Positions 1-64,000 of a stretch of 64,000 bases of DNA are shown piece by piece. Origin of the DNA: Clostridia bacterium (GTDB lineage: Bacteria; Bacillota; DAOUPZ01); NCBI GenBank assembly GCA_030625885.1, contig DAOUPZ010000005.1:62001-126000 (forward strand). Reading direction: 5' to 3'. The notes under the pieces were generated by a model, which saw only the letters and a program-made list of their open reading frames with translations, was not told the origin of the DNA and did not search any database. Numbering within the stretch: the first letter of the stretch is position 1; each line of letters begins with the position of its first letter. A program made the position numbers and the translations under genes.

Positions 1-82
1 TTACCAATTATCTATATAACTTATATTGTTGCAAGAGCAATTCTAAATGCAAAATCTTTATTGCTAATCATATATCAAAAAT

Positions 83-997
83 TTAAAATACCATCAATAA
101 TATTTTTTCTACTAAATCATCAAACTCTAAACCTATGTATCGAGCTGCTTGTGGAAGTAAACTCGTACCTGTCATCCCTGGTATCGTATTGACTTCTAAT
201 ACATAAGGGGTTCCATTTTCATCCACCATCATATCTACTCTAGAAACGCCTTCACATCCTAAGGCTTTATGAGCAGATAAAGCCATGGATTGTGCTTTTT
301 TATAAGTCGCTTCTTCAAGAGGCGCAGGAATCACAAATTCTGTCGCACCCTTGGTATATTTGGCTTCATAATCATAAATACCCTTCTTAGGTTTAATTTG
401 AATGATAGGAAGAGGTTTAACATCATCTTTTCCCAATATTCCAATTGTTATTTCCATACCCGCTACATATTCTTCAATTAAAATTTCTTTGGAATAACAT
501 GCAGCTTTACTCAGCGCGTCACTGATCTCATCGATATTATTAACAATACTTAAGCCAAAACTGGAACCTTCTATATCTGGTTTAATAACTAATGGAAAGT
601 TCATTTCATCTAATTTTAGTAAAGAAACATCAAACGCTTCATCTATTTCAGCTGCAATAAAACGTGGTGTCGAAATGCCTTGGTGCTCAAAAATTTTCTT
701 TGCCATAATTTTGTTCATAGCTAGACTACTTGCCAGTACACCGGAACCAGTATAAGGAATACCCATTATTTCCAACAGCCCTTGAATCGTTCCATCTTCC
801 CCAAAACGACCATGAAGAGCAATAAAAGCAACATCGATTTTTTGCTGCCGCAATACCAAAGCAATATCTTCATTTACATCTATCCCTACAACGTCATATC
901 CTTTTCGCTTTATTGCTTCGACAAAAGCAGTACCCGTTTTAAGAGAAATGTCTCTTTCAGCAGATTTTCCCCCCATTAATACTCCAATTTTCACCAT
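83..997 (-). CDS. ddl: D-alanine--D-alanine ligase
   Basis: Joins two D-alanines with ATP to make the dipeptide used by MurF; cytoplasmic. The 304-residue protein has the N-terminal GGKSAERDIS signature, the GEDGTIQGLLE segment, a GSSFGLS ATP-binding loop and the C-terminal EVNTIPGMT metal/substrate motif, as in the Ddl family of about 300-370 residues. The ATG at 997 is chosen because AGAGGAG lies 7 nt upstream; an in-frame ATG at 1021 has no ribosome site. It is the last gene of the leftward dcw cluster. A second Ddl-like gene at 33788-34780 is much more divergent. Confidence 0.95.
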   Translation of the reverse strand: MVKIGVLMGGKSAERDISLKTGTAFVEAIKRKGYDVVGIDVNEDIALVLRQQKIDVAFIALHGRFGEDGTIQGLLEIMGIPYTGSGVLASSLAMNKIMAKKIFEHQGISTPRFIAAEIDEAFDVSLLKLDEMNFPLVIKPDIEGSSFGLSIVNNIDEISDALSKAACYSKEILIEEYVAGMEITIGILGKDDVKPLPIIQIKPKKGIYDYEAKYTKGATEFVIPAPLEEATYKKAQSMALSAHKALGCEGVSRVDMMVDENGTPYVLEVNTIPGMTGTSLLPQAARYIGLEFDDLVEKILLMVF

Positions 998-1099
998 ATT
1001 TCCACTCCTCTGTTTTTCCATTACTTATTACTCTGATAAACCTTTTTATCTTATCCCTTAGCTATTACATTATAGTATATTCATTTATCTTTGAGAACA

Positions 1100-2362
1100 T
1101 TAATCTCTAATTATTTCAATCCGTGCACCTAGTTTAACCAACTTTTCTTGGAAACTTTCATATCCTCTTTCAATATGATGTATTTCTTCTACAATCGTTG
1201 CCCCATCAGCTACTAAACCCGCCAATACTAAAGCCGCTCCAGCACGTAAATCCGTAGATGAAACAAATGTTCCACTTAATCTCCCTTTTCCACGAACGAC
1301 GGCTGTTGATCCTTCCAGCTTTATTTCTGCACCCATACGACGCAATTCAGGTACATGTTGAAATCTATTTTCAAATATAGTTTCCGTTATAATACTCGTT
1401 CCTTCTCCTAAGGTTGCAAGAACCATCATCTGCGCTTGCATATCCGTCGGAAACCCAGGATATGGAAGCGTTTTTAAATCAAAGGGGGCAAAAGTACCAG
1501 GCCCTATAATTCTCAAGTTACACTTATCACTATCAAATACAATTTTAGCGCCAATTTCACTTAGTTTTGCTACAATTGACTCAATATGTTCATACATAAC
1601 ATTCTTTAATATAACATCACCTTTGGTTAGGGTTGCCCCTACCATATAAGTACCTGCTTCAATTCGATCAGGCATAACATCATACTCAACATTATGAAGC
1701 TTTTTGACCCCTTGAATCATAACTTCTGCTGTGCCTGCTCCATGAATTAAAGCACCCATTTGATTTAAGAAATTTTGTAAGTCGACAACTTCAGGCTCCT
1801 GAGCAGCGTTCTTAATTGTTGTATCACCCTCGGCAAATACAGCTGCCATCATAATATTTTCAGTGGCACCTACGCTAGGATAATCAAGATGAATTTCTGT
1901 GCCAACCAGCCGATCAGCATTAGCGACGATATACCCATATTCTTCCTTAATATCCGCACCAAGCATCTTCAATCCCTTAATATGTAAATCAATAGGTCTT
2001 GAACCAATTGCACAGCCGCCAGGAAAAGATACCTTAGCTTTTTTAAATCGCCCTAAAAGCGGCCCCATAACCAGACTGGACGCACGCATTTTTCTCATGA
2101 GTGCTTCTGAAACATCTCCTGAATTTATTTGACTAGAATCTATTTCTAAACCATGAGATTCAACTTCTTCAATTTTTGCACCTAAAGATTGTAAAACTTC
2201 AGTCATAACCTTAATATCCGTTAAAGAGGGAATATTACGTATGATACAAGATTCTCCATTTAAAATAGTTGCTGCTAAAATAGGCAAAGCTGCATTTTTA
2301 GCACCACTAATTACAACTTCCCCTTCTAATCTACTTCCTCCTAAAACAATTAATTTTCCCAC
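1100..2362 (-). CDS. murA: UDP-N-acetylglucosamine 1-carboxyvinyltransferase
   Basis: First committed step of peptidoglycan precursor synthesis: enolpyruvyl transfer from PEP to UDP-GlcNAc. KNAALP near the N-terminus and the active-site loop GGCAIGSRP, with the PEP-reactive Cys (the fosfomycin target), are present. The GTG start at 2362 gives 420 residues, the usual MurA length, and has GGAGGT 7 nt upstream. The frame stays open to an ATG at 2500, adding 46 residues that do not look like MurA. It lies directly after murC, where many Firmicutes carry murB first. Confidence 0.94.
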   Translation of the reverse strand: MGKLIVLGGSRLEGEVVISGAKNAALPILAATILNGESCIIRNIPSLTDIKVMTEVLQSLGAKIEEVESHGLEIDSSQINSGDVSEALMRKMRASSLVMGPLLGRFKKAKVSFPGGCAIGSRPIDLHIKGLKMLGADIKEEYGYIVANADRLVGTEIHLDYPSVGATENIMMAAVFAEGDTTIKNAAQEPEVVDLQNFLNQMGALIHGAGTAEVMIQGVKKLHNVEYDVMPDRIEAGTYMVGATLTKGDVILKNVMYEHIESIVAKLSEIGAKIVFDSDKCNLRIIGPGTFAPFDLKTLPYPGFPTDMQAQMMVLATLGEGTSIITETIFENRFQHVPELRRMGAEIKLEGSTAVVRGKGRLSGTFVSSTDLRAGAALVLAGLVADGATIVEEIHHIERGYESFQEKLVKLGARIEIIRD

Positions 2363-2520
2363 GTTGGACACCTCCACAGCCTGTATGCATACTTCACCAT
2401 CACCAAGCCACAAACCTTTAGTATCCAAAATAACAGCTGATTGGCTCCAATCGTTTATCATTAAGTTCATTTCATAATTTAAGCCAATCAGCCCGATCAT
2501 TTAATTGAAAATCATACCTA
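2363..2520 (-). other. murC-murA spacer, open in the murA frame, no murB
   Basis: 158 bp between the murC stop and the GTG of murA. The murA frame stays open for 46 codons, but I recognise no domain in that stretch and it has no ribosome site of its own. MurB is often encoded here in Clostridia; nothing in the spacer resembles it. It may be a leader or a remnant of a deletion. Confidence 0.4.
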
Positions 2521-3957
2521 CTAGTAACTAACAATTGCTTTTGCTTCTGATGCTAAAGTGTGATCTTCCGTTGAACATGAATGTTTTTGTTTCAATCTTT
2601 CTACTAAATCCCGAGCTACCGTCCAAATATTTCCAGCCCCTAATGTAATAACTAAATCCCCGGTTCTTACTTCTTTTTCTAAATAATCTACAATCTCTTC
2701 TTTATTGTTTACTAAAATAATGCATTCATTATTTTCATGTGGAAATGCTTTTAAGATCAGTTCTGAACTCACATTTGCAATTGGTTTTTCCCCAGCACCA
2801 TAAATATCAGTTAAAACGACGTGATCCGCTAGAGATAACGCTTCAGCGAATTCATCCTTTAAATAAAAGGTCCTTGAATAACGATGCGGTTGAAATACCC
2901 CAATCACACGTTGATATTTTTTTTGTTGAGCTGCTTTTAAAGTTGCCTTAACTTCTGTAGGATGATGTGCATAATCATCAACAACTAAAATACCATCCAC
3001 TTCACCCATTACCTGAAATCTTCTTCCTGCACCACAAAAAGAAGCAATGCCATTGGCAATTTCTTCAAAAGTCAACCCTGCCTTAATGCAAACAGCAATT
3101 GCAGCCAAAGCATTATTCACATTATGATCACCTGGAACGCAAAGTTTAATCTGCCCTAATTTATTGTTATGATAGAAAACATCAAATTCTACCCCAAAAT
3201 CAGTATGTTTAATATGAAGCGCACGAAGCATTGCATTAGAATCAATCCCATAAGAAATATAAGGTCCATCAAATCTTTCGGCCAATTCACGCACATGAGG
3301 ATCATCAAAACACAAAACAGCTAACCCAGTAGGTGGTAATTTCCCTAAAAATGAACTAAAGGCTTTAATAATATTTTCCAAGTTATGATAATAATCCAAA
3401 TGATCTGCTTCAATATTGGTGATGACAGAAATAATTGGATCCAGCTTGAGGAAAGAACCATCACTTTCATCCGCCTCTGCAACAACATAGCTACCTTTCT
3501 TACCCAATTTAGCATTCCCACCTATTTCTTGTAATTCCCCCCCTATAATAATAGTAGGATCTAAGTTGTTTTTCTCTAATATTAAAGAAATCATAGAAGT
3601 TGTTGTTGTTTTCCCATGAGCACCGGCAACAGCAATGCCAATTCCCTCTTTCATGACTTCGGCTAACATTTCTGCTCTTTTTAAAATCGGGATACATCTT
3701 TTCTTTGCCTCAATAATTTCGATATTTGTTTCCGGAATAGCAGATGAAAAAACAATTACATCTGAGCCTTCAACTGCCCGTTCATGGTGCCCAATGTTAA
3801 TTTTAATACCCATTGTTTCTAATTTTCGTGTATTTTTGTTGGCTCGGAGATCAGAACCTGTTACTTTATAGCCCATTTCCCATAACACTTGAGCAATTCC
3901 GCTCATTCCTATACCGCCAATGCCGACAAAATGAATGTGTTCAATATTTCTTAGCAT
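2521..3957 (-). CDS. murC: UDP-N-acetylmuramate--L-alanine ligase
   Basis: Adds L-Ala to UDP-MurNAc with ATP. The 478-residue protein has the N-terminal Rossmann loop HFVGIGGIGMSG, the Mur-ligase P-loop GAHGKTTTT, the central DYAHHPTEV segment and FQPHRYSRT, all typical of MurC. The ATG at 3957 has AGGAG 8 nt upstream; an ATG at 3975 lacks a site. It follows murG after a 474-bp spacer that carries two copies of the heptad repeat family. Confidence 0.95.
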   Translation of the reverse strand: MLRNIEHIHFVGIGGIGMSGIAQVLWEMGYKVTGSDLRANKNTRKLETMGIKINIGHHERAVEGSDVIVFSSAIPETNIEIIEAKKRCIPILKRAEMLAEVMKEGIGIAVAGAHGKTTTTSMISLILEKNNLDPTIIIGGELQEIGGNAKLGKKGSYVVAEADESDGSFLKLDPIISVITNIEADHLDYYHNLENIIKAFSSFLGKLPPTGLAVLCFDDPHVRELAERFDGPYISYGIDSNAMLRALHIKHTDFGVEFDVFYHNNKLGQIKLCVPGDHNVNNALAAIAVCIKAGLTFEEIANGIASFCGAGRRFQVMGEVDGILVVDDYAHHPTEVKATLKAAQQKKYQRVIGVFQPHRYSRTFYLKDEFAEALSLADHVVLTDIYGAGEKPIANVSSELILKAFPHENNECIILVNNKEEIVDYLEKEVRTGDLVITLGAGNIWTVARDLVERLKQKHSCSTEDHTLASEAKAIVSY

Positions 3958-4070
3958 GATGTCCTCTCCTTCCATCTGGAGCAGAATAAGTATATCTTAT
4001 ACCTGCATATTATGCCTCGAACTGCAGAGGCGTTAAAGGTAATATATAGCAGCGCCTAATGGCGTTGCTG

Positions 4071-4117
4071 GCAGGTAGCGCGTTCCCTTTGGTCACTTGT
4101 AGCAGGTAGAAGGTAGG
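4071..4117 (+). repeat. heptad-word repeat with hairpin insert (AGCAGGT type)
   Basis: GCAGGTAG, then an insert CGCGTTCCCTTTGGTCACTTG with weak dyad symmetry, then TAGCAGGTAG and AAGGTAGG. The layout (word, insert, word) matches the elements at 17961-18020 and 20421-20472. It lacks the clear GAAAAGATT tail seen in the others. Confidence 0.7.
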
Positions 4118-4316
4118 ACTTAACTTGATAGTCCCAGCTTTTCACTTTCATGCAATAACGGGGACACACCGCTCGTATCTCATTAATGGTAAGTGGCAAG
4201 TTGGATTTGCTTGATAATTGTGCTTTTTTATTTGGAACTTTTTTGTTAAAACTTGAGTACACTAAATTTCCAAATTGCAAACTCTAACATATTAGCATTT
4301 AATTAGCTGATTTTTC

Positions 4317-4396
4317 CCACTTACTACTTACCACTTACGTCTTTTAATCTTTCCCTACCTGCTACCTGCTGGTTGCTACCTGCTACCTGCTAACTT
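4317..4396 (-). repeat. heptad-word repeats, two words (CTTACCA and CTACCTG)
   Basis: Three 7-bp units CCACTTA, CTACTTA, CCACTTA (4317-4337) precede six consecutive 7-bp units (4355-4396): CTACCTG twice, CTGGTTG, CTACCTG twice, CTAACTT. Read on the minus strand, the second block is followed by GGGAAAGATTAAAAG, the family's shared tail. The unit order is nearly the reverse complement of 16744-16785. Confidence 0.85.
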
Positions 4397-4431
4397 ATCA
4401 GAAGTGTTAATTTTACTAAAAAACGAAAAAT

Positions 4432-5532
4432 CTATCGTTTCAATAGTTTATACGCTTCATCGACTATTTTTGAGGCAGCATCAATTTCACCACATTTTTT
4501 ACTATTTTCATACATTCGCTGCAAAAGTGGTTGATCCTGCAATAAATTAGTGGTCTCATTCAATAATTTATCACCTGATAAATCTTTATCTAAAATAACA
4601 CGTGCCGCTTCCTGGTCTTCCAAAGAACGGGCATTGTATTCTTGATGATTATCCGTAGCATATGGATAAGGAATCAAAATTGACGGTATCCCCCTTGCTG
4701 TAACTTCTGCTAATGTTGTAGCCCCTGCGCGACAAACAACGATATCAGCCACTGCTAATGCATTTTCCATACGATGCAAATAGGGCTTAATTATAAGTTT
4801 CCCATTTAATTTCATTTCTATAACGCGCTTCTTAACAAAATCAAAATCTTTTTGCCCTGTAATAAATAAAACTTGCAAGTCCTCATGTCTATGAAATCCT
4901 TCCAGTGCTTCTAATGTTGCTTGATTTATGCTATGCGCTCCCCTGCTGCCTCCAAAAATCAAAACCGTTTTTTTGTCGGACTTGAGCCCTAACGCTCTAT
5001 AACTTTCTCCTCTTTTTGCTAATAATATTTCAGGACGCACGGGGTTACCTGTTTTTATAATATGAGCCCTTTTGGGGAAAAATTGTTTAGCCTTTAAATC
5101 TGTCAAGGCTACAACACTCGCAAATCGTGACAAAAAGCGATTTGTAATACCTGGAAAAGAATTTTGCTCATGAATTAAAGTAGGAATTTTTCGCATACCA
5201 CTCATAAAAACAACAGGCCCACATACATAGCCACCTGTTCCAATAACAATTTGAGGTTTAAATTGGGAAATAATTTGATTGGCTTCCAAAAGTCCTTTAG
5301 CAAATCGGGCAAATGTTTTAACATTCTCCCATGATATTTTTCGCTGCAAACCCGTAACAGTAACTATTTTCAAAGGAAATCCAGCTGCTGGGACCAATTC
5401 AGTTTCCAACCCTTTTGAAGTTCCAACAAAAACAATCTCTGTTTGAGAATCTCTTCTTTGAAATTCTTTAGCAATAGCAATACCGGGGTAAATATGACCC
5501 CCGGTTCCACCACCTGTTATTAATATTTTCAT
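4432..5532 (-). CDS. murG: undecaprenyl-PP-MurNAc-pentapeptide GlcNAc transferase
   Basis: Transfers GlcNAc to lipid I to give lipid II on the inner face of the membrane. The 366-residue GT28 protein begins MKILITGGGTGGHIYPG, the diagnostic MurG glycine loop, and carries GGSRGAHSIN and the RAGATTLAE donor-binding motif. ATG 5532 is preceded by GAGGAG 6 nt upstream. It starts 13 bp after the ftsW/spoVE stop; the extra 23 codons upstream overlap that gene and are not used. Confidence 0.95.
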   Translation of the reverse strand: MKILITGGGTGGHIYPGIAIAKEFQRRDSQTEIVFVGTSKGLETELVPAAGFPLKIVTVTGLQRKISWENVKTFARFAKGLLEANQIISQFKPQIVIGTGGYVCGPVVFMSGMRKIPTLIHEQNSFPGITNRFLSRFASVVALTDLKAKQFFPKRAHIIKTGNPVRPEILLAKRGESYRALGLKSDKKTVLIFGGSRGAHSINQATLEALEGFHRHEDLQVLFITGQKDFDFVKKRVIEMKLNGKLIIKPYLHRMENALAVADIVVCRAGATTLAEVTARGIPSILIPYPYATDNHQEYNARSLEDQEAARVILDKDLSGDKLLNETTNLLQDQPLLQRMYENSKKCGEIDAASKIVDEAYKLLKR

Positions 5533-5545
5533 TTTTTTCTCCTCA

Positions 5546-6658
5546 CTACTTTCTTGCCTGATGTATTGAAAATTTTGAAATATTAAGTAATAACCCCACA
5601 CCTGCTAAAGTAATTACTAATGATGACCCGCCATAGCTAATAAATGGCAGTGGAATTCCTGTAACAGGCATGGAAGAAGTTACAATTGCAATATTCATAG
5701 CCGCTTGCAAACCAATTAATGATGTAATACCAACGGCCAATATACTTCCAAATGTGTCCCGTGAATAAATAGCAATCTTATATCCGCGCCAGAGAAATAG
5801 GAAAAAAAGCAAAATAATTGTAACTGCACCGATAAAACCCAATTCTTCTCCCAAAACAGCAAATATAAAATCAGTATGCTGTTCTGGAAGATAAAAGAAT
5901 TTTTGCCGGCTTCTGCCCAGACCTAATCCTACCAACCCACCGGAACCAATCGCATATAATGACTGAAGAATCTGAAAACCAGAATCCTGTGGATCAGCCT
6001 GAGGATTCAAAAATGCAGTTAATCGCCTCATTCTATAAGGCTCCAACCAAATCATGGCACCTACTGCCGGTAACGATAAGGACGCTAAAAAAGCTAAATG
6101 ACCAATACGTGCTCCTGCAGCAAAAAGCATAATAAATACAGATCCTGCTATTGCTAATGCAGTTCCCAAATCAGGCTGCTTTAAAATAAGCCCAAAAATC
6201 ACACCTAAAACAAGTAAGGGTGGTAATAATCCATGCATAAAATTCTGCATTTTTTCTTCTTTATCCGAAAAATATTTAGCCATAAAAATAATAATACCCA
6301 ATTTTGCGATCTCGGAAGGCTGAACCGTCAAAGAACCGTAGCCTAACCAGCGTTGTGATCCATTAATCTCTTTACCTACTCCCGGAATTAATACCAGCAC
6401 TAATAAAGCTATCGTTGTATACAATATGGGTTTTGCCATTCGTCTATAAATCTGGTAATTAACTTTCATTGTAAAAGTCATTGCTATAAGACCAATTACA
6501 ACCCATATAATCTGTCTCTTCAAAAAATGATAACTATCACCATACCGTACAAATGATTTTATAGAACTAGCACTAAAAACCATGACAATACCAAAACCTA
6601 ATAAAATTACTACCGTTAAGTAAAGCACGTAGTCAGGATCTCTTCTCCTGCCACTCAC
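5546..6658 (-). CDS. spoVE: SEDS-family lipid II polymerase, FtsW/SpoVE
   Basis: Polytopic membrane glycosyltransferase that polymerises lipid II with a cognate class B PBP during division or spore cortex synthesis. 370 residues, about ten hydrophobic segments, with FSASS, the GKEINGSQRWL loop, the PSEIAKL motif and the C-terminal PFISYGGSSL block. GTG start with AGGAGG 7 nt upstream. In spore formers the protein at this place between murD and murG is usually called SpoVE; sequence alone does not separate it from FtsW. Confidence 0.88.
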   Translation of the reverse strand: MSGRRRDPDYVLYLTVVILLGFGIVMVFSASSIKSFVRYGDSYHFLKRQIIWVVIGLIAMTFTMKVNYQIYRRMAKPILYTTIALLVLVLIPGVGKEINGSQRWLGYGSLTVQPSEIAKLGIIIFMAKYFSDKEEKMQNFMHGLLPPLLVLGVIFGLILKQPDLGTALAIAGSVFIMLFAAGARIGHLAFLASLSLPAVGAMIWLEPYRMRRLTAFLNPQADPQDSGFQILQSLYAIGSGGLVGLGLGRSRQKFFYLPEQHTDFIFAVLGEELGFIGAVTIILLFFLFLWRGYKIAIYSRDTFGSILAVGITSLIGLQAAMNIAIVTSSMPVTGIPLPFISYGGSSLVITLAGVGLLLNISKFSIHQARK

Positions 6659-6662
6659 AGCA

Positions 6663-8027
6663 TTACCTCCTTAATCGTGCAACCTCTGCTTTAAATATTT
6701 CGCCGCGATGCTCATAACTATTAAACATATCAAAACTAGAACAAGCAGGCGATAACAAAACAACATCTCCCGGTTCTGCTAAGTTATAAGCTTTATCAAT
6801 TGCTTCTTGCATATTGTTAACAGTATAGGGTGTACTATATCCAGCTTTCGCAAGAGATTGACTAATTTTATTCATTGTCTCTCCCATTAAAACAATTTCA
6901 CGTGTTTTTTGTGCAGCAAGCGCCGCAAAATCATCAAAACTTGTTCCTTTATCCTTCCCACCTGCAATAAGAATTAAAGGTTGAGTAAAAGATTGTAGTG
7001 CCTTCATAGCTGCATCACAATTTGTTCCTTTAGAATCATTAATAAACGTTACGCCGTTGATTTCAGCTACAAATTCCAAGCGATGCTCTACGCCTTTAAA
7101 ACGTTTAAGTGTATCTGCAATAACAGTTTCATCAACACCCATAGAATAAGTTGCTGCAACAGCTGCTAAGGCGTTTTCTAAATTATGTGGGCCTGGAATA
7201 CCAATCGATTCCACCGGACAAATGATCCTCTTTTCCCCTTGATCTGCCACGACCACATGATTGTTTTCTACATAAACACCTTGAGCTAATTTCTTTTGAC
7301 GGCTAAAGAAAAAAGGCCGTGCGGAAACATCTTGCTTAAATTTTATTGTTTCATGATCATCTTCATTTAATACAACATAATCGTTAACATCCTGCTGGCG
7401 GAAAATATTTGTTTTAGTATAACCATAATCATCAAATGAGTCATAACGATCTAGATGATCAGGTGTAATGTTTAATATCACACTTACTAGAGGCTTAAAT
7501 TCATTGACCCATTCCATTTGAAAACTGCTTATTTCTACAACCGCTACCTCAGCATCAGGATGATGAAAGATTTCTTCAATTAAAGGAATACCAATATTGC
7601 CTCCTACAATTGTCTTCTTCCCTGCTGCCTTAAAAATTTCACCTACCAAAGTCGTTGTTGTTGTTTTACCATTCGTTCCTGTAATAGCCACAAATGGAAT
7701 ACCTCTACTGAAACGATATGCTAATTCAATCTCACTAATCACTTCAATTTGCCTTTCCAAAGCTCGACGCACAAATGATGCCCACTTAGGAACTGCAGGA
7801 CTCACAACCATTAAATCTGTACCGTTTAATAATTCATCGGGATGCTCGCCTAAAACTATTTCTATGCCTAAGTCCCGTAATTCTTGCAAATTATATGAAA
7901 TTTCTTTTTCACTTTTTAAATCACTTACCCAAACGTTAGCACCCATTCGATTGAGTACTTTAGCTGCACCTATACCACTCATACCAGCGCCTAAAATAAC
8001 AACCTTTTTTCCCTTCATATTAAGCAT
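6663..8027 (-). CDS. murD: UDP-N-acetylmuramoylalanine--D-glutamate ligase
   Basis: Adds D-Glu to UDP-MurNAc-L-Ala. It has the N-terminal VILGAGMSGIGAAK loop, the P-loop GTNGKTTTT and C-terminal LSPACSSFDMF, the MurD signature. Two close in-frame ATGs, 8027 and 8018, could start it; 8027 has AGGGGG 7 nt upstream and is preferred, giving 454 residues. Its stop lies within the ribosome site of ftsW/spoVE, so the two are probably translationally coupled. Confidence 0.94.
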   Translation of the reverse strand: MLNMKGKKVVILGAGMSGIGAAKVLNRMGANVWVSDLKSEKEISYNLQELRDLGIEIVLGEHPDELLNGTDLMVVSPAVPKWASFVRRALERQIEVISEIELAYRFSRGIPFVAITGTNGKTTTTTLVGEIFKAAGKKTIVGGNIGIPLIEEIFHHPDAEVAVVEISSFQMEWVNEFKPLVSVILNITPDHLDRYDSFDDYGYTKTNIFRQQDVNDYVVLNEDDHETIKFKQDVSARPFFFSRQKKLAQGVYVENNHVVVADQGEKRIICPVESIGIPGPHNLENALAAVAATYSMGVDETVIADTLKRFKGVEHRLEFVAEINGVTFINDSKGTNCDAAMKALQSFTQPLILIAGGKDKGTSFDDFAALAAQKTREIVLMGETMNKISQSLAKAGYSTPYTVNNMQEAIDKAYNLAEPGDVVLLSPACSSFDMFNSYEHRGEIFKAEVARLRR

Positions 8028-8056
8028 CCCTCTTCCCCCTGCCATTAATTATCATT

Positions 8057-8210
8057 AGTTCTCAGTTCCCGGTTCTCAGTTATCAGCAAAAGATAAAAGC
8101 AGAAAACTAACCAATATTTTCAGTTCTCAGTGTAAATTAAAAAAGATAACACTTTGCAATTTAGACCTGAGAACTGATAACTGAGAACATTCCTGAATTT
8201 TTTATCTTTC
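8057..8210. repeat. heptad-word repeats, AGTTCTC type, inverted pair
   Basis: Four 7-bp units AGTTCTC, AGTTCCC, GGTTCTC, AGTTATC (8057-8084) are followed by AGCAAAAGATAAAAG. A short copy follows (8131 onward, AGTTCTC then AAAAAAGATAA). Then comes an inverted copy, GAGAACT, GATAACT, GAGAACA (8169-8189), whose flank TTTTTTATCTTTC is the tail in reverse. The block fills most of the mraY-murD gap and could fold into a long hairpin. The same word recurs at 20341-20368 and 21735-21822. Confidence 0.85.
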
Positions 8211-8241
8211 TACCTTCAGCATTTTTCATCTTCTCTCAAAA

Positions 8242-9195
8242 TTACATCAAAATCAAGCTGACTCCACCTAATATAGCCGCTACAATCCAAAAACGAATCA
8301 CTACTTTGGTTTCCGACCAACCCTTCAATTCAAAATGATGATGAATAGGACTCATGCGAAAAATTCGTTTACCCGTCGTTTTAAAACACAAAACCTGAAT
8401 GATAACCGATAAGGTCTCAATAACAAAAACACCACCAATAACAATAAGAAGAATTTCTGTTTTTGTCAGTACAGCCAATGCAGATAGAGCACCACCCAAA
8501 GCCAGTGAACCTGTATCCCCCATAAAAACCTGTGCAGGATGAGCATTAAACCATAGAAATCCCAGACAAGCTCCGGCCGTAGCAGCACAAAAGACTGCCA
8601 ATTCTAACCTTCCTAAAGCAATACAGATAAATAAATAACAGGTTATAGCAATCGCCATTGTGCCTGCAGCCAATCCATCTAACCCATCCGTTAAATTGAC
8701 AGCATTGGATGTTCCAACTAAAACAAAAACAACAAATGGTATATAAAATAACCCCAAGTTAATTTTTTGTCCCCATACAGGAATTAATATTTCTGTTCCC
8801 AATTGCGGGTGCATGCTTACAAAAACAGCTAATATGGTTGCAATAATAACTTGACCCATAAATTTCTGTTTGGCATTGAGTCCCAAATTTCGCTTCATTA
8901 CAACTTTCATAAAATCATCAATAAAACCTAATAATCCAAAACCAATGGTAACAAAGACTAGAAGGTACAAACTTAAATCATGACGACTAAAAAATAAGGA
9001 CCCTAAACTTAATGCCAATATAATCATGATACCGCCCATAGTTGGTGTTCCTGCTTTTTTCAAATGACCCTTGGGCCCTTCTTCTCGAATATGTTGCCCG
9101 AACTTTAGCTGCCGCAAAAAAGCAATCATAATAGGTCCCGTTATAACACATATTAAAAAAGCAAATAGTGCTGCTAATATAATGCGAATATTCAT
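8242..9195 (-). CDS. mraY: phospho-MurNAc-pentapeptide transferase
   Basis: Integral membrane enzyme that moves phospho-MurNAc-pentapeptide onto undecaprenyl phosphate, giving lipid I. 317 residues, about ten membrane segments, with KKAGTPTMGG, FIDDFMK (catalytic Asp pair), NAVNLTDGLDGLA, FMGDTGSLALGG and the histidine loop PIHHHFELKGW. The only workable start is ATG 9195; a GGAG lies about 11 nt upstream, weaker than its neighbours. Confidence 0.96.
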   Translation of the reverse strand: MNIRIILAALFAFLICVITGPIMIAFLRQLKFGQHIREEGPKGHLKKAGTPTMGGIMIILALSLGSLFFSRHDLSLYLLVFVTIGFGLLGFIDDFMKVVMKRNLGLNAKQKFMGQVIIATILAVFVSMHPQLGTEILIPVWGQKINLGLFYIPFVVFVLVGTSNAVNLTDGLDGLAAGTMAIAITCYLFICIALGRLELAVFCAATAGACLGFLWFNAHPAQVFMGDTGSLALGGALSALAVLTKTEILLIVIGGVFVIETLSVIIQVLCFKTTGKRIFRMSPIHHHFELKGWSETKVVIRFWIVAAILGGVSLILM

Positions 9196-9341
9196 CTTCT
9201 CATAGCTCCTTATTTAATATCTATTGTTCTCTCTATCATGGGGACACACCTCGCTTTAAGGAAAGTCCCTGGGTAGATTCGTATCAAAAATGGTCACATT
9301 CTATTTTAAATGTACATTCTCCTTTGATATAAGTCAAGAAA

Positions 9342-10730
9342 TTAAGAAATATTATTTTTAAGATGGTCAATGATTTCTTCTAATTTCATACCACGGGAAG
9401 CTTTCAAGAGAACCATATCCCCTGGTTGAACTAGCGTAAGGAGCAATTCTCCAGCTTCTTGATTTGTTGCACAGTAATAAATGTTTTCCATCATTCCCCA
9501 CTGACAAGCACCTTCGCCAATATTTCGAGCCTCCTGCCCTATACATATCAAGCAATCAATGTCACATTTTCCTGCTTGTATACCGACCTGAGTATGTAAT
9601 ACGTCACTCTGATTTCCCAGTTCCAACATATCTCCTAGTACAGCAATTCTTCTTTTGGCAGAAACGCCACACAGCATTTTCAGTGCTGCTTCCATAGATG
9701 TTGGACTGGCATTATAAGCATCATTAATCACTCTAAATTGAGGAAAATCAATAAATTCACAGCGCATACCCGTCAGTTTTAAGTTTTTTAACCCATCTTT
9801 TATCTCGCCAAGGGAAAATCCCAGCGCACTTGCTACCCCGGCTGCAGCTAATGCATTATAGACGTTATGCTTGCCTGGAACGGGTAAAACAACGTTCATT
9901 TCCTCTTCATTAATTCTCAATAAAAATTCACATGATTCATCGCTTAATGAACAGATTGTATTCGCTTGAATATCTACTTCTGAGGAAAAACCAAAAAAGA
10001 GAACCTTTCCCAAATTATGACTGGCTAGTTCTCTTACGAAGGGATCATCCCCATTCAATACAGCCACTCCATTTGCATCTAAAGCTTCAATCAGTTCCCC
10101 TTTAGCTGCAGCAATGTTCTTTTGGCTTCCTAATTCCCCAATATGAGTAACACCCACATTTGTTACCACACCCATCGTTGGGTGAGCGATTTCACATAAG
10201 CGCATAATTTGTCCTAATCCACGCATTCCCATCTCTACGATGGCACCACAATGATACCTCTCAATACCTAAAAGTGTTAATGGTACCCCTATTTCATTAT
10301 TAAAGTTACCACTTGTTTTGTGGACTGGATATCGCTGTGCTAAAATAGCTGCTATCATATCCTTGGTCGTTGTTTTTCCATTGCTGCCGGTTACACCAAT
10401 TACAGGAATATCAAATTGCAGGCGGTAATACGCTCCAATATCCTGCAAAGCCTTTAAGGTATCTTTAACCTTAAGAACTGCTGTATCTTCACATATCTCA
10501 TTTTTATAATCATCATCCTGAGATAAAAGTAATCCAGCAGCCCCTTTTTCTATCGCTTGAGAAATAAACGTATGCCCATTAAATTGATCGCCGCAAAGCG
10601 CTACAAATAAATCTCCTTTTTGTAACTGACGACTGTCCGTTGAAATACCAGTAAAAACGGTTGAGGCACAACCGTGCAAAAGTTGTGCCTTTGTAGCTTT
10701 AATGATATCATTAACGTCTAATTTATCCAT
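9342..10730 (-). CDS. murF: UDP-MurNAc-tripeptide--D-alanyl-D-alanine ligase
   Basis: Adds D-Ala-D-Ala to the UDP-MurNAc-tripeptide. 462 residues with the N-terminal MurF domain (STDSRQLQKGDLFVAL), P-loop GSNGKTTTKD, NFNNEIGVPLTLL and NDAYNASPTSM, the MurF signature. The ATG overlaps the murE stop by 8 nt and has AAGGAG 8 nt upstream, so it is coupled to murE. A paralogue with a changed P-loop lies at 41834-43243. Confidence 0.95.
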   Translation of the reverse strand: MDKLDVNDIIKATKAQLLHGCASTVFTGISTDSRQLQKGDLFVALCGDQFNGHTFISQAIEKGAAGLLLSQDDDYKNEICEDTAVLKVKDTLKALQDIGAYYRLQFDIPVIGVTGSNGKTTTKDMIAAILAQRYPVHKTSGNFNNEIGVPLTLLGIERYHCGAIVEMGMRGLGQIMRLCEIAHPTMGVVTNVGVTHIGELGSQKNIAAAKGELIEALDANGVAVLNGDDPFVRELASHNLGKVLFFGFSSEVDIQANTICSLSDESCEFLLRINEEEMNVVLPVPGKHNVYNALAAAGVASALGFSLGEIKDGLKNLKLTGMRCEFIDFPQFRVINDAYNASPTSMEAALKMLCGVSAKRRIAVLGDMLELGNQSDVLHTQVGIQAGKCDIDCLICIGQEARNIGEGACQWGMMENIYYCATNQEAGELLLTLVQPGDMVLLKASRGMKLEEIIDHLKNNIS

Positions 10731-12198
10731 TCTTCATTCTCCTTAATACATCCCGCGTAATCTCTCTATCATCAAAATCATACTTTTGTGTACCAATAAT
10801 TTGATATGTTTCATGTCCTTTGCCAGCAATAATAATTACATCATTCTTTTGCGCCATACTCAGCGCCCTTTCGATTGCCTTTCTTCGATCGGATATGACT
10901 TCATAGCGATCATCTGTAAGCGCCTTTACCCCGGCTTCAATATCCTTAATAATCTGGGACGGTTCTTCTGTCCGAGGATTATCGGAAGTAATAATAGAAT
11001 AATCTGCAAGTTCAGCAGATATTTTACCCATAAGGGGACGTTTCTTGCAATCCCGATCGCCGCCACAACCAAATACAGAAATAATTCTTCCTTGGACAAA
11101 CGCTTGTGCTGTTTTCAATATGTTTTCTAATCCGTCAGGTGTATGCGCATAATCAACAATAACAGCGAATTCCTGTCCCTCTTGAATCAATTCAAATCGA
11201 CCCGGTACCCCTTTAACACTTTCCAACCCTTTTTTGATGGTTCTAAATGGGATTCCAGCTGCAAATCCAACACAAAATGCTGACAATGCGTTATATACAT
11301 TAAAGAAACCTGTTAACTGTAAGGAGATCTTCTCATTTATTCCGGGGGCAATAATGGTGAATGATGCACCATTTGCGTTTATTTCAACATTCTCAGCACG
11401 AATGTGTGCTTTCTTATTTAAGCCGTAAGTAATCACTTTCGCCTGTGTGTGCTCTATCAAATAATCACTACTGGGATCATCCATGTTAATAATTGCCGCA
11501 TTATTGTATTCAGGCTTTAATAGTTCTGTAAACAACCTTCCTTTAGCTTCTAAATATCTTTCTAATGTAACATGATAATCCAAATGATCCTGAGTAAGAT
11601 TAGTAAAAACAGCATAGTTAAAAAAACAGGTGTCCACACGATGCAAATCTAAAGCATGAGAAGAAACTTCCATAACCGCCATATCTGTCCCCTGGCTTTT
11701 CATATCATAAAAAGCTTTTTGCAATTCTTCGGATTCAGGTGTTGTATTAATAATCGGAAATACTTTATCCCCAATTTTATTCATTATTGTGCCTATTAAT
11801 CCCGTCTTAAAATCGGCATGGGCAAAAATAGATTCTACAAGATAGGTTGTTGTCGTTTTGCCATTTGTTCCAGTTACACCGACTAAAGTAAGCTTTTTTG
11901 AAGGATGATCCCAAAACTCAGCAGAAAGCTGTGCCAAAGCACAGCGGCTGTCAGATACAATAATTTGAGGAACATCTCCTATATCAGAAAGTTTATATTC
12001 TACAACAAGCGCAATAGCACCTCTCTCAACAGCTTCCTTTGCAAATCGATGACCATCATGCTTAAATCCTTTAATACAAACAAAAACACATCCTGGTTCT
12101 ACCTGCTTGGAATGACTGGTGATTCCTGTCACTTTTTCGTCTTTTACATTTATTTGTGGTTTTTGATTCAATACGTTAAAAATCTCTATCAGTCGCAT
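10723..12198 (-). CDS. murE: UDP-MurNAc-dipeptide--meso-diaminopimelate ligase
   Basis: Adds the third residue of the stem peptide. P-loop GTNGKTTTT and the C-terminal SDNPRTEEP: the DNPR motif is characteristic of enzymes using meso-diaminopimelate rather than L-lysine, so the cell wall is probably mDAP-type. ATG 12198 has AAGG 5 nt upstream and gives 491 residues; an ATG at 12228 has no site. Overlaps murF. Confidence 0.94.
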   Translation of the reverse strand: MRLIEIFNVLNQKPQINVKDEKVTGITSHSKQVEPGCVFVCIKGFKHDGHRFAKEAVERGAIALVVEYKLSDIGDVPQIIVSDSRCALAQLSAEFWDHPSKKLTLVGVTGTNGKTTTTYLVESIFAHADFKTGLIGTIMNKIGDKVFPIINTTPESEELQKAFYDMKSQGTDMAVMEVSSHALDLHRVDTCFFNYAVFTNLTQDHLDYHVTLERYLEAKGRLFTELLKPEYNNAAIINMDDPSSDYLIEHTQAKVITYGLNKKAHIRAENVEINANGASFTIIAPGINEKISLQLTGFFNVYNALSAFCVGFAAGIPFRTIKKGLESVKGVPGRFELIQEGQEFAVIVDYAHTPDGLENILKTAQAFVQGRIISVFGCGGDRDCKKRPLMGKISAELADYSIITSDNPRTEEPSQIIKDIEAGVKALTDDRYEVISDRRKAIERALSMAQKNDVIIIAGKGHETYQIIGTQKYDFDDREITRDVLRRMKNG

Positions 12199-12286
12199 CA
12201 CAGCCTTTTTGTACCTACCTTTCTCCATATTTAAGAAATTATTTCCATTATTATTTTTGCTTATAGTTTTCCATAGTCAACTGATT

Positions 12287-14437
12287 CTATTCATGAACGG
12301 AGGGCGGCTCAAACCATACTTCAACTAAGGTTCCCTGATTTACTTTTTCACCGGCATGGGGCTTCTGTCTGACAGCAATTCCAGAACCATGTATATTAAT
12401 ATCCATCGATTCATAGGAAATAATTTCTGCCACATCCCGTATCGTCTTTCCAGTCACATCAGGAACTTCCATTTTTCCTTTCTGATCTGTGTTTCCCTGT
12501 GCCATATTTTTCTGTTCATCACCTAAATACAGAATAATCGTCGTATCAGGAACTACCCTTACATTAGCTTTAGGTATTTGGTTAACCACTTTACTACCTT
12601 CACCCATAATTTGAACTTTCAAACCTAATAGCTTAGCCATTTGACGCGCTTCAACAATACTTAAATCTGTTAATGGCGGAACATGAATGGTTCGGTTTAG
12701 TGATTCTTCAAGATACTGAGAAGACTCACCTGTATTATTTTGACCCTTATCATTATCTATAGGCTCGCTTGGAGGAATACCCAAGTACTGTAACGAATCT
12801 CTCATGATTTCCCGCACAACAGGTGCCGCAACGGTTCCTCCATAATAAGCGCCTTTGGGTTCATCAATAGATACGAGTACAGTTAACCGTGGGTCATCAG
12901 CTGGAACAAAGCCAACAAAAGAACCTACATATTTTCCGGGCGCATAACCACCATGAGGTCCCGGCTTTTGAGCAGTTCCTGTTTTACCGGCAATTTTGTA
13001 ACCTTCAATGACAGCATTACGTCCTGTTCCGTTTTTAGTAACAACACCGGCCAACGTTTCACAAAGCGTTTTTGCTGTTTCTTGTGAAATAACTTGGCGT
13101 ACTATAGTAGGTGTTACTTTTTTTATCACTTTTTCATCGGGACTTCTTACTTCTTTTAATAAATGAGGCTGCATTAATTTCCCATTATTAGCAACTGCCG
13201 AAACGGCTACTGCAAGTTGAATCGGCGTCACAGCAATCCCTTGACCAATTGAATTTGTAGCCACGTCTATCGGACGTAATTGTTCAGGTGGACGAACGAT
13301 CCCTTTCGCTTCTCCTGGTAAATCAATTCCTGTTTTCTCGCCGAACCCAAAGGCTTTAATATATTTACCAAAAACATCTTTCCCCAATCGTTGCCCTACC
13401 GTTACAAAACCAGGGTTACAGGAATTTTTAACAATATCAGCAAAACTTTGACTTCCATGTCCTTCAGTATGTGAACATTTAATACGATCCGGGCCTACTT
13501 TAATTGAACCGCTGCAAAAGAAGTGATCATTGATCGTCGTTTTCCCTTCTTCCAGCGCTGCAGCAGCTGTAATTGTCTTAAATGTTGACCCAGGTTCATA
13601 ACTATTGGAAATAGAAGCGTTTCGCCATGAAGTTTGAGGATATTTACCAAAATGATTAGGATCATATGTAGGGTAATTTGCCAGTGCCAGAATTCCGCCT
13701 GTTTTAGGATCCATGACAATAGCAGTTCCACTCTTAGCTTGAGTTTCTTGCATTGCTTTGCTAAGTTCTCGTTCTGTAATATATTGAATGACCTCATCAA
13801 TCGTTAAAATAACATCGTTTCCATTTTTAGGAGGTAAATATTTTTGCTCCCCCTGGGGGATTTTTCGTCCTGTAGCATCACGCTCCGCAACAATCCAACC
13901 AGGCGCTCCCCGTAAATACTGATCATAATAAAGTTCTAATCCATCGAGTCCCTGACTATCGATTCCAGCGAACCCCAAAATTTGTGCAGCCAACGTCCCA
14001 TTCGGATAAAATCGTTTGCTTTCTTCTGTCAATCCAATACCATCTAAATCCAACGATCTAATCTTTTGCGAGTTCTTATCGTCAATCTTTCTTTTGATCC
14101 ATACAAAGCTTTGCTTTTTAGAAAGTAAGGTCTCTAAATAAACCACTTCCATATCCACCACTTCAGCCAATGCTTCAGCTGTCTTATGTGCATTCTTTAT
14201 TTCTGCTGGAACGGCAAATACAGAATCTGCACTTGCACTGACCGCTAACTCCTTCTTATTTCTATCAAAAATAATACCTCGTTTGGGCTCTACCTGAACT
14301 TCTCTCATCCTCTGTTTTAAAGCCTCTTCCTGATAATATTCACTGCGAATAAACTGAATCCATACCAAACGAAAGGTTAGTAAAAAAGAAATACATCCCA
14401 TAATAAGAAAAAGGGCTGTAATTCTCCTACGTACCAT
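12287..14437 (-). CDS. spoVD: class B penicillin-binding protein, SpoVD/PBP2x type
   Basis: Membrane-anchored transpeptidase that cross-links septal or spore-cortex peptidoglycan, working with the SEDS protein. It has one N-terminal membrane segment, the PBP dimerisation domain (PKRGIIFDRN), a transpeptidase domain with STFK, SCN and KTGT, and two C-terminal PASTA-like repeats. The start is uncertain: ATG 14437 begins MVRRRITALF but its GGAG is 12 nt away; a TTG at 14458 sits 10 nt after AGGAG. The longest frame (to 14503) overlaps ftsL. PASTA repeats and cluster position favour SpoVD over FtsI. Confidence 0.9.
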   Translation of the reverse strand: MVRRRITALFLIMGCISFLLTFRLVWIQFIRSEYYQEEALKQRMREVQVEPKRGIIFDRNKKELAVSASADSVFAVPAEIKNAHKTAEALAEVVDMEVVYLETLLSKKQSFVWIKRKIDDKNSQKIRSLDLDGIGLTEESKRFYPNGTLAAQILGFAGIDSQGLDGLELYYDQYLRGAPGWIVAERDATGRKIPQGEQKYLPPKNGNDVILTIDEVIQYITERELSKAMQETQAKSGTAIVMDPKTGGILALANYPTYDPNHFGKYPQTSWRNASISNSYEPGSTFKTITAAAALEEGKTTINDHFFCSGSIKVGPDRIKCSHTEGHGSQSFADIVKNSCNPGFVTVGQRLGKDVFGKYIKAFGFGEKTGIDLPGEAKGIVRPPEQLRPIDVATNSIGQGIAVTPIQLAVAVSAVANNGKLMQPHLLKEVRSPDEKVIKKVTPTIVRQVISQETAKTLCETLAGVVTKNGTGRNAVIEGYKIAGKTGTAQKPGPHGGYAPGKYVGSFVGFVPADDPRLTVLVSIDEPKGAYYGGTVAAPVVREIMRDSLQYLGIPPSEPIDNDKGQNNTGESSQYLEESLNRTIHVPPLTDLSIVEARQMAKLLGLKVQIMGEGSKVVNQIPKANVRVVPDTTIILYLGDEQKNMAQGNTDQKGKMEVPDVTGKTIRDVAEIISYESMDINIHGSGIAVRQKPHAGEKVNQGTLVEVWFEPPSVHE

Positions 14438-14481
14438 TATATTTACTGCTCCAGCCAAGGAACATCTTCTCCTTCCTCCTG

Positions 14482-14838
14482 TCAATTGCTGGCCGGTATC
14501 CACTTAATGTTCTGAATTTCTATCATTTGCAACTCATTTTTTGCGATCATCTCAATTCGGTCTAGAGATTCAAGCTTTGCAATTTCTACCTCTAGTACTT
14601 GATTGTCACGCGTCAATTTTTCTAGATTTTGTGTTTCTTGTATTAAACGATAATTTACTTTAGCAATCCGAGTTTGATTAAACAAATGCAAAAAGCAACC
14701 TGATACCATCACCACGACTAGAACAGAGGTGAATTTTAAAAATCTTTTTGGATTGCTCTTTAACCGCTTTTTTCGCCTCGGTTGCCATTCTTCCTGCGGC
14801 CAGTTATGATAAATTTCTTGTTTTTTGTTTACTATCAA
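14482..14838 (-). CDS. ftsL: cell division protein FtsL
   Basis: Small bitopic division protein of 118 residues: a basic N-terminal cytoplasmic tail (RRKKRLKSNPKR), one membrane segment near residues 35-52, then an extracellular leucine-zipper-like coiled coil. It starts with TTG 14838, 7 nt after AAGGGGTG. FtsL diverges strongly between species; the call rests on topology, size and position between rsmH and the PBP. Confidence 0.85.
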   Translation of the reverse strand: MIVNKKQEIYHNWPQEEWQPRRKKRLKSNPKRFLKFTSVLVVVMVSGCFLHLFNQTRIAKVNYRLIQETQNLEKLTRDNQVLEVEIAKLESLDRIEMIAKNELQMIEIQNIKWIPASN

Positions 14839-14869
14839 ATTTATTCACCCCTTATGTCCTTTAGAACGT

Positions 14870-15808
14870 TTATTCTAGTTTTTCTGCCACTCTCAATTTT
14901 GCACTACGGGCTCTAGGATTCAATTCTATTTCCTTCTGAGCAGGAAGAATGGGCTTTGAAGTTACTATTTTCACGGACGGCTTGCCATTACAAACACATA
15001 CGGGTAACTCAGGGGGGCAAGTACATCCTTTCGCCAGTCTTTGAAACGTTTGCTTTACAATCCGATCTTCGAGGGAATGAAAAGATATGATACAAATTCT
15101 TCCGCCAGGCTTTAAAACACTGATACCATCTTCTATCGCCTTTTCCAGTATTTTAAGTTCTTGATTGACGGCAATTCTTATCGCTTGAAACGTTCGCTTA
15201 GCTGGATGTGGACCATCTCTTCTTGCGCCAGCAGGAATGGCCCGTTTGATAATATCGACTAACTCTCCTGTTGTTTTTATAGTTCTTTCCTTGCGAAACT
15301 TCACAATAAATTCAACAACTCGTTTCGCCCAGCGCTCTTCCCCATATTCTTTAATAATTCGAATCAAGTCCTCCTGCGAGTACTCGTTAACAATATCCTC
15401 AGCCGTTAGCATTTGATTTTGATTCATACGCATATCTAACGGGGCATCGGCTTGATAACTAAAACCACGCTCAGGATTATCCAATTGATAGGAAGATACG
15501 CCTAAGTCATATAACAACCCATCTACTTGATGCATCTTTGGATTTTGAATAATATTTTTGATGTTATAAAAATTATCCTGTACAAGCTGAAAGTGACCGG
15601 AAAAGGGTTCCAACCGTTTATAGCCATTACATATTGCCGCTTCATCTTGATCAATTCCAATTAATAATCCTCCAGGTAGGATGGCCTCTAAAATTTTTTG
15701 CGAATGACCTCCTCCACCAAAAGTACAATCTACGAAAGTACCACCCGGAAAACAATTTAACATTTCTAAACATTCTTCTAACAGAACAGATTTGTGAACA
15801 AATTCCAT
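14870..15808 (-). CDS. rsmH: 16S rRNA (cytosine1402-N4)-methyltransferase
   Basis: SAM-dependent methylation of C1402 in 16S rRNA. 312 residues with [13 protein letters not shown], the SAM loop [20 protein letters not shown] and [14 protein letters not shown], and the late [12 protein letters not shown] motif, all RsmH (MraW) hallmarks. ATG 15808 follows GGTGATG. Starts 8 bp after mraZ. Confidence 0.96.
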
Positions 15809-15816
15809 ATCATCAC

Positions 15817-16248
15817 CTATATTCCTAACTCAACCATTTCTTCTGCCAATATTTCATAAGATGCTTCAGCATTATTACAATAATTATTCCATTCTTGTTT
15901 ATCCCAAATTTCTAAACGGGTAGAAACCCCGATAATAACGGCATCTTTAGATAATTTAGCATAATCACGTAGGGTAGGCATTAATAATACACGCCCTTGT
16001 TTATCCAGTTCACATTCTGAAGCACCGGAAAAGAAAAATCGCACAAAAGTTCGAGCCTCTTTTTTAGTAAATGGTAGTGTTTTTAATTTTTCTTCAATGA
16101 CTTTCCATTCTTCCATAGTATAAACAAAGAGACAATGATCCAAACCACGGGTAATAACAAAATTTCCACCCAGCTCCTCTCGGAAGCGTGCAGGAATAAT
16201 CACTCGCCCTTTAACATCAATTGTATGCTCAAATTCACCCATGAACAT
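15817..16248 (-). CDS. mraZ: transcriptional regulator MraZ
   Basis: DNA-binding ring protein with two SpoVT/AbrB-like folds, known to repress or tune the dcw operon. Two repeats of the DxxGR motif are visible: [15 protein letters not shown] and [13 protein letters not shown]. Starting at ATG 16248 ([11 protein letters not shown]) gives 143 residues, the usual length; the longer frame to 16290 runs into its own operator. First gene of the leftward dcw cluster. Confidence 0.95.
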
Positions 16249-16276
16249 CAAAGTCACCACTTTTATGCTTATTTTA

Positions 16277-16300
16277 CCACACACTACCACTTTGCCCCAC
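16277..16300 (-). promoter_or_regulatory. MraZ box: three GTGG repeats at 10-bp spacing
   Basis: On the minus strand, GTGG occurs at 16300-16297, 16290-16287 and 16280-16277, exactly 10 bp apart, about 29 bp before the mraZ start. Known MraZ sites are TGG(G) direct repeats separated by about 6 nt, so this is a good candidate for autoregulation. Confidence 0.75.
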
Positions 16301-16478
16301 TATTTTCTCTTTTATAATTCAAAATTCCTGCCTCAATATGAAATAAATGGGTATTTTTTTAAAAATAATTCTCTGGGCAGGTATTTTTGGGACTTTAGCC
16401 TTATTTAAAAAATAAATAATTCCTTTCCAGTCAGGATATACTATCTAAGAATATTGATAACTAAAGGAGGATAATAAT

Positions 16479-16718
16479 ATGGAGAACTTTGCAATAATGG
16501 GTATTCTGATTAATCAACGTGACAAGCATTCTCCCCAGGTACAAAAAACATTTACCAAATATGATCAACTTATCATTGGAAGAATGGGTAGCCCCGATCC
16601 CAATAGAGAAGAAGGCCTCATTTCATTAAACTTAAAAGCAACACCCCAGCAAGCAGAATCTTTTGCAAATGAACTTTCACAAATCGAAGGGGTAACCGCT
16701 AAATCTTTAGTTTTATAA
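16479..16718 (+). CDS. TM1266-type iron-only hydrogenase system regulator
   Basis: 79-residue ACT-like protein with the family's YDQLIIGRMG core and a C-terminal IEGVTAKSLVL strand. Such proteins occur with [FeFe]-hydrogenase maturation genes and are presumed regulators or metal-sensing partners; the ligand is not known to me. ATG preceded by AAAGGAGG 8 nt upstream. One of the few plus-strand genes, divergent from mraZ. hydE lies about 12 kb away in the same window. Confidence 0.85.
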   Translation: MENFAIMGILINQRDKHSPQVQKTFTKYDQLIIGRMGSPDPNREEGLISLNLKATPQQAESFANELSQIEGVTAKSLVL

Positions 16719-16722
16719 GAAA

Positions 16723-16785
16723 GACAGCTTCGCTGTCCTTCAGCAGGTAGCAACCAGCAGGTAGCAGGTAGGAAAAGATTAAAGA
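16723..16785 (+). repeat. heptad-word repeat, hairpin plus AGCAGGT word and tail
   Basis: A 15-nt hairpin GACAGCTTCGCTGTC (16723-16737, found again at 23451-23465) is followed by units CAGGTAG, CAACCAG, CAGGTAG, CAGGTAG (16744-16771) and the tail GAAAAGATTAAAG. It is nearly the reverse complement of 4341-4389. Confidence 0.85.
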
Positions 16786-16833
16786 AATAAAAACAAAAGA
16801 ACAAGCGTTCAAAGCTATACTTTCTGCCTCTAT

Positions 16834-16886
16834 AAAAAAGAGATTGTAACAAAAGCTAGATAGCTTTTGTTACAATCTCTTTTTTA
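16834..16886. terminator. bidirectional terminator between the ACT regulator and fur
   Basis: Perfect stem of about 24 bp centred on a GA loop (AGATTGTAACAAAAGCTA and its complement), flanked by A-run and T-run, so it works in both directions for the convergent genes. Confidence 0.9.
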
Positions 16887-16893
16887 TGTTTTT

Positions 16894-17355
16894 CTACTCT
16901 TTTCTCATTTCATCTTGACACGATTCACAATACCCGTAGAACCGCAAATCATGGTCTTTAATTTTAAAATTGGACTTTCTGCCAATTTCCTCTTCAAGAT
17001 CTTCTAGCAGATCATCATTAAATTCTATAATTTGTCCACATTTTAAACAAATCAAGTGATGGTGATAGTGTTTTTCTTTAGGAGAAACAACTTCATAACG
17101 CGCTGCGCCATCTCCAAAATCCGATTTATGTACAATACCAATCTCTGTAAAGAGTTCCAATGTCCGGTAGGCAGTAGCAATACCAATATCGCTAGACATC
17201 TCTTTTGCCTTCAAATAAACTTCCTCTACAGTTAAATGCTGGTCTTTAGCAGCTAATAATATTTCTAAAATAATACGTCTTTGGGAGGTAAATCTTAAGG
17301 CTTTATCTTTTAACCTTTTTTCTACAACTTGATATATTTCCCGTACCATTTCCAT
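16894..17355 (-). CDS. fur: Fur-family metalloregulator
   Basis: 153-residue Fur/PerR/Zur-family repressor. It has an N-terminal winged helix (TSQRRIILEIL, ATAYRTLELF), the metal-binding HYHHHLICLKCG segment and a C-terminal GYCESC zinc-finger pair. Which metal it senses cannot be told from sequence alone. ATG 17355 follows AAGGGGG. The 15-bp imperfect dyad at 17367-17381 just upstream could be its own operator. Confidence 0.88.
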   Translation of the reverse strand: MEMVREIYQVVEKRLKDKALRFTSQRRIILEILLAAKDQHLTVEEVYLKAKEMSSDIGIATAYRTLELFTEIGIVHKSDFGDGAARYEVVSPKEKHYHHHLICLKCGQIIEFNDDLLEDLEEEIGRKSNFKIKDHDLRFYGYCESCQDEMRKE

Positions 17356-17366
17356 CTATCCCCCTT

Positions 17367-17381
17367 AAGTATTATGTACTT
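17367..17381. promoter_or_regulatory. dyad AAGTATTATGTACTT upstream of fur
   Basis: Inverted repeat AAGTA-N5-TACTT 12 bp upstream of the fur start. Fur-family operators are AT-rich inverted repeats, so autoregulation is plausible, but the sequence does not match the classical Fur or PerR box well. Confidence 0.35.
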
Positions 17382-17497
17382 TTAGTATATATGGAACTTT
17401 TTTCCCTGTCAATCCTTGTATCATTCCCAATTATTTTCCTAAACGATATCCTCAGAACAATAGGCAATTACTACTTTACACCCATAGCCATTATGGG

Positions 17498-17529
17498 AAA
17501 ACAGCGGAAGATTAATCTTCCGCTGTTTT
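17498..17529 (-). terminator. terminator of the rhodanese gene
   Basis: Perfect 16-bp stem AAAACAGCGGAAGATT with its complement and no loop beyond the dyad centre. It overlaps the stop codon and last codons of the rhodanese gene. Confidence 0.75.
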
Positions 17530-17835
17530 CATATCCGTATATGGCCAAAGTGCAATGCCGCCAATGACATTATATACCTTTACAAATTCTCTCTGGATTA
17601 AAAAACGACTGGCCTCAATGCTTCGACGTCCAGTACTACAAATTACAATAATCTCTTTTTGGGGATCCAATTCACTGTAACGGAAATTTAATTCTGTCAA
17701 AGGAATTAAATATGATCCTTTTATATGAGTGCGATTGTATTCTTCCGGTGTACGAACATCAAGTACAACAATATTAGGGTTCTTATCTATTTTTTCTTTT
17801 GCTTCATTGGCATAAATATTCCCATAAGCATTCAT
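17512..17835 (-). CDS. single-domain rhodanese-like protein
   Basis: 107 residues forming one rhodanese domain: LDVRTPEEYNRTHIKGS and the active-site loop CSTGRRS, with a Cys that can carry persulfide. Probably a cytoplasmic sulfurtransferase (PspE/GlpE-like); the acceptor is unknown. ATG 17835 follows AAGGGGAAG. Apparently monocistronic, with its own terminator. Confidence 0.88.
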   Translation of the reverse strand: MNAYGNIYANEAKEKIDKNPNIVVLDVRTPEEYNRTHIKGSYLIPLTELNFRYSELDPQKEIIVICSTGRRSIEASRFLIQREFVKVYNVIGGIALWPYTDMKTAED

Positions 17836-17960
17836 AGTAAACTTCCCCTTTTTTGAATAAATTCTATTTCTATCATTCTATGCAAAAAAAGGAATTGTGT
17901 GTAAGAATAATGGAAAAAAACCAATTTTTAGAAAAAGGAAAACAGCTAAGACCATTTTTG

Positions 17961-18020
17961 GGTAAGTAGTAAGTGGTACGCTCCCTACGGTCGCTTGTGT
18001 AAGTGGGAAAAGATCAATAT
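17961..18020 (+). repeat. heptad-word repeat with hairpin insert (GTAAGTG type)
   Basis: GTAAGTA, GTAAGTG, then the insert GTACGCTCCCTACGGTCGC, then GTAAGTG and the tail GGAAAAGATCAAT. Same word-insert-word-tail order as 20421-20472 but with a different word. Confidence 0.8.
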
Positions 18021-18034
18021 TTAACTGTCACTTT

Positions 18035-20320
18035 CTACAAACATGCATTTTCATCCATGGCTTTCAGTCTATTCCAACGTCGATCTACTTCCCCTTGAAT
18101 TTCCTCTAATAGTTCTTTGTTTTCTTCTTTTAATAAATGTTTTGTTCGTCCCTGATATTTGAAATATTCTGAAACAGATACCTTCTTCCCTTTCTCTTCT
18201 GGATTAAAGGTAATTTTGGTTATCCCTTTTTCAACTTCATATAGGGGATGAAAACAGGAATCAACAGCCGCTTTAATAACATCTCTTTGAATACTTGGCT
18301 CACTGCGCCAATTTAGAGGACATGCTGAAAGGGTTTTAACATAAGCTAATCCTTCTGTATTGGCATACGTCTGAGCTTTCACTGCTTTTTTGATCATATC
18401 TTCCGGGTTAGACTCTGCAACCTGAGCAATATAGGGTATATTACAAGCTGCCATAATTTGTGTTGTGTCTTTATGGAAAGTATTCGTGCCAAATAATGTT
18501 TTACCAACCTGTGCCGGACCAACATGAGAAGTAGCTGTAGTTGCCCCACGAGGCGTACTATAAGATAACTGATAACCCGTATTCATATATCCGTTATTGT
18601 CATATTCAAAAATAATCATTTTATGATTCCTAAGCGCCGTTCCGATGGTAGGACCCATACCAATATCGTTACCCCCATCTCCTGTAACCATTACAAAGGT
18701 AAAATGATCACCTACATCAATTTCTCCCCGTCTCTTTCGCTCATAAAACATTTCTACCAACCCGCTCAATGTCGCAGCCCCATTTTGGAAAAGATTGTGA
18801 ATGTAGGTAGATTTGAAACTCGTATGTGGATATCCTGTCGTTACAACCATACCACATCCAGTTTGAAATAAGAAAACAAGATTTCCTTCAAGCCCTTTTG
18901 TAAATAGATTTAAATTTGGGAAAATACCACATCCGGGACAAGCACCATGCCCTGAAGTAATTCTTTTTGGAACACATCCCAATTTTCTTAAAGAAACGCC
19001 TTTCACGTCATAAAAACCCGTTTCTTCATTTTTAATGACTTCAATCTTTCCATGTGATTGCTCTTCTTCTGTTAATGGCTTAAAAAAGTTAAACGCCTCA
19101 CCTTTATAGTCCTCTTTTCCGGGATATGCACCAATATAGTCAAAATTATTAATATCCTTCTCACCTTTTGCCGCTTCATAAGCTTCCTTTAACACGCCTG
19201 CTGCATCGCTCATAGAAAAGTCTAATCCACCCAGGCCATATATACGGCTGATCACTTTTGTGTTATTGTTTGGATCATCCTTCAATGTTGCTTTTATTTC
19301 TAAAGTCATATTACCGCCATGAGCGCCATAGCTTTCCTGACGATCACAAACTGCAAGCGCTTTAACATTTTTAAATACCTCTTGTATCTCTTTATAAGGC
19401 CATGGACGAATCACATTTGTTGTCACAACGCCAACTTTTACCCCCTGCTTTCTCAATTCATCCACTGCCTGTGTTGCCGTATCAAAAGCAGAATTAAGAA
19501 TAAACAAGGCTGCTTCAGCATCCTCCATTTGATAACTTTCAACCATTGTATATTCTCTATCCGTTACATCCCCATATGCTTTAAGAACTTGCGGCAGAAT
19601 CTCATAAGCTTTATCCATTGCTTGAGATAATTGATATTTATTGTTAATTAAATCCGGCTCATTCATATAGGGGCCGATGGTTACGGGGTGCCGTGGATCA
19701 AGCGCATGATAAACTGGTTTATTTTTACCAATAAAATTCTGAACATCTTTATTATCCTTAAATACTTTTACCTTCCTTTTTTGATGACTGGTAAAGAAAC
19801 CATCAGAAGCAACAATAACAGGCAGCCGAACATCTTGATGTTCTCCTACCTTTAACCCAATCACATCAAAATCATAAACACGCTGAGGGTCCTTGCCCAT
19901 CAGAATAATCCAACCCGCATTAAGGGCATACATGATATCACTATGATCACCTTTAATATCCAGAGGACCTGAAACTGAACGTGTTACAACATTAAGTAAC
20001 ATGGGAAAACGAGTCCCTGATTGTACAGGCAATTCCTCCAGAGCATAAAGAAGCCCGTTTGCAGATGTCGCATTACCAACCCGACCGCCTCCCGTTGATG
20101 CCCCATAACATATTCCAGCCGCACCATGCTCCCCATCTGCCGGAATCATAACGACATCATTTTCTCCATTCGCTTTCATATAGTCCAGTGTTTCTGCTAT
20201 TTGCGTAGACGGTGTAATAGGAAAATAGCCCATGACATGAAAATTCATTTGATTCATTGCCATAGCTGCCATTTCATTACCGGTCATAAATTTTGTTTCT
20301 TGAGGTTTTATATCTGGCAT
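18035..20320 (-). CDS. 2-oxoacid:ferredoxin oxidoreductase, alpha-beta fusion
   Basis: Oxidative decarboxylation of a 2-oxoacid with CoA and ferredoxin. The 761-residue chain fuses an alpha-type pyrimidine-binding domain (about residues 10-390, with GYFPITPSTQIAE) to a beta-type TPP domain. The latter has HGACPGCGIFPN (cluster cysteines) and GDGGNDIGMG...DNNGYMNTG (TPP/Mg motif). ATG 20320 has GGAGG 8 nt upstream. The gamma-delta chain is encoded just upstream. Substrate (pyruvate, 2-oxoisovalerate or another) is not decided by the motifs I can see. Confidence 0.88.
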   Translation of the reverse strand: MPDIKPQETKFMTGNEMAAMAMNQMNFHVMGYFPITPSTQIAETLDYMKANGENDVVMIPADGEHGAAGICYGASTGGGRVGNATSANGLLYALEELPVQSGTRFPMLLNVVTRSVSGPLDIKGDHSDIMYALNAGWIILMGKDPQRVYDFDVIGLKVGEHQDVRLPVIVASDGFFTSHQKRKVKVFKDNKDVQNFIGKNKPVYHALDPRHPVTIGPYMNEPDLINNKYQLSQAMDKAYEILPQVLKAYGDVTDREYTMVESYQMEDAEAALFILNSAFDTATQAVDELRKQGVKVGVVTTNVIRPWPYKEIQEVFKNVKALAVCDRQESYGAHGGNMTLEIKATLKDDPNNNTKVISRIYGLGGLDFSMSDAAGVLKEAYEAAKGEKDINNFDYIGAYPGKEDYKGEAFNFFKPLTEEEQSHGKIEVIKNEETGFYDVKGVSLRKLGCVPKRITSGHGACPGCGIFPNLNLFTKGLEGNLVFLFQTGCGMVVTTGYPHTSFKSTYIHNLFQNGAATLSGLVEMFYERKRRGEIDVGDHFTFVMVTGDGGNDIGMGPTIGTALRNHKMIIFEYDNNGYMNTGYQLSYSTPRGATTATSHVGPAQVGKTLFGTNTFHKDTTQIMAACNIPYIAQVAESNPEDMIKKAVKAQTYANTEGLAYVKTLSACPLNWRSEPSIQRDVIKAAVDSCFHPLYEVEKGITKITFNPEEKGKKVSVSEYFKYQGRTKHLLKEENKELLEEIQGEVDRRWNRLKAMDENACL

Positions 20321-20340
20321 TAGTAATACCTCCATAAGTT

Positions 20341-20368
20341 TGTTATCAGTTCTCGGTTAACAGTTTTC
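20341..20368 (+). repeat. heptad-word repeat, AGTTCTC type
   Basis: Four 7-bp units in phase: TGTTATC, AGTTCTC, GGTTAAC, AGTTTTC. Same word family as 8057-8084 and 21735-21762. It sits just upstream of the alpha-beta oxidoreductase gene. Confidence 0.75.
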
Positions 20369-20420
20369 ATCATTGTACCTGCAGTTATTGAAAGTAACAG
20401 TTGGCAAGTAATTCCGGGCA

Positions 20421-20558
20421 GGCAGCAGGTAGCACGCTCGCTTTACTCGCTGTAGCAGGTAGGAAAAGATTTTTCAGCGGTCTTTCCCCTACCTGCTACC
20501 TGCTGGTTGCTACCTGCTTCTATTACCTTTTCCTACCTGCTGGTTGCCACCTGCTTCT
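20421..20558. repeat. composite heptad-word repeat, AGCAGGT type, both orientations
   Basis: A forward element, AGCAGGT, an insert with CGCTCGCTTTACTCGCTG, AGCAGGT and the tail AGGAAAAGATT (20423-20470), is followed by two reverse-oriented blocks. These are CTACCTG, CTACCTG, CTGGTTG, CTACCTG, then CTACCTG, CTGGTTG, CCACCTG, each preceded by CTTTCCC or CTTTTCC. It occupies the whole spacer between the two oxidoreductase genes. Confidence 0.85.
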
Positions 20559-21578
20559 TTATTCATTTATCACGCCTGGGTTAATCCGATGATCCATGGT
20601 TAATGTCACGGTCATATCATCAACGTTATAGTCTCTTTCTGCACCCTCTACAATAGCATCTACAGGACAGACTGAAACACAACGCATACATCCTTTGCAG
20701 TACTGATAATTTATACCTTTATTTATAACTTTCTGCTTACCATCTACTACTTCTTCTTCAAAAACAAAGCAATAATCGGGGCAAGTGGATTCACATAAAC
20801 CGCAATGAATGCATTTCTCTGGTAAAAATACAGGTATTTTTGCTTCCCGGCTGGTACTTAAATCCTTCATAGCCGTATTCCCAATTTGAAGAATAACTCC
20901 GCCCATAGGCTGATTATCGTATCCTACATCACGCTCAAGCACTTCATATGCAACTTCTTTATATTTGCCATCATCAGTAAATTCTTGAATTTTCAGCGCT
21001 TCATAACCACGCTTGAACCCTTTAATATTTCCTTCCATTAATTTGGGGTATTTCTTACCAAAGGTTTCCTTCATGGCTTCAATAAGTACTTCGGGTGTAA
21101 GGAATCCACTAACACGGCTAATGGCACCCATCATAACAACATTTAACTTGGTTTTTTCTTCAGAAGCAATTCTAATTGCATCCACACAGACTACTTTTCC
21201 TGAAGGTATTTCCAAATAGTCTCTTGCTTCACTAGGACTTTTATCAGTGTTCAAAATGACTGTATTCCCTTTTTTAAATCCAGCCAAAACTGCTAAAGTC
21301 TTTTTTAAGTTTTCATGAAAAATAACAAGCATATGTGGGTTTTCTACAGCACTATTGACACGAATTTCATCATCCGTTTCGCTAAAGCGAATAAACGATT
21401 TCACAGGTGTCCCCCTTTTTTCCGAACCATAACTGGAAAAACTAATTGCATTTAATCCCAGAGAGAACACGCCTGCTTCCGCTATGATTTTGCCAGCTAT
21501 ATTAGCTCCCATCCCGCCAATACTTTCCATCCTTATTTCATAAAACCCATATTTATTCTTTTCAGGCAATTTAACCAA
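20559..21578 (-). CDS. 2-oxoacid:ferredoxin oxidoreductase, gamma-delta fusion
   Basis: 339 residues. The N-terminal gamma domain (GIGGMGANIAGKIIAEA-like CoA/transfer domain, about residues 10-190) is fused to a delta domain with two 4Fe-4S motifs, CIHCGLCESTCPDYC and CKGCMRCVSVCPVDA. It passes electrons from the TPP centre to ferredoxin. The start is TTG 21578, 7 nt after GGAGG; the longer GTG frame at 21602 includes the ribosome site itself. Functions with the alpha-beta chain downstream. Confidence 0.87.
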   Translation of the reverse strand: MVKLPEKNKYGFYEIRMESIGGMGANIAGKIIAEAGVFSLGLNAISFSSYGSEKRGTPVKSFIRFSETDDEIRVNSAVENPHMLVIFHENLKKTLAVLAGFKKGNTVILNTDKSPSEARDYLEIPSGKVVCVDAIRIASEEKTKLNVVMMGAISRVSGFLTPEVLIEAMKETFGKKYPKLMEGNIKGFKRGYEALKIQEFTDDGKYKEVAYEVLERDVGYDNQPMGGVILQIGNTAMKDLSTSREAKIPVFLPEKCIHCGLCESTCPDYCFVFEEEVVDGKQKVINKGINYQYCKGCMRCVSVCPVDAIVEGAERDYNVDDMTVTLTMDHRINPGVINE

Positions 21579-21734
21579 GACAACCCCTCCTTTAACGCTC
21601 ACATTTTATGCCACTTATTTAAGTGTTTTCTAAATAGTTACACCTTATACATGATTTTTAATGTAACTCTAATCGTTTTATTGTAAGACAAAAAAACAAC
21701 GGAGCTATTTTTCGGAAAATAGGAAAATATTTTG

Positions 21735-21822
21735 GGTTCTCAGTTATCAGTTTTCGGTTCTCAGCATTAAGGATAAAAAATGACATTTCTTACTTAACCC
21801 TGAGAACTGAGAACCGAGAACT
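21735..21822. repeat. heptad-word repeats, AGTTCTC type, inverted pair
   Basis: Units GGTTCTC, AGTTATC, AGTTTTC, GGTTCTC, AGCATTA (21735-21769) with AGGATAAAAAA following. After about 30 bp the inverted units GAGAACT, GAGAACC, GAGAACT follow (21802-21822). The two arms can pair into a long imperfect hairpin, as at 8057-8189. Confidence 0.85.
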
Positions 21823-21863
21823 AATAGCATTTTAATCCTTTGTCATTCCTCCAAAAACGACAT

Positions 21864-21905
21864 AAAAAAACAAGAGCTGGACTTTACGACAAAATCCAAC
21901 TCTTG
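21864..21905 (-). terminator. terminator of the M18 aminopeptidase gene
   Basis: Minus-strand stem CAAGAGTTGGATTTTG with an imperfect complement, then a run of seven T. Lies 37 bp downstream of the gene. Confidence 0.85.
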
Positions 21906-21941
21906 TTCTCATAATGTATTAAGGATATTTAAAAAATAAGC

Positions 21942-23417
21942 CTAAAGTTCATTCATAAATACTTTAAAGAAACGGTATAGTTCGTAAATATCGGCTTTAG
22001 AGCACACCTCGTAAGGCGAATGCATGCTCAAAAGAGCAGGCCCGCAATCAACCACTTCCGCACCTGATTTGGCCAGGAACATTGCAACGGTACCACCGCC
22101 GCCTTCATCCACTTTACCCATTTCCCCAATTTGCCACTTAATTTTATGTTGATTCATAATCTGACGCAGCTGTGCTAAGTATTCCGGGTTGGCATCATTA
22201 GCTCCAGATTTTCCTCTGGCACCGGTAGCTTTTGTCATGACCACCCCATATCCCAATTTAGGAACATTCTTCATATCATATACTTCTTTGAAATTTGGAT
22301 TTAATCCAGCAGATACATCTGCAGAAAGAATATGAGACTCATTTAAAATCTTCCACAAATAAGATTCCGGCGCTTTAGGCTCATAAAGATTGACAATATC
22401 ACTGATCACATTTGTGAAATATCGTGATTGTGCGCTGGTATTACCCTCACTCCCAATTTCCTCTTTATCCGCAAACCAAATAGCACATGTTCGTTCAGGG
22501 TTTTTAATTTCATTCAGTGCTTCCATAGAAAGAAAAGCACAAACTCGATCATCCATTCCATAACTGGCAATTAACCCACGGTCAAGTCCTAAATCTCTTG
22601 CTCTAAATGCAGGTACAATCTCAACTTCCGCAGTCGTAAAATCTTCTTCAATCAACCCGTATTCCTCATATAAAATTTTTAACAAATGAAAATAAACACT
22701 TTTCTTTAATGATGTAAAAAACATTTTCTGTTCTTCTTTTGACATCTCTTCTATAAAAGGAAGGCTTGCCATTAAAACGTTGAGTTGCTCTCCGGTAATC
22801 AGTTCACTCGCTTTATCTTTGCCTTGAGTTTTACGGGATAGATGCGGTAACAAATCACAGATAACAAATGTTGGATCCGCTTCATCCTCACCAATCACCA
22901 AATTGACCACTTCTCCATTTTCTTTAACAACCGTACCATGTAAAGCCAAAGGAATGTTAAGCCACTGGTATTTTTTAATGCCGCCGTAGTAATGTGTTTT
23001 CGCAAAAGCAAGGGTGCTATCGCTATCCTCATAAAAAGGACGTAATTTCAAATCCAAACGCGGCGCATCAACGTGAGATACAATAGCTTTTATCCCTTTA
23101 TTAATCTCTTTCCCCAAAACGCCCATTATTATATTTTTATCTCTATTAATATGATAAAATTTCTTTCCCATAACATCTTGTATTTCTCCGTTGGCTGCTT
23201 TCTCCTGTAATTCAGTTAGCAGCATAAAACCATTTTCTTGAGCAAACCGCTCCGCTTCCCGCACGCTTTCTCGTTCTGTTTTTGCTGCATCTAAAAAACA
23301 TTTGAATCGTTCTGATAATGCAAATATTTCTCCTTTTTTCTGTGGATCCCATGCCATTTCTTTCTCAGTTGCTAATTTTTCCTCAATAAACTGACGCGTT
23401 ACTTTTTCTTCTACCAT
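21942..23417 (-). CDS. M18-family zinc aminopeptidase
   Basis: Cytosolic metallo-aminopeptidase that removes N-terminal residues from peptides. The 491-residue protein has the M18 metal-ligand segments SHVDAPRLDLK, GMDDRVCAF and DKEEIGSEG, and a C-terminal SMHSPYEVC with the last His ligand. ATG 23417 is chosen because AAAGGTGG is 8 nt upstream; the frame also opens at a GTG (23429) inside that site. Monocistronic, with its own terminator. Confidence 0.9.
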   Translation of the reverse strand: MVEEKVTRQFIEEKLATEKEMAWDPQKKGEIFALSERFKCFLDAAKTERESVREAERFAQENGFMLLTELQEKAANGEIQDVMGKKFYHINRDKNIIMGVLGKEINKGIKAIVSHVDAPRLDLKLRPFYEDSDSTLAFAKTHYYGGIKKYQWLNIPLALHGTVVKENGEVVNLVIGEDEADPTFVICDLLPHLSRKTQGKDKASELITGEQLNVLMASLPFIEEMSKEEQKMFFTSLKKSVYFHLLKILYEEYGLIEEDFTTAEVEIVPAFRARDLGLDRGLIASYGMDDRVCAFLSMEALNEIKNPERTCAIWFADKEEIGSEGNTSAQSRYFTNVISDIVNLYEPKAPESYLWKILNESHILSADVSAGLNPNFKEVYDMKNVPKLGYGVVMTKATGARGKSGANDANPEYLAQLRQIMNQHKIKWQIGEMGKVDEGGGGTVAMFLAKSGAEVVDCGPALLSMHSPYEVCSKADIYELYRFFKVFMNEL

Positions 23418-23450
23418 CTTGTAAGCCACCTTTCATGATGAATTAGGAAA

Positions 23451-23510
23451 GACAGCTTCGCTGTCTTCCAGTTGACAGTTGACAATGGACAGTTGACAGT
23501 TAAAAAACTA
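23451..23510 (+). repeat. heptad-word repeat with hairpin (AGTTGAC type)
   Basis: Hairpin GACAGCTTCGCTGTC (23451-23465, identical to 16723-16737) followed by units AGTTGAC, AGTTGAC, AATGGAC, AGTTGAC, AGTTAAA (23470-23504). The same hairpin thus precedes two different heptad words. Confidence 0.85.
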
Positions 23511-23538
23511 AAAACTTTAATGGACAAAAACCGTTAAA

Positions 23539-25425
23539 TTAACTTTCTGGTACCAGACTGGCTTCCTCCCATGCTTCATATAATTGAGCCAGCTCTGCTT
23601 CGAGCTTCTGATATTCTTGTGTTAATTCCTTGATCTTCTCTCCGTCTTCACAAATAGAAGTGTCTCCCATTTCTTCTGCTAATGCTTTTAATTTTTCTTC
23701 TAATACCATGATTTCCTCCTCTATCTTTTCCGGAGAGGGTCTTTTTTGCTTTTTTTGTGGTCTTTTTTTCTTGGAACCGACTACTTTGACAGACAGTTTA
23801 TCCTGAAGTTTTGCTAGGCTTTCTTTTTTAAGCTTATAATCCGTATAATTGCCAATATACTCTGTAATACGTCCATCTTCTAACTCATAAATCTTATTTA
23901 CAATTTTATCTAAAAAATATCGGTCATGGGAAATAATAAAAAGTGTTCCTGAATAAACCTGTAAAGCCTTCTCAAGCACCTCTTTTAAAGGGATATCAAG
24001 ATGATTCGTAGGTTCATCCAGCAAAAGAAAATTTGCCCCTAAAAGAGATAGTTTGCACAACAGCACGCGAGCACGTTCTCCCCCGCTTAAATCCTTGATT
24101 TTTTTATAAACATCGTCATTGCAAAAAAGAAAAGCACCTAAAAGATTGCGGGCCGTTTCTTCTGAAAGGGGAAAATGATATAACAGTTCCTCCAGAATAG
24201 TATAATCCAAATTTAAACTTTTATGCTCCTGGTCATAATATGCAGTTTGAACCCGGCTGCCCAGCCCGATATCCCCTCCGTCAGGATCAAGTTTATTCAT
24301 AATCATTTTAAAAAGGGTGGATTTTCCTGTTCCATTATCACCTAATAGAGCAACGCGCTCTCCCTTACGAATCTCTAGATTTACAGATTGAAACAGTTTT
24401 TTGTCATCAAAACCTTTCGTCAGTTCATTAACTTGCAAAACCCGTTGCCCGCTCTCACCTGTTATTTCAAATTCTAAATGATTCACCTTTTGCGCTTCCA
24501 GTGGTGCTTCCAATCGTTCCAGCTTTTCCAAACGGGTTTCCCGCCCACGCGCTTGCTTTGACTTTACGCCAGCTCGGTATTTTTCTATAAACGCTTTTTC
24601 CTTTGCAATTTTATCATACTGTTTTTCATACGCCCGCTGCATCGCCTTGGCTTGTTCTGCTTTCAGATGCAAATAACGCGTATAGTTTCCAGAATAGGAA
24701 GATAACTTATGACGGGTCAACTCCAAAATTTGCGTACCCACGCGATCAAGAAAATAACGATCATGAGATACCATCAAAATAGTTCCTGCATATTTTGACA
24801 AAAAATCTTCCAGCCATTCCATCGATTTTATATCCAGGTAATTGGTGGGCTCGTCCAATAATAGAATATCAGGTTCCCGCATTAATAATTTTGCTAACGC
24901 CAGTCGTGTCTTTTGTCCCCCGCTAAACGTTTTGATTTGCCTTGAAAACGTTTCTTCTTTAAATCCTAACCCAATTAAGATGCCCCTTAATTTGCTTTCA
25001 AAAGCATAGCCGCCGCGACGCTCATATTTTTCCATCATTTCGCTATAGATGTGCATCACTTTATCCAGCTGGGAATGATCATCACCAACACCTAATTCCG
25101 AAATTTGATGCTCTAAACGCGTCAGTTCTTCCTGCATAGCAATTAAATCTGCAAACATAAGCATCATTTCCTCTAAAACTGTCGCATCTTCATTCATCTT
25201 CGCCGTTTGCGCCAAATAACCCATTTCATAACCCTGACTCACAATCACATTTCCGTCATCTAGCGTTTCCTCTCCCACAATGCAACGTAACAACGTTGTC
25301 TTTCCTGCACCATTGGGTCCTACCAAACCCACCCGTTCTCCTTTGTGAAGCTGAAAGGTAATATCGTTAAAAATCACTTGATCTCCAAAATACTTTGTCA
25401 AATGATGTCCTTGTAAAACAACCAT
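23539..25425 (-). CDS. ABC-F family ATPase
   Basis: Soluble tandem-ATPase ABC protein of the ribosome-associated ABC-F class. Two nucleotide domains: Walker A GPNGAGKTTLL with LSGGQ and LLLDEPTNYLD, then GDNGTGKSTLF with LSGGE and LLLDEPTNHLD. They are joined by a charged linker and followed by a lysine-rich, coiled-coil C-terminal tail. ATG 25425 (MVVLQGHHL) fits the family start, with only a weak GGA upstream. The frame continues to 25506 but would run into the large terminator palindrome. Subfamily (Uup/YdiF/YkpA-like) not resolved. Confidence 0.9.
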   Translation of the reverse strand: MVVLQGHHLTKYFGDQVIFNDITFQLHKGERVGLVGPNGAGKTTLLRCIVGEETLDDGNVIVSQGYEMGYLAQTAKMNEDATVLEEMMLMFADLIAMQEELTRLEHQISELGVGDDHSQLDKVMHIYSEMMEKYERRGGYAFESKLRGILIGLGFKEETFSRQIKTFSGGQKTRLALAKLLMREPDILLLDEPTNYLDIKSMEWLEDFLSKYAGTILMVSHDRYFLDRVGTQILELTRHKLSSYSGNYTRYLHLKAEQAKAMQRAYEKQYDKIAKEKAFIEKYRAGVKSKQARGRETRLEKLERLEAPLEAQKVNHLEFEITGESGQRVLQVNELTKGFDDKKLFQSVNLEIRKGERVALLGDNGTGKSTLFKMIMNKLDPDGGDIGLGSRVQTAYYDQEHKSLNLDYTILEELLYHFPLSEETARNLLGAFLFCNDDVYKKIKDLSGGERARVLLCKLSLLGANFLLLDEPTNHLDIPLKEVLEKALQVYSGTLFIISHDRYFLDKIVNKIYELEDGRITEYIGNYTDYKLKKESLAKLQDKLSVKVVGSKKKRPQKKQKRPSPEKIEEEIMVLEEKLKALAEEMGDTSICEDGEKIKELTQEYQKLEAELAQLYEAWEEASLVPES

Positions 25426-25480
25426 ACTTTCACATCCGTTCTCTCCAACATATGTTTTATTATAGCAGTGAAAGTCACGG

Positions 25481-25539
25481 ATATCAAAAAAATAGAGCGC
25501 ATTCATGAAATTTCATGAATGCGCTCTATTTTTTGATAT
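25481..25539. terminator. 58-bp near-perfect palindrome, terminator
   Basis: ATATCAAAAAATAGAGCGCA and onward forms an almost perfect dyad centred on GAAATTTC (25507-25514), ending with T-runs on both sides. It directly follows the AgrD-like gene stop (25540) on the minus strand and precedes the ABC-F gene. Confidence 0.9.
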
Positions 25540-25680
25540 TTATTTTCTTAATTCTTGGGGAATTTCGGGTTGGTAATTCCAAAGAACACTCGGCGCATTT
25601 GCACCCATTTGTGCAACAAATACCACTGCTAAAGCTATAGAGGAAATAATCTGGTACTTAAATTGCTTAAAAAATCTCAA
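25540..25680 (-). CDS. agrD: AgrD-like cyclic autoinducer precursor (serine type)
   Basis: 46-residue precursor, starting with TTG 25680 directly after the AgrB stop; AAAGGAGG lies 8 nt upstream. It has a basic amphipathic N-terminus (residues 1-9), a hydrophobic segment (10-27), a core SVLWN around residues 31-35 and the acidic tail YQPEIPQELRK, which matches the conserved AgrD tail. Family members usually have Cys where Ser31 stands, giving a thiolactone; Ser would give a lactone, as known for some staphylococcal and enterococcal peptides. The exact mature peptide is inferred. Confidence 0.85.
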   Translation of the reverse strand: MRFFKQFKYQIISSIALAVVFVAQMGANAPSVLWNYQPEIPQELRK

Positions 25681-26337
25681 TCATACCACCTCCTTTACAT
25701 CTTTTTTTAAAAAACTTAATCCTCTATCTAATGTATAGAATATGCGATAGCCAAAAGGGGTTACGGAAAAAATTTGCCACAAAACCCCCAACGTTGCGGC
25801 TATAACAAAAGATTCCCAACACGGGTAGTAATAACCCGTTCCCCAAATCAAAAAATTAATAATAAGCCAGAGATTTATTAAACCAAAAGACATTTTCCGG
25901 AATTTAATTTTTTCTGATATATCCCTGATTGGACGGTTTGGATTCTCAGCAGGTACCCAAAAATAAATCACCCACCATGATAGCAGATAAACACTTAATA
26001 TAATCCCTAACAAACATGTATGAGGCAAAACATCTGCAATCCATCGAGCAATCATTCCCAGTACATTAAATCCTACTGTACAAACCAAAAGACAATGACC
26101 AAAAGTAGAACAATGTACACCACCTGAAACCCCACGTAATAAAGCTGCTACCATGGCAATAATGAAAACTTCCTGGGTAACACCTAAAAAATAGGCAACA
26201 ACCAAAAAAATGACCAGCTTAAACCCTTCCCCCAACAACAGTTGAAAACCAAAGCGCAGGGCAACCTGATCCCGCTGACTAAGAGAAACTTGTCCACTTA
26301 TTTTGTTGGCTAAATATGTTGAAAATTTTATAATCAT
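25681..26337 (-). CDS. agrB: AgrB-like peptide processing protease
   Basis: 218-residue membrane Cys protease of the AgrB family, which cuts AgrD and closes its ring. RGVSGGVHCSTFGHC holds the catalytic His and Cys; several hydrophobic segments follow. It ends directly before the AgrD-like TTG start, and the gene pair ends at the large palindrome. No AgrA-type response regulator is in the window. Confidence 0.9.
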   Translation of the reverse strand: MIIKFSTYLANKISGQVSLSQRDQVALRFGFQLLLGEGFKLVIFLVVAYFLGVTQEVFIIAMVAALLRGVSGGVHCSTFGHCLLVCTVGFNVLGMIARWIADVLPHTCLLGIILSVYLLSWWVIYFWVPAENPNRPIRDISEKIKFRKMSFGLINLWLIINFLIWGTGYYYPCWESFVIAATLGVLWQIFSVTPFGYRIFYTLDRGLSFLKKDVKEVV

Positions 26338-26436
26338 ATCCCATCACCTATTATCATTGTACACTACTATAATTGAAAAAAATGTAAAAAACTGCAGCTT
26401 ATTTTTTGTTTTATTTTGTTATTTTTTGTAAAATAA

Positions 26437-26465
26437 AAAAGAGCAAAATCAATTTGCTCTTTTTA
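26437..26465 (-). terminator. terminator of the sensor kinase gene
   Basis: Minus-strand stem AAAAGAGCAAATTGATTTTGC and complement followed by TTTTTTATTTT, immediately after the kinase stop codon. It separates the kinase from agrB-agrD. Confidence 0.8.
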
Positions 26466-27320
26466 TTATATCGGAAGACTAACATTAAATACCGTCCCCT
26501 CTTCAATTGTACTCATAACATCTACTGTTCCCTTATGTTTTTCTACCAAGTCCCGAACAATATAAAGTCCCATACCCGTCCCCTTGTCTCCCTTGGTGGT
26601 AAAACCAGGATTAAAGATTTGATCCAACAAATCAGGCGGAATAGGCTCTCCCAAGTTGCATACCTGAAATAAAAAACCATTGGCATTTTCCTGTAAGTTA
26701 ACTTCAATATAACAATTTTCAGGGGGTAAATCCTGTACCGCATCCATGGCATTATTAATTAAATTCCCCAATACCCGCGTCAATTCCCATGATGGCATAG
26801 GAACATCCTTGAACTGGCCTTCAATATCATAGTGAATATTAATATTACGCGTTTCTGCCACGCCCGACTTAACCATAAGCAATGCGCTAATAGATGGATT
26901 ATCCGTTTTGGCAAACTGGCTAACGGCTGCCATTTCGCTATGCATACCTTCAATAAATTTCTTAATCTCCTTTATTTTTCCAATACTGCTATAACCGTAA
27001 ATCACCTGGATATGATTCATAAAATCATGCCGTTGAGCCCGCAGGGTATTGAGCAATTGTTCAATATTACTCATATTTTCTTGCTGCATGGTTAATTCCG
27101 TTTCTTTAATTACATTGTAAAAAGAATTACGAACAAAATAAATACCCCCAATCGTTATAGCTACCGATAAAAAACTAAATAAGGCATAAATAATGACAGA
27201 TATAAAAGAAACCCCTGCATTTTTTTCTAAAAGATAAATAATATAATTAAAAGATAACAATGCTAAAAGCGATTGTATTAAAAACAAAACGAAAATAGGA
27301 AAATATGTTTTTTGATTCAT
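26466..27320 (-). CDS. AgrC/SpoOB-type sensor histidine kinase
   Basis: 284 residues: two N-terminal membrane segments (about 5-25 and 35-60), a DHp helix with RAQRHDFMNHIQVI (phospho-acceptor His) and a HATPase domain with NLINNAMDAV and GDKGTGMGLYIV. The sensor part is much shorter than the 6-7 helices of AgrC. ATG 27320 has AAAAGGTG 8 nt upstream; the longer GTG frame begins inside the preceding gene. Placed just upstream of agrB-agrD, so probably the receptor, possibly together with the next membrane protein. Confidence 0.82.
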   Translation of the reverse strand: MNQKTYFPIFVLFLIQSLLALLSFNYIIYLLEKNAGVSFISVIIYALFSFLSVAITIGGIYFVRNSFYNVIKETELTMQQENMSNIEQLLNTLRAQRHDFMNHIQVIYGYSSIGKIKEIKKFIEGMHSEMAAVSQFAKTDNPSISALLMVKSGVAETRNINIHYDIEGQFKDVPMPSWELTRVLGNLINNAMDAVQDLPPENCYIEVNLQENANGFLFQVCNLGEPIPPDLLDQIFNPGFTTKGDKGTGMGLYIVRDLVEKHKGTVDVMSTIEEGTVFNVSLPI

Positions 27321-27334
27321 CCCGTCGCACCTTT

Positions 27335-27808
27335 TCACTGTGAAAGATTATTCTTATTTAAAATAAAGAAATCATTTTTACGACAATAATGGATCATTGC
27401 TAATAAAACAAATGCTTCAGGAATAAAATGTACCAAACGTAAGAAAAAGCTGTCCATTACTTTCAACATAGATAAACCTGTTACTGCAATAAATAGAAAC
27501 GTATAAATACATTCAATCCCTATATATATAGCAAATCCCAATAAAATTGCAACTAAACACTTTCTATAATTTAAACCACCAATAAAATGAAGCAATAAAT
27601 AAGAACAAAACAACAACAAAAAAGAATGAATTCCAAATGGAACCCATAACATGATCAGGTAACAAATCATGCCATAACCCAATCCAAACAGTCCCATTTT
27701 TTTTCTGTTTATTTTTTCACTAATCAAGCATAGTCCCAAATTGATAATAAGCATAATTTCCGGTACGGAAATAAATAGTACAACCCATAGCAATTGAAAA
27801 TGATCCAT
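27335..27808 (-). CDS. small polytopic membrane protein, partner of sensor kinase
   Basis: 157 residues with about five hydrophobic segments and no soluble domain. No family recognised. It stops 14 bp before the kinase start, and AAGGAGATAACAT precedes its ATG. The pair looks like an AgrC whose membrane sensor has been split off as a separate subunit; this is inference from topology and position. Confidence 0.7.
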   Translation of the reverse strand: MDHFQLLWVVLFISVPEIMLIINLGLCLISEKINRKKMGLFGLGYGMICYLIMLWVPFGIHSFLLLFCSYLLLHFIGGLNYRKCLVAILLGFAIYIGIECIYTFLFIAVTGLSMLKVMDSFFLRLVHFIPEAFVLLAMIHYCRKNDFFILNKNNLSQ

Positions 27809-27950
27809 ATGTTATCTCCTTATAAAACAGTATTACAAGTAGTAAGACTAAGACTAAATTCTTCATAATAAAATATTTTCCTGCAATTTATTAGAAATAA
27901 TTTCATATTGTAGAAATATTATGAAATTATCCTTTTTACTCCTTAACGAT

Positions 27951-27976
27951 ATAAAAAATACCCCCTAAGGGGTATT
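27951..27976 (-). terminator. terminator of the SIMPL-domain gene
   Basis: Minus-strand AATACCCCTTAGGGGGTATTTTTTA; the stem includes the final codons of the gene. Confidence 0.8.
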
Positions 27977-28414
27977 CGTTTGTATACCATATGTAACTCG
28001 TACAGACCCTACCACTTTCAATGGTTTAGGTACGAGCGCATACGATTCGTTTTCTTCTATTTTATTATTAGAAACAAATTGAATCGGTTCTTCTTTAGTT
28101 TGCACAACAGGTCCTAATTTGATATGAAGCATATTTGCAATAACTTGAGCCCTTTGTTGAGCATCTTTCAAAGCAACCTGCAAAATCTTATCATAAATTT
28201 GGTTATTTTCAGTATGACATAATGCAATACCATTAACACAATCCGCATCATAAAAAAGATGCGCCTGTTCAGATGTAAGTAATACGGTGCCATAACCACA
28301 AATAATCAATTCAGCAGATTCTGCAGCAAAAGATACACTCGTACCTGCCGTCAGTAACACAACCCATATCATAATCAACCCTAATGTTAATATCAAACGA
28401 TCATATCGTTTCAT
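27965..28414 (-). CDS. exported SIMPL-domain (DUF541) protein, short
   Basis: 149 residues with a signal peptide ending near VSFAAES. The rest resembles part of a SIMPL domain (GYGTVLLTSEQA; DAQQRAQVIANMLHIKLGPV; VRVTYGI). Typical SIMPL proteins are about 220-240 residues, so this is short. ATG 28414 has GGAGAG 7 nt upstream; the longer frames to 28432 or 28558 have no site and would bury the signal peptide. Function unknown. Confidence 0.65.
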   Translation of the reverse strand: MKRYDRLILTLGLIMIWVVLLTAGTSVSFAAESAELIICGYGTVLLTSEQAHLFYDADCVNGIALCHTENNQIYDKILQVALKDAQQRAQVIANMLHIKLGPVVQTKEEPIQFVSNNKIEENESYALVPKPLKVVGSVRVTYGIQTNTP

Positions 28415-28610
28415 TTCTATTCTCTCCTTCATCCCACTTTCCTTCATGTAAATTCTTCTTAATAAGTTAGACGCAAGAGAGAAAATTTTTGTTCCCCCAT
28501 AAAGGTTTTTGTTATCATCTCTTATCTTTTTTTGTAATACATTTAGGACAGTTACCATGGCATGATATGAATAAGCATATTAATTATAAAACTAGCGCTT
28601 TTATTACAGA

Positions 28611-29642
28611 TTAATTTCTTTTCATCCTATTTCCATGTCCTTGTCCTACTTTTCGTCCTAAGGCATTAATTAATTTTTTAGCTTCTTCCAAATCCAGCGC
28701 TGCCTTGTTGGGATAGATTTCATAATGCTTGCGATTTTCAACAGGCGATATATTGGGCATCAAAACATTCGCCCCTGCTTCCAAAGCTCGTTTTCGACCT
28801 TCAGGATGAATGGTCTCAATTGCAGTGGTAGCAGGCATATTGATATCTTTGAGTACAATTCGTGATACAGCCACCGCTTTTAATGTTAATGTTAGATCTC
28901 CCATTTTTTCATCTTTGAGCGGCGTCTGAGCATGGGGAATAAAAGGGCCAATACCGACCATATCCACATTCATACGCTTCATAAAAAGAATATCCTGTGC
29001 TAAATCTGAAAGACTTTGTCCCGGTAAACCTACCATACAACCGGAACCCACTTCATATCCCAATTCTCTCAGCCAAGCTATACACTGTATCCGTTCCCGC
29101 CACAGTGAATCTGGCTTTAGCTTCTTAAAAATGAGCGGATTCATAATTTCGTGCTTTAATAAATAACGATTGGCACCCGCTTCACGAAAGCGCTTGTAAT
29201 CTTCCCGGTCTTTTTCCCCCAGACTTAACGTCACTACCAAATCAGTTTCCTTTTTAATTTTTGCAATCATCTTTTCTAACATATCAGTGGAATAATAGGG
29301 ATCTTCTCCTGATTGTAAAACAATTGTCTTAAATCCATGATGTTCAGCGCGGTAAGCGGTATCGATAATCTCTTCTTCTGTCATACGGTACCGCACAAGG
29401 GGTTGATTATCAAGACGCAGTCCACAATATAAACAGTTGCGGGTACAGTAGTTTGAAATTTCCAGAAGACCCCGAAGATGTACTTCCTCACCCACATACT
29501 TGTGACGAATTTTGTTTGCCAGAGAAAACAACGCTCCTGTTTCCTCCCCTTCCTGAGCAGAAAGTAATATCATCATTTCATCAATGCTCATATTTTTTTC
29601 CTGCTGAGCACGCTCAAGCGCATTTAAAAAATCCTGTTTCAT
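28611..29642 (-). CDS. hydE: [FeFe]-hydrogenase maturase HydE
   Basis: Radical SAM enzyme that helps build the H-cluster di-iron subsite. 343 residues; CTRNCLYCG is the CxxxCxxC cluster motif. VLQSGEDPYY, SLGEKDREDY and GCMVGLPGQ, with GIGPFIPHAQTPL, match HydE. ATG 29642 has AAGGGG about 6 nt upstream. HydF and HydG are not in the window; the TM1266-type regulator at 16479 belongs to the same functional set. BioB or PylB are less likely. Confidence 0.88.
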   Translation of the reverse strand: MKQDFLNALERAQQEKNMSIDEMMILLSAQEGEETGALFSLANKIRHKYVGEEVHLRGLLEISNYCTRNCLYCGLRLDNQPLVRYRMTEEEIIDTAYRAEHHGFKTIVLQSGEDPYYSTDMLEKMIAKIKKETDLVVTLSLGEKDREDYKRFREAGANRYLLKHEIMNPLIFKKLKPDSLWRERIQCIAWLRELGYEVGSGCMVGLPGQSLSDLAQDILFMKRMNVDMVGIGPFIPHAQTPLKDEKMGDLTLTLKAVAVSRIVLKDINMPATTAIETIHPEGRKRALEAGANVLMPNISPVENRKHYEIYPNKAALDLEEAKKLINALGRKVGQGHGNRMKRN

Positions 29643-29677
29643 GTTTTTCCCCTTTCCCATCATATCAAAAATTTCAT

Positions 29678-31288
29678 CTAACGATCTGTGCTTGTTGCTT
29701 GATTAATAACGCCTATATCTTCTAATATATCTTCAATTTGATCCATTGATTTTGGTTTATCTTCCTCCATTAAACGCTTCATTTCTACTAATTGGGTTGC
29801 TAAAGCATCCATTTGTTTTTGCAACCGTTCTTTCCGTACTGCATCCATGTCCATAACATCGTCCTCAGATACCGTTTGTGTTGCTTGCGGCTTAAGTAAT
29901 ATGCAATCTTTGAGCTGTGGAACATAAGTTGCTAAACCCAGTTCACCATTAATTTTCTTTTCTAACGCCAAACTGCCTTCTTCTTCTCCATGCACTAGGA
30001 AAACTTTTTTCGGCTTCTGTTCAAATCCATTTAACCATTTCAGAAGACCATTCTGATCCGCATGTGCCGAAAAGCCGCTAATAGAATGAACATGAGCTCT
30101 CACGGCAATTTCCTCACCAAATATTTTTACCTTTTTAGCACCCTCCAAAATACTTCTCCCTAAAGTTCCCTGGGCTTGATAACCCACGAAAACAACGCTT
30201 GATTCGGGGCGCCAAAGATTGTATTTTAAATGATGCTTAATGCGACCCGCTTCAGCCATCCCGCTGGCGGATATAATGATGGCGCTTTCATCTACCTCAT
30301 TGATTGCCATTGATTCTTCAACTTTCCGTGTAAAGGCCAGCCCCGGGAACCAAAAAGGATCATCGCCCTCTTCTAATAATGCTTGTGTTTCTTTGTCAAA
30401 AACCTCCAAATGCTCTTTGAATATTTTAGTAGCAGAAATAGCCAGGGGGCTGTCAACATAAACAGGAATAGAAGGAATGATGCGGTTTTGGACAAAATAA
30501 TTCAAATAATAAAGTATTTCCTGCGTCCGTTCCACAGCAAAAGCAGGAATAACCACATTTCCGCCTCGAGCAATCGTATCTTTAATAATCATAAGTAATT
30601 TATTAACTTTTTCTTCTTTCCCTTCATGGAAACGTTTTCCATAAGTAGATTCCATAATCACATAATCTGCTTCCTTAATAATCGTAGGATCACATATAAT
30701 AGGCTGATTTGTACTCCCTAAATCACCCGAGAAAACCACCTTCATCTTTTCCCCCTGCGCCTCAAACCATAATTCAATAATAGCCGAGCCTAAGATATGC
30801 CCCGCATCTTGAAACCGAATATAAATACCAGGAGACAGCTCAATCTTTTGGCCATAAGGAAAACCTTTAAATATTTGAAGTGCTTCTAATGCTTCATCCG
30901 CCGTATATAAAGGTTCCAGCGGCGCTTTGCCTGCACGACTCCTTTTACGATTTTTCCATTCAACCTCCATTTCTTGAATGTGGCCGCTATCAGGAAGCAT
31001 GATTTTACAGAGATCAGCTGTTGCTTCAGTGGTAATAACATTCCCGTTAAACCCCTCTTTATACAAACGTGGAATCAATCCACTATGGTCAATATGTGCA
31101 TGGGTTAATAACATAAAGTCTAATTCCTCTGGTTCAAAAGAAAAATTACGACGGTTTCTCATGCGTAAATCCTGAGGACCTTGAAACATACCAAAATCAA
31201 CTAGAATCTTTTTACCTAAACCTTCCAATAAAAAGGCAGAACCCGTAACAGTCCTGGCTGCCCCTAAAAAATGTATTTTTACCATCAT
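29678..31288 (-). CDS. metallo-beta-lactamase/beta-CASP hydrolase
   Basis: 536 residues. An N-terminal MBL domain with THAHIDHSG (zinc ligands), a beta-CASP insert, ISASGMAEAGRIKHHL and a late SAHADQ plus VHGEEEG: the set seen in RNA-processing MBL-fold exonucleases/endonucleases. The last ~80 residues form a charged coiled-coil extension not part of the core. Starts at ATG 31288 or 31285 behind GAGGAGG. hydE begins 35 bp downstream. An RNase role is inferred from family. Confidence 0.87.
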   Translation of the reverse strand: MMVKIHFLGAARTVTGSAFLLEGLGKKILVDFGMFQGPQDLRMRNRRNFSFEPEELDFMLLTHAHIDHSGLIPRLYKEGFNGNVITTEATADLCKIMLPDSGHIQEMEVEWKNRKRSRAGKAPLEPLYTADEALEALQIFKGFPYGQKIELSPGIYIRFQDAGHILGSAIIELWFEAQGEKMKVVFSGDLGSTNQPIICDPTIIKEADYVIMESTYGKRFHEGKEEKVNKLLMIIKDTIARGGNVVIPAFAVERTQEILYYLNYFVQNRIIPSIPVYVDSPLAISATKIFKEHLEVFDKETQALLEEGDDPFWFPGLAFTRKVEESMAINEVDESAIIISASGMAEAGRIKHHLKYNLWRPESSVVFVGYQAQGTLGRSILEGAKKVKIFGEEIAVRAHVHSISGFSAHADQNGLLKWLNGFEQKPKKVFLVHGEEEGSLALEKKINGELGLATYVPQLKDCILLKPQATQTVSEDDVMDMDAVRKERLQKQMDALATQLVEMKRLMEEDKPKSMDQIEDILEDIGVINQATSTDR

Positions 31289-31433
31289 TTAACCTCCTCT
31301 GTTTTTATCATGGACTAGCGCTTGTTTTCCTAACCGTTAATTAATAATAATTCTATAATAATTGTATAAATCCTGTCATACTCTAGTGATTTTATCTGAA
31401 GTACCGTTTCGGTTTTATAAATATTATCCTATT

Positions 31434-31619
31434 CTAATGCTTTTTTGTCCTTTTGATTCGAATCGTCAGCGTCTTAGTAACTGTCTTTCTCTTTCGCTTT
31501 TGCTTAGTTACTTTACAGGGGGGTTCTTTAATCACTCTTTTTTTGTGTTCAATGGCACTTTCGGTCGTATAGCTGACTTCCTCTTCTTCTTGTATGGTAT
31601 TATGGTCATTATTTATCAT
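31434..31619 (-). CDS. small basic protein, unknown
   Basis: 61 residues: an acidic N-terminus (EEEE around residues 11-14), then a very basic second half with KQKRKRK and IKRTKKH. No family recognised. Called because the ATG has AAAGGGGGAG 6 nt upstream, as strong as its neighbours. A 104-codon plus-strand frame over the same DNA has no ribosome site. It could bind nucleic acid or be a spore-associated small protein. Confidence 0.55.
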   Translation of the reverse strand: MINNDHNTIQEEEEVSYTTESAIEHKKRVIKEPPCKVTKQKRKRKTVTKTLTIRIKRTKKH

Positions 31620-31703
31620 TTTTTCTCCCCCTTTCGTCCAATCATATCATTCCTTTTATTACATTATATGGGTTGATGCTTAAAATGGAATAAAATATAA
31701 AAA

Positions 31704-31743
31704 ATTAAGGAAATGGAAACTTTAAAGTTTCCATTTCCTTAAT
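31704..31743. terminator. terminator after the acetyltransferase gene
   Basis: Perfect 20-bp dyad ATTAAGGAAATGGAAACTTT and its complement, followed on the minus strand by TTTTTTATATTTT. Confidence 0.85.
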
Positions 31744-31773
31744 CAAGCAACACATATCCTACCATTAATCGTA

Positions 31774-32340
31774 TCATTTCATATAATCTTCTTTTAAGAT
31801 TGCGTACATGGCCACATCTAAAAATTTTCTTTTACTCAAATGGGGTGCATACTTTCTTAAAACGCCTTCCTTGCCAAAACCTACTTTTTCTAACGTTCTG
31901 ATTGCGCCTATGTTTTTAGGGTTAACCAAAGCCTCAATTCTATGTAACCCCATTGCCTCAAATCCAATAGCAACCACAGCTGACATCGCTTCAGTAACGA
32001 TACCCTGACCCCAATATTCTCTGGCCAGATTAACAGCAACTTCCGCTCTGGATTGACACACAAAATTAAAATAAAAGCACGTACCGATCAGTACATCTTC
32101 ACCTTTCATCGTAATGGCCCATTTAAGCGATTTCATCTTATTATACTTCTTTATATCATTTTTTATAATTTTTTCAGCAACTTTAACAGATTTAGGTCCA
32201 TCCCAATCATAATATTTGATGACCTTAGGATCCGAAAAATAATGATAAAAATCTTCAGAATCTTCAACTCTCAGTTCTCTTAAAATCAATCGTTCTGTTT
32301 CTATCACTGGGAATACCTCAAATACATCTTCAAAACCCAT
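31774..32340 (-). CDS. GNAT acetyltransferase, RimJ/RimL type
   Basis: 188 residues of one GNAT domain: ETERLILRELRVED at the N-terminus, acetyl-CoA motif REYWGQGIVTEAM and the late NIGAIRTLEKVGF. Usual for RimJ/RimL-like N-acetyltransferases; the acceptor is unknown. It follows kamA on the same strand after 246 bp, so an AblB-like role acetylating beta-lysine is conceivable, but it does not resemble AblB. Confidence 0.85.
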   Translation of the reverse strand: MGFEDVFEVFPVIETERLILRELRVEDSEDFYHYFSDPKVIKYYDWDGPKSVKVAEKIIKNDIKKYNKMKSLKWAITMKGEDVLIGTCFYFNFVCQSRAEVAVNLAREYWGQGIVTEAMSAVVAIGFEAMGLHRIEALVNPKNIGAIRTLEKVGFGKEGVLRKYAPHLSKRKFLDVAMYAILKEDYMK

Positions 32341-32397
32341 CTTTGTTCCTCCTTACATGCTTTATCGAATCATTAGAAAAACACAGCATATAATACA

Positions 32398-32579
32398 AGG
32401 CATGGTTATGCTGGAAGACAACTTGTCGCGTCGGTGGTCTCATTAGTATCAAATATCAGCCATCTAGACTTATGACTCACATTTTTCTATCTTGTACAAA
32501 TTTCTTTAGCTTAGAAGGTGTCTGGAAGCATAACCATGCCTAAGTACTAACTTTCACGCTAAAGATTATGCTGGAAGAC
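32398..32579. repeat. structured spacer with inverted and direct repeats
   Basis: A perfect 15-bp inverted repeat, AGGCATGGTTATGCT (32398-32412) and its complement (32527-32541), encloses about 114 bp. The 14-mer TTATGCTGGAAGAC occurs twice in direct orientation (32406-32419, 32566-32579). No frame. It lies between kamA and the acetyltransferase; could be a MITE-like remnant or a leader RNA. Confidence 0.6.
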
Positions 32580-32586
32580 CGCTTTT

Positions 32587-33774
32587 TTATTCCAGCAGCA
32601 TTTTTTCTACCCCCAACACCTCTTTGCTATAACACTTCTTACAATGACAACTTGTGCCCCTCTCTTGCGGCAAAGTATATGTAAATAATTTCCCTTCATA
32701 ATTTCTTAAAATTAACTTATTGTCATTCTCTGATAGAACATAATTGGGCTGGATCGGAATTTTTCCACCCCCATTAGGGGTATCAACAATATAGGTAGGC
32801 ACGCAAAAACCGGATATATGTCCTCTTAATCCTTCAATAATTTCTATTCCCTTCGCCACGGAAGTACGAAAATGATTAATTCCTTTGGCAACATCACACT
32901 GATATAGATAGTAAGGTCTTACCCGAATTTTAACGAGTTCTGTAAGGAGTTCTCTCATAATATATACACAATCATTTACGTCTCTTAGGAGAACGGATTG
33001 ATTTCCCAGCGGTATCCCACCATCCACAATCTTCTCACACGCTTCTTTAGAATAAGACGTAATCTCTTTGGGGTGGTTAAACTGCGTATTAACCCAAATA
33101 GGTTGATATTTTTGTAGCATTTTTATTAAATCATCGGTAATACGTTGTGGCAAAACCACCGGCACCCGCGTACCAATTCTGATAATTTCAACATGCGGAA
33201 TATTGCGCAGGCCTTTAATAATATATTCTAGATCCCCGTCATTCAGTAATAAAGGCTCACCACCTGACAAAAGAACATCTCTTACTTTGGGATTGGATTT
33301 AATATAAGCAATTCCCTCATCAATTTGAGTCCTGTTAATAACCGTCTCCTCATGACCTACCATTCTTCTTCTTGTACAATGGCGACAGTACATCGAACAT
33401 TGATTAAAAATAAGGAATAAAACTCGGTCGGGATAGCGATGTACAATACATGGCACTGGCGAATCCCCATCTTCATTAAGCGGATCTTCCATATCCCCTT
33501 TGAAAGATTCCAGTTCCCTTACATCCGGCACCGCTTGCTTGCGTATAGGACAATACGGATCATTAGGATCAATAAGCGAGGCATAGTATGGTGTAATAGC
33601 CATCTTGAATTTTCCCAAGCATGATATTAACCCTTTTTCTTCATCTTCTGAAAGAGGGATGATTTCCTTTACTTGTCCAATAGTAGTAATTCTATGGTTT
33701 AGTTGCCAGTGATAATCATTCCACTCCTGATGTGTTACTTCTTTAAACATCTCTAACTGCTTATAATCTCTCAC
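32587..33774 (-). CDS. kamA: lysine 2,3-aminomutase
   Basis: Radical SAM/PLP enzyme turning L-lysine into L-beta-lysine. 395 residues with the cluster motif CSMYCRHC, LSGGEPLLL, and the Asp residues that hold the lysine side-chain amine in the known enzyme (YLYQCD and IVDTPNGGGK); glutamate 2,3-aminomutase has other residues there. GTG 33774 is chosen since GGGAGGTG is about 6 nt upstream; the longer TTG frame overlaps the previous gene. Last gene of the ATP-grasp cluster, so beta-lysine may be a substrate of those ligases. Confidence 0.88.
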   Translation of the reverse strand: MRDYKQLEMFKEVTHQEWNDYHWQLNHRITTIGQVKEIIPLSEDEEKGLISCLGKFKMAITPYYASLIDPNDPYCPIRKQAVPDVRELESFKGDMEDPLNEDGDSPVPCIVHRYPDRVLFLIFNQCSMYCRHCTRRRMVGHEETVINRTQIDEGIAYIKSNPKVRDVLLSGGEPLLLNDGDLEYIIKGLRNIPHVEIIRIGTRVPVVLPQRITDDLIKMLQKYQPIWVNTQFNHPKEITSYSKEACEKIVDGGIPLGNQSVLLRDVNDCVYIMRELLTELVKIRVRPYYLYQCDVAKGINHFRTSVAKGIEIIEGLRGHISGFCVPTYIVDTPNGGGKIPIQPNYVLSENDNKLILRNYEGKLFTYTLPQERGTSCHCKKCYSKEVLGVEKMLLE

Positions 33775-33787
33775 TGTTTCCACCTCC

Positions 33788-34780
33788 CTATATGTGATAG
33801 TCAATATGATTCCTCAATAGGGCATTGCGCAAAATTCTTCTTATTAACGCTTCAAAGGAAATCCCCATTCTCTCCGCAGCATAAGGAAGGTCACTATATC
33901 CCTTACTCAACCCTGGCAGAGGATTGAGTTCAATAAAATTTAATTTCCCTTCAGCATCACAGCGAAAGTCGATCCGTGCCATATCCTTACAATCAAATAA
34001 TACAAAAATCTCTTTTGCTGCTTTTTCCATCTCATCTCTTTCTGCTTGCGTCAATTGGGGTGGGCAGTGATATTCAACGCATTCTTTATAATTCTTTTTA
34101 ACCTCATAGGAATAAACATCATACTTCCCAAAATGTTTTTTATAGACAATTTCCATTGGGGGCAATACTATAATATGATCTCCTTCTTGCAACAAGCCAA
34201 TCGTAAATTCTCTTCCCGTTAAAAATTCCTCCACTAGCACCGGTTGTTGATATTGAGACAACAATCGCTGCAACAATGGATAAAGATCCGCATCATTATC
34301 AGCTGTACACGCATCAAAAATCCCTTTACTTGAACCTTCCTGATTGGGTTTTAAAATAACAGGAAATCTGATATCCTCAACCAATTTCTCATCTACTTTA
34401 TGAAACAACTGATGTTTAGGCGTTCTAATCCCAACTGATTGAACAATCACTTTAGTCAGATGTTTATCTAAACTAAGACATAGTGATGTTTCGTCTGATC
34501 CCGTATAAGGAATTTGTAGTATATTCAAAAATCCCGGAATTTCTGCTTCTCTTCCCCGCCCTTGAATTCCCTCCGCAATATTAAACACAATATCGGGTTT
34601 ATTCTTTATCGTATCGATGATGGTTTCATTCGCTTCTAAAAGAATGACGTCACAACCAAAATTCTTAATTGTTTCAGCCAGAATAGTGATCGTTTTTTCA
34701 TCATCATATTCTGCTTCTAGATCTGAACCCATTTTGCGTTTTAAATTATAGGTGATCCCGACCTTTAATTGATCCTTCAT
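33788..34780 (-). CDS. D-Ala-D-Ala-ligase-like ATP-grasp enzyme
   Basis: 330 residues with ATP-grasp features of the Ddl family: FPVILKPNQEGSSKG, VLVEEFLTGREFT, ARIDFRC and FIELNPLPGLS. The N-terminus lacks the GGxSxERE motif of true Ddl (it reads GITYNLKRKMG), so the substrate probably is not D-Ala. The start overlaps the stop of the preceding ATP-grasp gene (ATGA), and kamA begins 13 nt after its stop: tight coupling suggests use of beta-lysine or another amino acid. Confidence 0.82.
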   Translation of the reverse strand: MKDQLKVGITYNLKRKMGSDLEAEYDDEKTITILAETIKNFGCDVILLEANETIIDTIKNKPDIVFNIAEGIQGRGREAEIPGFLNILQIPYTGSDETSLCLSLDKHLTKVIVQSVGIRTPKHQLFHKVDEKLVEDIRFPVILKPNQEGSSKGIFDACTADNDADLYPLLQRLLSQYQQPVLVEEFLTGREFTIGLLQEGDHIIVLPPMEIVYKKHFGKYDVYSYEVKKNYKECVEYHCPPQLTQAERDEMEKAAKEIFVLFDCKDMARIDFRCDAEGKLNFIELNPLPGLSKGYSDLPYAAERMGISFEALIRRILRNALLRNHIDYHI

Positions 34781-36144
34781 CTCCCTTCACCTTCCTCGTA
34801 AAATCCGGCTAAACTCTTGGCATAGTCTAATATTCGTATTTTCATTGTTTTGTACATCCGTTTATCATGAATATAAAGCGGCACCTCATATTCATGCAGC
34901 ACATTAATCTCAATAAGCCAGGGATGATACGAGGCATCTAAAACAATATCTAACCCTAAGTCCCCATATATACCACTCCCATAACAATCCAAAGTACCAC
35001 AAGATCGTGTACATAAATAAACAATCTCTTCTTCTATTTCTTTAATCACATCCGCAGGTAATTTTCCTGTTTTTTCTAACGTTTCATTAAAGGGCATCTG
35101 AATACCATAATAGTAGGAATGGCTGTCAAGCCCGCCTGCATGCCCCAACAAAGCAACAATTCCCGTACATTTCCATTCCTTGCTGGCATCCTTTTGCATA
35201 ATCACCCGAAAAACAATCTTTCTGCCTTCGTATGTTAATACTGGAATGCCTTGTTGGACAATATACGGCTCCTGAGCAACAATTTTATCTACCATTAACG
35301 CCAATTCTCCTTTATTCACACAAACAATAGTCTCAGTCGTTTTTCCCTTGAGATCAGGCCGATACTTAAAATAGTCTCCTTTCTTTTTTCGGGTAACCGC
35401 AACAATCCCATCTCCCAAACCGGAATTAACCGGCTTGAGAAAAACCATATGATATAAGTGAAGCATATCATCTAAATCGTGTGATGAATAAAGCAACCGG
35501 GTTTCCGGTAAATACGGCGTGAGTAAAGGATCTTTCTCTAACCATTGTGCTGTTTGCTTCTTATCAAACCAGGGATAGTTAATGATTTTGTCACCCATTT
35601 CAGATTTTAAGTGTTTATAAACCGGTTTTGGGATATGAGGCCGTCGGAATATAACATCCGGATAGGGGAATATCGCTTCTTTCCATGGCAGTTCTCCTTT
35701 GGGAACATGCGGTTGATAATAATATCCGGTAATTGTTTTTTGATCCATGTCAATACCATCAAGGCTGAATACATAAACCATTCCATTGATTCTTTCATAC
35801 TTAGAGGTATACGAACAAAATTTTTTCAGGCGTTTTTTTGACAACAGTTCTGCTTTATGCGCTAATAACAGGCCAATAATCGGTCCAATATGCATTTCAC
35901 CATTCTCAAAAGAAATATCATATGGAATATCAAGTGGCAACAAGAAAAAATTGACTAAATCTGAAGATATCTTAATTTCATTCTCTTTTAAGCTTTTATC
36001 AGAAAAAACTTTAACTTCTTTCCACCTGGCACCTACTTTAACTCTAATTTCACCCGGCACTTGGATGTTATTGTCATTAATAACTCGGGACGACAGCGTC
36101 AACTTGTTATGTAAACTATTATTGGAAATTATTTCATAAGACAT
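34777..36144 (-). CDS. YheC/YheD-family ATP-grasp protein, subgroup I
   Basis: 455 residues. An N-terminal beta-rich region ends in HIGPIIGLLL; the ATP-grasp part has FLKPVNSGLGDGI, YIVQQGI, FRVIMQKD and a final LDIVLD...WLIEINVL metal site, all intact. The family is known as spore-coat associated in Bacillus; the reaction is not established. ATG 36144 follows GGGGAGGAG; the frame extends to 36192 without a site. The stop overlaps the Ddl-like start. Confidence 0.85.
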   Translation of the reverse strand: MSYEIISNNSLHNKLTLSSRVINDNNIQVPGEIRVKVGARWKEVKVFSDKSLKENEIKISSDLVNFFLLPLDIPYDISFENGEMHIGPIIGLLLAHKAELLSKKRLKKFCSYTSKYERINGMVYVFSLDGIDMDQKTITGYYYQPHVPKGELPWKEAIFPYPDVIFRRPHIPKPVYKHLKSEMGDKIINYPWFDKKQTAQWLEKDPLLTPYLPETRLLYSSHDLDDMLHLYHMVFLKPVNSGLGDGIVAVTRKKKGDYFKYRPDLKGKTTETIVCVNKGELALMVDKIVAQEPYIVQQGIPVLTYEGRKIVFRVIMQKDASKEWKCTGIVALLGHAGGLDSHSYYYGIQMPFNETLEKTGKLPADVIKEIEEEIVYLCTRSCGTLDCYGSGIYGDLGLDIVLDASYHPWLIEINVLHEYEVPLYIHDKRMYKTMKIRILDYAKSLAGFYEEGEGR

Positions 36145-36163
36145 TTTTCTCCTCCCCTCTATT

Positions 36164-37498
36164 CTAGTAACTTTGAGCCAAACTCTTGGCATAATCTAAT
36201 ATTCTTGTTTTCATATTACAGTACATTTTCTTATCATTAATAAATAATGGTACTCTATGGTTGTGACGCAGTACATTAATTTCAATCAACCAGGGTTTAT
36301 ATGATTGATCCAATACCATATCTACCCCTACATCTCCATAGTGCCCATGCCGATCTATAATGCTGCAACCTTCCTTGCAGATTGCAACCATTCCTAGTTG
36401 TAGTTTATTAATCTCTTTTGGCGTTAAATAACGTGATTTTTTTAATGTTTCTTGGAAAGAAAGCTGTATACCCTTTTCAGGTGAATGGCTATCAAGACCA
36501 TCCACTTGGCCCAGCAAAGCAACAATTCCGGTACATTGCCATTGCCTGCTCCCATCCTTTTGCATAATGACTCGAAAAACAATAGGACGATTTTCATAAG
36601 TTAAAGTTGAAATCCCTTGTTGCACAATATACTCTCTTTTTCCTGTGAACGCTTTGATTACCCGATCGAGTACTACTTTATTTTTGAAAACTTTTTTCTC
36701 AGATTCATTTCGAAGACGGAAATAATCTCCATCACGTTTCCTGCATACGGTCATAATCCCTTTTCCATACGACCCTGAATGGGTTGGCTTGAGAAAAACC
36801 TTATGATACTCATTAAGCATATCATCCAAATCCTGTACTGAATGAAAGCATCGTGTTTCCGGTAAATATCCAGCCAGTAAAGCATCTTCTTCAAGCCACT
36901 GCGCCATTTCCCATTTATTAAACCAGGGGTAGTTAAAAATTCGATTTCCCATCTCGGAAGTTAAATGTTTATAAATTTGCCCTGAGATATATTTACGTTG
37001 AAATATAACATTTGGATAAGGGAAAACCGCTTTTTTCCAGGGTATTTCTTCTTTTGGAACATACGGTTGATAATAATACCCCGTAATTGTTTTTTGATCC
37101 ATATCAATTTGATCTCTGCTAAACACATAAACAAGTCCCTTAGTATTCTCATAATTTAATGTATACGAAGAACACCTTCGCAAAAATTTTTCTGTTAAAT
37201 CTTTTTCCTCTCTAGCTAACAATAAACCAATGACTGCTCCAATATGCAATTCTCCATTTTGAAAGGATATATCATACGGAATATCAAGCGGCAGCAAGAA
37301 AAAGCTAACTAAATCGCGTGAAATTTGGATCAGGCTTCCCTTTAAAGTATTCATAAAAGAAGCTGTCACTTTTTTTTGCCGTGTACCTGCCTTGACGACT
37401 ATTGTACAAGGTACTGGAATTTTGTATTTCTTTATGATTGAGTATGATAAAAAAATCTGGTTACGAAAACTGGAATTAACCCCTATATAACATGCCAT
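36164..37498 (-). CDS. YheC/YheD-family ATP-grasp protein, subgroup I
   Basis: 444 residues, close paralogue of the next gene downstream (shared ITGYYYQP, FPYPxVIFxR, WLEEDxLLxxYLPETR). HIGAVIGLLL, FLKPTHSGSYGKGI and WLIEINVLRH are intact, so the nucleotide and metal sites look functional. ATG behind AGGAGGG. 9 bp after the subgroup III gene. Confidence 0.85.
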   Translation of the reverse strand: MACYIGVNSSFRNQIFLSYSIIKKYKIPVPCTIVVKAGTRQKKVTASFMNTLKGSLIQISRDLVSFFLLPLDIPYDISFQNGELHIGAVIGLLLAREEKDLTEKFLRRCSSYTLNYENTKGLVYVFSRDQIDMDQKTITGYYYQPYVPKEEIPWKKAVFPYPNVIFQRKYISGQIYKHLTSEMGNRIFNYPWFNKWEMAQWLEEDALLAGYLPETRCFHSVQDLDDMLNEYHKVFLKPTHSGSYGKGIMTVCRKRDGDYFRLRNESEKKVFKNKVVLDRVIKAFTGKREYIVQQGISTLTYENRPIVFRVIMQKDGSRQWQCTGIVALLGQVDGLDSHSPEKGIQLSFQETLKKSRYLTPKEINKLQLGMVAICKEGCSIIDRHGHYGDVGVDMVLDQSYKPWLIEINVLRHNHRVPLFINDKKMYCNMKTRILDYAKSLAQSY

Positions 37499-37507
37499 TT
37501 TACCCTC

Positions 37508-38944
37508 CTAGTTTTCTTGACTCGCAAATCCATCCAGTTGAGCAGCATATAATAAAGGTTGGTAGCGAATAGATAAATAATTATCGTAATTCATGTGTTT
37601 AAATCCTTTAAAACTAGGAAAAACATTGGCCTCAATAAACCACAGCTTTCCCTCGATATCTATTGCTACATCAATACCAAATTCCGCGTAATGCTCTCCT
37701 GTTTGATCCATTGCCTGACAAAATTGGTAACAAAGCTGCAGCATTTCTTTTTCAATTAATTCAGTATTCATATGATATCCAAAAGCTTGCTGTAATGTTT
37801 CCTTTAAGAACAGGGCATAACCCCCCCGCGATATATTTGTAAGGAAATTCCCGTGATTAGCAATGCGGCATTCTGTACCACTATGAATCCACTCTCCACT
37901 TTCATTTTTTTGCATCACAATACGAACATCAAACGGACTTCCATTTATTTTTGCAAGGGGTAATAGCGGCTGGATCAGATATGGCGTAACAAAAAAATCT
38001 TCTTTTTCTAAAAATGTTTGTAAGGCCCAAGAAGAGAACGTAAATATTTCTCCTTCATCAAAATATCGATAATCGTGAATTCTAAAATGTTTACCATAAT
38101 CCCCAACCATCGTAAACATTTTATAATTTGCATTAGAATAATAATGATTGATGCTTAATTTTTTACCGTCATCTTTAACCCTTTCAATGACACAAATGCC
38201 CCTTCCCCTTGATAAATAAGTCGGCTTCAAAATGACCTTCTCATATTTATTTAAAAATTCATCCACTTCACTAAAATTTTTAATCATTTGGGTTTCAGGG
38301 ATAAATGGTTTTATTGGCTCACAATCTTTTATTATTTCATATATATCCCATTTACCTAACCGCTCTGAATTAAATACCTTTCCACCTGTTACTTGTTTTA
38401 ATCGATGGAGCGGTTGGGGTTTTGTATGTGAATTACGCCGATATACCACTTCAGGAAGAGGCAATTCACCATATTCCCATCCTTGATTAAAATAATTATG
38501 ATAAAGACCATAAGCAGACTTTTTTTCCCAGTCAATTGTTTCCGGCGAGAAAGCACAAATAAGACCCCCAACTTGATGGTAAATTCCCAATATATCGGAA
38601 TGCCTTCTCATATATGCCGTATTATAACGATAGTTTTCGTTACCTAATAACAAGCCGATCACCGGACCTAATTGAATACCGTCTTCCGTTATCATCATTT
38701 GCAAATGTATAGACTCTACGATTAATAATTCCTGTATCAATGATGGCGTCATCTGAATCGTTTGAGGATGTTCAAATGTTTCTCCTCCTAATTCCATCAA
38801 TACAGGCAGAGCCCTTACCTGCGCCTCTATTCTTTTCTGCCCAAAACGAATAGATACTGTGGCTTCTAACTGTGAAACAAGGGATTGAGGAATAAAAATG
38901 ATATCTTCTTTAAGGATTATCTCTTCAATTCTTACCCACATCAT
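37508..38944 (-). CDS. YheC/YheD-family ATP-grasp protein, subgroup III
   Basis: 478 residues, paralogue of 49530-50963 along its full length (shared QLEAxVSIxFGQKRI, YGLYHNYF, ILKPxxLSRGRGIC, WFIEANVFPSFKGFK). ATP-grasp residues intact. Its ATG overlaps the stop of the degenerate gene upstream by 4 nt, the same as in the other copy, so each subgroup III enzyme is paired with a pseudo-enzyme. Confidence 0.85.
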   Translation of the reverse strand: MMWVRIEEIILKEDIIFIPQSLVSQLEATVSIRFGQKRIEAQVRALPVLMELGGETFEHPQTIQMTPSLIQELLIVESIHLQMMITEDGIQLGPVIGLLLGNENYRYNTAYMRRHSDILGIYHQVGGLICAFSPETIDWEKKSAYGLYHNYFNQGWEYGELPLPEVVYRRNSHTKPQPLHRLKQVTGGKVFNSERLGKWDIYEIIKDCEPIKPFIPETQMIKNFSEVDEFLNKYEKVILKPTYLSRGRGICVIERVKDDGKKLSINHYYSNANYKMFTMVGDYGKHFRIHDYRYFDEGEIFTFSSWALQTFLEKEDFFVTPYLIQPLLPLAKINGSPFDVRIVMQKNESGEWIHSGTECRIANHGNFLTNISRGGYALFLKETLQQAFGYHMNTELIEKEMLQLCYQFCQAMDQTGEHYAEFGIDVAIDIEGKLWFIEANVFPSFKGFKHMNYDNYLSIRYQPLLYAAQLDGFASQEN

Positions 38945-40029
38945 ATATTCCCCTCCTTCACTTTATTTGCACCTTGCTGAATCAAATAACTCAACGCATT
39001 GCCCCAGTATTGAGTCCAAACACTTTGATCTTTCATCCTTGATAACCATTCCTGCTGTTCCCAACCACTAAAAAAAACTAAATAGGGGTTTCCGACTTCA
39101 TCCATTAAATAATCCAGATAGCAACTGGCTAAATCCGGTAAAAATTTTTCTAAATGTGTGCAGGACCGTATTGAATCATTCTTAAACTTATCTATGACAT
39201 ATTGATACGTATTGGGAAATATCTCTTGAAGAATAGCATCTAATTCATGCGTTTCATGAATAAAACAATGGTTATATCCCATGAAATCATTTTTAGCAAT
39301 CATGTGAATAACACGCCACTCATTCATTTTTATTTTCTGAACATAAACCCGTGCCTCAATCTTTTTTTCTTTCCAATTCAAAGGATAAATACCTCTTACT
39401 ATAAAATATTGATCATCATTCATCATTTCCAAGGTATCATTTAGTACCTGATCTTTTTCACAACTCCAAACATCTTCACCCAAAAAAATGAGATAATCGC
39501 CCGGATCCCAATATGAACTTTTTGTAATGATAATCATCTTTTTAAAATCAGGTTTATTAACGGGTAACAGAAAAACATGCTCCCATTCCTGTACCGCATA
39601 CTTTAATGTATCCAAATCAAATGAATACTGACAAAGCAAGAAATCTGATGATTTAGAATGACTTGCTAAAATATTATAAATCATCTCCTGATCATAGTGA
39701 TTCACTTTATTTATAAAAGTTATGGCCGGATCATCAAATAACTGGCGTAGTTTCCGGATATGGTTTTTGCGATAGTGAACCGATGTATTATAAATAATTG
39801 AAGGAATTTTAATTGCCCCTGCACTTTGATTGCTTGGAAATACTTTTTTGGTGTACACCAGCCTATTAAGTAAATCAATATTATTTAAAGTAAAAATTGA
39901 AATACTTATATCTTTGTTCATCAAAGAAGCCGCCTGATATTTGTCTAAAATATTAGAAATTATCTGTTCCTGCTGACCGTCATCATTAACTAAGAATCCT
40001 ATGTCTTTCCCTGTCGTGCCTAGTTCCAT
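38941..40029 (-). CDS. degenerate YheC-type ATP-grasp protein, subgroup IV
   Basis: 362 residues. Related to the family by SLDLDTLKYAVQEW-like, VFLLPV and ARVYVQK segments, but the ATP-binding Lys of LKP is Leu and the final E-x-N metal site is replaced (VFFSGWEQQEWL), so catalysis is unlikely. Paralogue of 50960-52036. AAGGAGGGGG precedes its ATG and the shared promoter lies at 40056-40087. Probably a structural or regulatory partner of the enzyme encoded next. Confidence 0.8.
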   Translation of the reverse strand: MELGTTGKDIGFLVNDDGQQEQIISNILDKYQAASLMNKDISISIFTLNNIDLLNRLVYTKKVFPSNQSAGAIKIPSIIYNTSVHYRKNHIRKLRQLFDDPAITFINKVNHYDQEMIYNILASHSKSSDFLLCQYSFDLDTLKYAVQEWEHVFLLPVNKPDFKKMIIITKSSYWDPGDYLIFLGEDVWSCEKDQVLNDTLEMMNDDQYFIVRGIYPLNWKEKKIEARVYVQKIKMNEWRVIHMIAKNDFMGYNHCFIHETHELDAILQEIFPNTYQYVIDKFKNDSIRSCTHLEKFLPDLASCYLDYLMDEVGNPYLVFFSGWEQQEWLSRMKDQSVWTQYWGNALSYLIQQGANKVKEGNI

Positions 40030-40055
40030 TTAGTCCCCCTCCTTACTTTTATAAA

Positions 40056-40087
40056 TATTATATGTAACCTTTGTTAGTAATGTTAAT
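40056..40087 (-). promoter_or_regulatory. shared-type promoter (ATTAACATT-N14-CATATAATA)
   Basis: Minus strand: ATTAACATT (40087-40079), 14 nt, CATATAATA (40064-40056), about 27 bp before the ATG at 40029. Also readable as TTAACA-N18-TATAAT for the housekeeping sigma factor. Confidence 0.7.
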
Positions 40088-40153
40088 ACTGACCAGCCAT
40101 ACCCTTAGGAATTGTTTTCGCTTAAATCTTAAACAATCGTTTTCGAACTACGA

Positions 40154-41488
40154 TTAAAATCCGGCTAAAGCCTTCGCATATTGAATAGGAGATGATTTAA
40201 CATCATAATACATCTCTTCTGCATTAAGATCTAAGGGGAAATGATGCTCATGCCGCCGGTTATTGATTTCAATCACCCAAATATTCAAATCACAATCCAA
40301 CCCAATATCAAAACCAAAGTCACCATAACATCGATCTCTTTCATCTAATACATGGCAAACTTTCTTGCATACTTCTATAATCTGATGCTCTTTTTTCCAT
40401 ATCTCCCTGGGTTCTAAATGGCATATGCCTCCAAGTACATCTTCAAAAGTATGAACATATCCGCCTCCTTGAATATTGGTATCAATATTGCCCTTCTTCC
40501 CAAAGCGGGCAATCACACCTGTACATTGCCATTTTTGCGTATAATCCTTTTGCATAATAAAGCGAAAATCTATTTTGCGCTCTCTATAAGAAAGTAAATT
40601 AATAGATTGCTGAATTAAATAATTATGATGTTCACTTAAAAAATCAATAATAAAGTTCTCTGCCTCATATTTTGTTCCAAAAATTTTTTCTTCATCACCC
40701 TTATTATATTTAAAATGATAGCCATCCAGTTCATAGGTTACCTTGATAATCCCAAGCCCTTGAAAACCATTTGATGGTTTAAGAAATATCGCAGGGTATT
40801 GTTCCATCATATCAAAGATATCAACTGGTTTTTTTAAAGGATGCGTTTCCGGCAAATAAGGACGAATTGAGTTAACAGGGGACAGCCATTTCCATGCTTT
40901 CAGTTTATTAAACGTGGGATAATTAAATATTTTATTTCCCATTTCTTTGATAAGCGATTGATAAACATCTTTTTTGATGCCAATTCTTTGATAAATGACG
41001 TGTGGATAAGGAAATACACCTTTTTTCCAAGATGCTTCATCTTCATCAGTACAAGGGTTAAAATAATACCCTTGAATAATCTTTTTTTTCTGATCGATGC
41101 CTTCTGGGCTAAAGACAAATAATAGTCCTCTGACTGCAGGATATTGAAGGGTATAATTCAGGCACTTTTTCAAATACGCAGGCGAGTATTTTTCATCTTG
41201 CTTATGTAAAAGAAGGCCTATGATCGGTCCAAGATTTAATTCCTCATCATTAAGCAGGATATCATATGGAATATTTTGCGGAAGAAAAAGGTCCTCGAAA
41301 ACATCTTTCGATATCTTAATGGTTTTTTTAGCTAACCGTGATTCAAAGGATACCCCTACCGGGCACTTTCTTGCCCCGCCTCGAACGACCATTTTTCGAG
41401 GTATCTCATCAAAATATTCCATTATCAATTTCTCCGAAAAGATAACTTGTTTTTTTAATTGCTCATCCACTTCAAGTTGATAATTCAT
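40154..41488 (-). CDS. YheC/YheD-family ATP-grasp protein, subgroup II
   Basis: 444 residues, paralogue of 46828-48162 (shared DEQLK, FDIGLD-like end, NRRHEHxxPL). NLGPIIGLLLH, FLKPSNGFQGLGI, DFRFIMQKDYT and WVIEINNRRHEH are intact. ATG follows AAAAGGGGGG. Its own promoter of the shared type lies at 41577-41608. Confidence 0.85.
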   Translation of the reverse strand: MNYQLEVDEQLKKQVIFSEKLIMEYFDEIPRKMVVRGGARKCPVGVSFESRLAKKTIKISKDVFEDLFLPQNIPYDILLNDEELNLGPIIGLLLHKQDEKYSPAYLKKCLNYTLQYPAVRGLLFVFSPEGIDQKKKIIQGYYFNPCTDEDEASWKKGVFPYPHVIYQRIGIKKDVYQSLIKEMGNKIFNYPTFNKLKAWKWLSPVNSIRPYLPETHPLKKPVDIFDMMEQYPAIFLKPSNGFQGLGIIKVTYELDGYHFKYNKGDEEKIFGTKYEAENFIIDFLSEHHNYLIQQSINLLSYRERKIDFRFIMQKDYTQKWQCTGVIARFGKKGNIDTNIQGGGYVHTFEDVLGGICHLEPREIWKKEHQIIEVCKKVCHVLDERDRCYGDFGFDIGLDCDLNIWVIEINNRRHEHHFPLDLNAEEMYYDVKSSPIQYAKALAGF

Positions 41489-41576
41489 TTATTTCCCCCC
41501 TTTTTTATGAGTAAAATGCAATATTATTTTATTAAAATTTATTTCTTATCGGGAACGTATCTTTTCCTATCTATAA

Positions 41577-41608
41577 CACTATATGTTATTTTTTTTAAAA
41601 ATGTTAAT
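41577..41608 (-). promoter_or_regulatory. shared-type promoter (ATTAACATT-N14-CATATAGTG)
   Basis: Minus strand: ATTAACATT (41608-41600), 14 nt, CATATAGTG (41585-41577). About 90 bp before the ATP-grasp gene at 41488. Confidence 0.65.
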
Positions 41609-41684
41609 ACTATCCACAAAGGATAAAAAGCAACCCAAAATTATCTATATATACTGCACCGAAAAAAAATATACCATTTACAGG

Positions 41685-41745
41685 AAAATGCAAGATCAAG
41701 GTCATTGCAGAAGATACAAGCGACATGTCCTCAATCTTGCATTTT
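41685..41745 (-). terminator. possible terminator of the MurF-like gene
   Basis: AAAATGCAAGAT (41685-41696) and its complement ATCTTGCATTTT (41734-41745) with a 37-nt loop. No long T-run follows, so termination is uncertain. Confidence 0.4.
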
Positions 41746-41833
41746 AAATATGAAATGCAGATTATTTAATGTAATTTATATAGTTATGATTTTAAGTTGT
41801 TTTATTCTTTATAACATATGAATGATGACACAG

Positions 41834-43243
41834 CTACTTCATTAATAAATGTACTAAAGATAGTCCAGATGTTCTTTTTCCTTCTATAAAAGTAATTTTT
41901 ACCAAGACCAGAGCATTTGAATCAAGCGCCTTTTTTAAGGTTAGTGCTGCGTGATTTAGATCATTTACATAACATATTTTCTCCCTCTCCATCCCATTTT
42001 CTACCGCAACCTCCCCAATTTGTACAGCATTTTTCCCTATCGTAATCAATCTATCTAAATTAGCATCAGCTACTTTTTTACCAACCATTTCATAACTTTC
42101 GTCTACAGACTGCCCAACACGTTGAACATCCCCCATAACAGCAATTATCTTCCGGCCTCCGGCAATATTCTTTAATACTTCTAAAGCTGCTTCAATTGAA
42201 AATATATTTGACTTTACGCCATCATAAAGAATAACACTGCCATTAATTCCCGCCATTGTTTTTAACGGACAGCGCTCAGGCCAATGGATCATTTCCTCAC
42301 GATACTGCATCAAGCCAGCTTGAATATCATTAACAGAACAACCCATTAACTGACAAGCTGCAATAGCAGCTAAAGCATTATAAACATTATGAATTCCCCA
42401 TCCGGGAATAACCAACTCTGCTGTTTCTTGAACAGTATGTAAAATAAATTTCATACCTATATCCGTATACTGAATATTGGAAGCAGAAATATCTGCTTTA
42501 TCATTAATACCAAAATAAATAATTTTTCCGTCAAATTGTTCTAACTTTAGTTTCTTACTATTTTCATCATCATTATTTAAAATCAATGTCCCCCCTTTTT
42601 TCATTCCCTTAATAATCTGACCTTTTGCCTTTATTATATTTTCTAAAGTTTTGCATCCTTCCATATGATCAATCCCGATATTGGTAATAATACCGATCGT
42701 GGGCTGTACATAAGCACTTTGAATGGCTATATCTGTAGGACCACTCAAACCCAATTCGATGACTGCAGCATCTGTTTTGTTATCAATACTCAATATATAT
42801 CGCGGCTTAGAATCTAAGGCATTAAAACTGCAATAGCTATATACAATATCATGATATCTCTGCTGTAAAATATGGGCAATCATTTCTTTTGTTGTTGTCT
42901 TTCCCGCTGTTCCGGTAATCCCTATAACAGGAATATCAAACAAATTGCGATAATATTTAATAAATCCCCAATAAGCTTTCCGTAAATCCGGTACGTAAAC
43001 AACTCCTATTTCCTCGGGCACAGTTTGTAAATCAATTTGTTCTTGTGTTACTATCGCACGAATCCCTTTTTGCAGCATTTCATCAAAAGAAACACGGTAC
43101 AGCGAACGATAATAAAATACAAGACACTGAGGATATAAATGCTTCTTGATACGTCCTATTCCAGTTATAAGGGATTCCGGATCCCCTCTAAGCAGCTCCC
43201 CATTAATCGCTTTTACAATGGTTCCCAATGTCAAACTTTGCAT
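41834..43243 (-). CDS. MurF-like Mur ligase with altered P-loop
   Basis: 469 residues with the three-domain Mur-ligase plan: a MurF-like N-terminus, a P-loop GTAGKTTTKE (true MurF here has GSNGKTTTKD), VIELGLSGPTDI, TNIGIDHMEG and a C-terminal domain. MurF's NFNNEIG and NDAYNASPTSM become SFNALDS and YDGVKSNIFSI, so the substrate differs. ATG 43243 follows GGAAGGG. It stands inside the ATP-grasp cluster and has the shared-type promoter 285 bp upstream. Cyanophycin synthetase also combines ATP-grasp and Mur-ligase units. Confidence 0.85.
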   Translation of the reverse strand: MQSLTLGTIVKAINGELLRGDPESLITGIGRIKKHLYPQCLVFYYRSLYRVSFDEMLQKGIRAIVTQEQIDLQTVPEEIGVVYVPDLRKAYWGFIKYYRNLFDIPVIGITGTAGKTTTKEMIAHILQQRYHDIVYSYCSFNALDSKPRYILSIDNKTDAAVIELGLSGPTDIAIQSAYVQPTIGIITNIGIDHMEGCKTLENIIKAKGQIIKGMKKGGTLILNNDDENSKKLKLEQFDGKIIYFGINDKADISASNIQYTDIGMKFILHTVQETAELVIPGWGIHNVYNALAAIAACQLMGCSVNDIQAGLMQYREEMIHWPERCPLKTMAGINGSVILYDGVKSNIFSIEAALEVLKNIAGGRKIIAVMGDVQRVGQSVDESYEMVGKKVADANLDRLITIGKNAVQIGEVAVENGMEREKICYVNDLNHAALTLKKALDSNALVLVKITFIEGKRTSGLSLVHLLMK

Positions 43244-43527
43244 ATTATCCCTTCCTTCCATTTATTTCATATCATTTCCAAACCAATAAATTATCTAATC
43301 TAACACCTAGTTTAGAAAAAATGACATGTTCCCTTCCTTTAAAACTAACCTGTGTCGTACTATATAAAATAGCCGACAACAAATGCTTAACTCGGCGTCA
43401 TAATTAATTTTTCTAAATCCTTCATGAATCAATCTTATATACGTTGGTTAGACGAATAATCCTTAAGCCAAAATATAACGGTTTTTAGCATTGTCTATTT
43501 ATATTTAACAGTTATGTACTTTTGTAA

Positions 43528-43559
43528 TATGATATGTTATTTTTGTTATAAATGTTAAT
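43528..43559 (-). promoter_or_regulatory. shared-type promoter (ATTAACATT-N14-CATATCATA)
   Basis: Minus strand: ATTAACATT (43559-43551), 14 nt, CATATCATA (43536-43528). It would give the MurF-like gene a leader of roughly 280 nt. Confidence 0.65.
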
Positions 43560-43638
43560 TATAACCATAATAATAAATATTAACTACTTATTAAATCCAC
43601 TTTTATAGATTCCAAGCTGATAACTTAAATTATAGATT

Positions 43639-43685
43639 CCTTAATCTTTTATTTCCAACTAACCAACTTTCCAACTAACCAACTG
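43639..43685 (-). repeat. word repeat, GTTGGTTA type (8-bp period)
   Basis: Minus strand: GTTGGTTA, GTTGGAAA, GTTGGTTA, GTTGGAAA, then TAAAAGATTAAGG. It has the shared tail of the heptad family but an 8-bp period, the one exception seen. Confidence 0.75.
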
Positions 43686-43820
43686 CCCCCTGATATTAAA
43701 CTCTATGAAAAATATTTAATACGGTCTCAATAATAATTTTAATTTTGACATTGGATATCTATATCAAAAATAACTTTTAAAGAAAAGGACAAGAATTACA
43801 GCATAGAGTTGTTGAAAAAT

Positions 43821-43944
43821 AAAAAAACATAAAAAAACCTGAAGATCCTATCATCATATTAAAAGACCTTTAGGTTTTTTTATGTTTTTTTTTATGTTTT
43901 TTTTTTATGTTTTTTTTTTATGTTTTTTTTATGTTTTTTTTATG
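43821..43944 (-). terminator. terminator with expanded T-run/ATG tandem repeat
   Basis: Perfect 20-bp stem AAAAAAACATAAAAAAACCT (43821-43840) and its complement (43872-43891). The right arm continues as six ATG triplets (43882, 43894, 43907, 43920, 43931, 43942) separated by 8-10 T: a tandem repeat of about 11-13 bp grown out of one terminator arm. Ends the upstream ATP-grasp operon. Confidence 0.75.
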
Positions 43945-44029
43945 TTTTCTTTTATAGCTTTAATAAACATCTTATATACTGTATGTATTATCCAAAAGTA
44001 GTATAGTTCATCATAAGCAGTAATAAAGA

Positions 44030-45391
44030 TTAAATATTATCATCCATATTATAATTAAATCCTGCTAAACTCTTTGAATATTCCAGGATACGTGTCCGCA
44101 TTGTTTCATACATCTGCCGATCCCCTGCATAAAGCGGTACTTCATGAGTATGACGTACATTAACTTCAATTAACCAGGGACGATATGATTGATCCAAAAT
44201 GACATCTACCCCTAGATCCCCATATAAACCATGATGATCCATTAATTCACAGGCTTTCTTGCTGATTTCAATCATTTCACTTTTTGTTCTTTCTATTTCT
44301 CCGGATGGTAAATAACTCGTTTTTTCCATCGTATCTTCAAATGTCATCCCTTCACTATGCTGTCCATAGATTTTCATATGACTATCCATTCCACCCACTA
44401 AACCTGGTAATGCGACGATTCCCGTACACGCCCACTGCTGGCTTTGATTTTTTTGCATAATAAGACGAAAATCTAGTTTACGCCCTTCATATGTAATATC
44501 ATTGATTCCTTGCTGCACAATATATTCTCGCTCTGCAGTAATTGCTTTTACTTGGACATCCATTTCATCTCTTTCCTTAATAATTCTATCTTCTGGTTCT
44601 TGCCGAAAGCAGAAATGATCGCCATCTTCTTTTCGCATCACTACGATAATACCGTATCCAAAACAAGAGGCAACCGGCTTCAGAAAAACCTTTTGATGCT
44701 TTTGGAGCATCTCCTCTAAATCTTTTGCTGATTTAAGCATTTTCGTTTCAGGAAGATAATTAATTAATGACGGATCTTTTTCCAGCCACTGTGCCATTGT
44801 TCGCTTATGATAAAGCTCAGGGTAGTTAATAATGGTCTCTCCTATTTCAGATTTTAAATGTTTAAAAAGATTATACGGTATATATGAACGCTGAAATATG
44901 ACATCAGGATAGGGAAATGCAGCTTTTTTCCAAGGAACTTCTCCCGGAGAAACATTTGGTTGAAAATAATATCCCGTAATCGTTTTTTGCTTAGTATCAA
45001 TTTTATCCCTGCTAAATACACATACCAAACCATTTATATCGTCATACTTTAAGGCAAATGTTGAATAATCTTGTAATCGTTTCTTGGTTAAAGCTGATTC
45101 ATTTTTTGCCATCAGCAAGCCAATAACAGGACCGATGTGCAATTCACCATTAACAATCGAAACGTCAAAAGAAACATCATCAGGCAACAAGAAAAAATCT
45201 TTTAAATTGGGTGAAAATTGAATAACATTTTCTTTTAGTCCAACATCTATCATTATATGCACCGTTTTTCGCCGGGCGCCTACTCTAATGATCGTTATAT
45301 CCTTTAAGTCTTCTTTTTTTTCTATTATAAAATCATAGGGTAAAACAACCGTCCCCATTAAATTATTATTAATAACCATTTTATAAGGCAT
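44030..45391 (-). CDS. YheC/YheD-family ATP-grasp protein, subgroup I
   Basis: 453 residues, closest to its neighbour 45447-46781 (both have DSHMKIYGQHSEGMTF). HIGPVIGLLM, FLKPVASCFGYGI, DFRLIMQKNQ and WLIEVNVRHTHEVPL are intact. ATG behind GGAGGGG. Last gene of the first ATP-grasp block; the terminator follows directly. Confidence 0.85.
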   Translation of the reverse strand: MPYKMVINNNLMGTVVLPYDFIIEKKEDLKDITIIRVGARRKTVHIMIDVGLKENVIQFSPNLKDFFLLPDDVSFDVSIVNGELHIGPVIGLLMAKNESALTKKRLQDYSTFALKYDDINGLVCVFSRDKIDTKQKTITGYYFQPNVSPGEVPWKKAAFPYPDVIFQRSYIPYNLFKHLKSEIGETIINYPELYHKRTMAQWLEKDPSLINYLPETKMLKSAKDLEEMLQKHQKVFLKPVASCFGYGIIVVMRKEDGDHFCFRQEPEDRIIKERDEMDVQVKAITAEREYIVQQGINDITYEGRKLDFRLIMQKNQSQQWACTGIVALPGLVGGMDSHMKIYGQHSEGMTFEDTMEKTSYLPSGEIERTKSEMIEISKKACELMDHHGLYGDLGVDVILDQSYRPWLIEVNVRHTHEVPLYAGDRQMYETMRTRILEYSKSLAGFNYNMDDNI

Positions 45392-45446
45392 TTTTTCCCC
45401 TCCATTCTTTTCCTTGATTACATCACATTAATTATTGAACAAAAAA

Positions 45447-46781
45447 TTAAAACCCCGCCAAACTTCTGGCATATTCCAATATCCTGGTCCGCATGCCTTC
45501 AAACATTTTCCTATCTGGAATCAGTAATGGCACACTATGATCATGCCGTTTATTAATCTCAATGAGCCAGGGGTGATAAGCTGTATCCAAAATCATATCC
45601 ACGCCCAAATCTCCGTAATGACCATGCTGATCCATGACTTCACAAGCGCTCCTGCTTACTTCTATCATTTCTTTTTTTAATTTTTCTATCTCCTCAGAAT
45701 TTAAGCCATCCATTCTTTGCATGGTTTCTGCAAATGTCATCCCTTCACTGTGCTGCCCATATATTTTCATATGGCTATCCATGCCGCCCTCGATACCTGG
45801 TAATACGACAATTCCCGTACACTGCCACTGTCGGCTTTGATCTTTCTGCATAATTAACCGAAAATCAAGCTTGCGCCCTTCATAAGTAATATCCTCTATG
45901 CCTTGCTGTACAATATATTTGTGTTTCCCAATAATACCTTTTACCTGTTCAGCCAATTCTTCCTTATTTTCAATGATTCTTTCCTCTGGTTCATGCCTAA
46001 ATTGAAAATGCTCACCATCTTCTTTGCGCGTTACGATGACAATACCCTGACCAAACGACGCCGAAAGCGGCTTTAGAAATACGCGTGAATATTGATTGAG
46101 CATTTCATCCAATTCTTGTACCGAACCCAAAAATTGTGTTGCTGGTACATAGTCGGCAAGAAAAATATCATTTTCCAACCAGTGTGCAACCTTCCTCTTA
46201 TTCGCCCAGGGATAGTTAATAATCATGTCACCCATTTCCGCAGTTAAATCCGTATAGAGTTGCCGCGGAATATCAGCACGTCTGAATATCACATCGGGGT
46301 AGGGAAATACCCCTTCCCTCCAGCACCCATCACTTTGTGTCCCATGCGGTTGAAAATAATATCCTTTGATTGTTTTATGCGTCATATCAATCCCTTTAGG
46401 ACTAAATACATAAACCAACCCATGAATATCATTATATTTTAAAGCATATGAAGAAAACCGACGCAACCGCCATTCAGGAAAAATCTCTGTCTTTCCCCCT
46501 AACAGCAAACCAATAACGGGTCCGATATGCAATTCGCCCTCACTAATGACCATGTCATAAGACAAATCACCCAAAATCAAAAAGAATTGCGCCAAATCTT
46601 TGCTCATATGAATAATATTGTCTGCCAAATCTTCATCAACAGAAAAGGAAACTTCTTTCTTTCGTGTCCCAAATTTAACAGTTATCATATCTGAAAATTC
46701 TTGTCTATTCGCGCTCATAATTGGAAATGGTAAAATCACCTGATTACTTAAAGCTTGATCAACCATTATCTTAAATACCAT
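45447..46781 (-). CDS. YheC/YheD-family ATP-grasp protein, subgroup I
   Basis: 444 residues. HIGPVIGLLLG, FLKPLSASFGQGI, DFRLIMQKDQ and WLIEINKRHDHSVPL intact. The start at ATG 46781 has GGGGGA 6 nt upstream; the ATG at 46787 would lie directly on that site. A 24-bp palindrome (46797-46820) separates it from the gene before it. Confidence 0.85.
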   Translation of the reverse strand: MVFKIMVDQALSNQVILPFPIMSANRQEFSDMITVKFGTRKKEVSFSVDEDLADNIIHMSKDLAQFFLILGDLSYDMVISEGELHIGPVIGLLLGGKTEIFPEWRLRRFSSYALKYNDIHGLVYVFSPKGIDMTHKTIKGYYFQPHGTQSDGCWREGVFPYPDVIFRRADIPRQLYTDLTAEMGDMIINYPWANKRKVAHWLENDIFLADYVPATQFLGSVQELDEMLNQYSRVFLKPLSASFGQGIVIVTRKEDGEHFQFRHEPEERIIENKEELAEQVKGIIGKHKYIVQQGIEDITYEGRKLDFRLIMQKDQSRQWQCTGIVVLPGIEGGMDSHMKIYGQHSEGMTFAETMQRMDGLNSEEIEKLKKEMIEVSRSACEVMDQHGHYGDLGVDMILDTAYHPWLIEINKRHDHSVPLLIPDRKMFEGMRTRILEYARSLAGF

Positions 46782-46796
46782 CTTCATTCCCCCTTT

Positions 46797-46820
46797 AACA
46801 TTGTTTTATAAAACAATGTT
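46797..46820. other. 24-bp perfect palindrome in operon
   Basis: AACATTGTTTTATAAAACAA plus TGTT, a perfect dyad between two ATP-grasp genes. Could be a weak terminator, an mRNA-processing hairpin or an operator. Confidence 0.5.
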
Positions 46821-46827
46821 AAGAAAT

Positions 46828-48162
46828 CTAAAATCCAGCTAACGATTTAGCATAGCGTACAGGGTTTGATTTAACTTTATAATACATTTGTTCATCATGA
46901 ATATATAACGGGAGACGATGCTCATGCCGCCGGTTATTTACTTCAATCACCCAAATATTTAGTTCTTGATCCAGAGCAACATCCATACCAAAATCGCCAT
47001 AACAATTTCCCATTTTATCCAATGCATAGGCTATTTTCTTGCATACCTGAATCATCTCTTGCTCTTTCTTGTATATTTCCTTATATTTAAATTTTGTCGC
47101 TTTCTTTAATGCCTTTGCAAAAGTTCGTGTATATCCTGCCCTCTGAAAATTAGTCGCTATGCTTCCCTTTTTACCAAAGCGCGCAATGATGCCAGAACAC
47201 TGCCATTCTTTTGTATGATCTTTTTGCATAATAAACCGGAAATCTATTTTTCGCTCCTTATATGAAAGTAAATCAATAGATTGCTGAATTAAATAATTAG
47301 GATGTTCTACCAGCAGCCGCTCAATAAATTCTGCTGCTTCTTTGCCTGCAAAAGCTGTATTTTCCGCTTCTTTTTTATTAAATTCAACAAAACATGTATT
47401 TTCTTTCAAAACCACCTTAATAACCCCAAATCCCTTGGTCCCTGCTGCAGGTTTAATGTACACTTGAGGATACTTCCTGATCATCTCCCAAAAATCAGAT
47501 ACCGTTTTAAGCGGTCTGGTTTCCGGTAAATACTTTCGCACAGAATCAAACTGCGATAACCAATCCCACATTTGCTTTTTACCAAACCAAGGATAGTTGA
47601 ATATTTTATTTCCAATCTCTTTTGTCAGAGATTGATAAATATCATCTTTTAACCCGATTCGTCTATAGATAGCATGAGGATACGGAAAAATCCCTGCTTT
47701 CCAGGGTGTGTCTCTTTCTTTTGCACAGGGGTCAAAATAATATCCATGAATCGTCCTGTTTTTCATATCAATACCTTCCGTACTAAAGATATATAATAAT
47801 CCGTTTATAACAGGATATTGCAAGGTAAAATCAAGGTGCTTCTTCAAACGTTCAGGTGTAATTTTTTCATCTTTATTATGTAAAAGAAGACCTATTACCG
47901 GTCCAATATTCAATTCTTCTTGCTCTAGTACAATATCATAAGGTAATTCCAAGGGCAGCAAAAGATATTCAAAAATATCTCTTGATAACTTAATATAATC
48001 TTTTTCTAATCCCTCTTTGAAGATAACGCGTGCTTCACATTGCCTTGCGCCACTACGTACCACAATTCGTTGGGGAACAGTACGAAAATGACGTGCTGCT
48101 AAATTTTCTGAAAGAGTAACAGTATTTTTTAATTGAGTATCAATTTCTAAACAATATGCCAT
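46828..48162 (-). CDS. YheC/YheD-family ATP-grasp protein, subgroup II
   Basis: 444 residues, paralogue of 40154-41488. NIGPVIGLLLH, YIKPAAGTKGFGV, DFRFIMQKDHT and WVIEVNNRRHEH intact. ATG preceded by AAAGGGGGGAG; the first base overlaps the stop of the upstream gene, so translation is coupled. Confidence 0.85.
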   Translation of the reverse strand: MAYCLEIDTQLKNTVTLSENLAARHFRTVPQRIVVRSGARQCEARVIFKEGLEKDYIKLSRDIFEYLLLPLELPYDIVLEQEELNIGPVIGLLLHNKDEKITPERLKKHLDFTLQYPVINGLLYIFSTEGIDMKNRTIHGYYFDPCAKERDTPWKAGIFPYPHAIYRRIGLKDDIYQSLTKEIGNKIFNYPWFGKKQMWDWLSQFDSVRKYLPETRPLKTVSDFWEMIRKYPQVYIKPAAGTKGFGVIKVVLKENTCFVEFNKKEAENTAFAGKEAAEFIERLLVEHPNYLIQQSIDLLSYKERKIDFRFIMQKDHTKEWQCSGIIARFGKKGSIATNFQRAGYTRTFAKALKKATKFKYKEIYKKEQEMIQVCKKIAYALDKMGNCYGDFGMDVALDQELNIWVIEVNNRRHEHRLPLYIHDEQMYYKVKSNPVRYAKSLAGF

Positions 48163-49526
48163 TAATTCTCCCCCCTTTGCGGAGAAAAACCCGCTAATTT
48201 TTTCGCATAAAGCATCGGAGCCGTCTTTGCCGCATAGTACATTGCCTGATCATCAATATCCAAAGCAATGGTAGGATCAGGAAAACGATTGTTTACTTCA
48301 ATTAACCAGATATGCCCTTCCTTATCCAGTGCCAAATCAACCCCCAAATCACCACAATTCACCCCGCATTCTCCCAATCTTTCGCATACTGTTGTCGCAA
48401 AATTCACCATCTTATCCTTTAAAACAAAAACTCCTTTTTCAGAAAGCAATAATATCTTTTGCAGAGCCTCTTCTCCCCTCATCGCTTGACCGCCTGTAGA
48501 TATATTACTTACCACACTGCCTTTTACCCCAAAACGAGCAACCATCCCCACAAAAAACCAGTGTCCAAATTCATTTCGTTGCATAATAAGCCGAAAATCT
48601 ATGACACTGTCATTATGTTTTAAAATATCAATCGGCTGCTGAATAATATATTCTTCTTGAACCAAACGATTTTGAAAAACTCCATTCAGTTTATTTATTT
48701 CTAAAAACTCCATTGTTCTACTTTTCCCTTTCTCAGGCCCCTCATTCTTGTCACGAAATTTCAAAACATATTCATTACCTCGGGTTGATACCTGCATAAC
48801 CCCAATTCCCATTCTGCTTGCTAACGGTTTAATATAGGCCTTACCATACTTTTGCAAAAAAGTGTGTATATCCTCCGGCCTCTTATAAAGTATCGTTTGT
48901 GGTAAATGTTTGGAAATTTGAGGATAAACCTCAAGCCACTCATACATTTCCCATTTATTAAAATAATCACTGTTAAATATTTTATCGCCAAATACAGAAA
49001 CCAGATATTTCATCCATTTCTTACTAACTGCTGTTCTACGGAAAATTGCTACAGGATAGGGATATGTTCCAGCCTTCCATTCATTTTCAACTGGATCATA
49101 GCAATACCCTTTAATAAGCTGTTCTTCCCGGTTCATTCCTTCCAAAGAAAAAGCAATAATGGCTCCGTTTACCTGATGGTAATAATGCAAATACTTTAAC
49201 ATGACTTTAAGTTGATGCGGCGTTATGTTCTCTTCTTTAATTTCCGATAAAATACCAATAAAAGGTCCCAATATGATTTCATTTCCGTTTACCCTTACCT
49301 CATAATGCGATGATAAAGGTAAATGTAAATACTCAATCACTTTATTGGCTACTTGCAGTTCATCCGGCGCTAATTGTTTAGAAATAACAACCTCTATCTT
49401 ACAAGCCCTGCTTCCAAAACGCAGTATCCCCAGTCTTTTTTTTTCTAATCCCAACAGCCTGGCTGCTTCAGGATGAATAACCAAAGTTGATTTATTTTCA
49501 AAATCTGGAATTATAAAAAAGCGCAT
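48162..49526 (-). CDS. YheC/YheD-family ATP-grasp protein, subgroup V
   Basis: 454 residues, the only member without a near paralogue in the window. ILGPFIGIL, YIKPLASRMGIGV, DFRLIMQRNE and WLIEVNNRFPDP intact; its N-terminus (FFIIPDFENKSTLVI) differs from the others. ATG behind a strong GGGGGGAGG. Confidence 0.83.
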   Translation of the reverse strand: MRFFIIPDFENKSTLVIHPEAARLLGLEKKRLGILRFGSRACKIEVVISKQLAPDELQVANKVIEYLHLPLSSHYEVRVNGNEIILGPFIGILSEIKEENITPHQLKVMLKYLHYYHQVNGAIIAFSLEGMNREEQLIKGYCYDPVENEWKAGTYPYPVAIFRRTAVSKKWMKYLVSVFGDKIFNSDYFNKWEMYEWLEVYPQISKHLPQTILYKRPEDIHTFLQKYGKAYIKPLASRMGIGVMQVSTRGNEYVLKFRDKNEGPEKGKSRTMEFLEINKLNGVFQNRLVQEEYIIQQPIDILKHNDSVIDFRLIMQRNEFGHWFFVGMVARFGVKGSVVSNISTGGQAMRGEEALQKILLLSEKGVFVLKDKMVNFATTVCERLGECGVNCGDLGVDLALDKEGHIWLIEVNNRFPDPTIALDIDDQAMYYAAKTAPMLYAKKLAGFSPQRGEN

Positions 49527-49529
49527 TTT

Positions 49530-50963
49530 CTAATCCTCCCCCCTCCCAAATCCGGACAGTTTCGCACCATATAATAACGGACGATAACGAATGGTTAAAT
49601 AGGTATCATAATCCATTTTTTTAAAACCTTTAAAACTGGGAAAAACATTGGCTTCAATAAACCATAACTTTTTCTGGGTATCGATCGCTACATCAATACC
49701 AAATTCCGCGTAATGTTCTCCTGTTTGATCCATTGCCTGACAAAATTGTTGACAAAACTGAAGTATCTTTTCTTCGATTCGTTTATCATCAACATCTGGC
49801 CCAAAAGCCTTCTGTAAGGCTGCCTTTAAGGATAAGGCATAACCTCCCAAAGATATATTGGTAATTAATTTTCCTGAATCAGCTACCCGACATTCCGTAC
49901 CACTATGAACCCACTGTCCCCTTTCATCTTTTTGCATGACGATCCGTATATCAAAAAGACTTTCACCTGCTTTTGCCAGCGATAATAGCGGCTGAATCAA
50001 ATAATATTTTCCGGAAAATTCTTCTGACACAAATATTTTTAACATGTCTGAAGATACCGTATAACACTCCAAAGGATTATGATTACGATAATCGAAAATT
50101 AAGAATTTTTTATTACCCTTATTAATATTTGGAAAGCTTTTTAGCTTTTCTAAAAAACTACTATTATCAATAAGACTTTGACTGCTATCGTCTTTGATAC
50201 TCTCAATAATACAAATACCTCTTCCTCTTGATAATTGCGATGGCTTCAAAATTACATTTTTATATTTGGTTAAAATATGAGTTACATCCTTAAAGCTTTT
50301 TACTTTTACAGTCTGAGGAATAAATTCTTTCAATGCTTTGTTATCCTTCAATTTTTCGTATAATTCCCATTTACTAAGACGCTCTGAATTAAACACTTTC
50401 CCATCTGTTATTTCCTTTAAACGTTCCAAGGATTCTTCCTTGGAATGAAAGTGGCGCCGATATACGACCGACGGCAGGGGAAATACACCATATTCCCATT
50501 CTCCTTTAAAATAATTATGGTAAAGTCCATAGACTGATTTTTTCTGCCAATCAATTGTTTCGGTTGAAAAAGCATAAATAAGACCGCCAATTTCCGGGTA
50601 AATACCAAATCGATCGGAATATTTCTCCATATGAGCAATACTATAACGATAATTTTTATTACCTAACAACAATCCCATAACCGGTCCCAATTTAATTTCC
50701 CTATTCTCAATCTTCATTTGTAAATGTATAGATTCAACCAACAGTAGCTTTTTCCATAAACAGGTCGCAATCTGTATCTTTTGGGGCTTTTCAAATTTTT
50801 CCCCTCCAAGCTCCATAAAAGAAGGTAGGACACTTACTTGTGCCCATATTCTTTTTTGTCCAAAAGAAATAGATACTTCAGCTTCTAATTGTGATGCAAT
50901 TGATTGAGGAAGAAATATAACATCTTCTTTGAGAGAAATTTCTTCTACTTTAACCCAGATCAT
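49530..50963 (-). CDS. YheC/YheD-family ATP-grasp protein, subgroup III
   Basis: 477 residues, paralogue of 37508-38944. KLGPVMGLLLG, ILKPSQLSRGRGI, DIRIVMQKDE and WFIEANVFPSFKG intact. ATG overlaps the stop of the degenerate partner by 4 nt and follows AGGGAGGG. Confidence 0.85.
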   Translation of the reverse strand: MIWVKVEEISLKEDVIFLPQSIASQLEAEVSISFGQKRIWAQVSVLPSFMELGGEKFEKPQKIQIATCLWKKLLLVESIHLQMKIENREIKLGPVMGLLLGNKNYRYSIAHMEKYSDRFGIYPEIGGLIYAFSTETIDWQKKSVYGLYHNYFKGEWEYGVFPLPSVVYRRHFHSKEESLERLKEITDGKVFNSERLSKWELYEKLKDNKALKEFIPQTVKVKSFKDVTHILTKYKNVILKPSQLSRGRGICIIESIKDDSSQSLIDNSSFLEKLKSFPNINKGNKKFLIFDYRNHNPLECYTVSSDMLKIFVSEEFSGKYYLIQPLLSLAKAGESLFDIRIVMQKDERGQWVHSGTECRVADSGKLITNISLGGYALSLKAALQKAFGPDVDDKRIEEKILQFCQQFCQAMDQTGEHYAEFGIDVAIDTQKKLWFIEANVFPSFKGFKKMDYDTYLTIRYRPLLYGAKLSGFGRGED

Positions 50964-52036
50964 ATATTTCCCTCCCTCACTTTTTCCTCTCTTAAATCTA
51001 TCAGCTGATTAAGCGCATTATTCCAGTATTGAATCAAATCAGATGGTTCATTAAGCCTTGCCAACCATTCTTGCTGCTCCCAGCCCCCAAAATAAACTAA
51101 GCACGGATTCCCCATTTCATCCATTAAAAAATCCAGATAACAACTGGCTAGATCAGGTAAATATTTTTCTAAATATGAACAAACTCTTATTGAATACTTC
51201 TTGAATTTATCTATGATATGTAGATATGTCTTAGGAAATATCTCTTGAAGAATGGCCGTTAATTCATGTGTTTTATTCATAAAATAATACTCATAACCCA
51301 TATAATCATTCTTACCGATCATGTGGGTCACACCCCACTCATTTGTTTTTTGAACATACATTCGCGCTTCAATCTTGATGCCTTGCCATTTTAAAGGCGA
51401 AATACCTTTTACAATAAAATGTTTTTTGTCCTTTATGATTTCCAACACCCGATTAACAACCTGTTCTTTTTTACAACGCCATACTTTTTCTCCCAAAGAA
51501 ATCATACAACCCCTTGACCCGGAAACATTGCATTTACTGATAACAATCATTTTTTTTAAATGAGGACTTTTGACTGGCAATAAAAATACCTGTTCCCATT
51601 CCTCTAGTACATATTTTAAAGTATCCAAATCAAGTGAATAATGAGTGGGTAAAAAATGTGATGTTGCGCAATCAGTTGCTAAGATATCAAAAATCATATT
51701 CTGCTTATAACGATTGACTTTATTAAAAAAATTTAAATCCGGGTTCTCCAACAAGTTACGAAGTTTCCTAATGTTTTCTTTTCGATGTTGAATAGACGTG
51801 TTATAGATAATGGATGGAATCTTAGATGCCTTTACTTCGCGAGAATTCGGGAATTTTTTAGGAGTCAGCACAGTTCCATTTTCTAGATCAATATCCTCTA
51901 TAGAAAAAATAGAAATACCGCTCGCTTTATTCCATATTGAGGATTTCATATATTTTGCTATCAGATTAGTCATTTCTTCTTTCTTTGACTTATTAATTAG
52001 GAATCCAATATCATTCCCTGAAATAATTGATTCCAT
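50960..52036 (-). CDS. degenerate YheC-type ATP-grasp protein, subgroup IV
   Basis: 358 residues, paralogue of 38941-40029. The same losses are seen: VFLLPVKSP instead of the LKP lysine loop and CLVYFGGWEQQEWL instead of the E-x-N metal site. That both copies keep an open frame with the same losses argues for a real non-catalytic role. First gene of the ATP-grasp block, behind GGAGGGG and the promoter at 52139-52170. Confidence 0.8.
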   Translation of the reverse strand: MESIISGNDIGFLINKSKKEEMTNLIAKYMKSSIWNKASGISIFSIEDIDLENGTVLTPKKFPNSREVKASKIPSIIYNTSIQHRKENIRKLRNLLENPDLNFFNKVNRYKQNMIFDILATDCATSHFLPTHYSLDLDTLKYVLEEWEQVFLLPVKSPHLKKMIVISKCNVSGSRGCMISLGEKVWRCKKEQVVNRVLEIIKDKKHFIVKGISPLKWQGIKIEARMYVQKTNEWGVTHMIGKNDYMGYEYYFMNKTHELTAILQEIFPKTYLHIIDKFKKYSIRVCSYLEKYLPDLASCYLDFLMDEMGNPCLVYFGGWEQQEWLARLNEPSDLIQYWNNALNQLIDLREEKVREGNI

Positions 52037-52138
52037 TTTTCTCCCCTCCTTATTTTATTTATCAATGACTCTCAATGTACCAGTATCTATCCTTAATTGG
52101 TATTAATGGTAACAACTGAAAAGTTTTACTTTTATAGA

Positions 52139-52170
52139 TATCATATGTAAGGTTAGTTACTAATGTTAAT
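52139..52170 (-). promoter_or_regulatory. shared-type promoter (ATTAACATT-N14-CATATGATA)
   Basis: Minus strand: ATTAACATT (52170-52162), 14 nt, CATATGATA (52147-52139), about 100 bp before the first ATP-grasp gene. Fits sigma-K (AC-N17-CATAnnnTA) and also TTAACA-N18-TATGAT. Confidence 0.7.
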
Positions 52171-52215
52171 CATAGCCAATAAAAGCTTAAAAAAACTTCA
52201 TTTGATAAAAATAGT

Positions 52216-52313
52216 AAAAACCCTAAAAGGGTTTTTAAATGAGATTTCAAATTTCGTTTAAACGATAAAAAACCATTACAATAAGCAATGGCTTTTTATC
52301 GTTTAAACGAAAT
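52216..52313 (-). terminator. double terminator between unknown gene and ATP-grasp block
   Basis: A long stem (52251-52313, arms with CGTTTAAACGATAAAAA) overlaps the stop codon of the upstream gene. It is followed by a second hairpin AAAAACCCTTTTAGGGTTTTT (52216-52236). Together they isolate the ATP-grasp promoter from the Tad side. Confidence 0.85.
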
Positions 52314-52827
52314 CTGTAATTTTTTTAATACGATACAGGGGGAGGAAAAAATGGCGACCTGTAAAATTTTGTAATATGACATACGAATAATCAGATGCTA
52401 ATAATTGGACATTACGAAAAATCCCTTGGTCAGATAATATATCTAACTTCATTCCCTGAATGGCATTCAAAAGGTACATTAATTCATCATTTGAATCTAT
52501 AGATGTTTTTGGATGGCTTGGATAAGAATAGCTAAACGACGTCGAAAGATCATGCTGATTACCAATTAACTTTTCCGTTGCAGCATGAGGTATTTCCAAA
52601 TAGTGAACGTCATTAATAGGCAAAACCGCTTCTTGGTGATCTTCAGTGATAAAGGAGATAGAATAATAATAAGGCAAAATTTCGGCTCCGAGTAATAATC
52701 GTGCGCTTTGATACCATCTATCTTCACTACAAATGTGAATGGTTTCATCTTTTAACCCATTTATTGTATCCACCAAATTTCTTCCCATAACATCAACCGG
52801 AAAATAATCGGTAGAAAATTTATCCAT
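52303..52827 (-). CDS. unknown protein, 174 residues
   Basis: No family recognised. Soluble, no signal peptide or membrane segment; mixed polar sequence with SYSYPSHPKTS in the middle and a hydrophobic C-terminal strand region. ATG 52827 is chosen because GGAAGGAG lies 7 nt upstream; the frame runs to 52902 without a site. It follows the DUF192 gene and ends in a strong double terminator, so it closes the Tad-side transcription unit. Confidence 0.6.
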   Translation of the reverse strand: MDKFSTDYFPVDVMGRNLVDTINGLKDETIHICSEDRWYQSARLLLGAEILPYYYSISFITEDHQEAVLPINDVHYLEIPHAATEKLIGNQHDLSTSFSYSYPSHPKTSIDSNDELMYLLNAIQGMKLDILSDQGIFRNVQLLASDYSYVILQNFTGRHFFLPLYRIKKITDFV

Positions 52828-52941
52828 ATGAATACTCCTTCCCAATGTATTTCTTGTATTTTTTATTATGTGTCTATTTATGGATGTCATACCGAAAGCC
52901 AACCTTATATTTATTGGAAGGAATGTTGATGATTACATTTT

Positions 52942-53298
52942 TCAAACAACCTCAAATATGATCTGATCGCCTTCTTCAATTCCCAAATTTAAATAAATGC
53001 TACTTTCCATTTCAATCACATATTGACTGTTTTTTATGACAGGGCTGCAACGATTTGGTTTCATATCATTGATCATCTTTAATATTTCCCCTTCTTTTGA
53101 TACAAAGATAACATCAATTGCATAGCTCATACCAAAAGTATGAATACATTTGCAAGGTGTTAATATGAGTATATGGCTCTTCTTTTGCATATTTTGTTGT
53201 AATAATCCCCACAATCTAGAAAAGAAAGTGTTTGCAATTTTTACATGCTGCAAAATATATTTTTTATTGGTTATGTCATAAACATTAACTCGCTTCAT
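52942..53298 (-). CDS. DUF192 protein
   Basis: 118 residues covering the DUF192 domain: FSRLWGLL near the N-terminus, LILTPCKCIHTFGMSYAIDV in the core, and the C-terminal IEEGDQIIFE. No signal peptide is present, unlike many bacterial members. DUF192 genes often accompany Tad/Flp pilus genes; function unknown. ATG behind GGAAGGTAAG. Confidence 0.85.
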   Translation of the reverse strand: MKRVNVYDITNKKYILQHVKIANTFFSRLWGLLQQNMQKKSHILILTPCKCIHTFGMSYAIDVIFVSKEGEILKMINDMKPNRCSPVIKNSQYVIEMESSIYLNLGIEEGDQIIFEVV

Positions 53299-53340
53299 TT
53301 TCTTACCTTCCTTTCTCTATAGCTTTTCTATAAATATTGA

Positions 53341-53473
53341 AGGTTAGGCATCTCCAAGAAAATAACTGGTCCGTATGACAGCCTATTTTGAGTTATACTG
53401 CGTTATCAGAACCTACTGACAACTCTAACCTGATGCCTTGTCCATCTCAAAATATTTCTAACTAGTTATTTTC
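53341..53473. other. structured spacer with nested inverted repeats
   Basis: Outer arms GAAAATAACT (53358-53367) and AGTTATTTTC (53464-53473); inner arms TTTTGAG (53387-53393) and CTCAAAA (53446-53452); also GGTTAG/GGCATC at the left end, with complements at 53425-53437. No frame. It looks like a folded RNA or the remnant of a small mobile element. Confidence 0.55.
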
Positions 53474-53484
53474 TTTACAATCCC

Positions 53485-54858
53485 TTACTGCGGATATTCT
53501 ATGGTGTATTCACCTTTTTTTTCAGCAATAGACAGGATCTCCAATGAATAATCAATTAACGCTTTCGCATTTTCAGTTGATTGTTGGGAATGGAATATCG
53601 CAACACCAATATTCGCAAAAATATTTTCATTAAATTTAACGTCATTCATATTAAAAGTAGTCGATTTTAGTACCAAAAGTAAACTTTCTGCAAAGGCCTC
53701 AATATCTTCCACTTCTTTGTGCCGGAAGAGAAAACAAAAACGATTTTCTGTTATCTTGCCAACAATATCAATATTCTCAGTATGATTTTCAATAATCTTT
53801 ATCGTTTTCTGGATCATTTCACTTTGAATATTAATACCCATTATGCTTTTCCGCTTTTTGCGATTATTAACCTGTAAAGTTATTAATGAAAAAGAATAAC
53901 CATACTTCATAGCCCGCGCCATTTCCTGCTCAATATACTGCTCAAAAAAATCATACTTATAAATTTTTGAACCCTGATATTGGAAAGATTCTTTTTTCCC
54001 TCTGATTCCTTCATATTTGTCTAGATAGCTAAATAGATTGTTTTTGATTTTACTATTATCAAGAGAATCCTCCAATGATTCTCTCGAATCATCCGTATCG
54101 ATATTATTAATATTTTGCAGATCATTGCTAATCACCTGAAATACGCGATCATTTAACTGTTCATATTTTCTAATAAATATAATGATGGCACTCAATGAGC
54201 ATATAAGACCAATAGCAAGCGCTATCCCGAAACTCTTTGATAAATTCTGTGTTTCTACTACATTAAGCAAATTTGAATGAGCACCCGAACCCATTGTGAA
54301 TGAACCGCTAAATAGGCTTTGACCAATCTTTTTGCCCAGCATCACCACACCGCCTACAGAATCATGTTCCCTGCTAATAATAATGGGTGCATAAGCAAGA
54401 ATGGCTACGCCATCGTTATACAGCATATAACGATATCCGGTTTCTCGCCGCATGCCAAGTTTATAGGTATCACTATCACGCATGCTATAATACCATGATG
54501 ACAAATCCAAATTGCTGTAAATGACTTTCCCATCCTTATTTACCAAAATCATAAAATCATAGTTTGCCGTGATTTTATTTTCATCTTGGAACCATGCTCT
54601 TACGCCTTCCGCATCATCATGAGCTGCAGCTATGGAAATGACCTTCAACTGACTCAATTTTTCAGCATCCAAACTCATCTGCTCTCCTGTCTGATGCACC
54701 CCCTTTTGTATTTCCTCGTAGACTGTAGATAACGAAACATTTACTTCTGAATCCAAAAACCGGTTGGATGTTTCATTAATGATAGCGGTGTAAAAATATG
54801 ATATTGAAATATAGGGTAATAAAATAAGAACCAGTATAATAAATTTTTTTAGCGACAT
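53485..54858 (-). CDS. membrane sensor with degenerate GGDEF domain
   Basis: 457 residues: a membrane segment (about 5-25), an extracellular sensor (about 30-205, with FMILVNKDGKVIYS as in Cache/CHASE domains), a second membrane segment (about 208-230) and a C-terminal GGDEF-like domain. Where active enzymes have GG[DE]EF it reads GKITENRF, so cyclic-di-GMP synthesis is unlikely. ATG 54858 has AGGAGG 8 nt upstream. It begins 21 bp after tadC and probably senses or regulates for the pilus. Confidence 0.8.
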   Translation of the reverse strand: MSLKKFIILVLILLPYISISYFYTAIINETSNRFLDSEVNVSLSTVYEEIQKGVHQTGEQMSLDAEKLSQLKVISIAAAHDDAEGVRAWFQDENKITANYDFMILVNKDGKVIYSNLDLSSWYYSMRDSDTYKLGMRRETGYRYMLYNDGVAILAYAPIIISREHDSVGGVVMLGKKIGQSLFSGSFTMGSGAHSNLLNVVETQNLSKSFGIALAIGLICSLSAIIIFIRKYEQLNDRVFQVISNDLQNINNIDTDDSRESLEDSLDNSKIKNNLFSYLDKYEGIRGKKESFQYQGSKIYKYDFFEQYIEQEMARAMKYGYSFSLITLQVNNRKKRKSIMGINIQSEMIQKTIKIIENHTENIDIVGKITENRFCFLFRHKEVEDIEAFAESLLLVLKSTTFNMNDVKFNENIFANIGVAIFHSQQSTENAKALIDYSLEILSIAEKKGEYTIEYPQ

Positions 54859-54879
54859 CTCTCTCCCCTCCTTATCCAT

Positions 54880-55806
54880 TTATTTATTAAATAATACCGT
54901 CATAATATTGATAACTGCCGGCCCCAATAAAACAACAAAAACAGTTGGGAATATAAAGAATATTAACGGAAGCAGCATTTTAACAGGCGCTTTCTTCGCT
55001 TTTTCTTCAATTTTTTGTTTATATAACCGCCGCATTTCTTTTGCTTGTATTCTTAAGACATTCCCAATACCTACACCCAATTTCTCTCCTTGAATAATGG
55101 CATTGACCACATTTTTAAACCCGTCAACTTGTAAGCGTTCTGCTAGATCCCGTAACCCATCATCACGAGATTTCCCCATTTTCATTTCTCTTATCATTCT
55201 TTTTAACTCTTCAGCAAGAGGGCCATGTATTTTTTGCGATACACGAATTAATGCCAAATCAAATCCTAATCCTGCTTCCACACTAACCATAAGAAGATCC
55301 ATTAAAAAAGGTAATTCTTTTGCCATACTCTTTTTTCTTTTATCACATCGTATTCTTAAAAGTAAATACGGCCCTAAACATTCAATAGCCGTTACTATAG
55401 CAAACAAGCGAAGCGTTTTTAAAAACGAAACGTGAAATTGAGACCAGCAATACCCTATGAGCAGCGTACTGCCCATGAATAACAGCATCGGAATGGTCAT
55501 AAATTGGGATATATCCATTTTCAGACCACTTTCCAGCAAGGTTTTTTTCAATTTATCTTTCATACCGGAAGGCATAACAGCCATTATAAATACCTTCAAT
55601 TTTATCATCAGTGGACCTACAACCCTTGTTAAGAAAGGAAGTGACCGCCTATTCTGCTTATTAGACAAATCATTTTGTGATATTTGAACATATTGCAATA
55701 ACCTTTTCGTTATTAGTGACTTATTATAGATTAATTTGTCAGATATCAAAATAAAAACAATCATAAATGTGATAGAAAAGCATCCTAGAATAAGCGCTTC
55801 AAACAT
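54880..55806 (-). CDS. tadC: Tad pilus inner-membrane platform protein TadC
   Basis: 308 residues with the T2SSF domain (DLLMVSVEAGLGFDLALIRV; GFKNVVNAIIQGEKLGVGIG) between membrane segments at the N-terminus, middle and C-terminus. TadB and TadC form the membrane platform of the Tad system. ATG behind AAAGGAGGTG, 24 bp after tadB. Confidence 0.9.
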   Translation of the reverse strand: MFEALILGCFSITFMIVFILISDKLIYNKSLITKRLLQYVQISQNDLSNKQNRRSLPFLTRVVGPLMIKLKVFIMAVMPSGMKDKLKKTLLESGLKMDISQFMTIPMLLFMGSTLLIGYCWSQFHVSFLKTLRLFAIVTAIECLGPYLLLRIRCDKRKKSMAKELPFLMDLLMVSVEAGLGFDLALIRVSQKIHGPLAEELKRMIREMKMGKSRDDGLRDLAERLQVDGFKNVVNAIIQGEKLGVGIGNVLRIQAKEMRRLYKQKIEEKAKKAPVKMLLPLIFFIFPTVFVVLLGPAVINIMTVLFNK

Positions 55807-55830
55807 CTCGACACCTCCTTTCGCTAAAAT

Positions 55831-56802
55831 CTATACATCAATACTGACAATTTTACGAATGCATAAAATCCCGACCAATTCTCCCGCAAGCGCAGCGATA
55901 ATAAAAAATATGCCCAATGGGTGAACAAAAAGTGTTTTCGTATATTCCGGATTGACAAAATACAATAACAGGAACAGTGATAGTGGAAGCAAAGAGACAA
56001 TATAACCAGAAATCCTTCCTTGCGCTGTCAGCGTCTTTATTTCTTGTTGAAGATAAACCCGCTCCCGGACATTTTCCGTAATGTTATCTAGTATTTCAGC
56101 CAAATTACCACCAACTTCTCGTTGAATAATAACTGCTGTAGCCATCATTTCTAACTCACTTACTTCAAGCCGCTGGACCATATTATTTAATGCTGCTTCA
56201 AGTGTGCTTCCTAATTGCATTTCCCGCAGCAATTGTGCAAACTCTGCAGCAATGGGTTTTTCTGCTTCTGATACGATATTATTGATGGCCATGGACAAAC
56301 TGTACCCTGCTCTTAATGCATTTGATAAGATCGGTAATACCCCAGGTAATTGCACTCGAATTTTTTTTTGTTTCCTTTTTTTCAAATGCCGGGGGATAAA
56401 AAAGAAAGATATGACGCCCAAAACACAGGGGAAAATAACAAATAAGCGTTTGTTTCCAAGAATATACACCAAAACCATCAGAACGAGTGTGGCTAGAATA
56501 TGTAAAAACAAGTATTCGTTAGGCTTTAAAGGAATATCAGCATCACTCAATCTTGTATCCAACCATTTTTCAAACCGAGAATAAGCATTAACTCTGCTTA
56601 ACAACTTGGACTTACCAAAAGAAAGCTTAACAGTGGATTTTTTATTCACAGGAGCTATGACTCTATGATCAATATATTTCCAATACCGTAGAAATCTTTT
56701 CTTAACAACACGTTGAAAAGAAAGATATTTGTATATATAGTAAACCAAAAATATGACTGTTATAAAAAAGGTTATTAATAAAACGATTTCCAATTTTATC
56801 AC
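55831..56802 (-). CDS. tadB: Tad pilus inner-membrane platform protein TadB
   Basis: 323 residues with a T2SSF domain (LPGVLPILSNALRAGYSLSM; MMATAVIIQREVGGNLAEIL) and about four membrane segments. GTG start with GGAGG 7 nt upstream. Lies between cpaF and tadC in the usual Tad order. Confidence 0.9.
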   Translation of the reverse strand: MIKLEIVLLITFFITVIFLVYYIYKYLSFQRVVKKRFLRYWKYIDHRVIAPVNKKSTVKLSFGKSKLLSRVNAYSRFEKWLDTRLSDADIPLKPNEYLFLHILATLVLMVLVYILGNKRLFVIFPCVLGVISFFFIPRHLKKRKQKKIRVQLPGVLPILSNALRAGYSLSMAINNIVSEAEKPIAAEFAQLLREMQLGSTLEAALNNMVQRLEVSELEMMATAVIIQREVGGNLAEILDNITENVRERVYLQQEIKTLTAQGRISGYIVSLLPLSLFLLLYFVNPEYTKTLFVHPLGIFFIIAALAGELVGILCIRKIVSIDV

Positions 56803-56820
56803 CTCTTTCCCTCCAGATAC

Positions 56821-58170
56821 TTATACCCCTATTGCTTCGAGTTTCTCACTGACCTTGGGTCGGATCCCTGTTTCAATAAATGCTCCTTTTTCACTCCCCA
56901 AAGTCCCTCTACTATTATGTTCAAAACGAAAGATATCCTGACAAACATATACATCTCCTTCCATCCCGAGTACTTCTGTAACATAGGAGATTCTTCTTTT
57001 ACCATCTCTAAAACGTTCTGTCTGAACAATAATATCTATTGCAGAAACAACCTGCTGCCGAATGGCCTTTAAGGGTAATTCAACCCCTCCCAGCAGTACC
57101 ATCGTTTCCAGTCTAGCCAAGGCATCATGCGGTGTATTGGCATGAATCGTAGATATAGAACCACTGTGACCGGTATTCATGGCCTGCAGCATATCTAAGG
57201 CTTCCCCTCCGCGCACTTCGCCAACCACAATACGATCCGGCCGCATCCTTAATGTATTCCTGACTAAATCATTAATTGTAACAGCCCCTTTTCCTTCAAC
57301 ATTGGGCGGGCGGGCTTCTAACCGCACAACATGGGGCTGCATCAATTGCAGTTCTGCGGCATCCTCAATCGTAATAATACGTTCATTATGAGGAATAAAG
57401 GAACTTAAACAGTTCAGCAAAGTTGTTTTACCTGATCCTGTACCACCGGAAATAATGATGTTTAATTTCCCCAAAACACACCGTTTTAAAAAAACTGCTA
57501 TTTTATTATTTAATGAATTAAATTGGATGAGCTTTTTTATGGTAAGCGGTTTTTTCGCAAATTTCCTTATGGTAAGCGTGGGTCCTTCTAATGCGATCGG
57601 ATGAATAACCGCGTTAACCCGTGACCCGTCAGGAAGACGCGCATCTACCATGGGTGAACTTTCATCAATTCGCCTTCCTAGAGGTGTTACAATCTTTTCA
57701 ATAACATGCAACAGATGGCTATTATCACGAAAATGATTGGGAACCGCTTCAATCATTCCTTTTCTTTCTACAAATATTTTATTACATCCGTTCACCATAA
57801 TTTCGGATATACTTTCATCTTCCAACAACGGTGTAATCGGTCCATAAGCAAAAATGTCCTGAAACAGCTCATTTATAATCTTTTTATAGTCACCTATTGG
57901 AATTTTAACAACTTCTTTCTGTAAACTTGTATTAATAATACGCTCTAATTGTTTTTTTACTTTTTCTTCGTTTCCTTTGCCATTTAACACAAAATCATGA
58001 TTATCGCCAATTTCCTGAATAATATCCCCATGTATTCTATCTTTTAAATCTTTATAAATATCTTTCTCATAAGTATAAGTCGTACCGGTACTTTTCGTGC
58101 TCCGTTTCTTTTGCTGCGCTTGATCGTTATCAGCTTTTCTTTTTTGTTCCATCTTCTCCAGCAAAGACAT
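56821..58170 (-). CDS. cpaF: Tad pilus assembly ATPase CpaF/TadA
   Basis: 449 residues, secretion ATPase driving Flp pilus extension (and, in some species, retraction). Walker [13 protein letters not shown], Asp box TIEDAAELQ, Walker [16 protein letters not shown] and His box [15 protein letters not shown] are all present. A charged N-terminal extension ([14 protein letters not shown]) is typical. AAGGGGG precedes the ATG. Confidence 0.94.
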
Positions 58171-58175
58171 TCATT

Positions 58176-59372
58176 CTACCCCCTTTTCAGGAAACTGAGA
58201 AATTTTCTTTTGCGTATATTTATGGCTTGTGCTTCTTCATGATTGCTGAGACGTGAGGCAAACCGGTTAACAATCTTCGTTATGGTTTCCTGAGGTTCGG
58301 AAAGCACAAACGGATCTCCTTTATTGACACAAATCCCTACCAGTTCCGGATTATCAGGTAAATAACATGCAACCGGATAATTTAATGCTTTTTGCACTTC
58401 CTGCCAGGTAATGCCTATTTCCATTGACGATTTATTTAAAATAATTTTTATTTTCGAAGTATCAATTTTTAAAGATTCCATAATATCCAATCCCACTTTA
58501 ACATTTTTTATGGTTGGTAAATCCAATGTAGATATGACAAATATCTCATCCGATAACTCAAGGGACATTAAAACAGGATCATTAAATACGGGTGGTGTAT
58601 CAATAATAATAAAGTCAAAGCATTGTTTAAGGCTGTTTATGATCGCTTTTACATGCTCTTCCAATACCAAATCCGCTTTTTCTGGCTGCAACGGCCCGGG
58701 AAGAACATAGATCCCGGAACTATGCTGAACCAAATAGTCGTTAACATTTTCTTCATTAATCTCATTGACTTCATTAATGAGTTCCACAATACTTTTCTTA
58801 GGAATAATGTTCAAAAAAACCGATACATCACCAAACTGTAAATCCAGGTCAATCAAGACCACACGGTGATTATAAACATGTGTCAAACTTGCTCCTAGAT
58901 TGGTTGTTATCGTTGTTTTCCCAACACCGCCTTTGGTACTGATAATTGAAATAACCTTTCCCTCATCATCTTCCAGCGTTTTTTTATTCCCATTTTTCTC
59001 ATTTACTGAATGTTGCATATACCGCTCAATACTATCTTTTATTCCATCTATTTGTAATGGCTTCACTAAAAAATCTTTAGCTCCTATGATCAATGAGCGG
59101 CGAATGGTCTCTGGTTCTTTTTTAGAAGATAATATAATAATACCTACCTCTCGCCTGGAATCCATAAAGCTTTTTGCCAGTTCCAGACCGTTATCCAAAA
59201 AATCTAAATCTATTAATATAACATCAGGTTTAACTTTATGGAACTGATTTTTGATGTACCCCTTTTTTTGAATAATATAGAACTTTGATAATTTCATAAT
59301 ATCCTTTAATGATGAAACTTCATTTATGACTGTTTCATCGTTGGTAATTAACATCAAGTCTATTGTACTCAT
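58176..59372 (-). CDS. tadZ: Tad pilus localisation ATPase CpaE/TadZ
   Basis: 398 residues: an N-terminal atypical receiver-like domain (residues 5-120, with LIDLDFLDNG) and a MinD/ParA ATPase domain with the deviant Walker A STKGGVGKTT. Places the Tad machine in the cell. Two ATGs (59375, 59372) follow AAAGGAGG; 59372 has better spacing. Confidence 0.9.
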   Translation of the reverse strand: MSTIDLMLITNDETVINEVSSLKDIMKLSKFYIIQKKGYIKNQFHKVKPDVILIDLDFLDNGLELAKSFMDSRREVGIIILSSKKEPETIRRSLIIGAKDFLVKPLQIDGIKDSIERYMQHSVNEKNGNKKTLEDDEGKVISIISTKGGVGKTTITTNLGASLTHVYNHRVVLIDLDLQFGDVSVFLNIIPKKSIVELINEVNEINEENVNDYLVQHSSGIYVLPGPLQPEKADLVLEEHVKAIINSLKQCFDFIIIDTPPVFNDPVLMSLELSDEIFVISTLDLPTIKNVKVGLDIMESLKIDTSKIKIILNKSSMEIGITWQEVQKALNYPVACYLPDNPELVGICVNKGDPFVLSEPQETITKIVNRFASRLSNHEEAQAINIRKRKFLSFLKRG

Positions 59373-59441
59373 CATATTCCTCCTTTCTGTGTATAGATGT
59401 TTTAACTGTTCATATTGCCTTTAATCACGTTTATCAAGTAT

Positions 59442-60116
59442 TCAATCATCATTTTTGTCTTTATTATCATCATAAGGACGTAACAACAATCTGATTTTCC
59501 CTTTTTCGGCCGCATAAGTAAGAACCTTTCCTTCTTCCGGCGTAACACAAAGCGTATAAGTCTTAGCTTCAACCTTAGTAGGTACCTGCTCATTTAATTT
59601 ACTCCCTATTGCCAGAACTTGAATATATTCCAATATCATTTTAGCCCGTTCTTCCTCACAACTGTTATTTTGATCCATTACCGCAACAACATCTACATAA
59701 TCCCCGACTGCAACATGCTGCCCTACCCCTATTATTTCATCTACTTTTATGGATATTGCCCGCATGCCTTCTGATATAGAAATGGAGAGACCGATATTAT
59801 CATTGCTTATAACCAGTTGTTTTTTTAATATTTGCTGCCCGTCAAAAATATCGTTCACACAATGTTTCCCAATCACCTCTTCTACCCGTGAACAGGCATC
59901 TTTATTTTTATATTGCTGCGGTATGCTTTCAATTCTGATCATCTCCGGTAATATTTTTGTGCGTTCCAGAATGGTTTGAGTGGCAATAACAACCGGTTCA
60001 TAGATGATTTCTTTTTGTTTCTCCAGTTTTTGAAGATACATATAAAAAAGGGATGTTGTGATGCTCGCCATCAAAATGGCAATAATAAATATTTTTTTTC
60101 GTTTACTAGACGTCAT
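59442..60116 (-). CDS. cpaB: Tad pilus assembly protein CpaB/RcpC
   Basis: 224 residues: one N-terminal membrane segment, then an SAF domain (VVIATQTILERTKIL) and the CpaB beta-clip region (GMRAISIKVDEIIGVGQHV...GDYVDVVAVM). ATG 60116 follows AAGAAGGG. Immediately upstream lies a truncated copy. Confidence 0.88.
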   Translation of the reverse strand: MTSSKRKKIFIIAILMASITTSLFYMYLQKLEKQKEIIYEPVVIATQTILERTKILPEMIRIESIPQQYKNKDACSRVEEVIGKHCVNDIFDGQQILKKQLVISNDNIGLSISISEGMRAISIKVDEIIGVGQHVAVGDYVDVVAVMDQNNSCEEERAKMILEYIQVLAIGSKLNEQVPTKVEAKTYTLCVTPEEGKVLTYAAEKGKIRLLLRPYDDNKDKNDD

Positions 60117-60327
60117 AAAATCCCTTCTTTCTTTCACTACGCTCCACCCATAATATTTTGGGTTTAAGTCTATTCTGAACCGATATATCTGAGGCCGCTA
60201 CGATAACAGGTTCATAAATAATCTCATTTTGTTTACCTATCATCAAAGAAAGCCACAGGAAAAACGCAATCATACTACCAATCAAAAAAGTTATCATAAC
60301 CATCTTTCTCAATATAGGTTTTGTCAT
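60106..60327 (-). pseudogene. truncated cpaB copy
   Basis: 73 residues. A membrane segment and the SAF start, NEIIYEPVIVAA, closely match the intact CpaB (KEIIYEPVVIAT), then the sequence ends after RKKGFYDV, overlapping the cpaB start by 11 bp. Both have the same AAGAAGGGAT ribosome site, so it looks like a tandem duplication that lost its C-terminal two thirds. It could still be translated as a small membrane protein. Confidence 0.75.
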
Positions 60328-60356
60328 ACGATCCCTTCTTTCTTTTTTCCCGGAGC

Positions 60357-60860
60357 CTACTCCACTTTCATATAGATGAGTGCATCGATCGGATAGGGAT
60401 TTGGAAGAATCTGTTCCATGAGCGGAGAGAAAATATCTAAAGAATGATTGATTCTAACCATCAAATCATCTCCTGTCTGCCGGGTAACAGCATCAGGACT
60501 GATTTTTACAATGACATTATCAATACCGGCATTCAAGCTGGAAATGGTCGCAATAACCATGTTCCGTCCCTGCTCATCCGTTCCGGAAGAATAAGCAACG
60601 GTACATCCTGCCCCCATATAACCGGACAAATTGTTCACAATCTTTTCCACAACCACCGTATCCGAAGTATTTACAACGCCCACCCTTGCCCCTTCACGGC
60701 TGGCAAACTGCATCATTTGCATGATATATAAAACACGGCCAAATTCAATCATACTAAAGAGTAATAAAAGAAATATCGGTAAAATCAAAGCCAATTCCAC
60801 CACAGTTTGCCCGCGTTTCTCCCGCATCACCTTAATTGATTTTGTTATCCATTGACACAT
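60357..60860 (-). CDS. tadE: TadE-like pseudopilin
   Basis: 167 residues; the class III-type leader and hydrophobic stretch RGQTVVELALILPIFLLLL is the TadE signature, followed by a soluble periplasm-side domain. Starts at ATG 60860 behind AAGGTG. First gene of the leftward Tad operon, with the shared-type promoter at 61038-61069. Confidence 0.9.
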   Translation of the reverse strand: MCQWITKSIKVMREKRGQTVVELALILPIFLLLLFSMIEFGRVLYIMQMMQFASREGARVGVVNTSDTVVVEKIVNNLSGYMGAGCTVAYSSGTDEQGRNMVIATISSLNAGIDNVIVKISPDAVTRQTGDDLMVRINHSLDIFSPLMEQILPNPYPIDALIYMKVE

Positions 60861-61037
60861 GTTTTCACCTTCTTCACTGTTATCATTAAACCTGAAGCTC
60901 AGAACTTTATTCGTTCCTTGTTACTCGTTTCAATATCCATCTTATGTAAAAAAACATTTTACTTAATACCTCTGTTACCCTTTTTAGCAACAACATTGGA
61001 TAGATTATATTTCATTACATGGAATTTATTTCTATTA

Positions 61038-61069
61038 CATCTTATGCATATCCAAGTTAAAATGTTAAT
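61038..61069 (-). promoter_or_regulatory. shared-type promoter (ATTAACATT-N14-CATAAGATG)
   Basis: Minus strand: ATTAACATT (61069-61061), 14 nt, CATAAGATG (61046-61038), about 180 bp before tadE. Same layout as the ATP-grasp promoters. Confidence 0.7.
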
Positions 61070-61103
61070 ATTTAACAAAATCACTATCATCTTTTAAATG
61101 AAA

Positions 61104-61155
61104 GTTAAACAAAGATAGGCCTTGTAAACATTTACAAGGCCTATCTTTGTTTAAC
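61104..61155. terminator. strong terminator after flp
   Basis: Perfect 25-bp stem GTTAAACAAAGATAGGCCTT and onward with a 2-nt loop. It directly follows the flp stop, giving flp its own transcript as usual for abundant pilins. Confidence 0.9.
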
Positions 61156-61161
61156 TGCTAA

Positions 61162-61353
61162 TTAAAGACTATTACTTACTTCTGTAAACATATTTGTCAG
61201 ATTGCCTCCCATAGTCGTTAATATCGTAATCACAACAACTGCTACAAGTGCTAGAATGAGCCCATATTCTACTAAACCCTGACCTTCTTCATCCATTGTT
61301 ACTTGATCAAACATACATCTTAAGAAAACCATTAAATTGGTTAGCATATCCAA
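61162..61353 (-). CDS. flp: Flp/Fap pilin
   Basis: 63 residues. The prepilin signature GQGLVEYGLILALVAVVVI, with cleavage expected after the Gly and Glu at +5 of the Flp motif, precedes a short hydrophilic C-terminus. Major pilus subunit of the Tad system. ATG behind AAAGGAGGG. The prepilin peptidase (TadV/CpaA) is not in the window. Confidence 0.92.
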   Translation of the reverse strand: MDMLTNLMVFLRCMFDQVTMDEEGQGLVEYGLILALVAVVVITILTTMGGNLTNMFTEVSNSL

Positions 61354-61418
61354 TCCCTCCTTTCTTTTATGAGTTATAAAATAATGACTATCCCCCTTTT
61401 TGGTAATATATTCTAATA

Positions 61419-61450
61419 CATCATATGCGTAATGGATAATAAATGTTAAT
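61419..61450 (-). promoter_or_regulatory. shared-type promoter (ATTAACATT-N14-CATATGATG)
   Basis: Minus strand: ATTAACATT (61450-61442), 14 nt, CATATGATG (61427-61419), about 66 bp before flp. Confidence 0.7.
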
Positions 61451-61513
61451 TTTTACCTAAAACGTTTGCAGTCGTCTTTCAGTTGATAGTAAAAAAACTC
61501 TGAAGGATTTTTC

Positions 61514-61660
61514 GAGGGAAGAGGAAAGACCGCAGCCTTTGGCTGCTGAACGAGGAACGAAAAAGATTAAGAGAGGGCTAAAGGCTAAAAGCTAAAGGCA
61601 AAAGATTAGGAAAACGACTTCGCCGTTTTTGGGAGAAAGATTAAAGGGGAAAGAAAAAAT
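61514..61660 (+). repeat. heptad-word repeats with hairpin inserts (GAGGAAC and GGCTAAA types)
   Basis: GAGGGAA, GAGGAAA, then a hairpin insert with GCAGCCTTTGGCTGC, GAGGAAC and the tail GAAAAAGATTAAG (61559-61571). Then GGCTAAA, GGCTAAA, AGCTAAA, GGCAAAA, GATTAGG (61576-61610), a hairpin AAAACGACTTCGCCGTTTT and a tail GAAAGATTAAAGG. Two words and both module types in one block. Confidence 0.85.
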
Positions 61661-61786
61661 GTCTAAAAAAAATGACCTTTAAACCAAATAATAATATCAC
61701 AAAGCACTTATACCTTCCATATTATGTAACAAGGAGCTTTTATTGATCATTTCTCAAATTATCAAAAGACTTAAGGGGTGGATAAA

Positions 61787-62926
61787 ATGAAACAAATATT
61801 TAAAGATCAGAGAGGAACAGCAATCGTCTTGTTTGTCCTGATGTTTACGGTGATTTGCGGTATTAGCGGACTGGTGGTTGACCTGGGCTATGTGTTTTAT
61901 AACAAGCATAAGTTACAAAATGCTGTAGATGCTGCGGCTCTAGCTGCTGCCCAGCAAATCATTAATAACCCCGGTCAGATAACTTATAGCGCAGAAGATA
62001 TTGCAGAAAAAAACGGCGTTAGCCCTAGCGAGCTTACCATAAATCATCCTTACCAGGTTGACGAAAATAAAGTAGAGGTATCTGCTACCCAAATGTTGGA
62101 TTATTTCTTTATGCAAATCCTTGGATTTAACAGCACAACCATATCTGCCCGAGCCGTGGCAATGCGCTACAATTGTATTGACTTTACCGATGAGGCTTTA
62201 AAATATGCCATTTTCAGCGGCAGTACTTCTTTGCCATTAACATTTGCAGGAGAAGGTTCTATTATAAATGGTGACGTTCACGGCAACAATAATGTCTCCC
62301 TTCATGGTGTAGGCCATACCATTAATGGCAATGTATCAGCAGTAGGTACAATATCCTCGATTAATGACACAATAACAGGAACAATAACTGAAGGGTCCCC
62401 CAAATTACCCATACCCGTGTTTGATTTCAACACTTACGCCTATCATGCTGATAAGGTATTTAATGAGGACGTTACCTTAAATGGTGAAGTAACCATAGAT
62501 GGAATTTGGCTTGTAAATGGAAATATTCACATTTCAGGTTGTCGTGTATCTGGTAAGGGAATTATATTAGCTACCGGTGAAATACAGATATCAGGAAGTT
62601 TGGAATATAACACTTATAAAGCGGAGTACTACGCTTCTAACCCCGAATACAACGAAATCCTAGAGTATAACAGTTCCGACTCCCTACTGTCGCTATACTC
62701 ACAAACCGATATTCAAATTAGTGCGGTTAACGCTGATATATACGGTGTATTATATGCTCCTAATGGGCAAATTCGTATAAATGGTTCAGGTAATACAGTC
62801 CATGGTGCCCTTATAGCCGATCAGGTTACCTGGGCCGGAAGTGATATAGTCATTAATGGGGACTATGATATCAGAACGCCCGGTGCATTTACAACTGAGA
62901 AAGAAGTATTTGCATTGATAGAATAA
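61787..62926 (+). CDS. TadG-like pilus-locus protein with beta-helix domain
   Basis: 379 residues. The N-terminal Tad domain (RGTAIVLFVLMFTVICG with VVDLGYVFYNKHKLQNAVDAAA) anchors it in the membrane. From about residue 145 it carries repeated short strands (NGDVHGNNN, INGNVSAVG, ING/ISG turns) that look like a right-handed beta-helix of the polymer-forming/DUF7305 kind. ATG 61787 follows AGGGGTG by 6-7 nt. Divergent from flp; followed by a paralogue. Confidence 0.82.
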   Translation: MKQIFKDQRGTAIVLFVLMFTVICGISGLVVDLGYVFYNKHKLQNAVDAAALAAAQQIINNPGQITYSAEDIAEKNGVSPSELTINHPYQVDENKVEVSATQMLDYFFMQILGFNSTTISARAVAMRYNCIDFTDEALKYAIFSGSTSLPLTFAGEGSIINGDVHGNNNVSLHGVGHTINGNVSAVGTISSINDTITGTITEGSPKLPIPVFDFNTYAYHADKVFNEDVTLNGEVTIDGIWLVNGNIHISGCRVSGKGIILATGEIQISGSLEYNTYKAEYYASNPEYNEILEYNSSDSLLSLYSQTDIQISAVNADIYGVLYAPNGQIRINGSGNTVHGALIADQVTWAGSDIVINGDYDIRTPGAFTTEKEVFALIE

Positions 62927-63030
62927 AAAACATATACTGCAATACATCTTTGTAGATGAGTAAAAAAACTCAAGTAGTAATTTTAATAAGCTTTTGTAAA
63001 TCATACAAGAACCTCTGAGAGGTGGATAAA

Positions 63031-64000
63031 ATGAAGAAAACATTTAAAGATCAGCGAGGAACAGCAGTCGTCTTGTTTGTCCTGATGTTTACGGTGATTT
63101 GCGGTATTAGCGGACTGGTGGTTGACCTGGGCTATGTGTTTTATAACAAGCATAAGTTACAAAATGCTGTAGATGCTGCGGCTCTAGCTGCTGCCCAGCA
63201 ACTTTCTGTAAGCCATAGTGAGGTCGTTTCAAACGCTGAAGATATCGCACAAAAAAATGGAGTTGCTGCAAGCGAGCTTACCATAACCCATCCTTATAAC
63301 GAAGACGCTCATAGTGTTGAGATCGTTGCTACCAGGACTTTGGATTATTTCTTTATGCCTATGCTTAGCCTAAACAGCACCACCATTTCGGCCCGGGCGG
63401 TAGCAAAAAAAACATTAAAAACCATATCAGGTTATAATTTCGAAGCTTTTGAATATGCTGTATTTAGTAACAGTACAACCACAGAACTGGCTATCAAAGG
63501 AAATAGCTCTATAGTTAACGGAAACGTACACGCCAACAATAATATTAGTGTTTCTGGGAACAAACATACTATTAATGGAGACGTAACAGCTAATGGAACC
63601 ATTAGTCTCGGTACTACTACTGTGAATGGAACAGTTACTAAATACGCACCAACCGTACCTATACCCGCATTTGATTTCAATGAATTTTCCAACATGGCGG
63701 ATCAAGTTTTTAATCAAGACGTAACGCTAAATGGTGTCCAAAACATAGAAGGTATTTGGCTGATAAACGGCAACTGCCATATTTCCGGCACGCAGATTTC
63801 CGGCAAAGGTATTATTCTGGCTACAGGCGAAATAACGATTTCAGGCAGTCTAGAGTATATAACCAACCCCTCTGCTATTTATAAATTACAGGATGGTACC
63901 ATTAGCTATATTACTTATGGAGATCTATTAGCGTTATACTCCCTGACTAATATTAGAATCAGCGGTGTCAATTCAAATATATCCGGCATACTCTACGCCC
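63031..64000 (+). CDS. second TadG-like beta-helix protein, cut by window end
   Basis: At least 323 codons, open to the window edge. ATG 63031 follows GAGGTG. The first ~150 bp of coding sequence are nearly identical in DNA to those of the gene before it (same anchor and NKHKLQNAVDAAALAAAQQ), but from about residue 55 the two diverge while keeping the same fold (NGNVHANNN, INGDVTANG, ISGKGIILATGE). Confidence 0.8.
   Translation, partial: MKKTFKDQRGTAVVLFVLMFTVICGISGLVVDLGYVFYNKHKLQNAVDAAALAAAQQLSVSHSEVVSNAEDIAQKNGVAASELTITHPYNEDAHSVEIVATRTLDYFFMPMLSLNSTTISARAVAKKTLKTISGYNFEAFEYAVFSNSTTTELAIKGNSSIVNGNVHANNNISVSGNKHTINGDVTANGTISLGTTTVNGTVTKYAPTVPIPAFDFNEFSNMADQVFNQDVTLNGVQNIEGIWLINGNCHISGTQISGKGIILATGEITISGSLEYITNPSAIYKLQDGTISYITYGDLLALYSLTNIRISGVNSNISGILYA

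Follow-up and report, generated by a model that had tools for sequence, protein, structure and literature searches.

Six near-identical putative promoters, shared by a cluster of ATP-grasp ligase genes and a Tad pilus locus, hint that a Clostridia bacterium builds its pilus during spore formation. All six lie on the minus strand of one 64,000-nt stretch of the genome (hereafter, the window), and we take them, with a probability of roughly two in three, to be promoters for sigma-K, the sigma factor that acts late in the mother cell, and perhaps for sigma-E as well. From sequence, we infer sigma-K as the reader, co-expression of the two gene sets in sporulation, and any role that the pilus would have at the spore.

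Six elements upstream of two gene sets

Each element consists of ATTAACATT, a gap of exactly 14 nt, and CATA followed by nnRTR, and a renewed search returned all six with precisely the coordinates and sequence given in the initial annotation. Four of them belong to the ATP-grasp cluster. Putative promoter P1 (40056..40087; ATTAACATT-N14-CATATAATA) lies 31 nt 5′ of a gene for a 362-aa ATP-grasp protein, the first in an operon (32587..40029, minus strand; operon B) of four YheC/D-type ATP-grasp genes, a Ddl-like ligase gene and a lysine 2,3-aminomutase gene (KamA/AblA). P2 (41577..41608; ATTAACATT-N14-CATATAGTG) is upstream of a stand-alone YheC/D ATP-grasp gene (40154..41488, minus), and P3 (43528..43559; ATTAACATT-N14-CATATCATA) is found some 270 nt 5′ of a MurF-like Mur ligase gene (41834..43261, minus). 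P4 (52139..52170; ATTAACATT-N14-CATATGATA) precedes a 358-aa ATP-grasp gene, which opens an operon of six YheC/D-type ATP-grasp genes (44030..52036, minus; operon A).

The remaining two elements belong to the Tad locus. P5 (61038..61069; ATTAACATT-N14-CATAAGATG) is upstream of the Tad operon (54880..60860, minus), which begins with TadE at 60860 and continues with CpaB/RcpC, a CpaE-like protein, the CpaF/TadA ATPase and two T2SSF proteins (TadB/TadC). A further member of this operon (53485..54879, minus) encodes a CHASE4 and GGDEF protein with an apparently degenerate GGDEF signature (GKITENRF). P6 (61419..61450; ATTAACATT-N14-CATATGATG) is upstream of the Flp pilin gene (61162..61347, minus; Flp_Fap, PF04964, E 4e-13). 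The usual complement of a Tad/Flp locus is thus present (Flp pilin, TadA ATPase, TadB/TadC, CpaB and TadE), while no prepilin peptidase (CpaA/TadV) was seen among the ORFs scanned. All six elements stand upstream of ORFs on their own strand, with the start codon about 30–290 nt away.

The six exact matches within the window compare with 0.01 expected from 100 dinucleotide shuffles, and in a position weight matrix (PWM) scan of about 400 kb the same sites scored 27–30 bits. The initial annotation had seen the motif before no other genes. This stands for the exact motif, since the 3,097,855 b searched (39 contigs) contain six copies, all in the window; it does not stand for weaker copies, one of which lies within the window itself. 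The latter is a putative promoter of the same class on the plus strand (61699..61727; AC-N17-CATATTATGT), upstream of a divergent TadG-like gene (61778..62926, plus; Tad and DUF7305) that is the first of three in tandem. Across 60 genomes of the same phylum, the pattern TTAACATT-N14-CATANNRTR, with its six matches here, turned up as four singletons.

Sigma-K as the probable reader

Aligned as promoters, all six sites read TAACATT at −35 and CATAnnRTRT at −10 with a spacer of 14 nt, which is the same as AC-N17-CATA. Sigma-K promoters of Bacillus subtilis and Clostridioides difficile have the form AC-N16/17-CATAnnnTA, and in both species the base that discriminates between sigma-K and sigma-E is a C at the fourth position of the −35 element (PMC517825, PMC3789822). 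Here, AC with C at that position and 17 nt to CATA is found at all six sites, and the T that sigma-E would prefer there is found at none. At −10, the T of CATAnnnTA is present in every case, and the final base is A in three and G in three. Transcription would start at a purine 11 nt 3′ of CATA, and the expected +1/+2 bases are in fact a purine and then A at all six sites.

The genome itself offers the expected readers. It encodes sigma A, E, F, G, H, K, I and D along with about seven ECF factors (sigma E, G and K checked against curated models, the others named from their sequence), and it possesses spoIVA, yabP, yqfC and SpoIID-family genes, as a spore-former would. Its SigE carries the discriminating glutamine (GISQSYISRLEKR; GISQSY) and its SigK an arginine (GISRSYVSRIEKK; GISRSY). 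Upstream of its yqfC is a perfect sigma-E site, TCATATT-N14-CATAAATT, whose spacer has the same length as that of the six sites, and 42 nt upstream of its sigK is AC-N17-CATATGATAG; a C. difficile sigK promoter likewise has AC and CATATAAT. No clean consensus was seen by eye upstream of its spoIID and yabP. In upstream regions of this genome, sampled partly around sporulation and sigma genes, N17 was the commonest spacing between AC and CATAnnnT: it occurred 16 times, where about 4.8 would be expected, and still 12 times once the four ATP-grasp sites were set aside. Here and in the comparisons with other genomes, simple scripts called the start codons and upstream regions, and the control spacings are taken to be free of other constraints.

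The six sites thus resemble the promoters that sigma-K reads in B. subtilis and C. difficile in AC at −35, the 17-nt gap, CATAnnnT, the purine start and the SigK arginine encoded in the genome. They differ from them in that ATTAACATT is wholly conserved, the spacing is fixed, half of the sites read CATAnnnTG and two of the sites have Tad pilus genes downstream. If the sites work as proposed, the late-sporulation mother cell would use sigma-K to switch on the two YheC/D ATP-grasp operons, with the KamA aminomutase, and the gene for the MurF-like ligase. These genes probably make up a spore-coat-type peptide pathway, and the Flp pilin and the Tad machine would be switched on together with it.

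YheC/D genes and Tad loci in other genomes

A first scan for related loci gave no match. The 362-aa ATP-grasp protein, searched against 399 genomes of the phylum, led to distant YheC/D genes in other families, and in 22 of their upstream regions AC-N17-CATAnnnT matched six times, with 0.39 expected; 23 other spacings together gave nine matches (Poisson 4e-6 for the excess at 17 nt). The comparison with control upstream regions, where 2 of 233 had the element, was similarly clear (Fisher 5e-6). In the genome with the closest cluster, G370, which has a MurF-like gene of its own, AC-N17-CATA occurs before two YheC/D operons. Considering these matches, sigma-K-type promoters appear to be widespread at YheC/D genes. 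Such an arrangement fits the mother-cell expression of B. subtilis yheC/yheD, although those are sigma-E genes, activated by SpoIIID (PMC517825). The present cluster is like the B. subtilis pair in placing YheC/D ATP-grasp genes under a (here predicted) mother-cell sigma factor, and unlike it in having eleven copies, MurF-like, Ddl-like and KamA genes, and a −35 element of sigma-K type.

The Tad genes present a different picture. In CpaF, TadB/C and the neighbouring Tad genes, the locus is like the Tad/Flp loci of other Firmicutes (Desulfosporosinus, Anoxynatronum and bacilli); unlike it, those loci have upstream regions without AC-N17-CATAnnnT. At the Tad loci of 20 other Firmicutes the element was found twice, against a mean near three, and never before a recognizable Tad gene. 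Tad loci can therefore be ruled out as general sigma-K targets, and recruitment of the Tad genes looks lineage-specific, as far as seen. A search of largely open-access literature found no report of a sporulation sigma factor that controls a Tad pilus.

These comparisons bear on two earlier proposals. The fit to sigma-E/sigma-K, which the initial annotation had offered beside a fit to sigma-A, has become the best-supported of the two and can be narrowed to sigma-K, given the C that occupies position four of the −35 element, the Q of the genome's SigE and R of its SigK, and the architecture at YheC/D genes elsewhere. Co-expression of the pilus with the ligase cluster is likewise the best-supported explanation of the common promoters; expression of the pilus during sporulation is a prediction. 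With no such promoter at the Tad loci of 20 other Firmicutes, the link to the pilus belongs to this lineage, as far as seen.

Other possible readers

Another way in which the sites could function is as sigma-A promoters (TTAACA-N18-TATnAT) under a dedicated activator or repressor with an operator that includes ATTAACATT. The pilus and ligase genes would then form a regulon of vegetative growth or of stationary phase, as in surface growth or biofilm. Four of the six −10 elements are indeed TATnAT and the other two (TATAGT and TAAGAT) are one base off, so that this part of the earlier proposal survives as a loose fit to the sigma-A consensus TTGACA-N17-TATAAT. A regulator would also account for an invariant G (−44) and A (−40), 7 and 3 bases 5′ of ATTAACATT at all six sites, and for the full 9-mer, which together are more than a sigma factor alone needs. 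A c-di-GMP/pilus regulon is further suggested by the HD-GYP gene behind a one-mismatch site (C37:85748) and by a CHASE4-GGDEF-HD-GYP gene with ATTAACCAA-N14-CATATTATAAT. However, sigma-E/K promoters, unlike those of sigma-A, would account for the invariant C and A directly before TATnAT, for the TT that follows TTAACA and for the unvarying gap of 18 nt, YheC/D genes elsewhere show the sigma-K architecture without the 9-mer, and no dedicated regulator was found near the cluster. We consider sigma-A control unlikely. Even under sigma-K, which needs AC only, the invariance of the nine −35 bases and of G(−44) and A(−40) may point to a second regulator.

It is still less likely that sigma-E, and not sigma-K, reads the sites, which would make these early mother-cell genes. 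TAACATT matches the sigma-E −35 element (kmATATT, with a 14-nt spacer) at six of seven positions, B. subtilis yheC/yheD belong to sigma-E, and overlap between the sigma-E and sigma-K regulons is documented (PMC517825). Nevertheless, the one mismatch is the discriminating base itself, C for T at all six sites, and the genome's own SigE has the glutamine.

An ECF sigma factor that requires an AAC-type −35 at a fixed spacing and reads just these six sites would suit a conservation that is both high and exclusive in a genome with about seven ECF genes. It is very improbable, as the window yielded no sigma factor gene, none of the ECF genes has the exact motif (six sites in the genome) at its own promoter, and the CATAnnRTRT −10 is of sigma-E/K type.

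Several other candidates were tried and rejected. ATTAACATT fits one half-site of the LytTR/AgrA direct repeats at eight of nine positions of the consensus, with no second repeat seen by eye at about 21 nt. TAACA recurs every 9 nt at the ATP-grasp sites, as PhoP-type TTAACA repeats would, and does not do so at the Tad sites. SpoIIID and GerE boxes gave no match to their consensus by eye, and the elements are wrong for sigma-H, F/G, D, B and SigI.

How many independent cases

The four ATP-grasp sites have 7–12 of 14 spacer bases identical among themselves, and the two Tad sites have 2–5 of 14 in common with these or with each other, which is the level of chance. Likeness among the former and its absence in the latter put the number of independent occurrences at about three, not six, and the four ATP-grasp promoters probably descend from one ancestor. 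That the likeness of all the promoters is merely a by-product of one promoter's duplication is hardly credible: the shared spacer bases at the ATP-grasp sites and the duplicated operons there (first genes 57% identical) would suit it, but the Tad promoters keep the motif intact despite spacer identity at chance level, a comparison that largely refutes duplication for the Tad sites.

A possible role for the pilus at the spore

Work on Tad pili has usually treated them as the means by which growing cells adhere. Judged by its promoters, the Tad/Flp machine could conceivably have come under the late mother-cell (sigma-K) programme along with a beta-lysine/ATP-grasp peptide pathway, with pili or a Tad-exported product being deposited on the endospore or aiding its release or attachment; we put this forward tentatively, with the odds against it. 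If true, the mother cell would build a secretion or pilus machine late in sporulation, and appendages or surface proteins of the spore might come from it, a new possibility for their origin. Moreover, the tie between the poorly understood YheC/D ATP-grasp family and sigma-K-type promoters across several Firmicute families would indicate when and where in development the chemistry of these enzymes takes place.

Weaker copies of the element

The genome-wide scan with one mismatch allowed, which the initial annotation had proposed as a check, added 25 sites, and nearly all of the 24 inspected are inside ORFs. The sole intergenic site among these 24 with the placement of a promoter, C37:85748, lies 62 nt 5′ of the HD-GYP protein gene mentioned above. 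It is nearly palindromic and scored 23.9 bits; the next PWM score in the approximately 400 kb scanned, 17.0 bits, came from this palindrome read on the opposite strand. The generic pattern AC-N17-CATAnnATRT proved too weak as a marker of a regulon, at 34 matches genome-wide against 27 in the control.

Two weaker copies occur just outside the window. One is the site upstream of the CHASE4-GGDEF-HD-GYP gene, near the Tad locus, and the other is upstream of a gene for a 125-aa protein (L135:5716) of unassigned family, for which an Ena-like identity was dropped with no Pfam or PDB support. Finally, a near copy stands 25 nt 5′ of a gene for a YncE-like beta-propeller protein (C20:101834).

YheC/D ATP-grasp cluster

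Eleven of the 12 YheC/D ATP-grasp proteins that scored above the cut-off in this genome are encoded in a single duplicated cluster (32587-52036), together with a MurF-like and a Ddl-like ligase and a lysine 2,3-aminomutase. This clustering suggests that the product would be a beta-lysine-containing peptide. Upstream of the minus-strand motif site at 43528-43559, which precedes a MurF-like ligase gene, ACATAAAAAAA-type repeats occur in tandem runs, followed by a hairpin-like stretch (ATGTTTTTTTAT; together 43840-43960).

Tad locus and other genes

The Tad operon encodes a CHASE4-GGDEF protein (53485-54879). Its GGDEF signature reads GKITENRF and is apparently degenerate, which suggests that the protein senses c-di-GMP and is not a cyclase. 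Divergent from the Flp pilin gene are three tandem TadG-like genes (61787-64000, continuing into 1-1297 of L135, the stretch just beyond the window), all with a Tad domain and at least two with DUF7305. Also near the Tad locus, TAACATT-N13-CATATACTATT lies about 50 nt upstream of a gene for a 125-aa protein (L135:5716-6093), for which no relatives were found in Pfam or PDB.

Agr-like genes at 25681-27808 encode AgrB and a SpoB/GHKL-type sensor kinase; no LytTR regulator was evident among the ORFs inspected. Elsewhere in the genome, a nearly palindromic motif copy (L140:9748-9784; C37:85748) separates the gene of a RecQ-like helicase from that of an HD-GYP protein; it may act as an operator or as a promoter firing in both directions.
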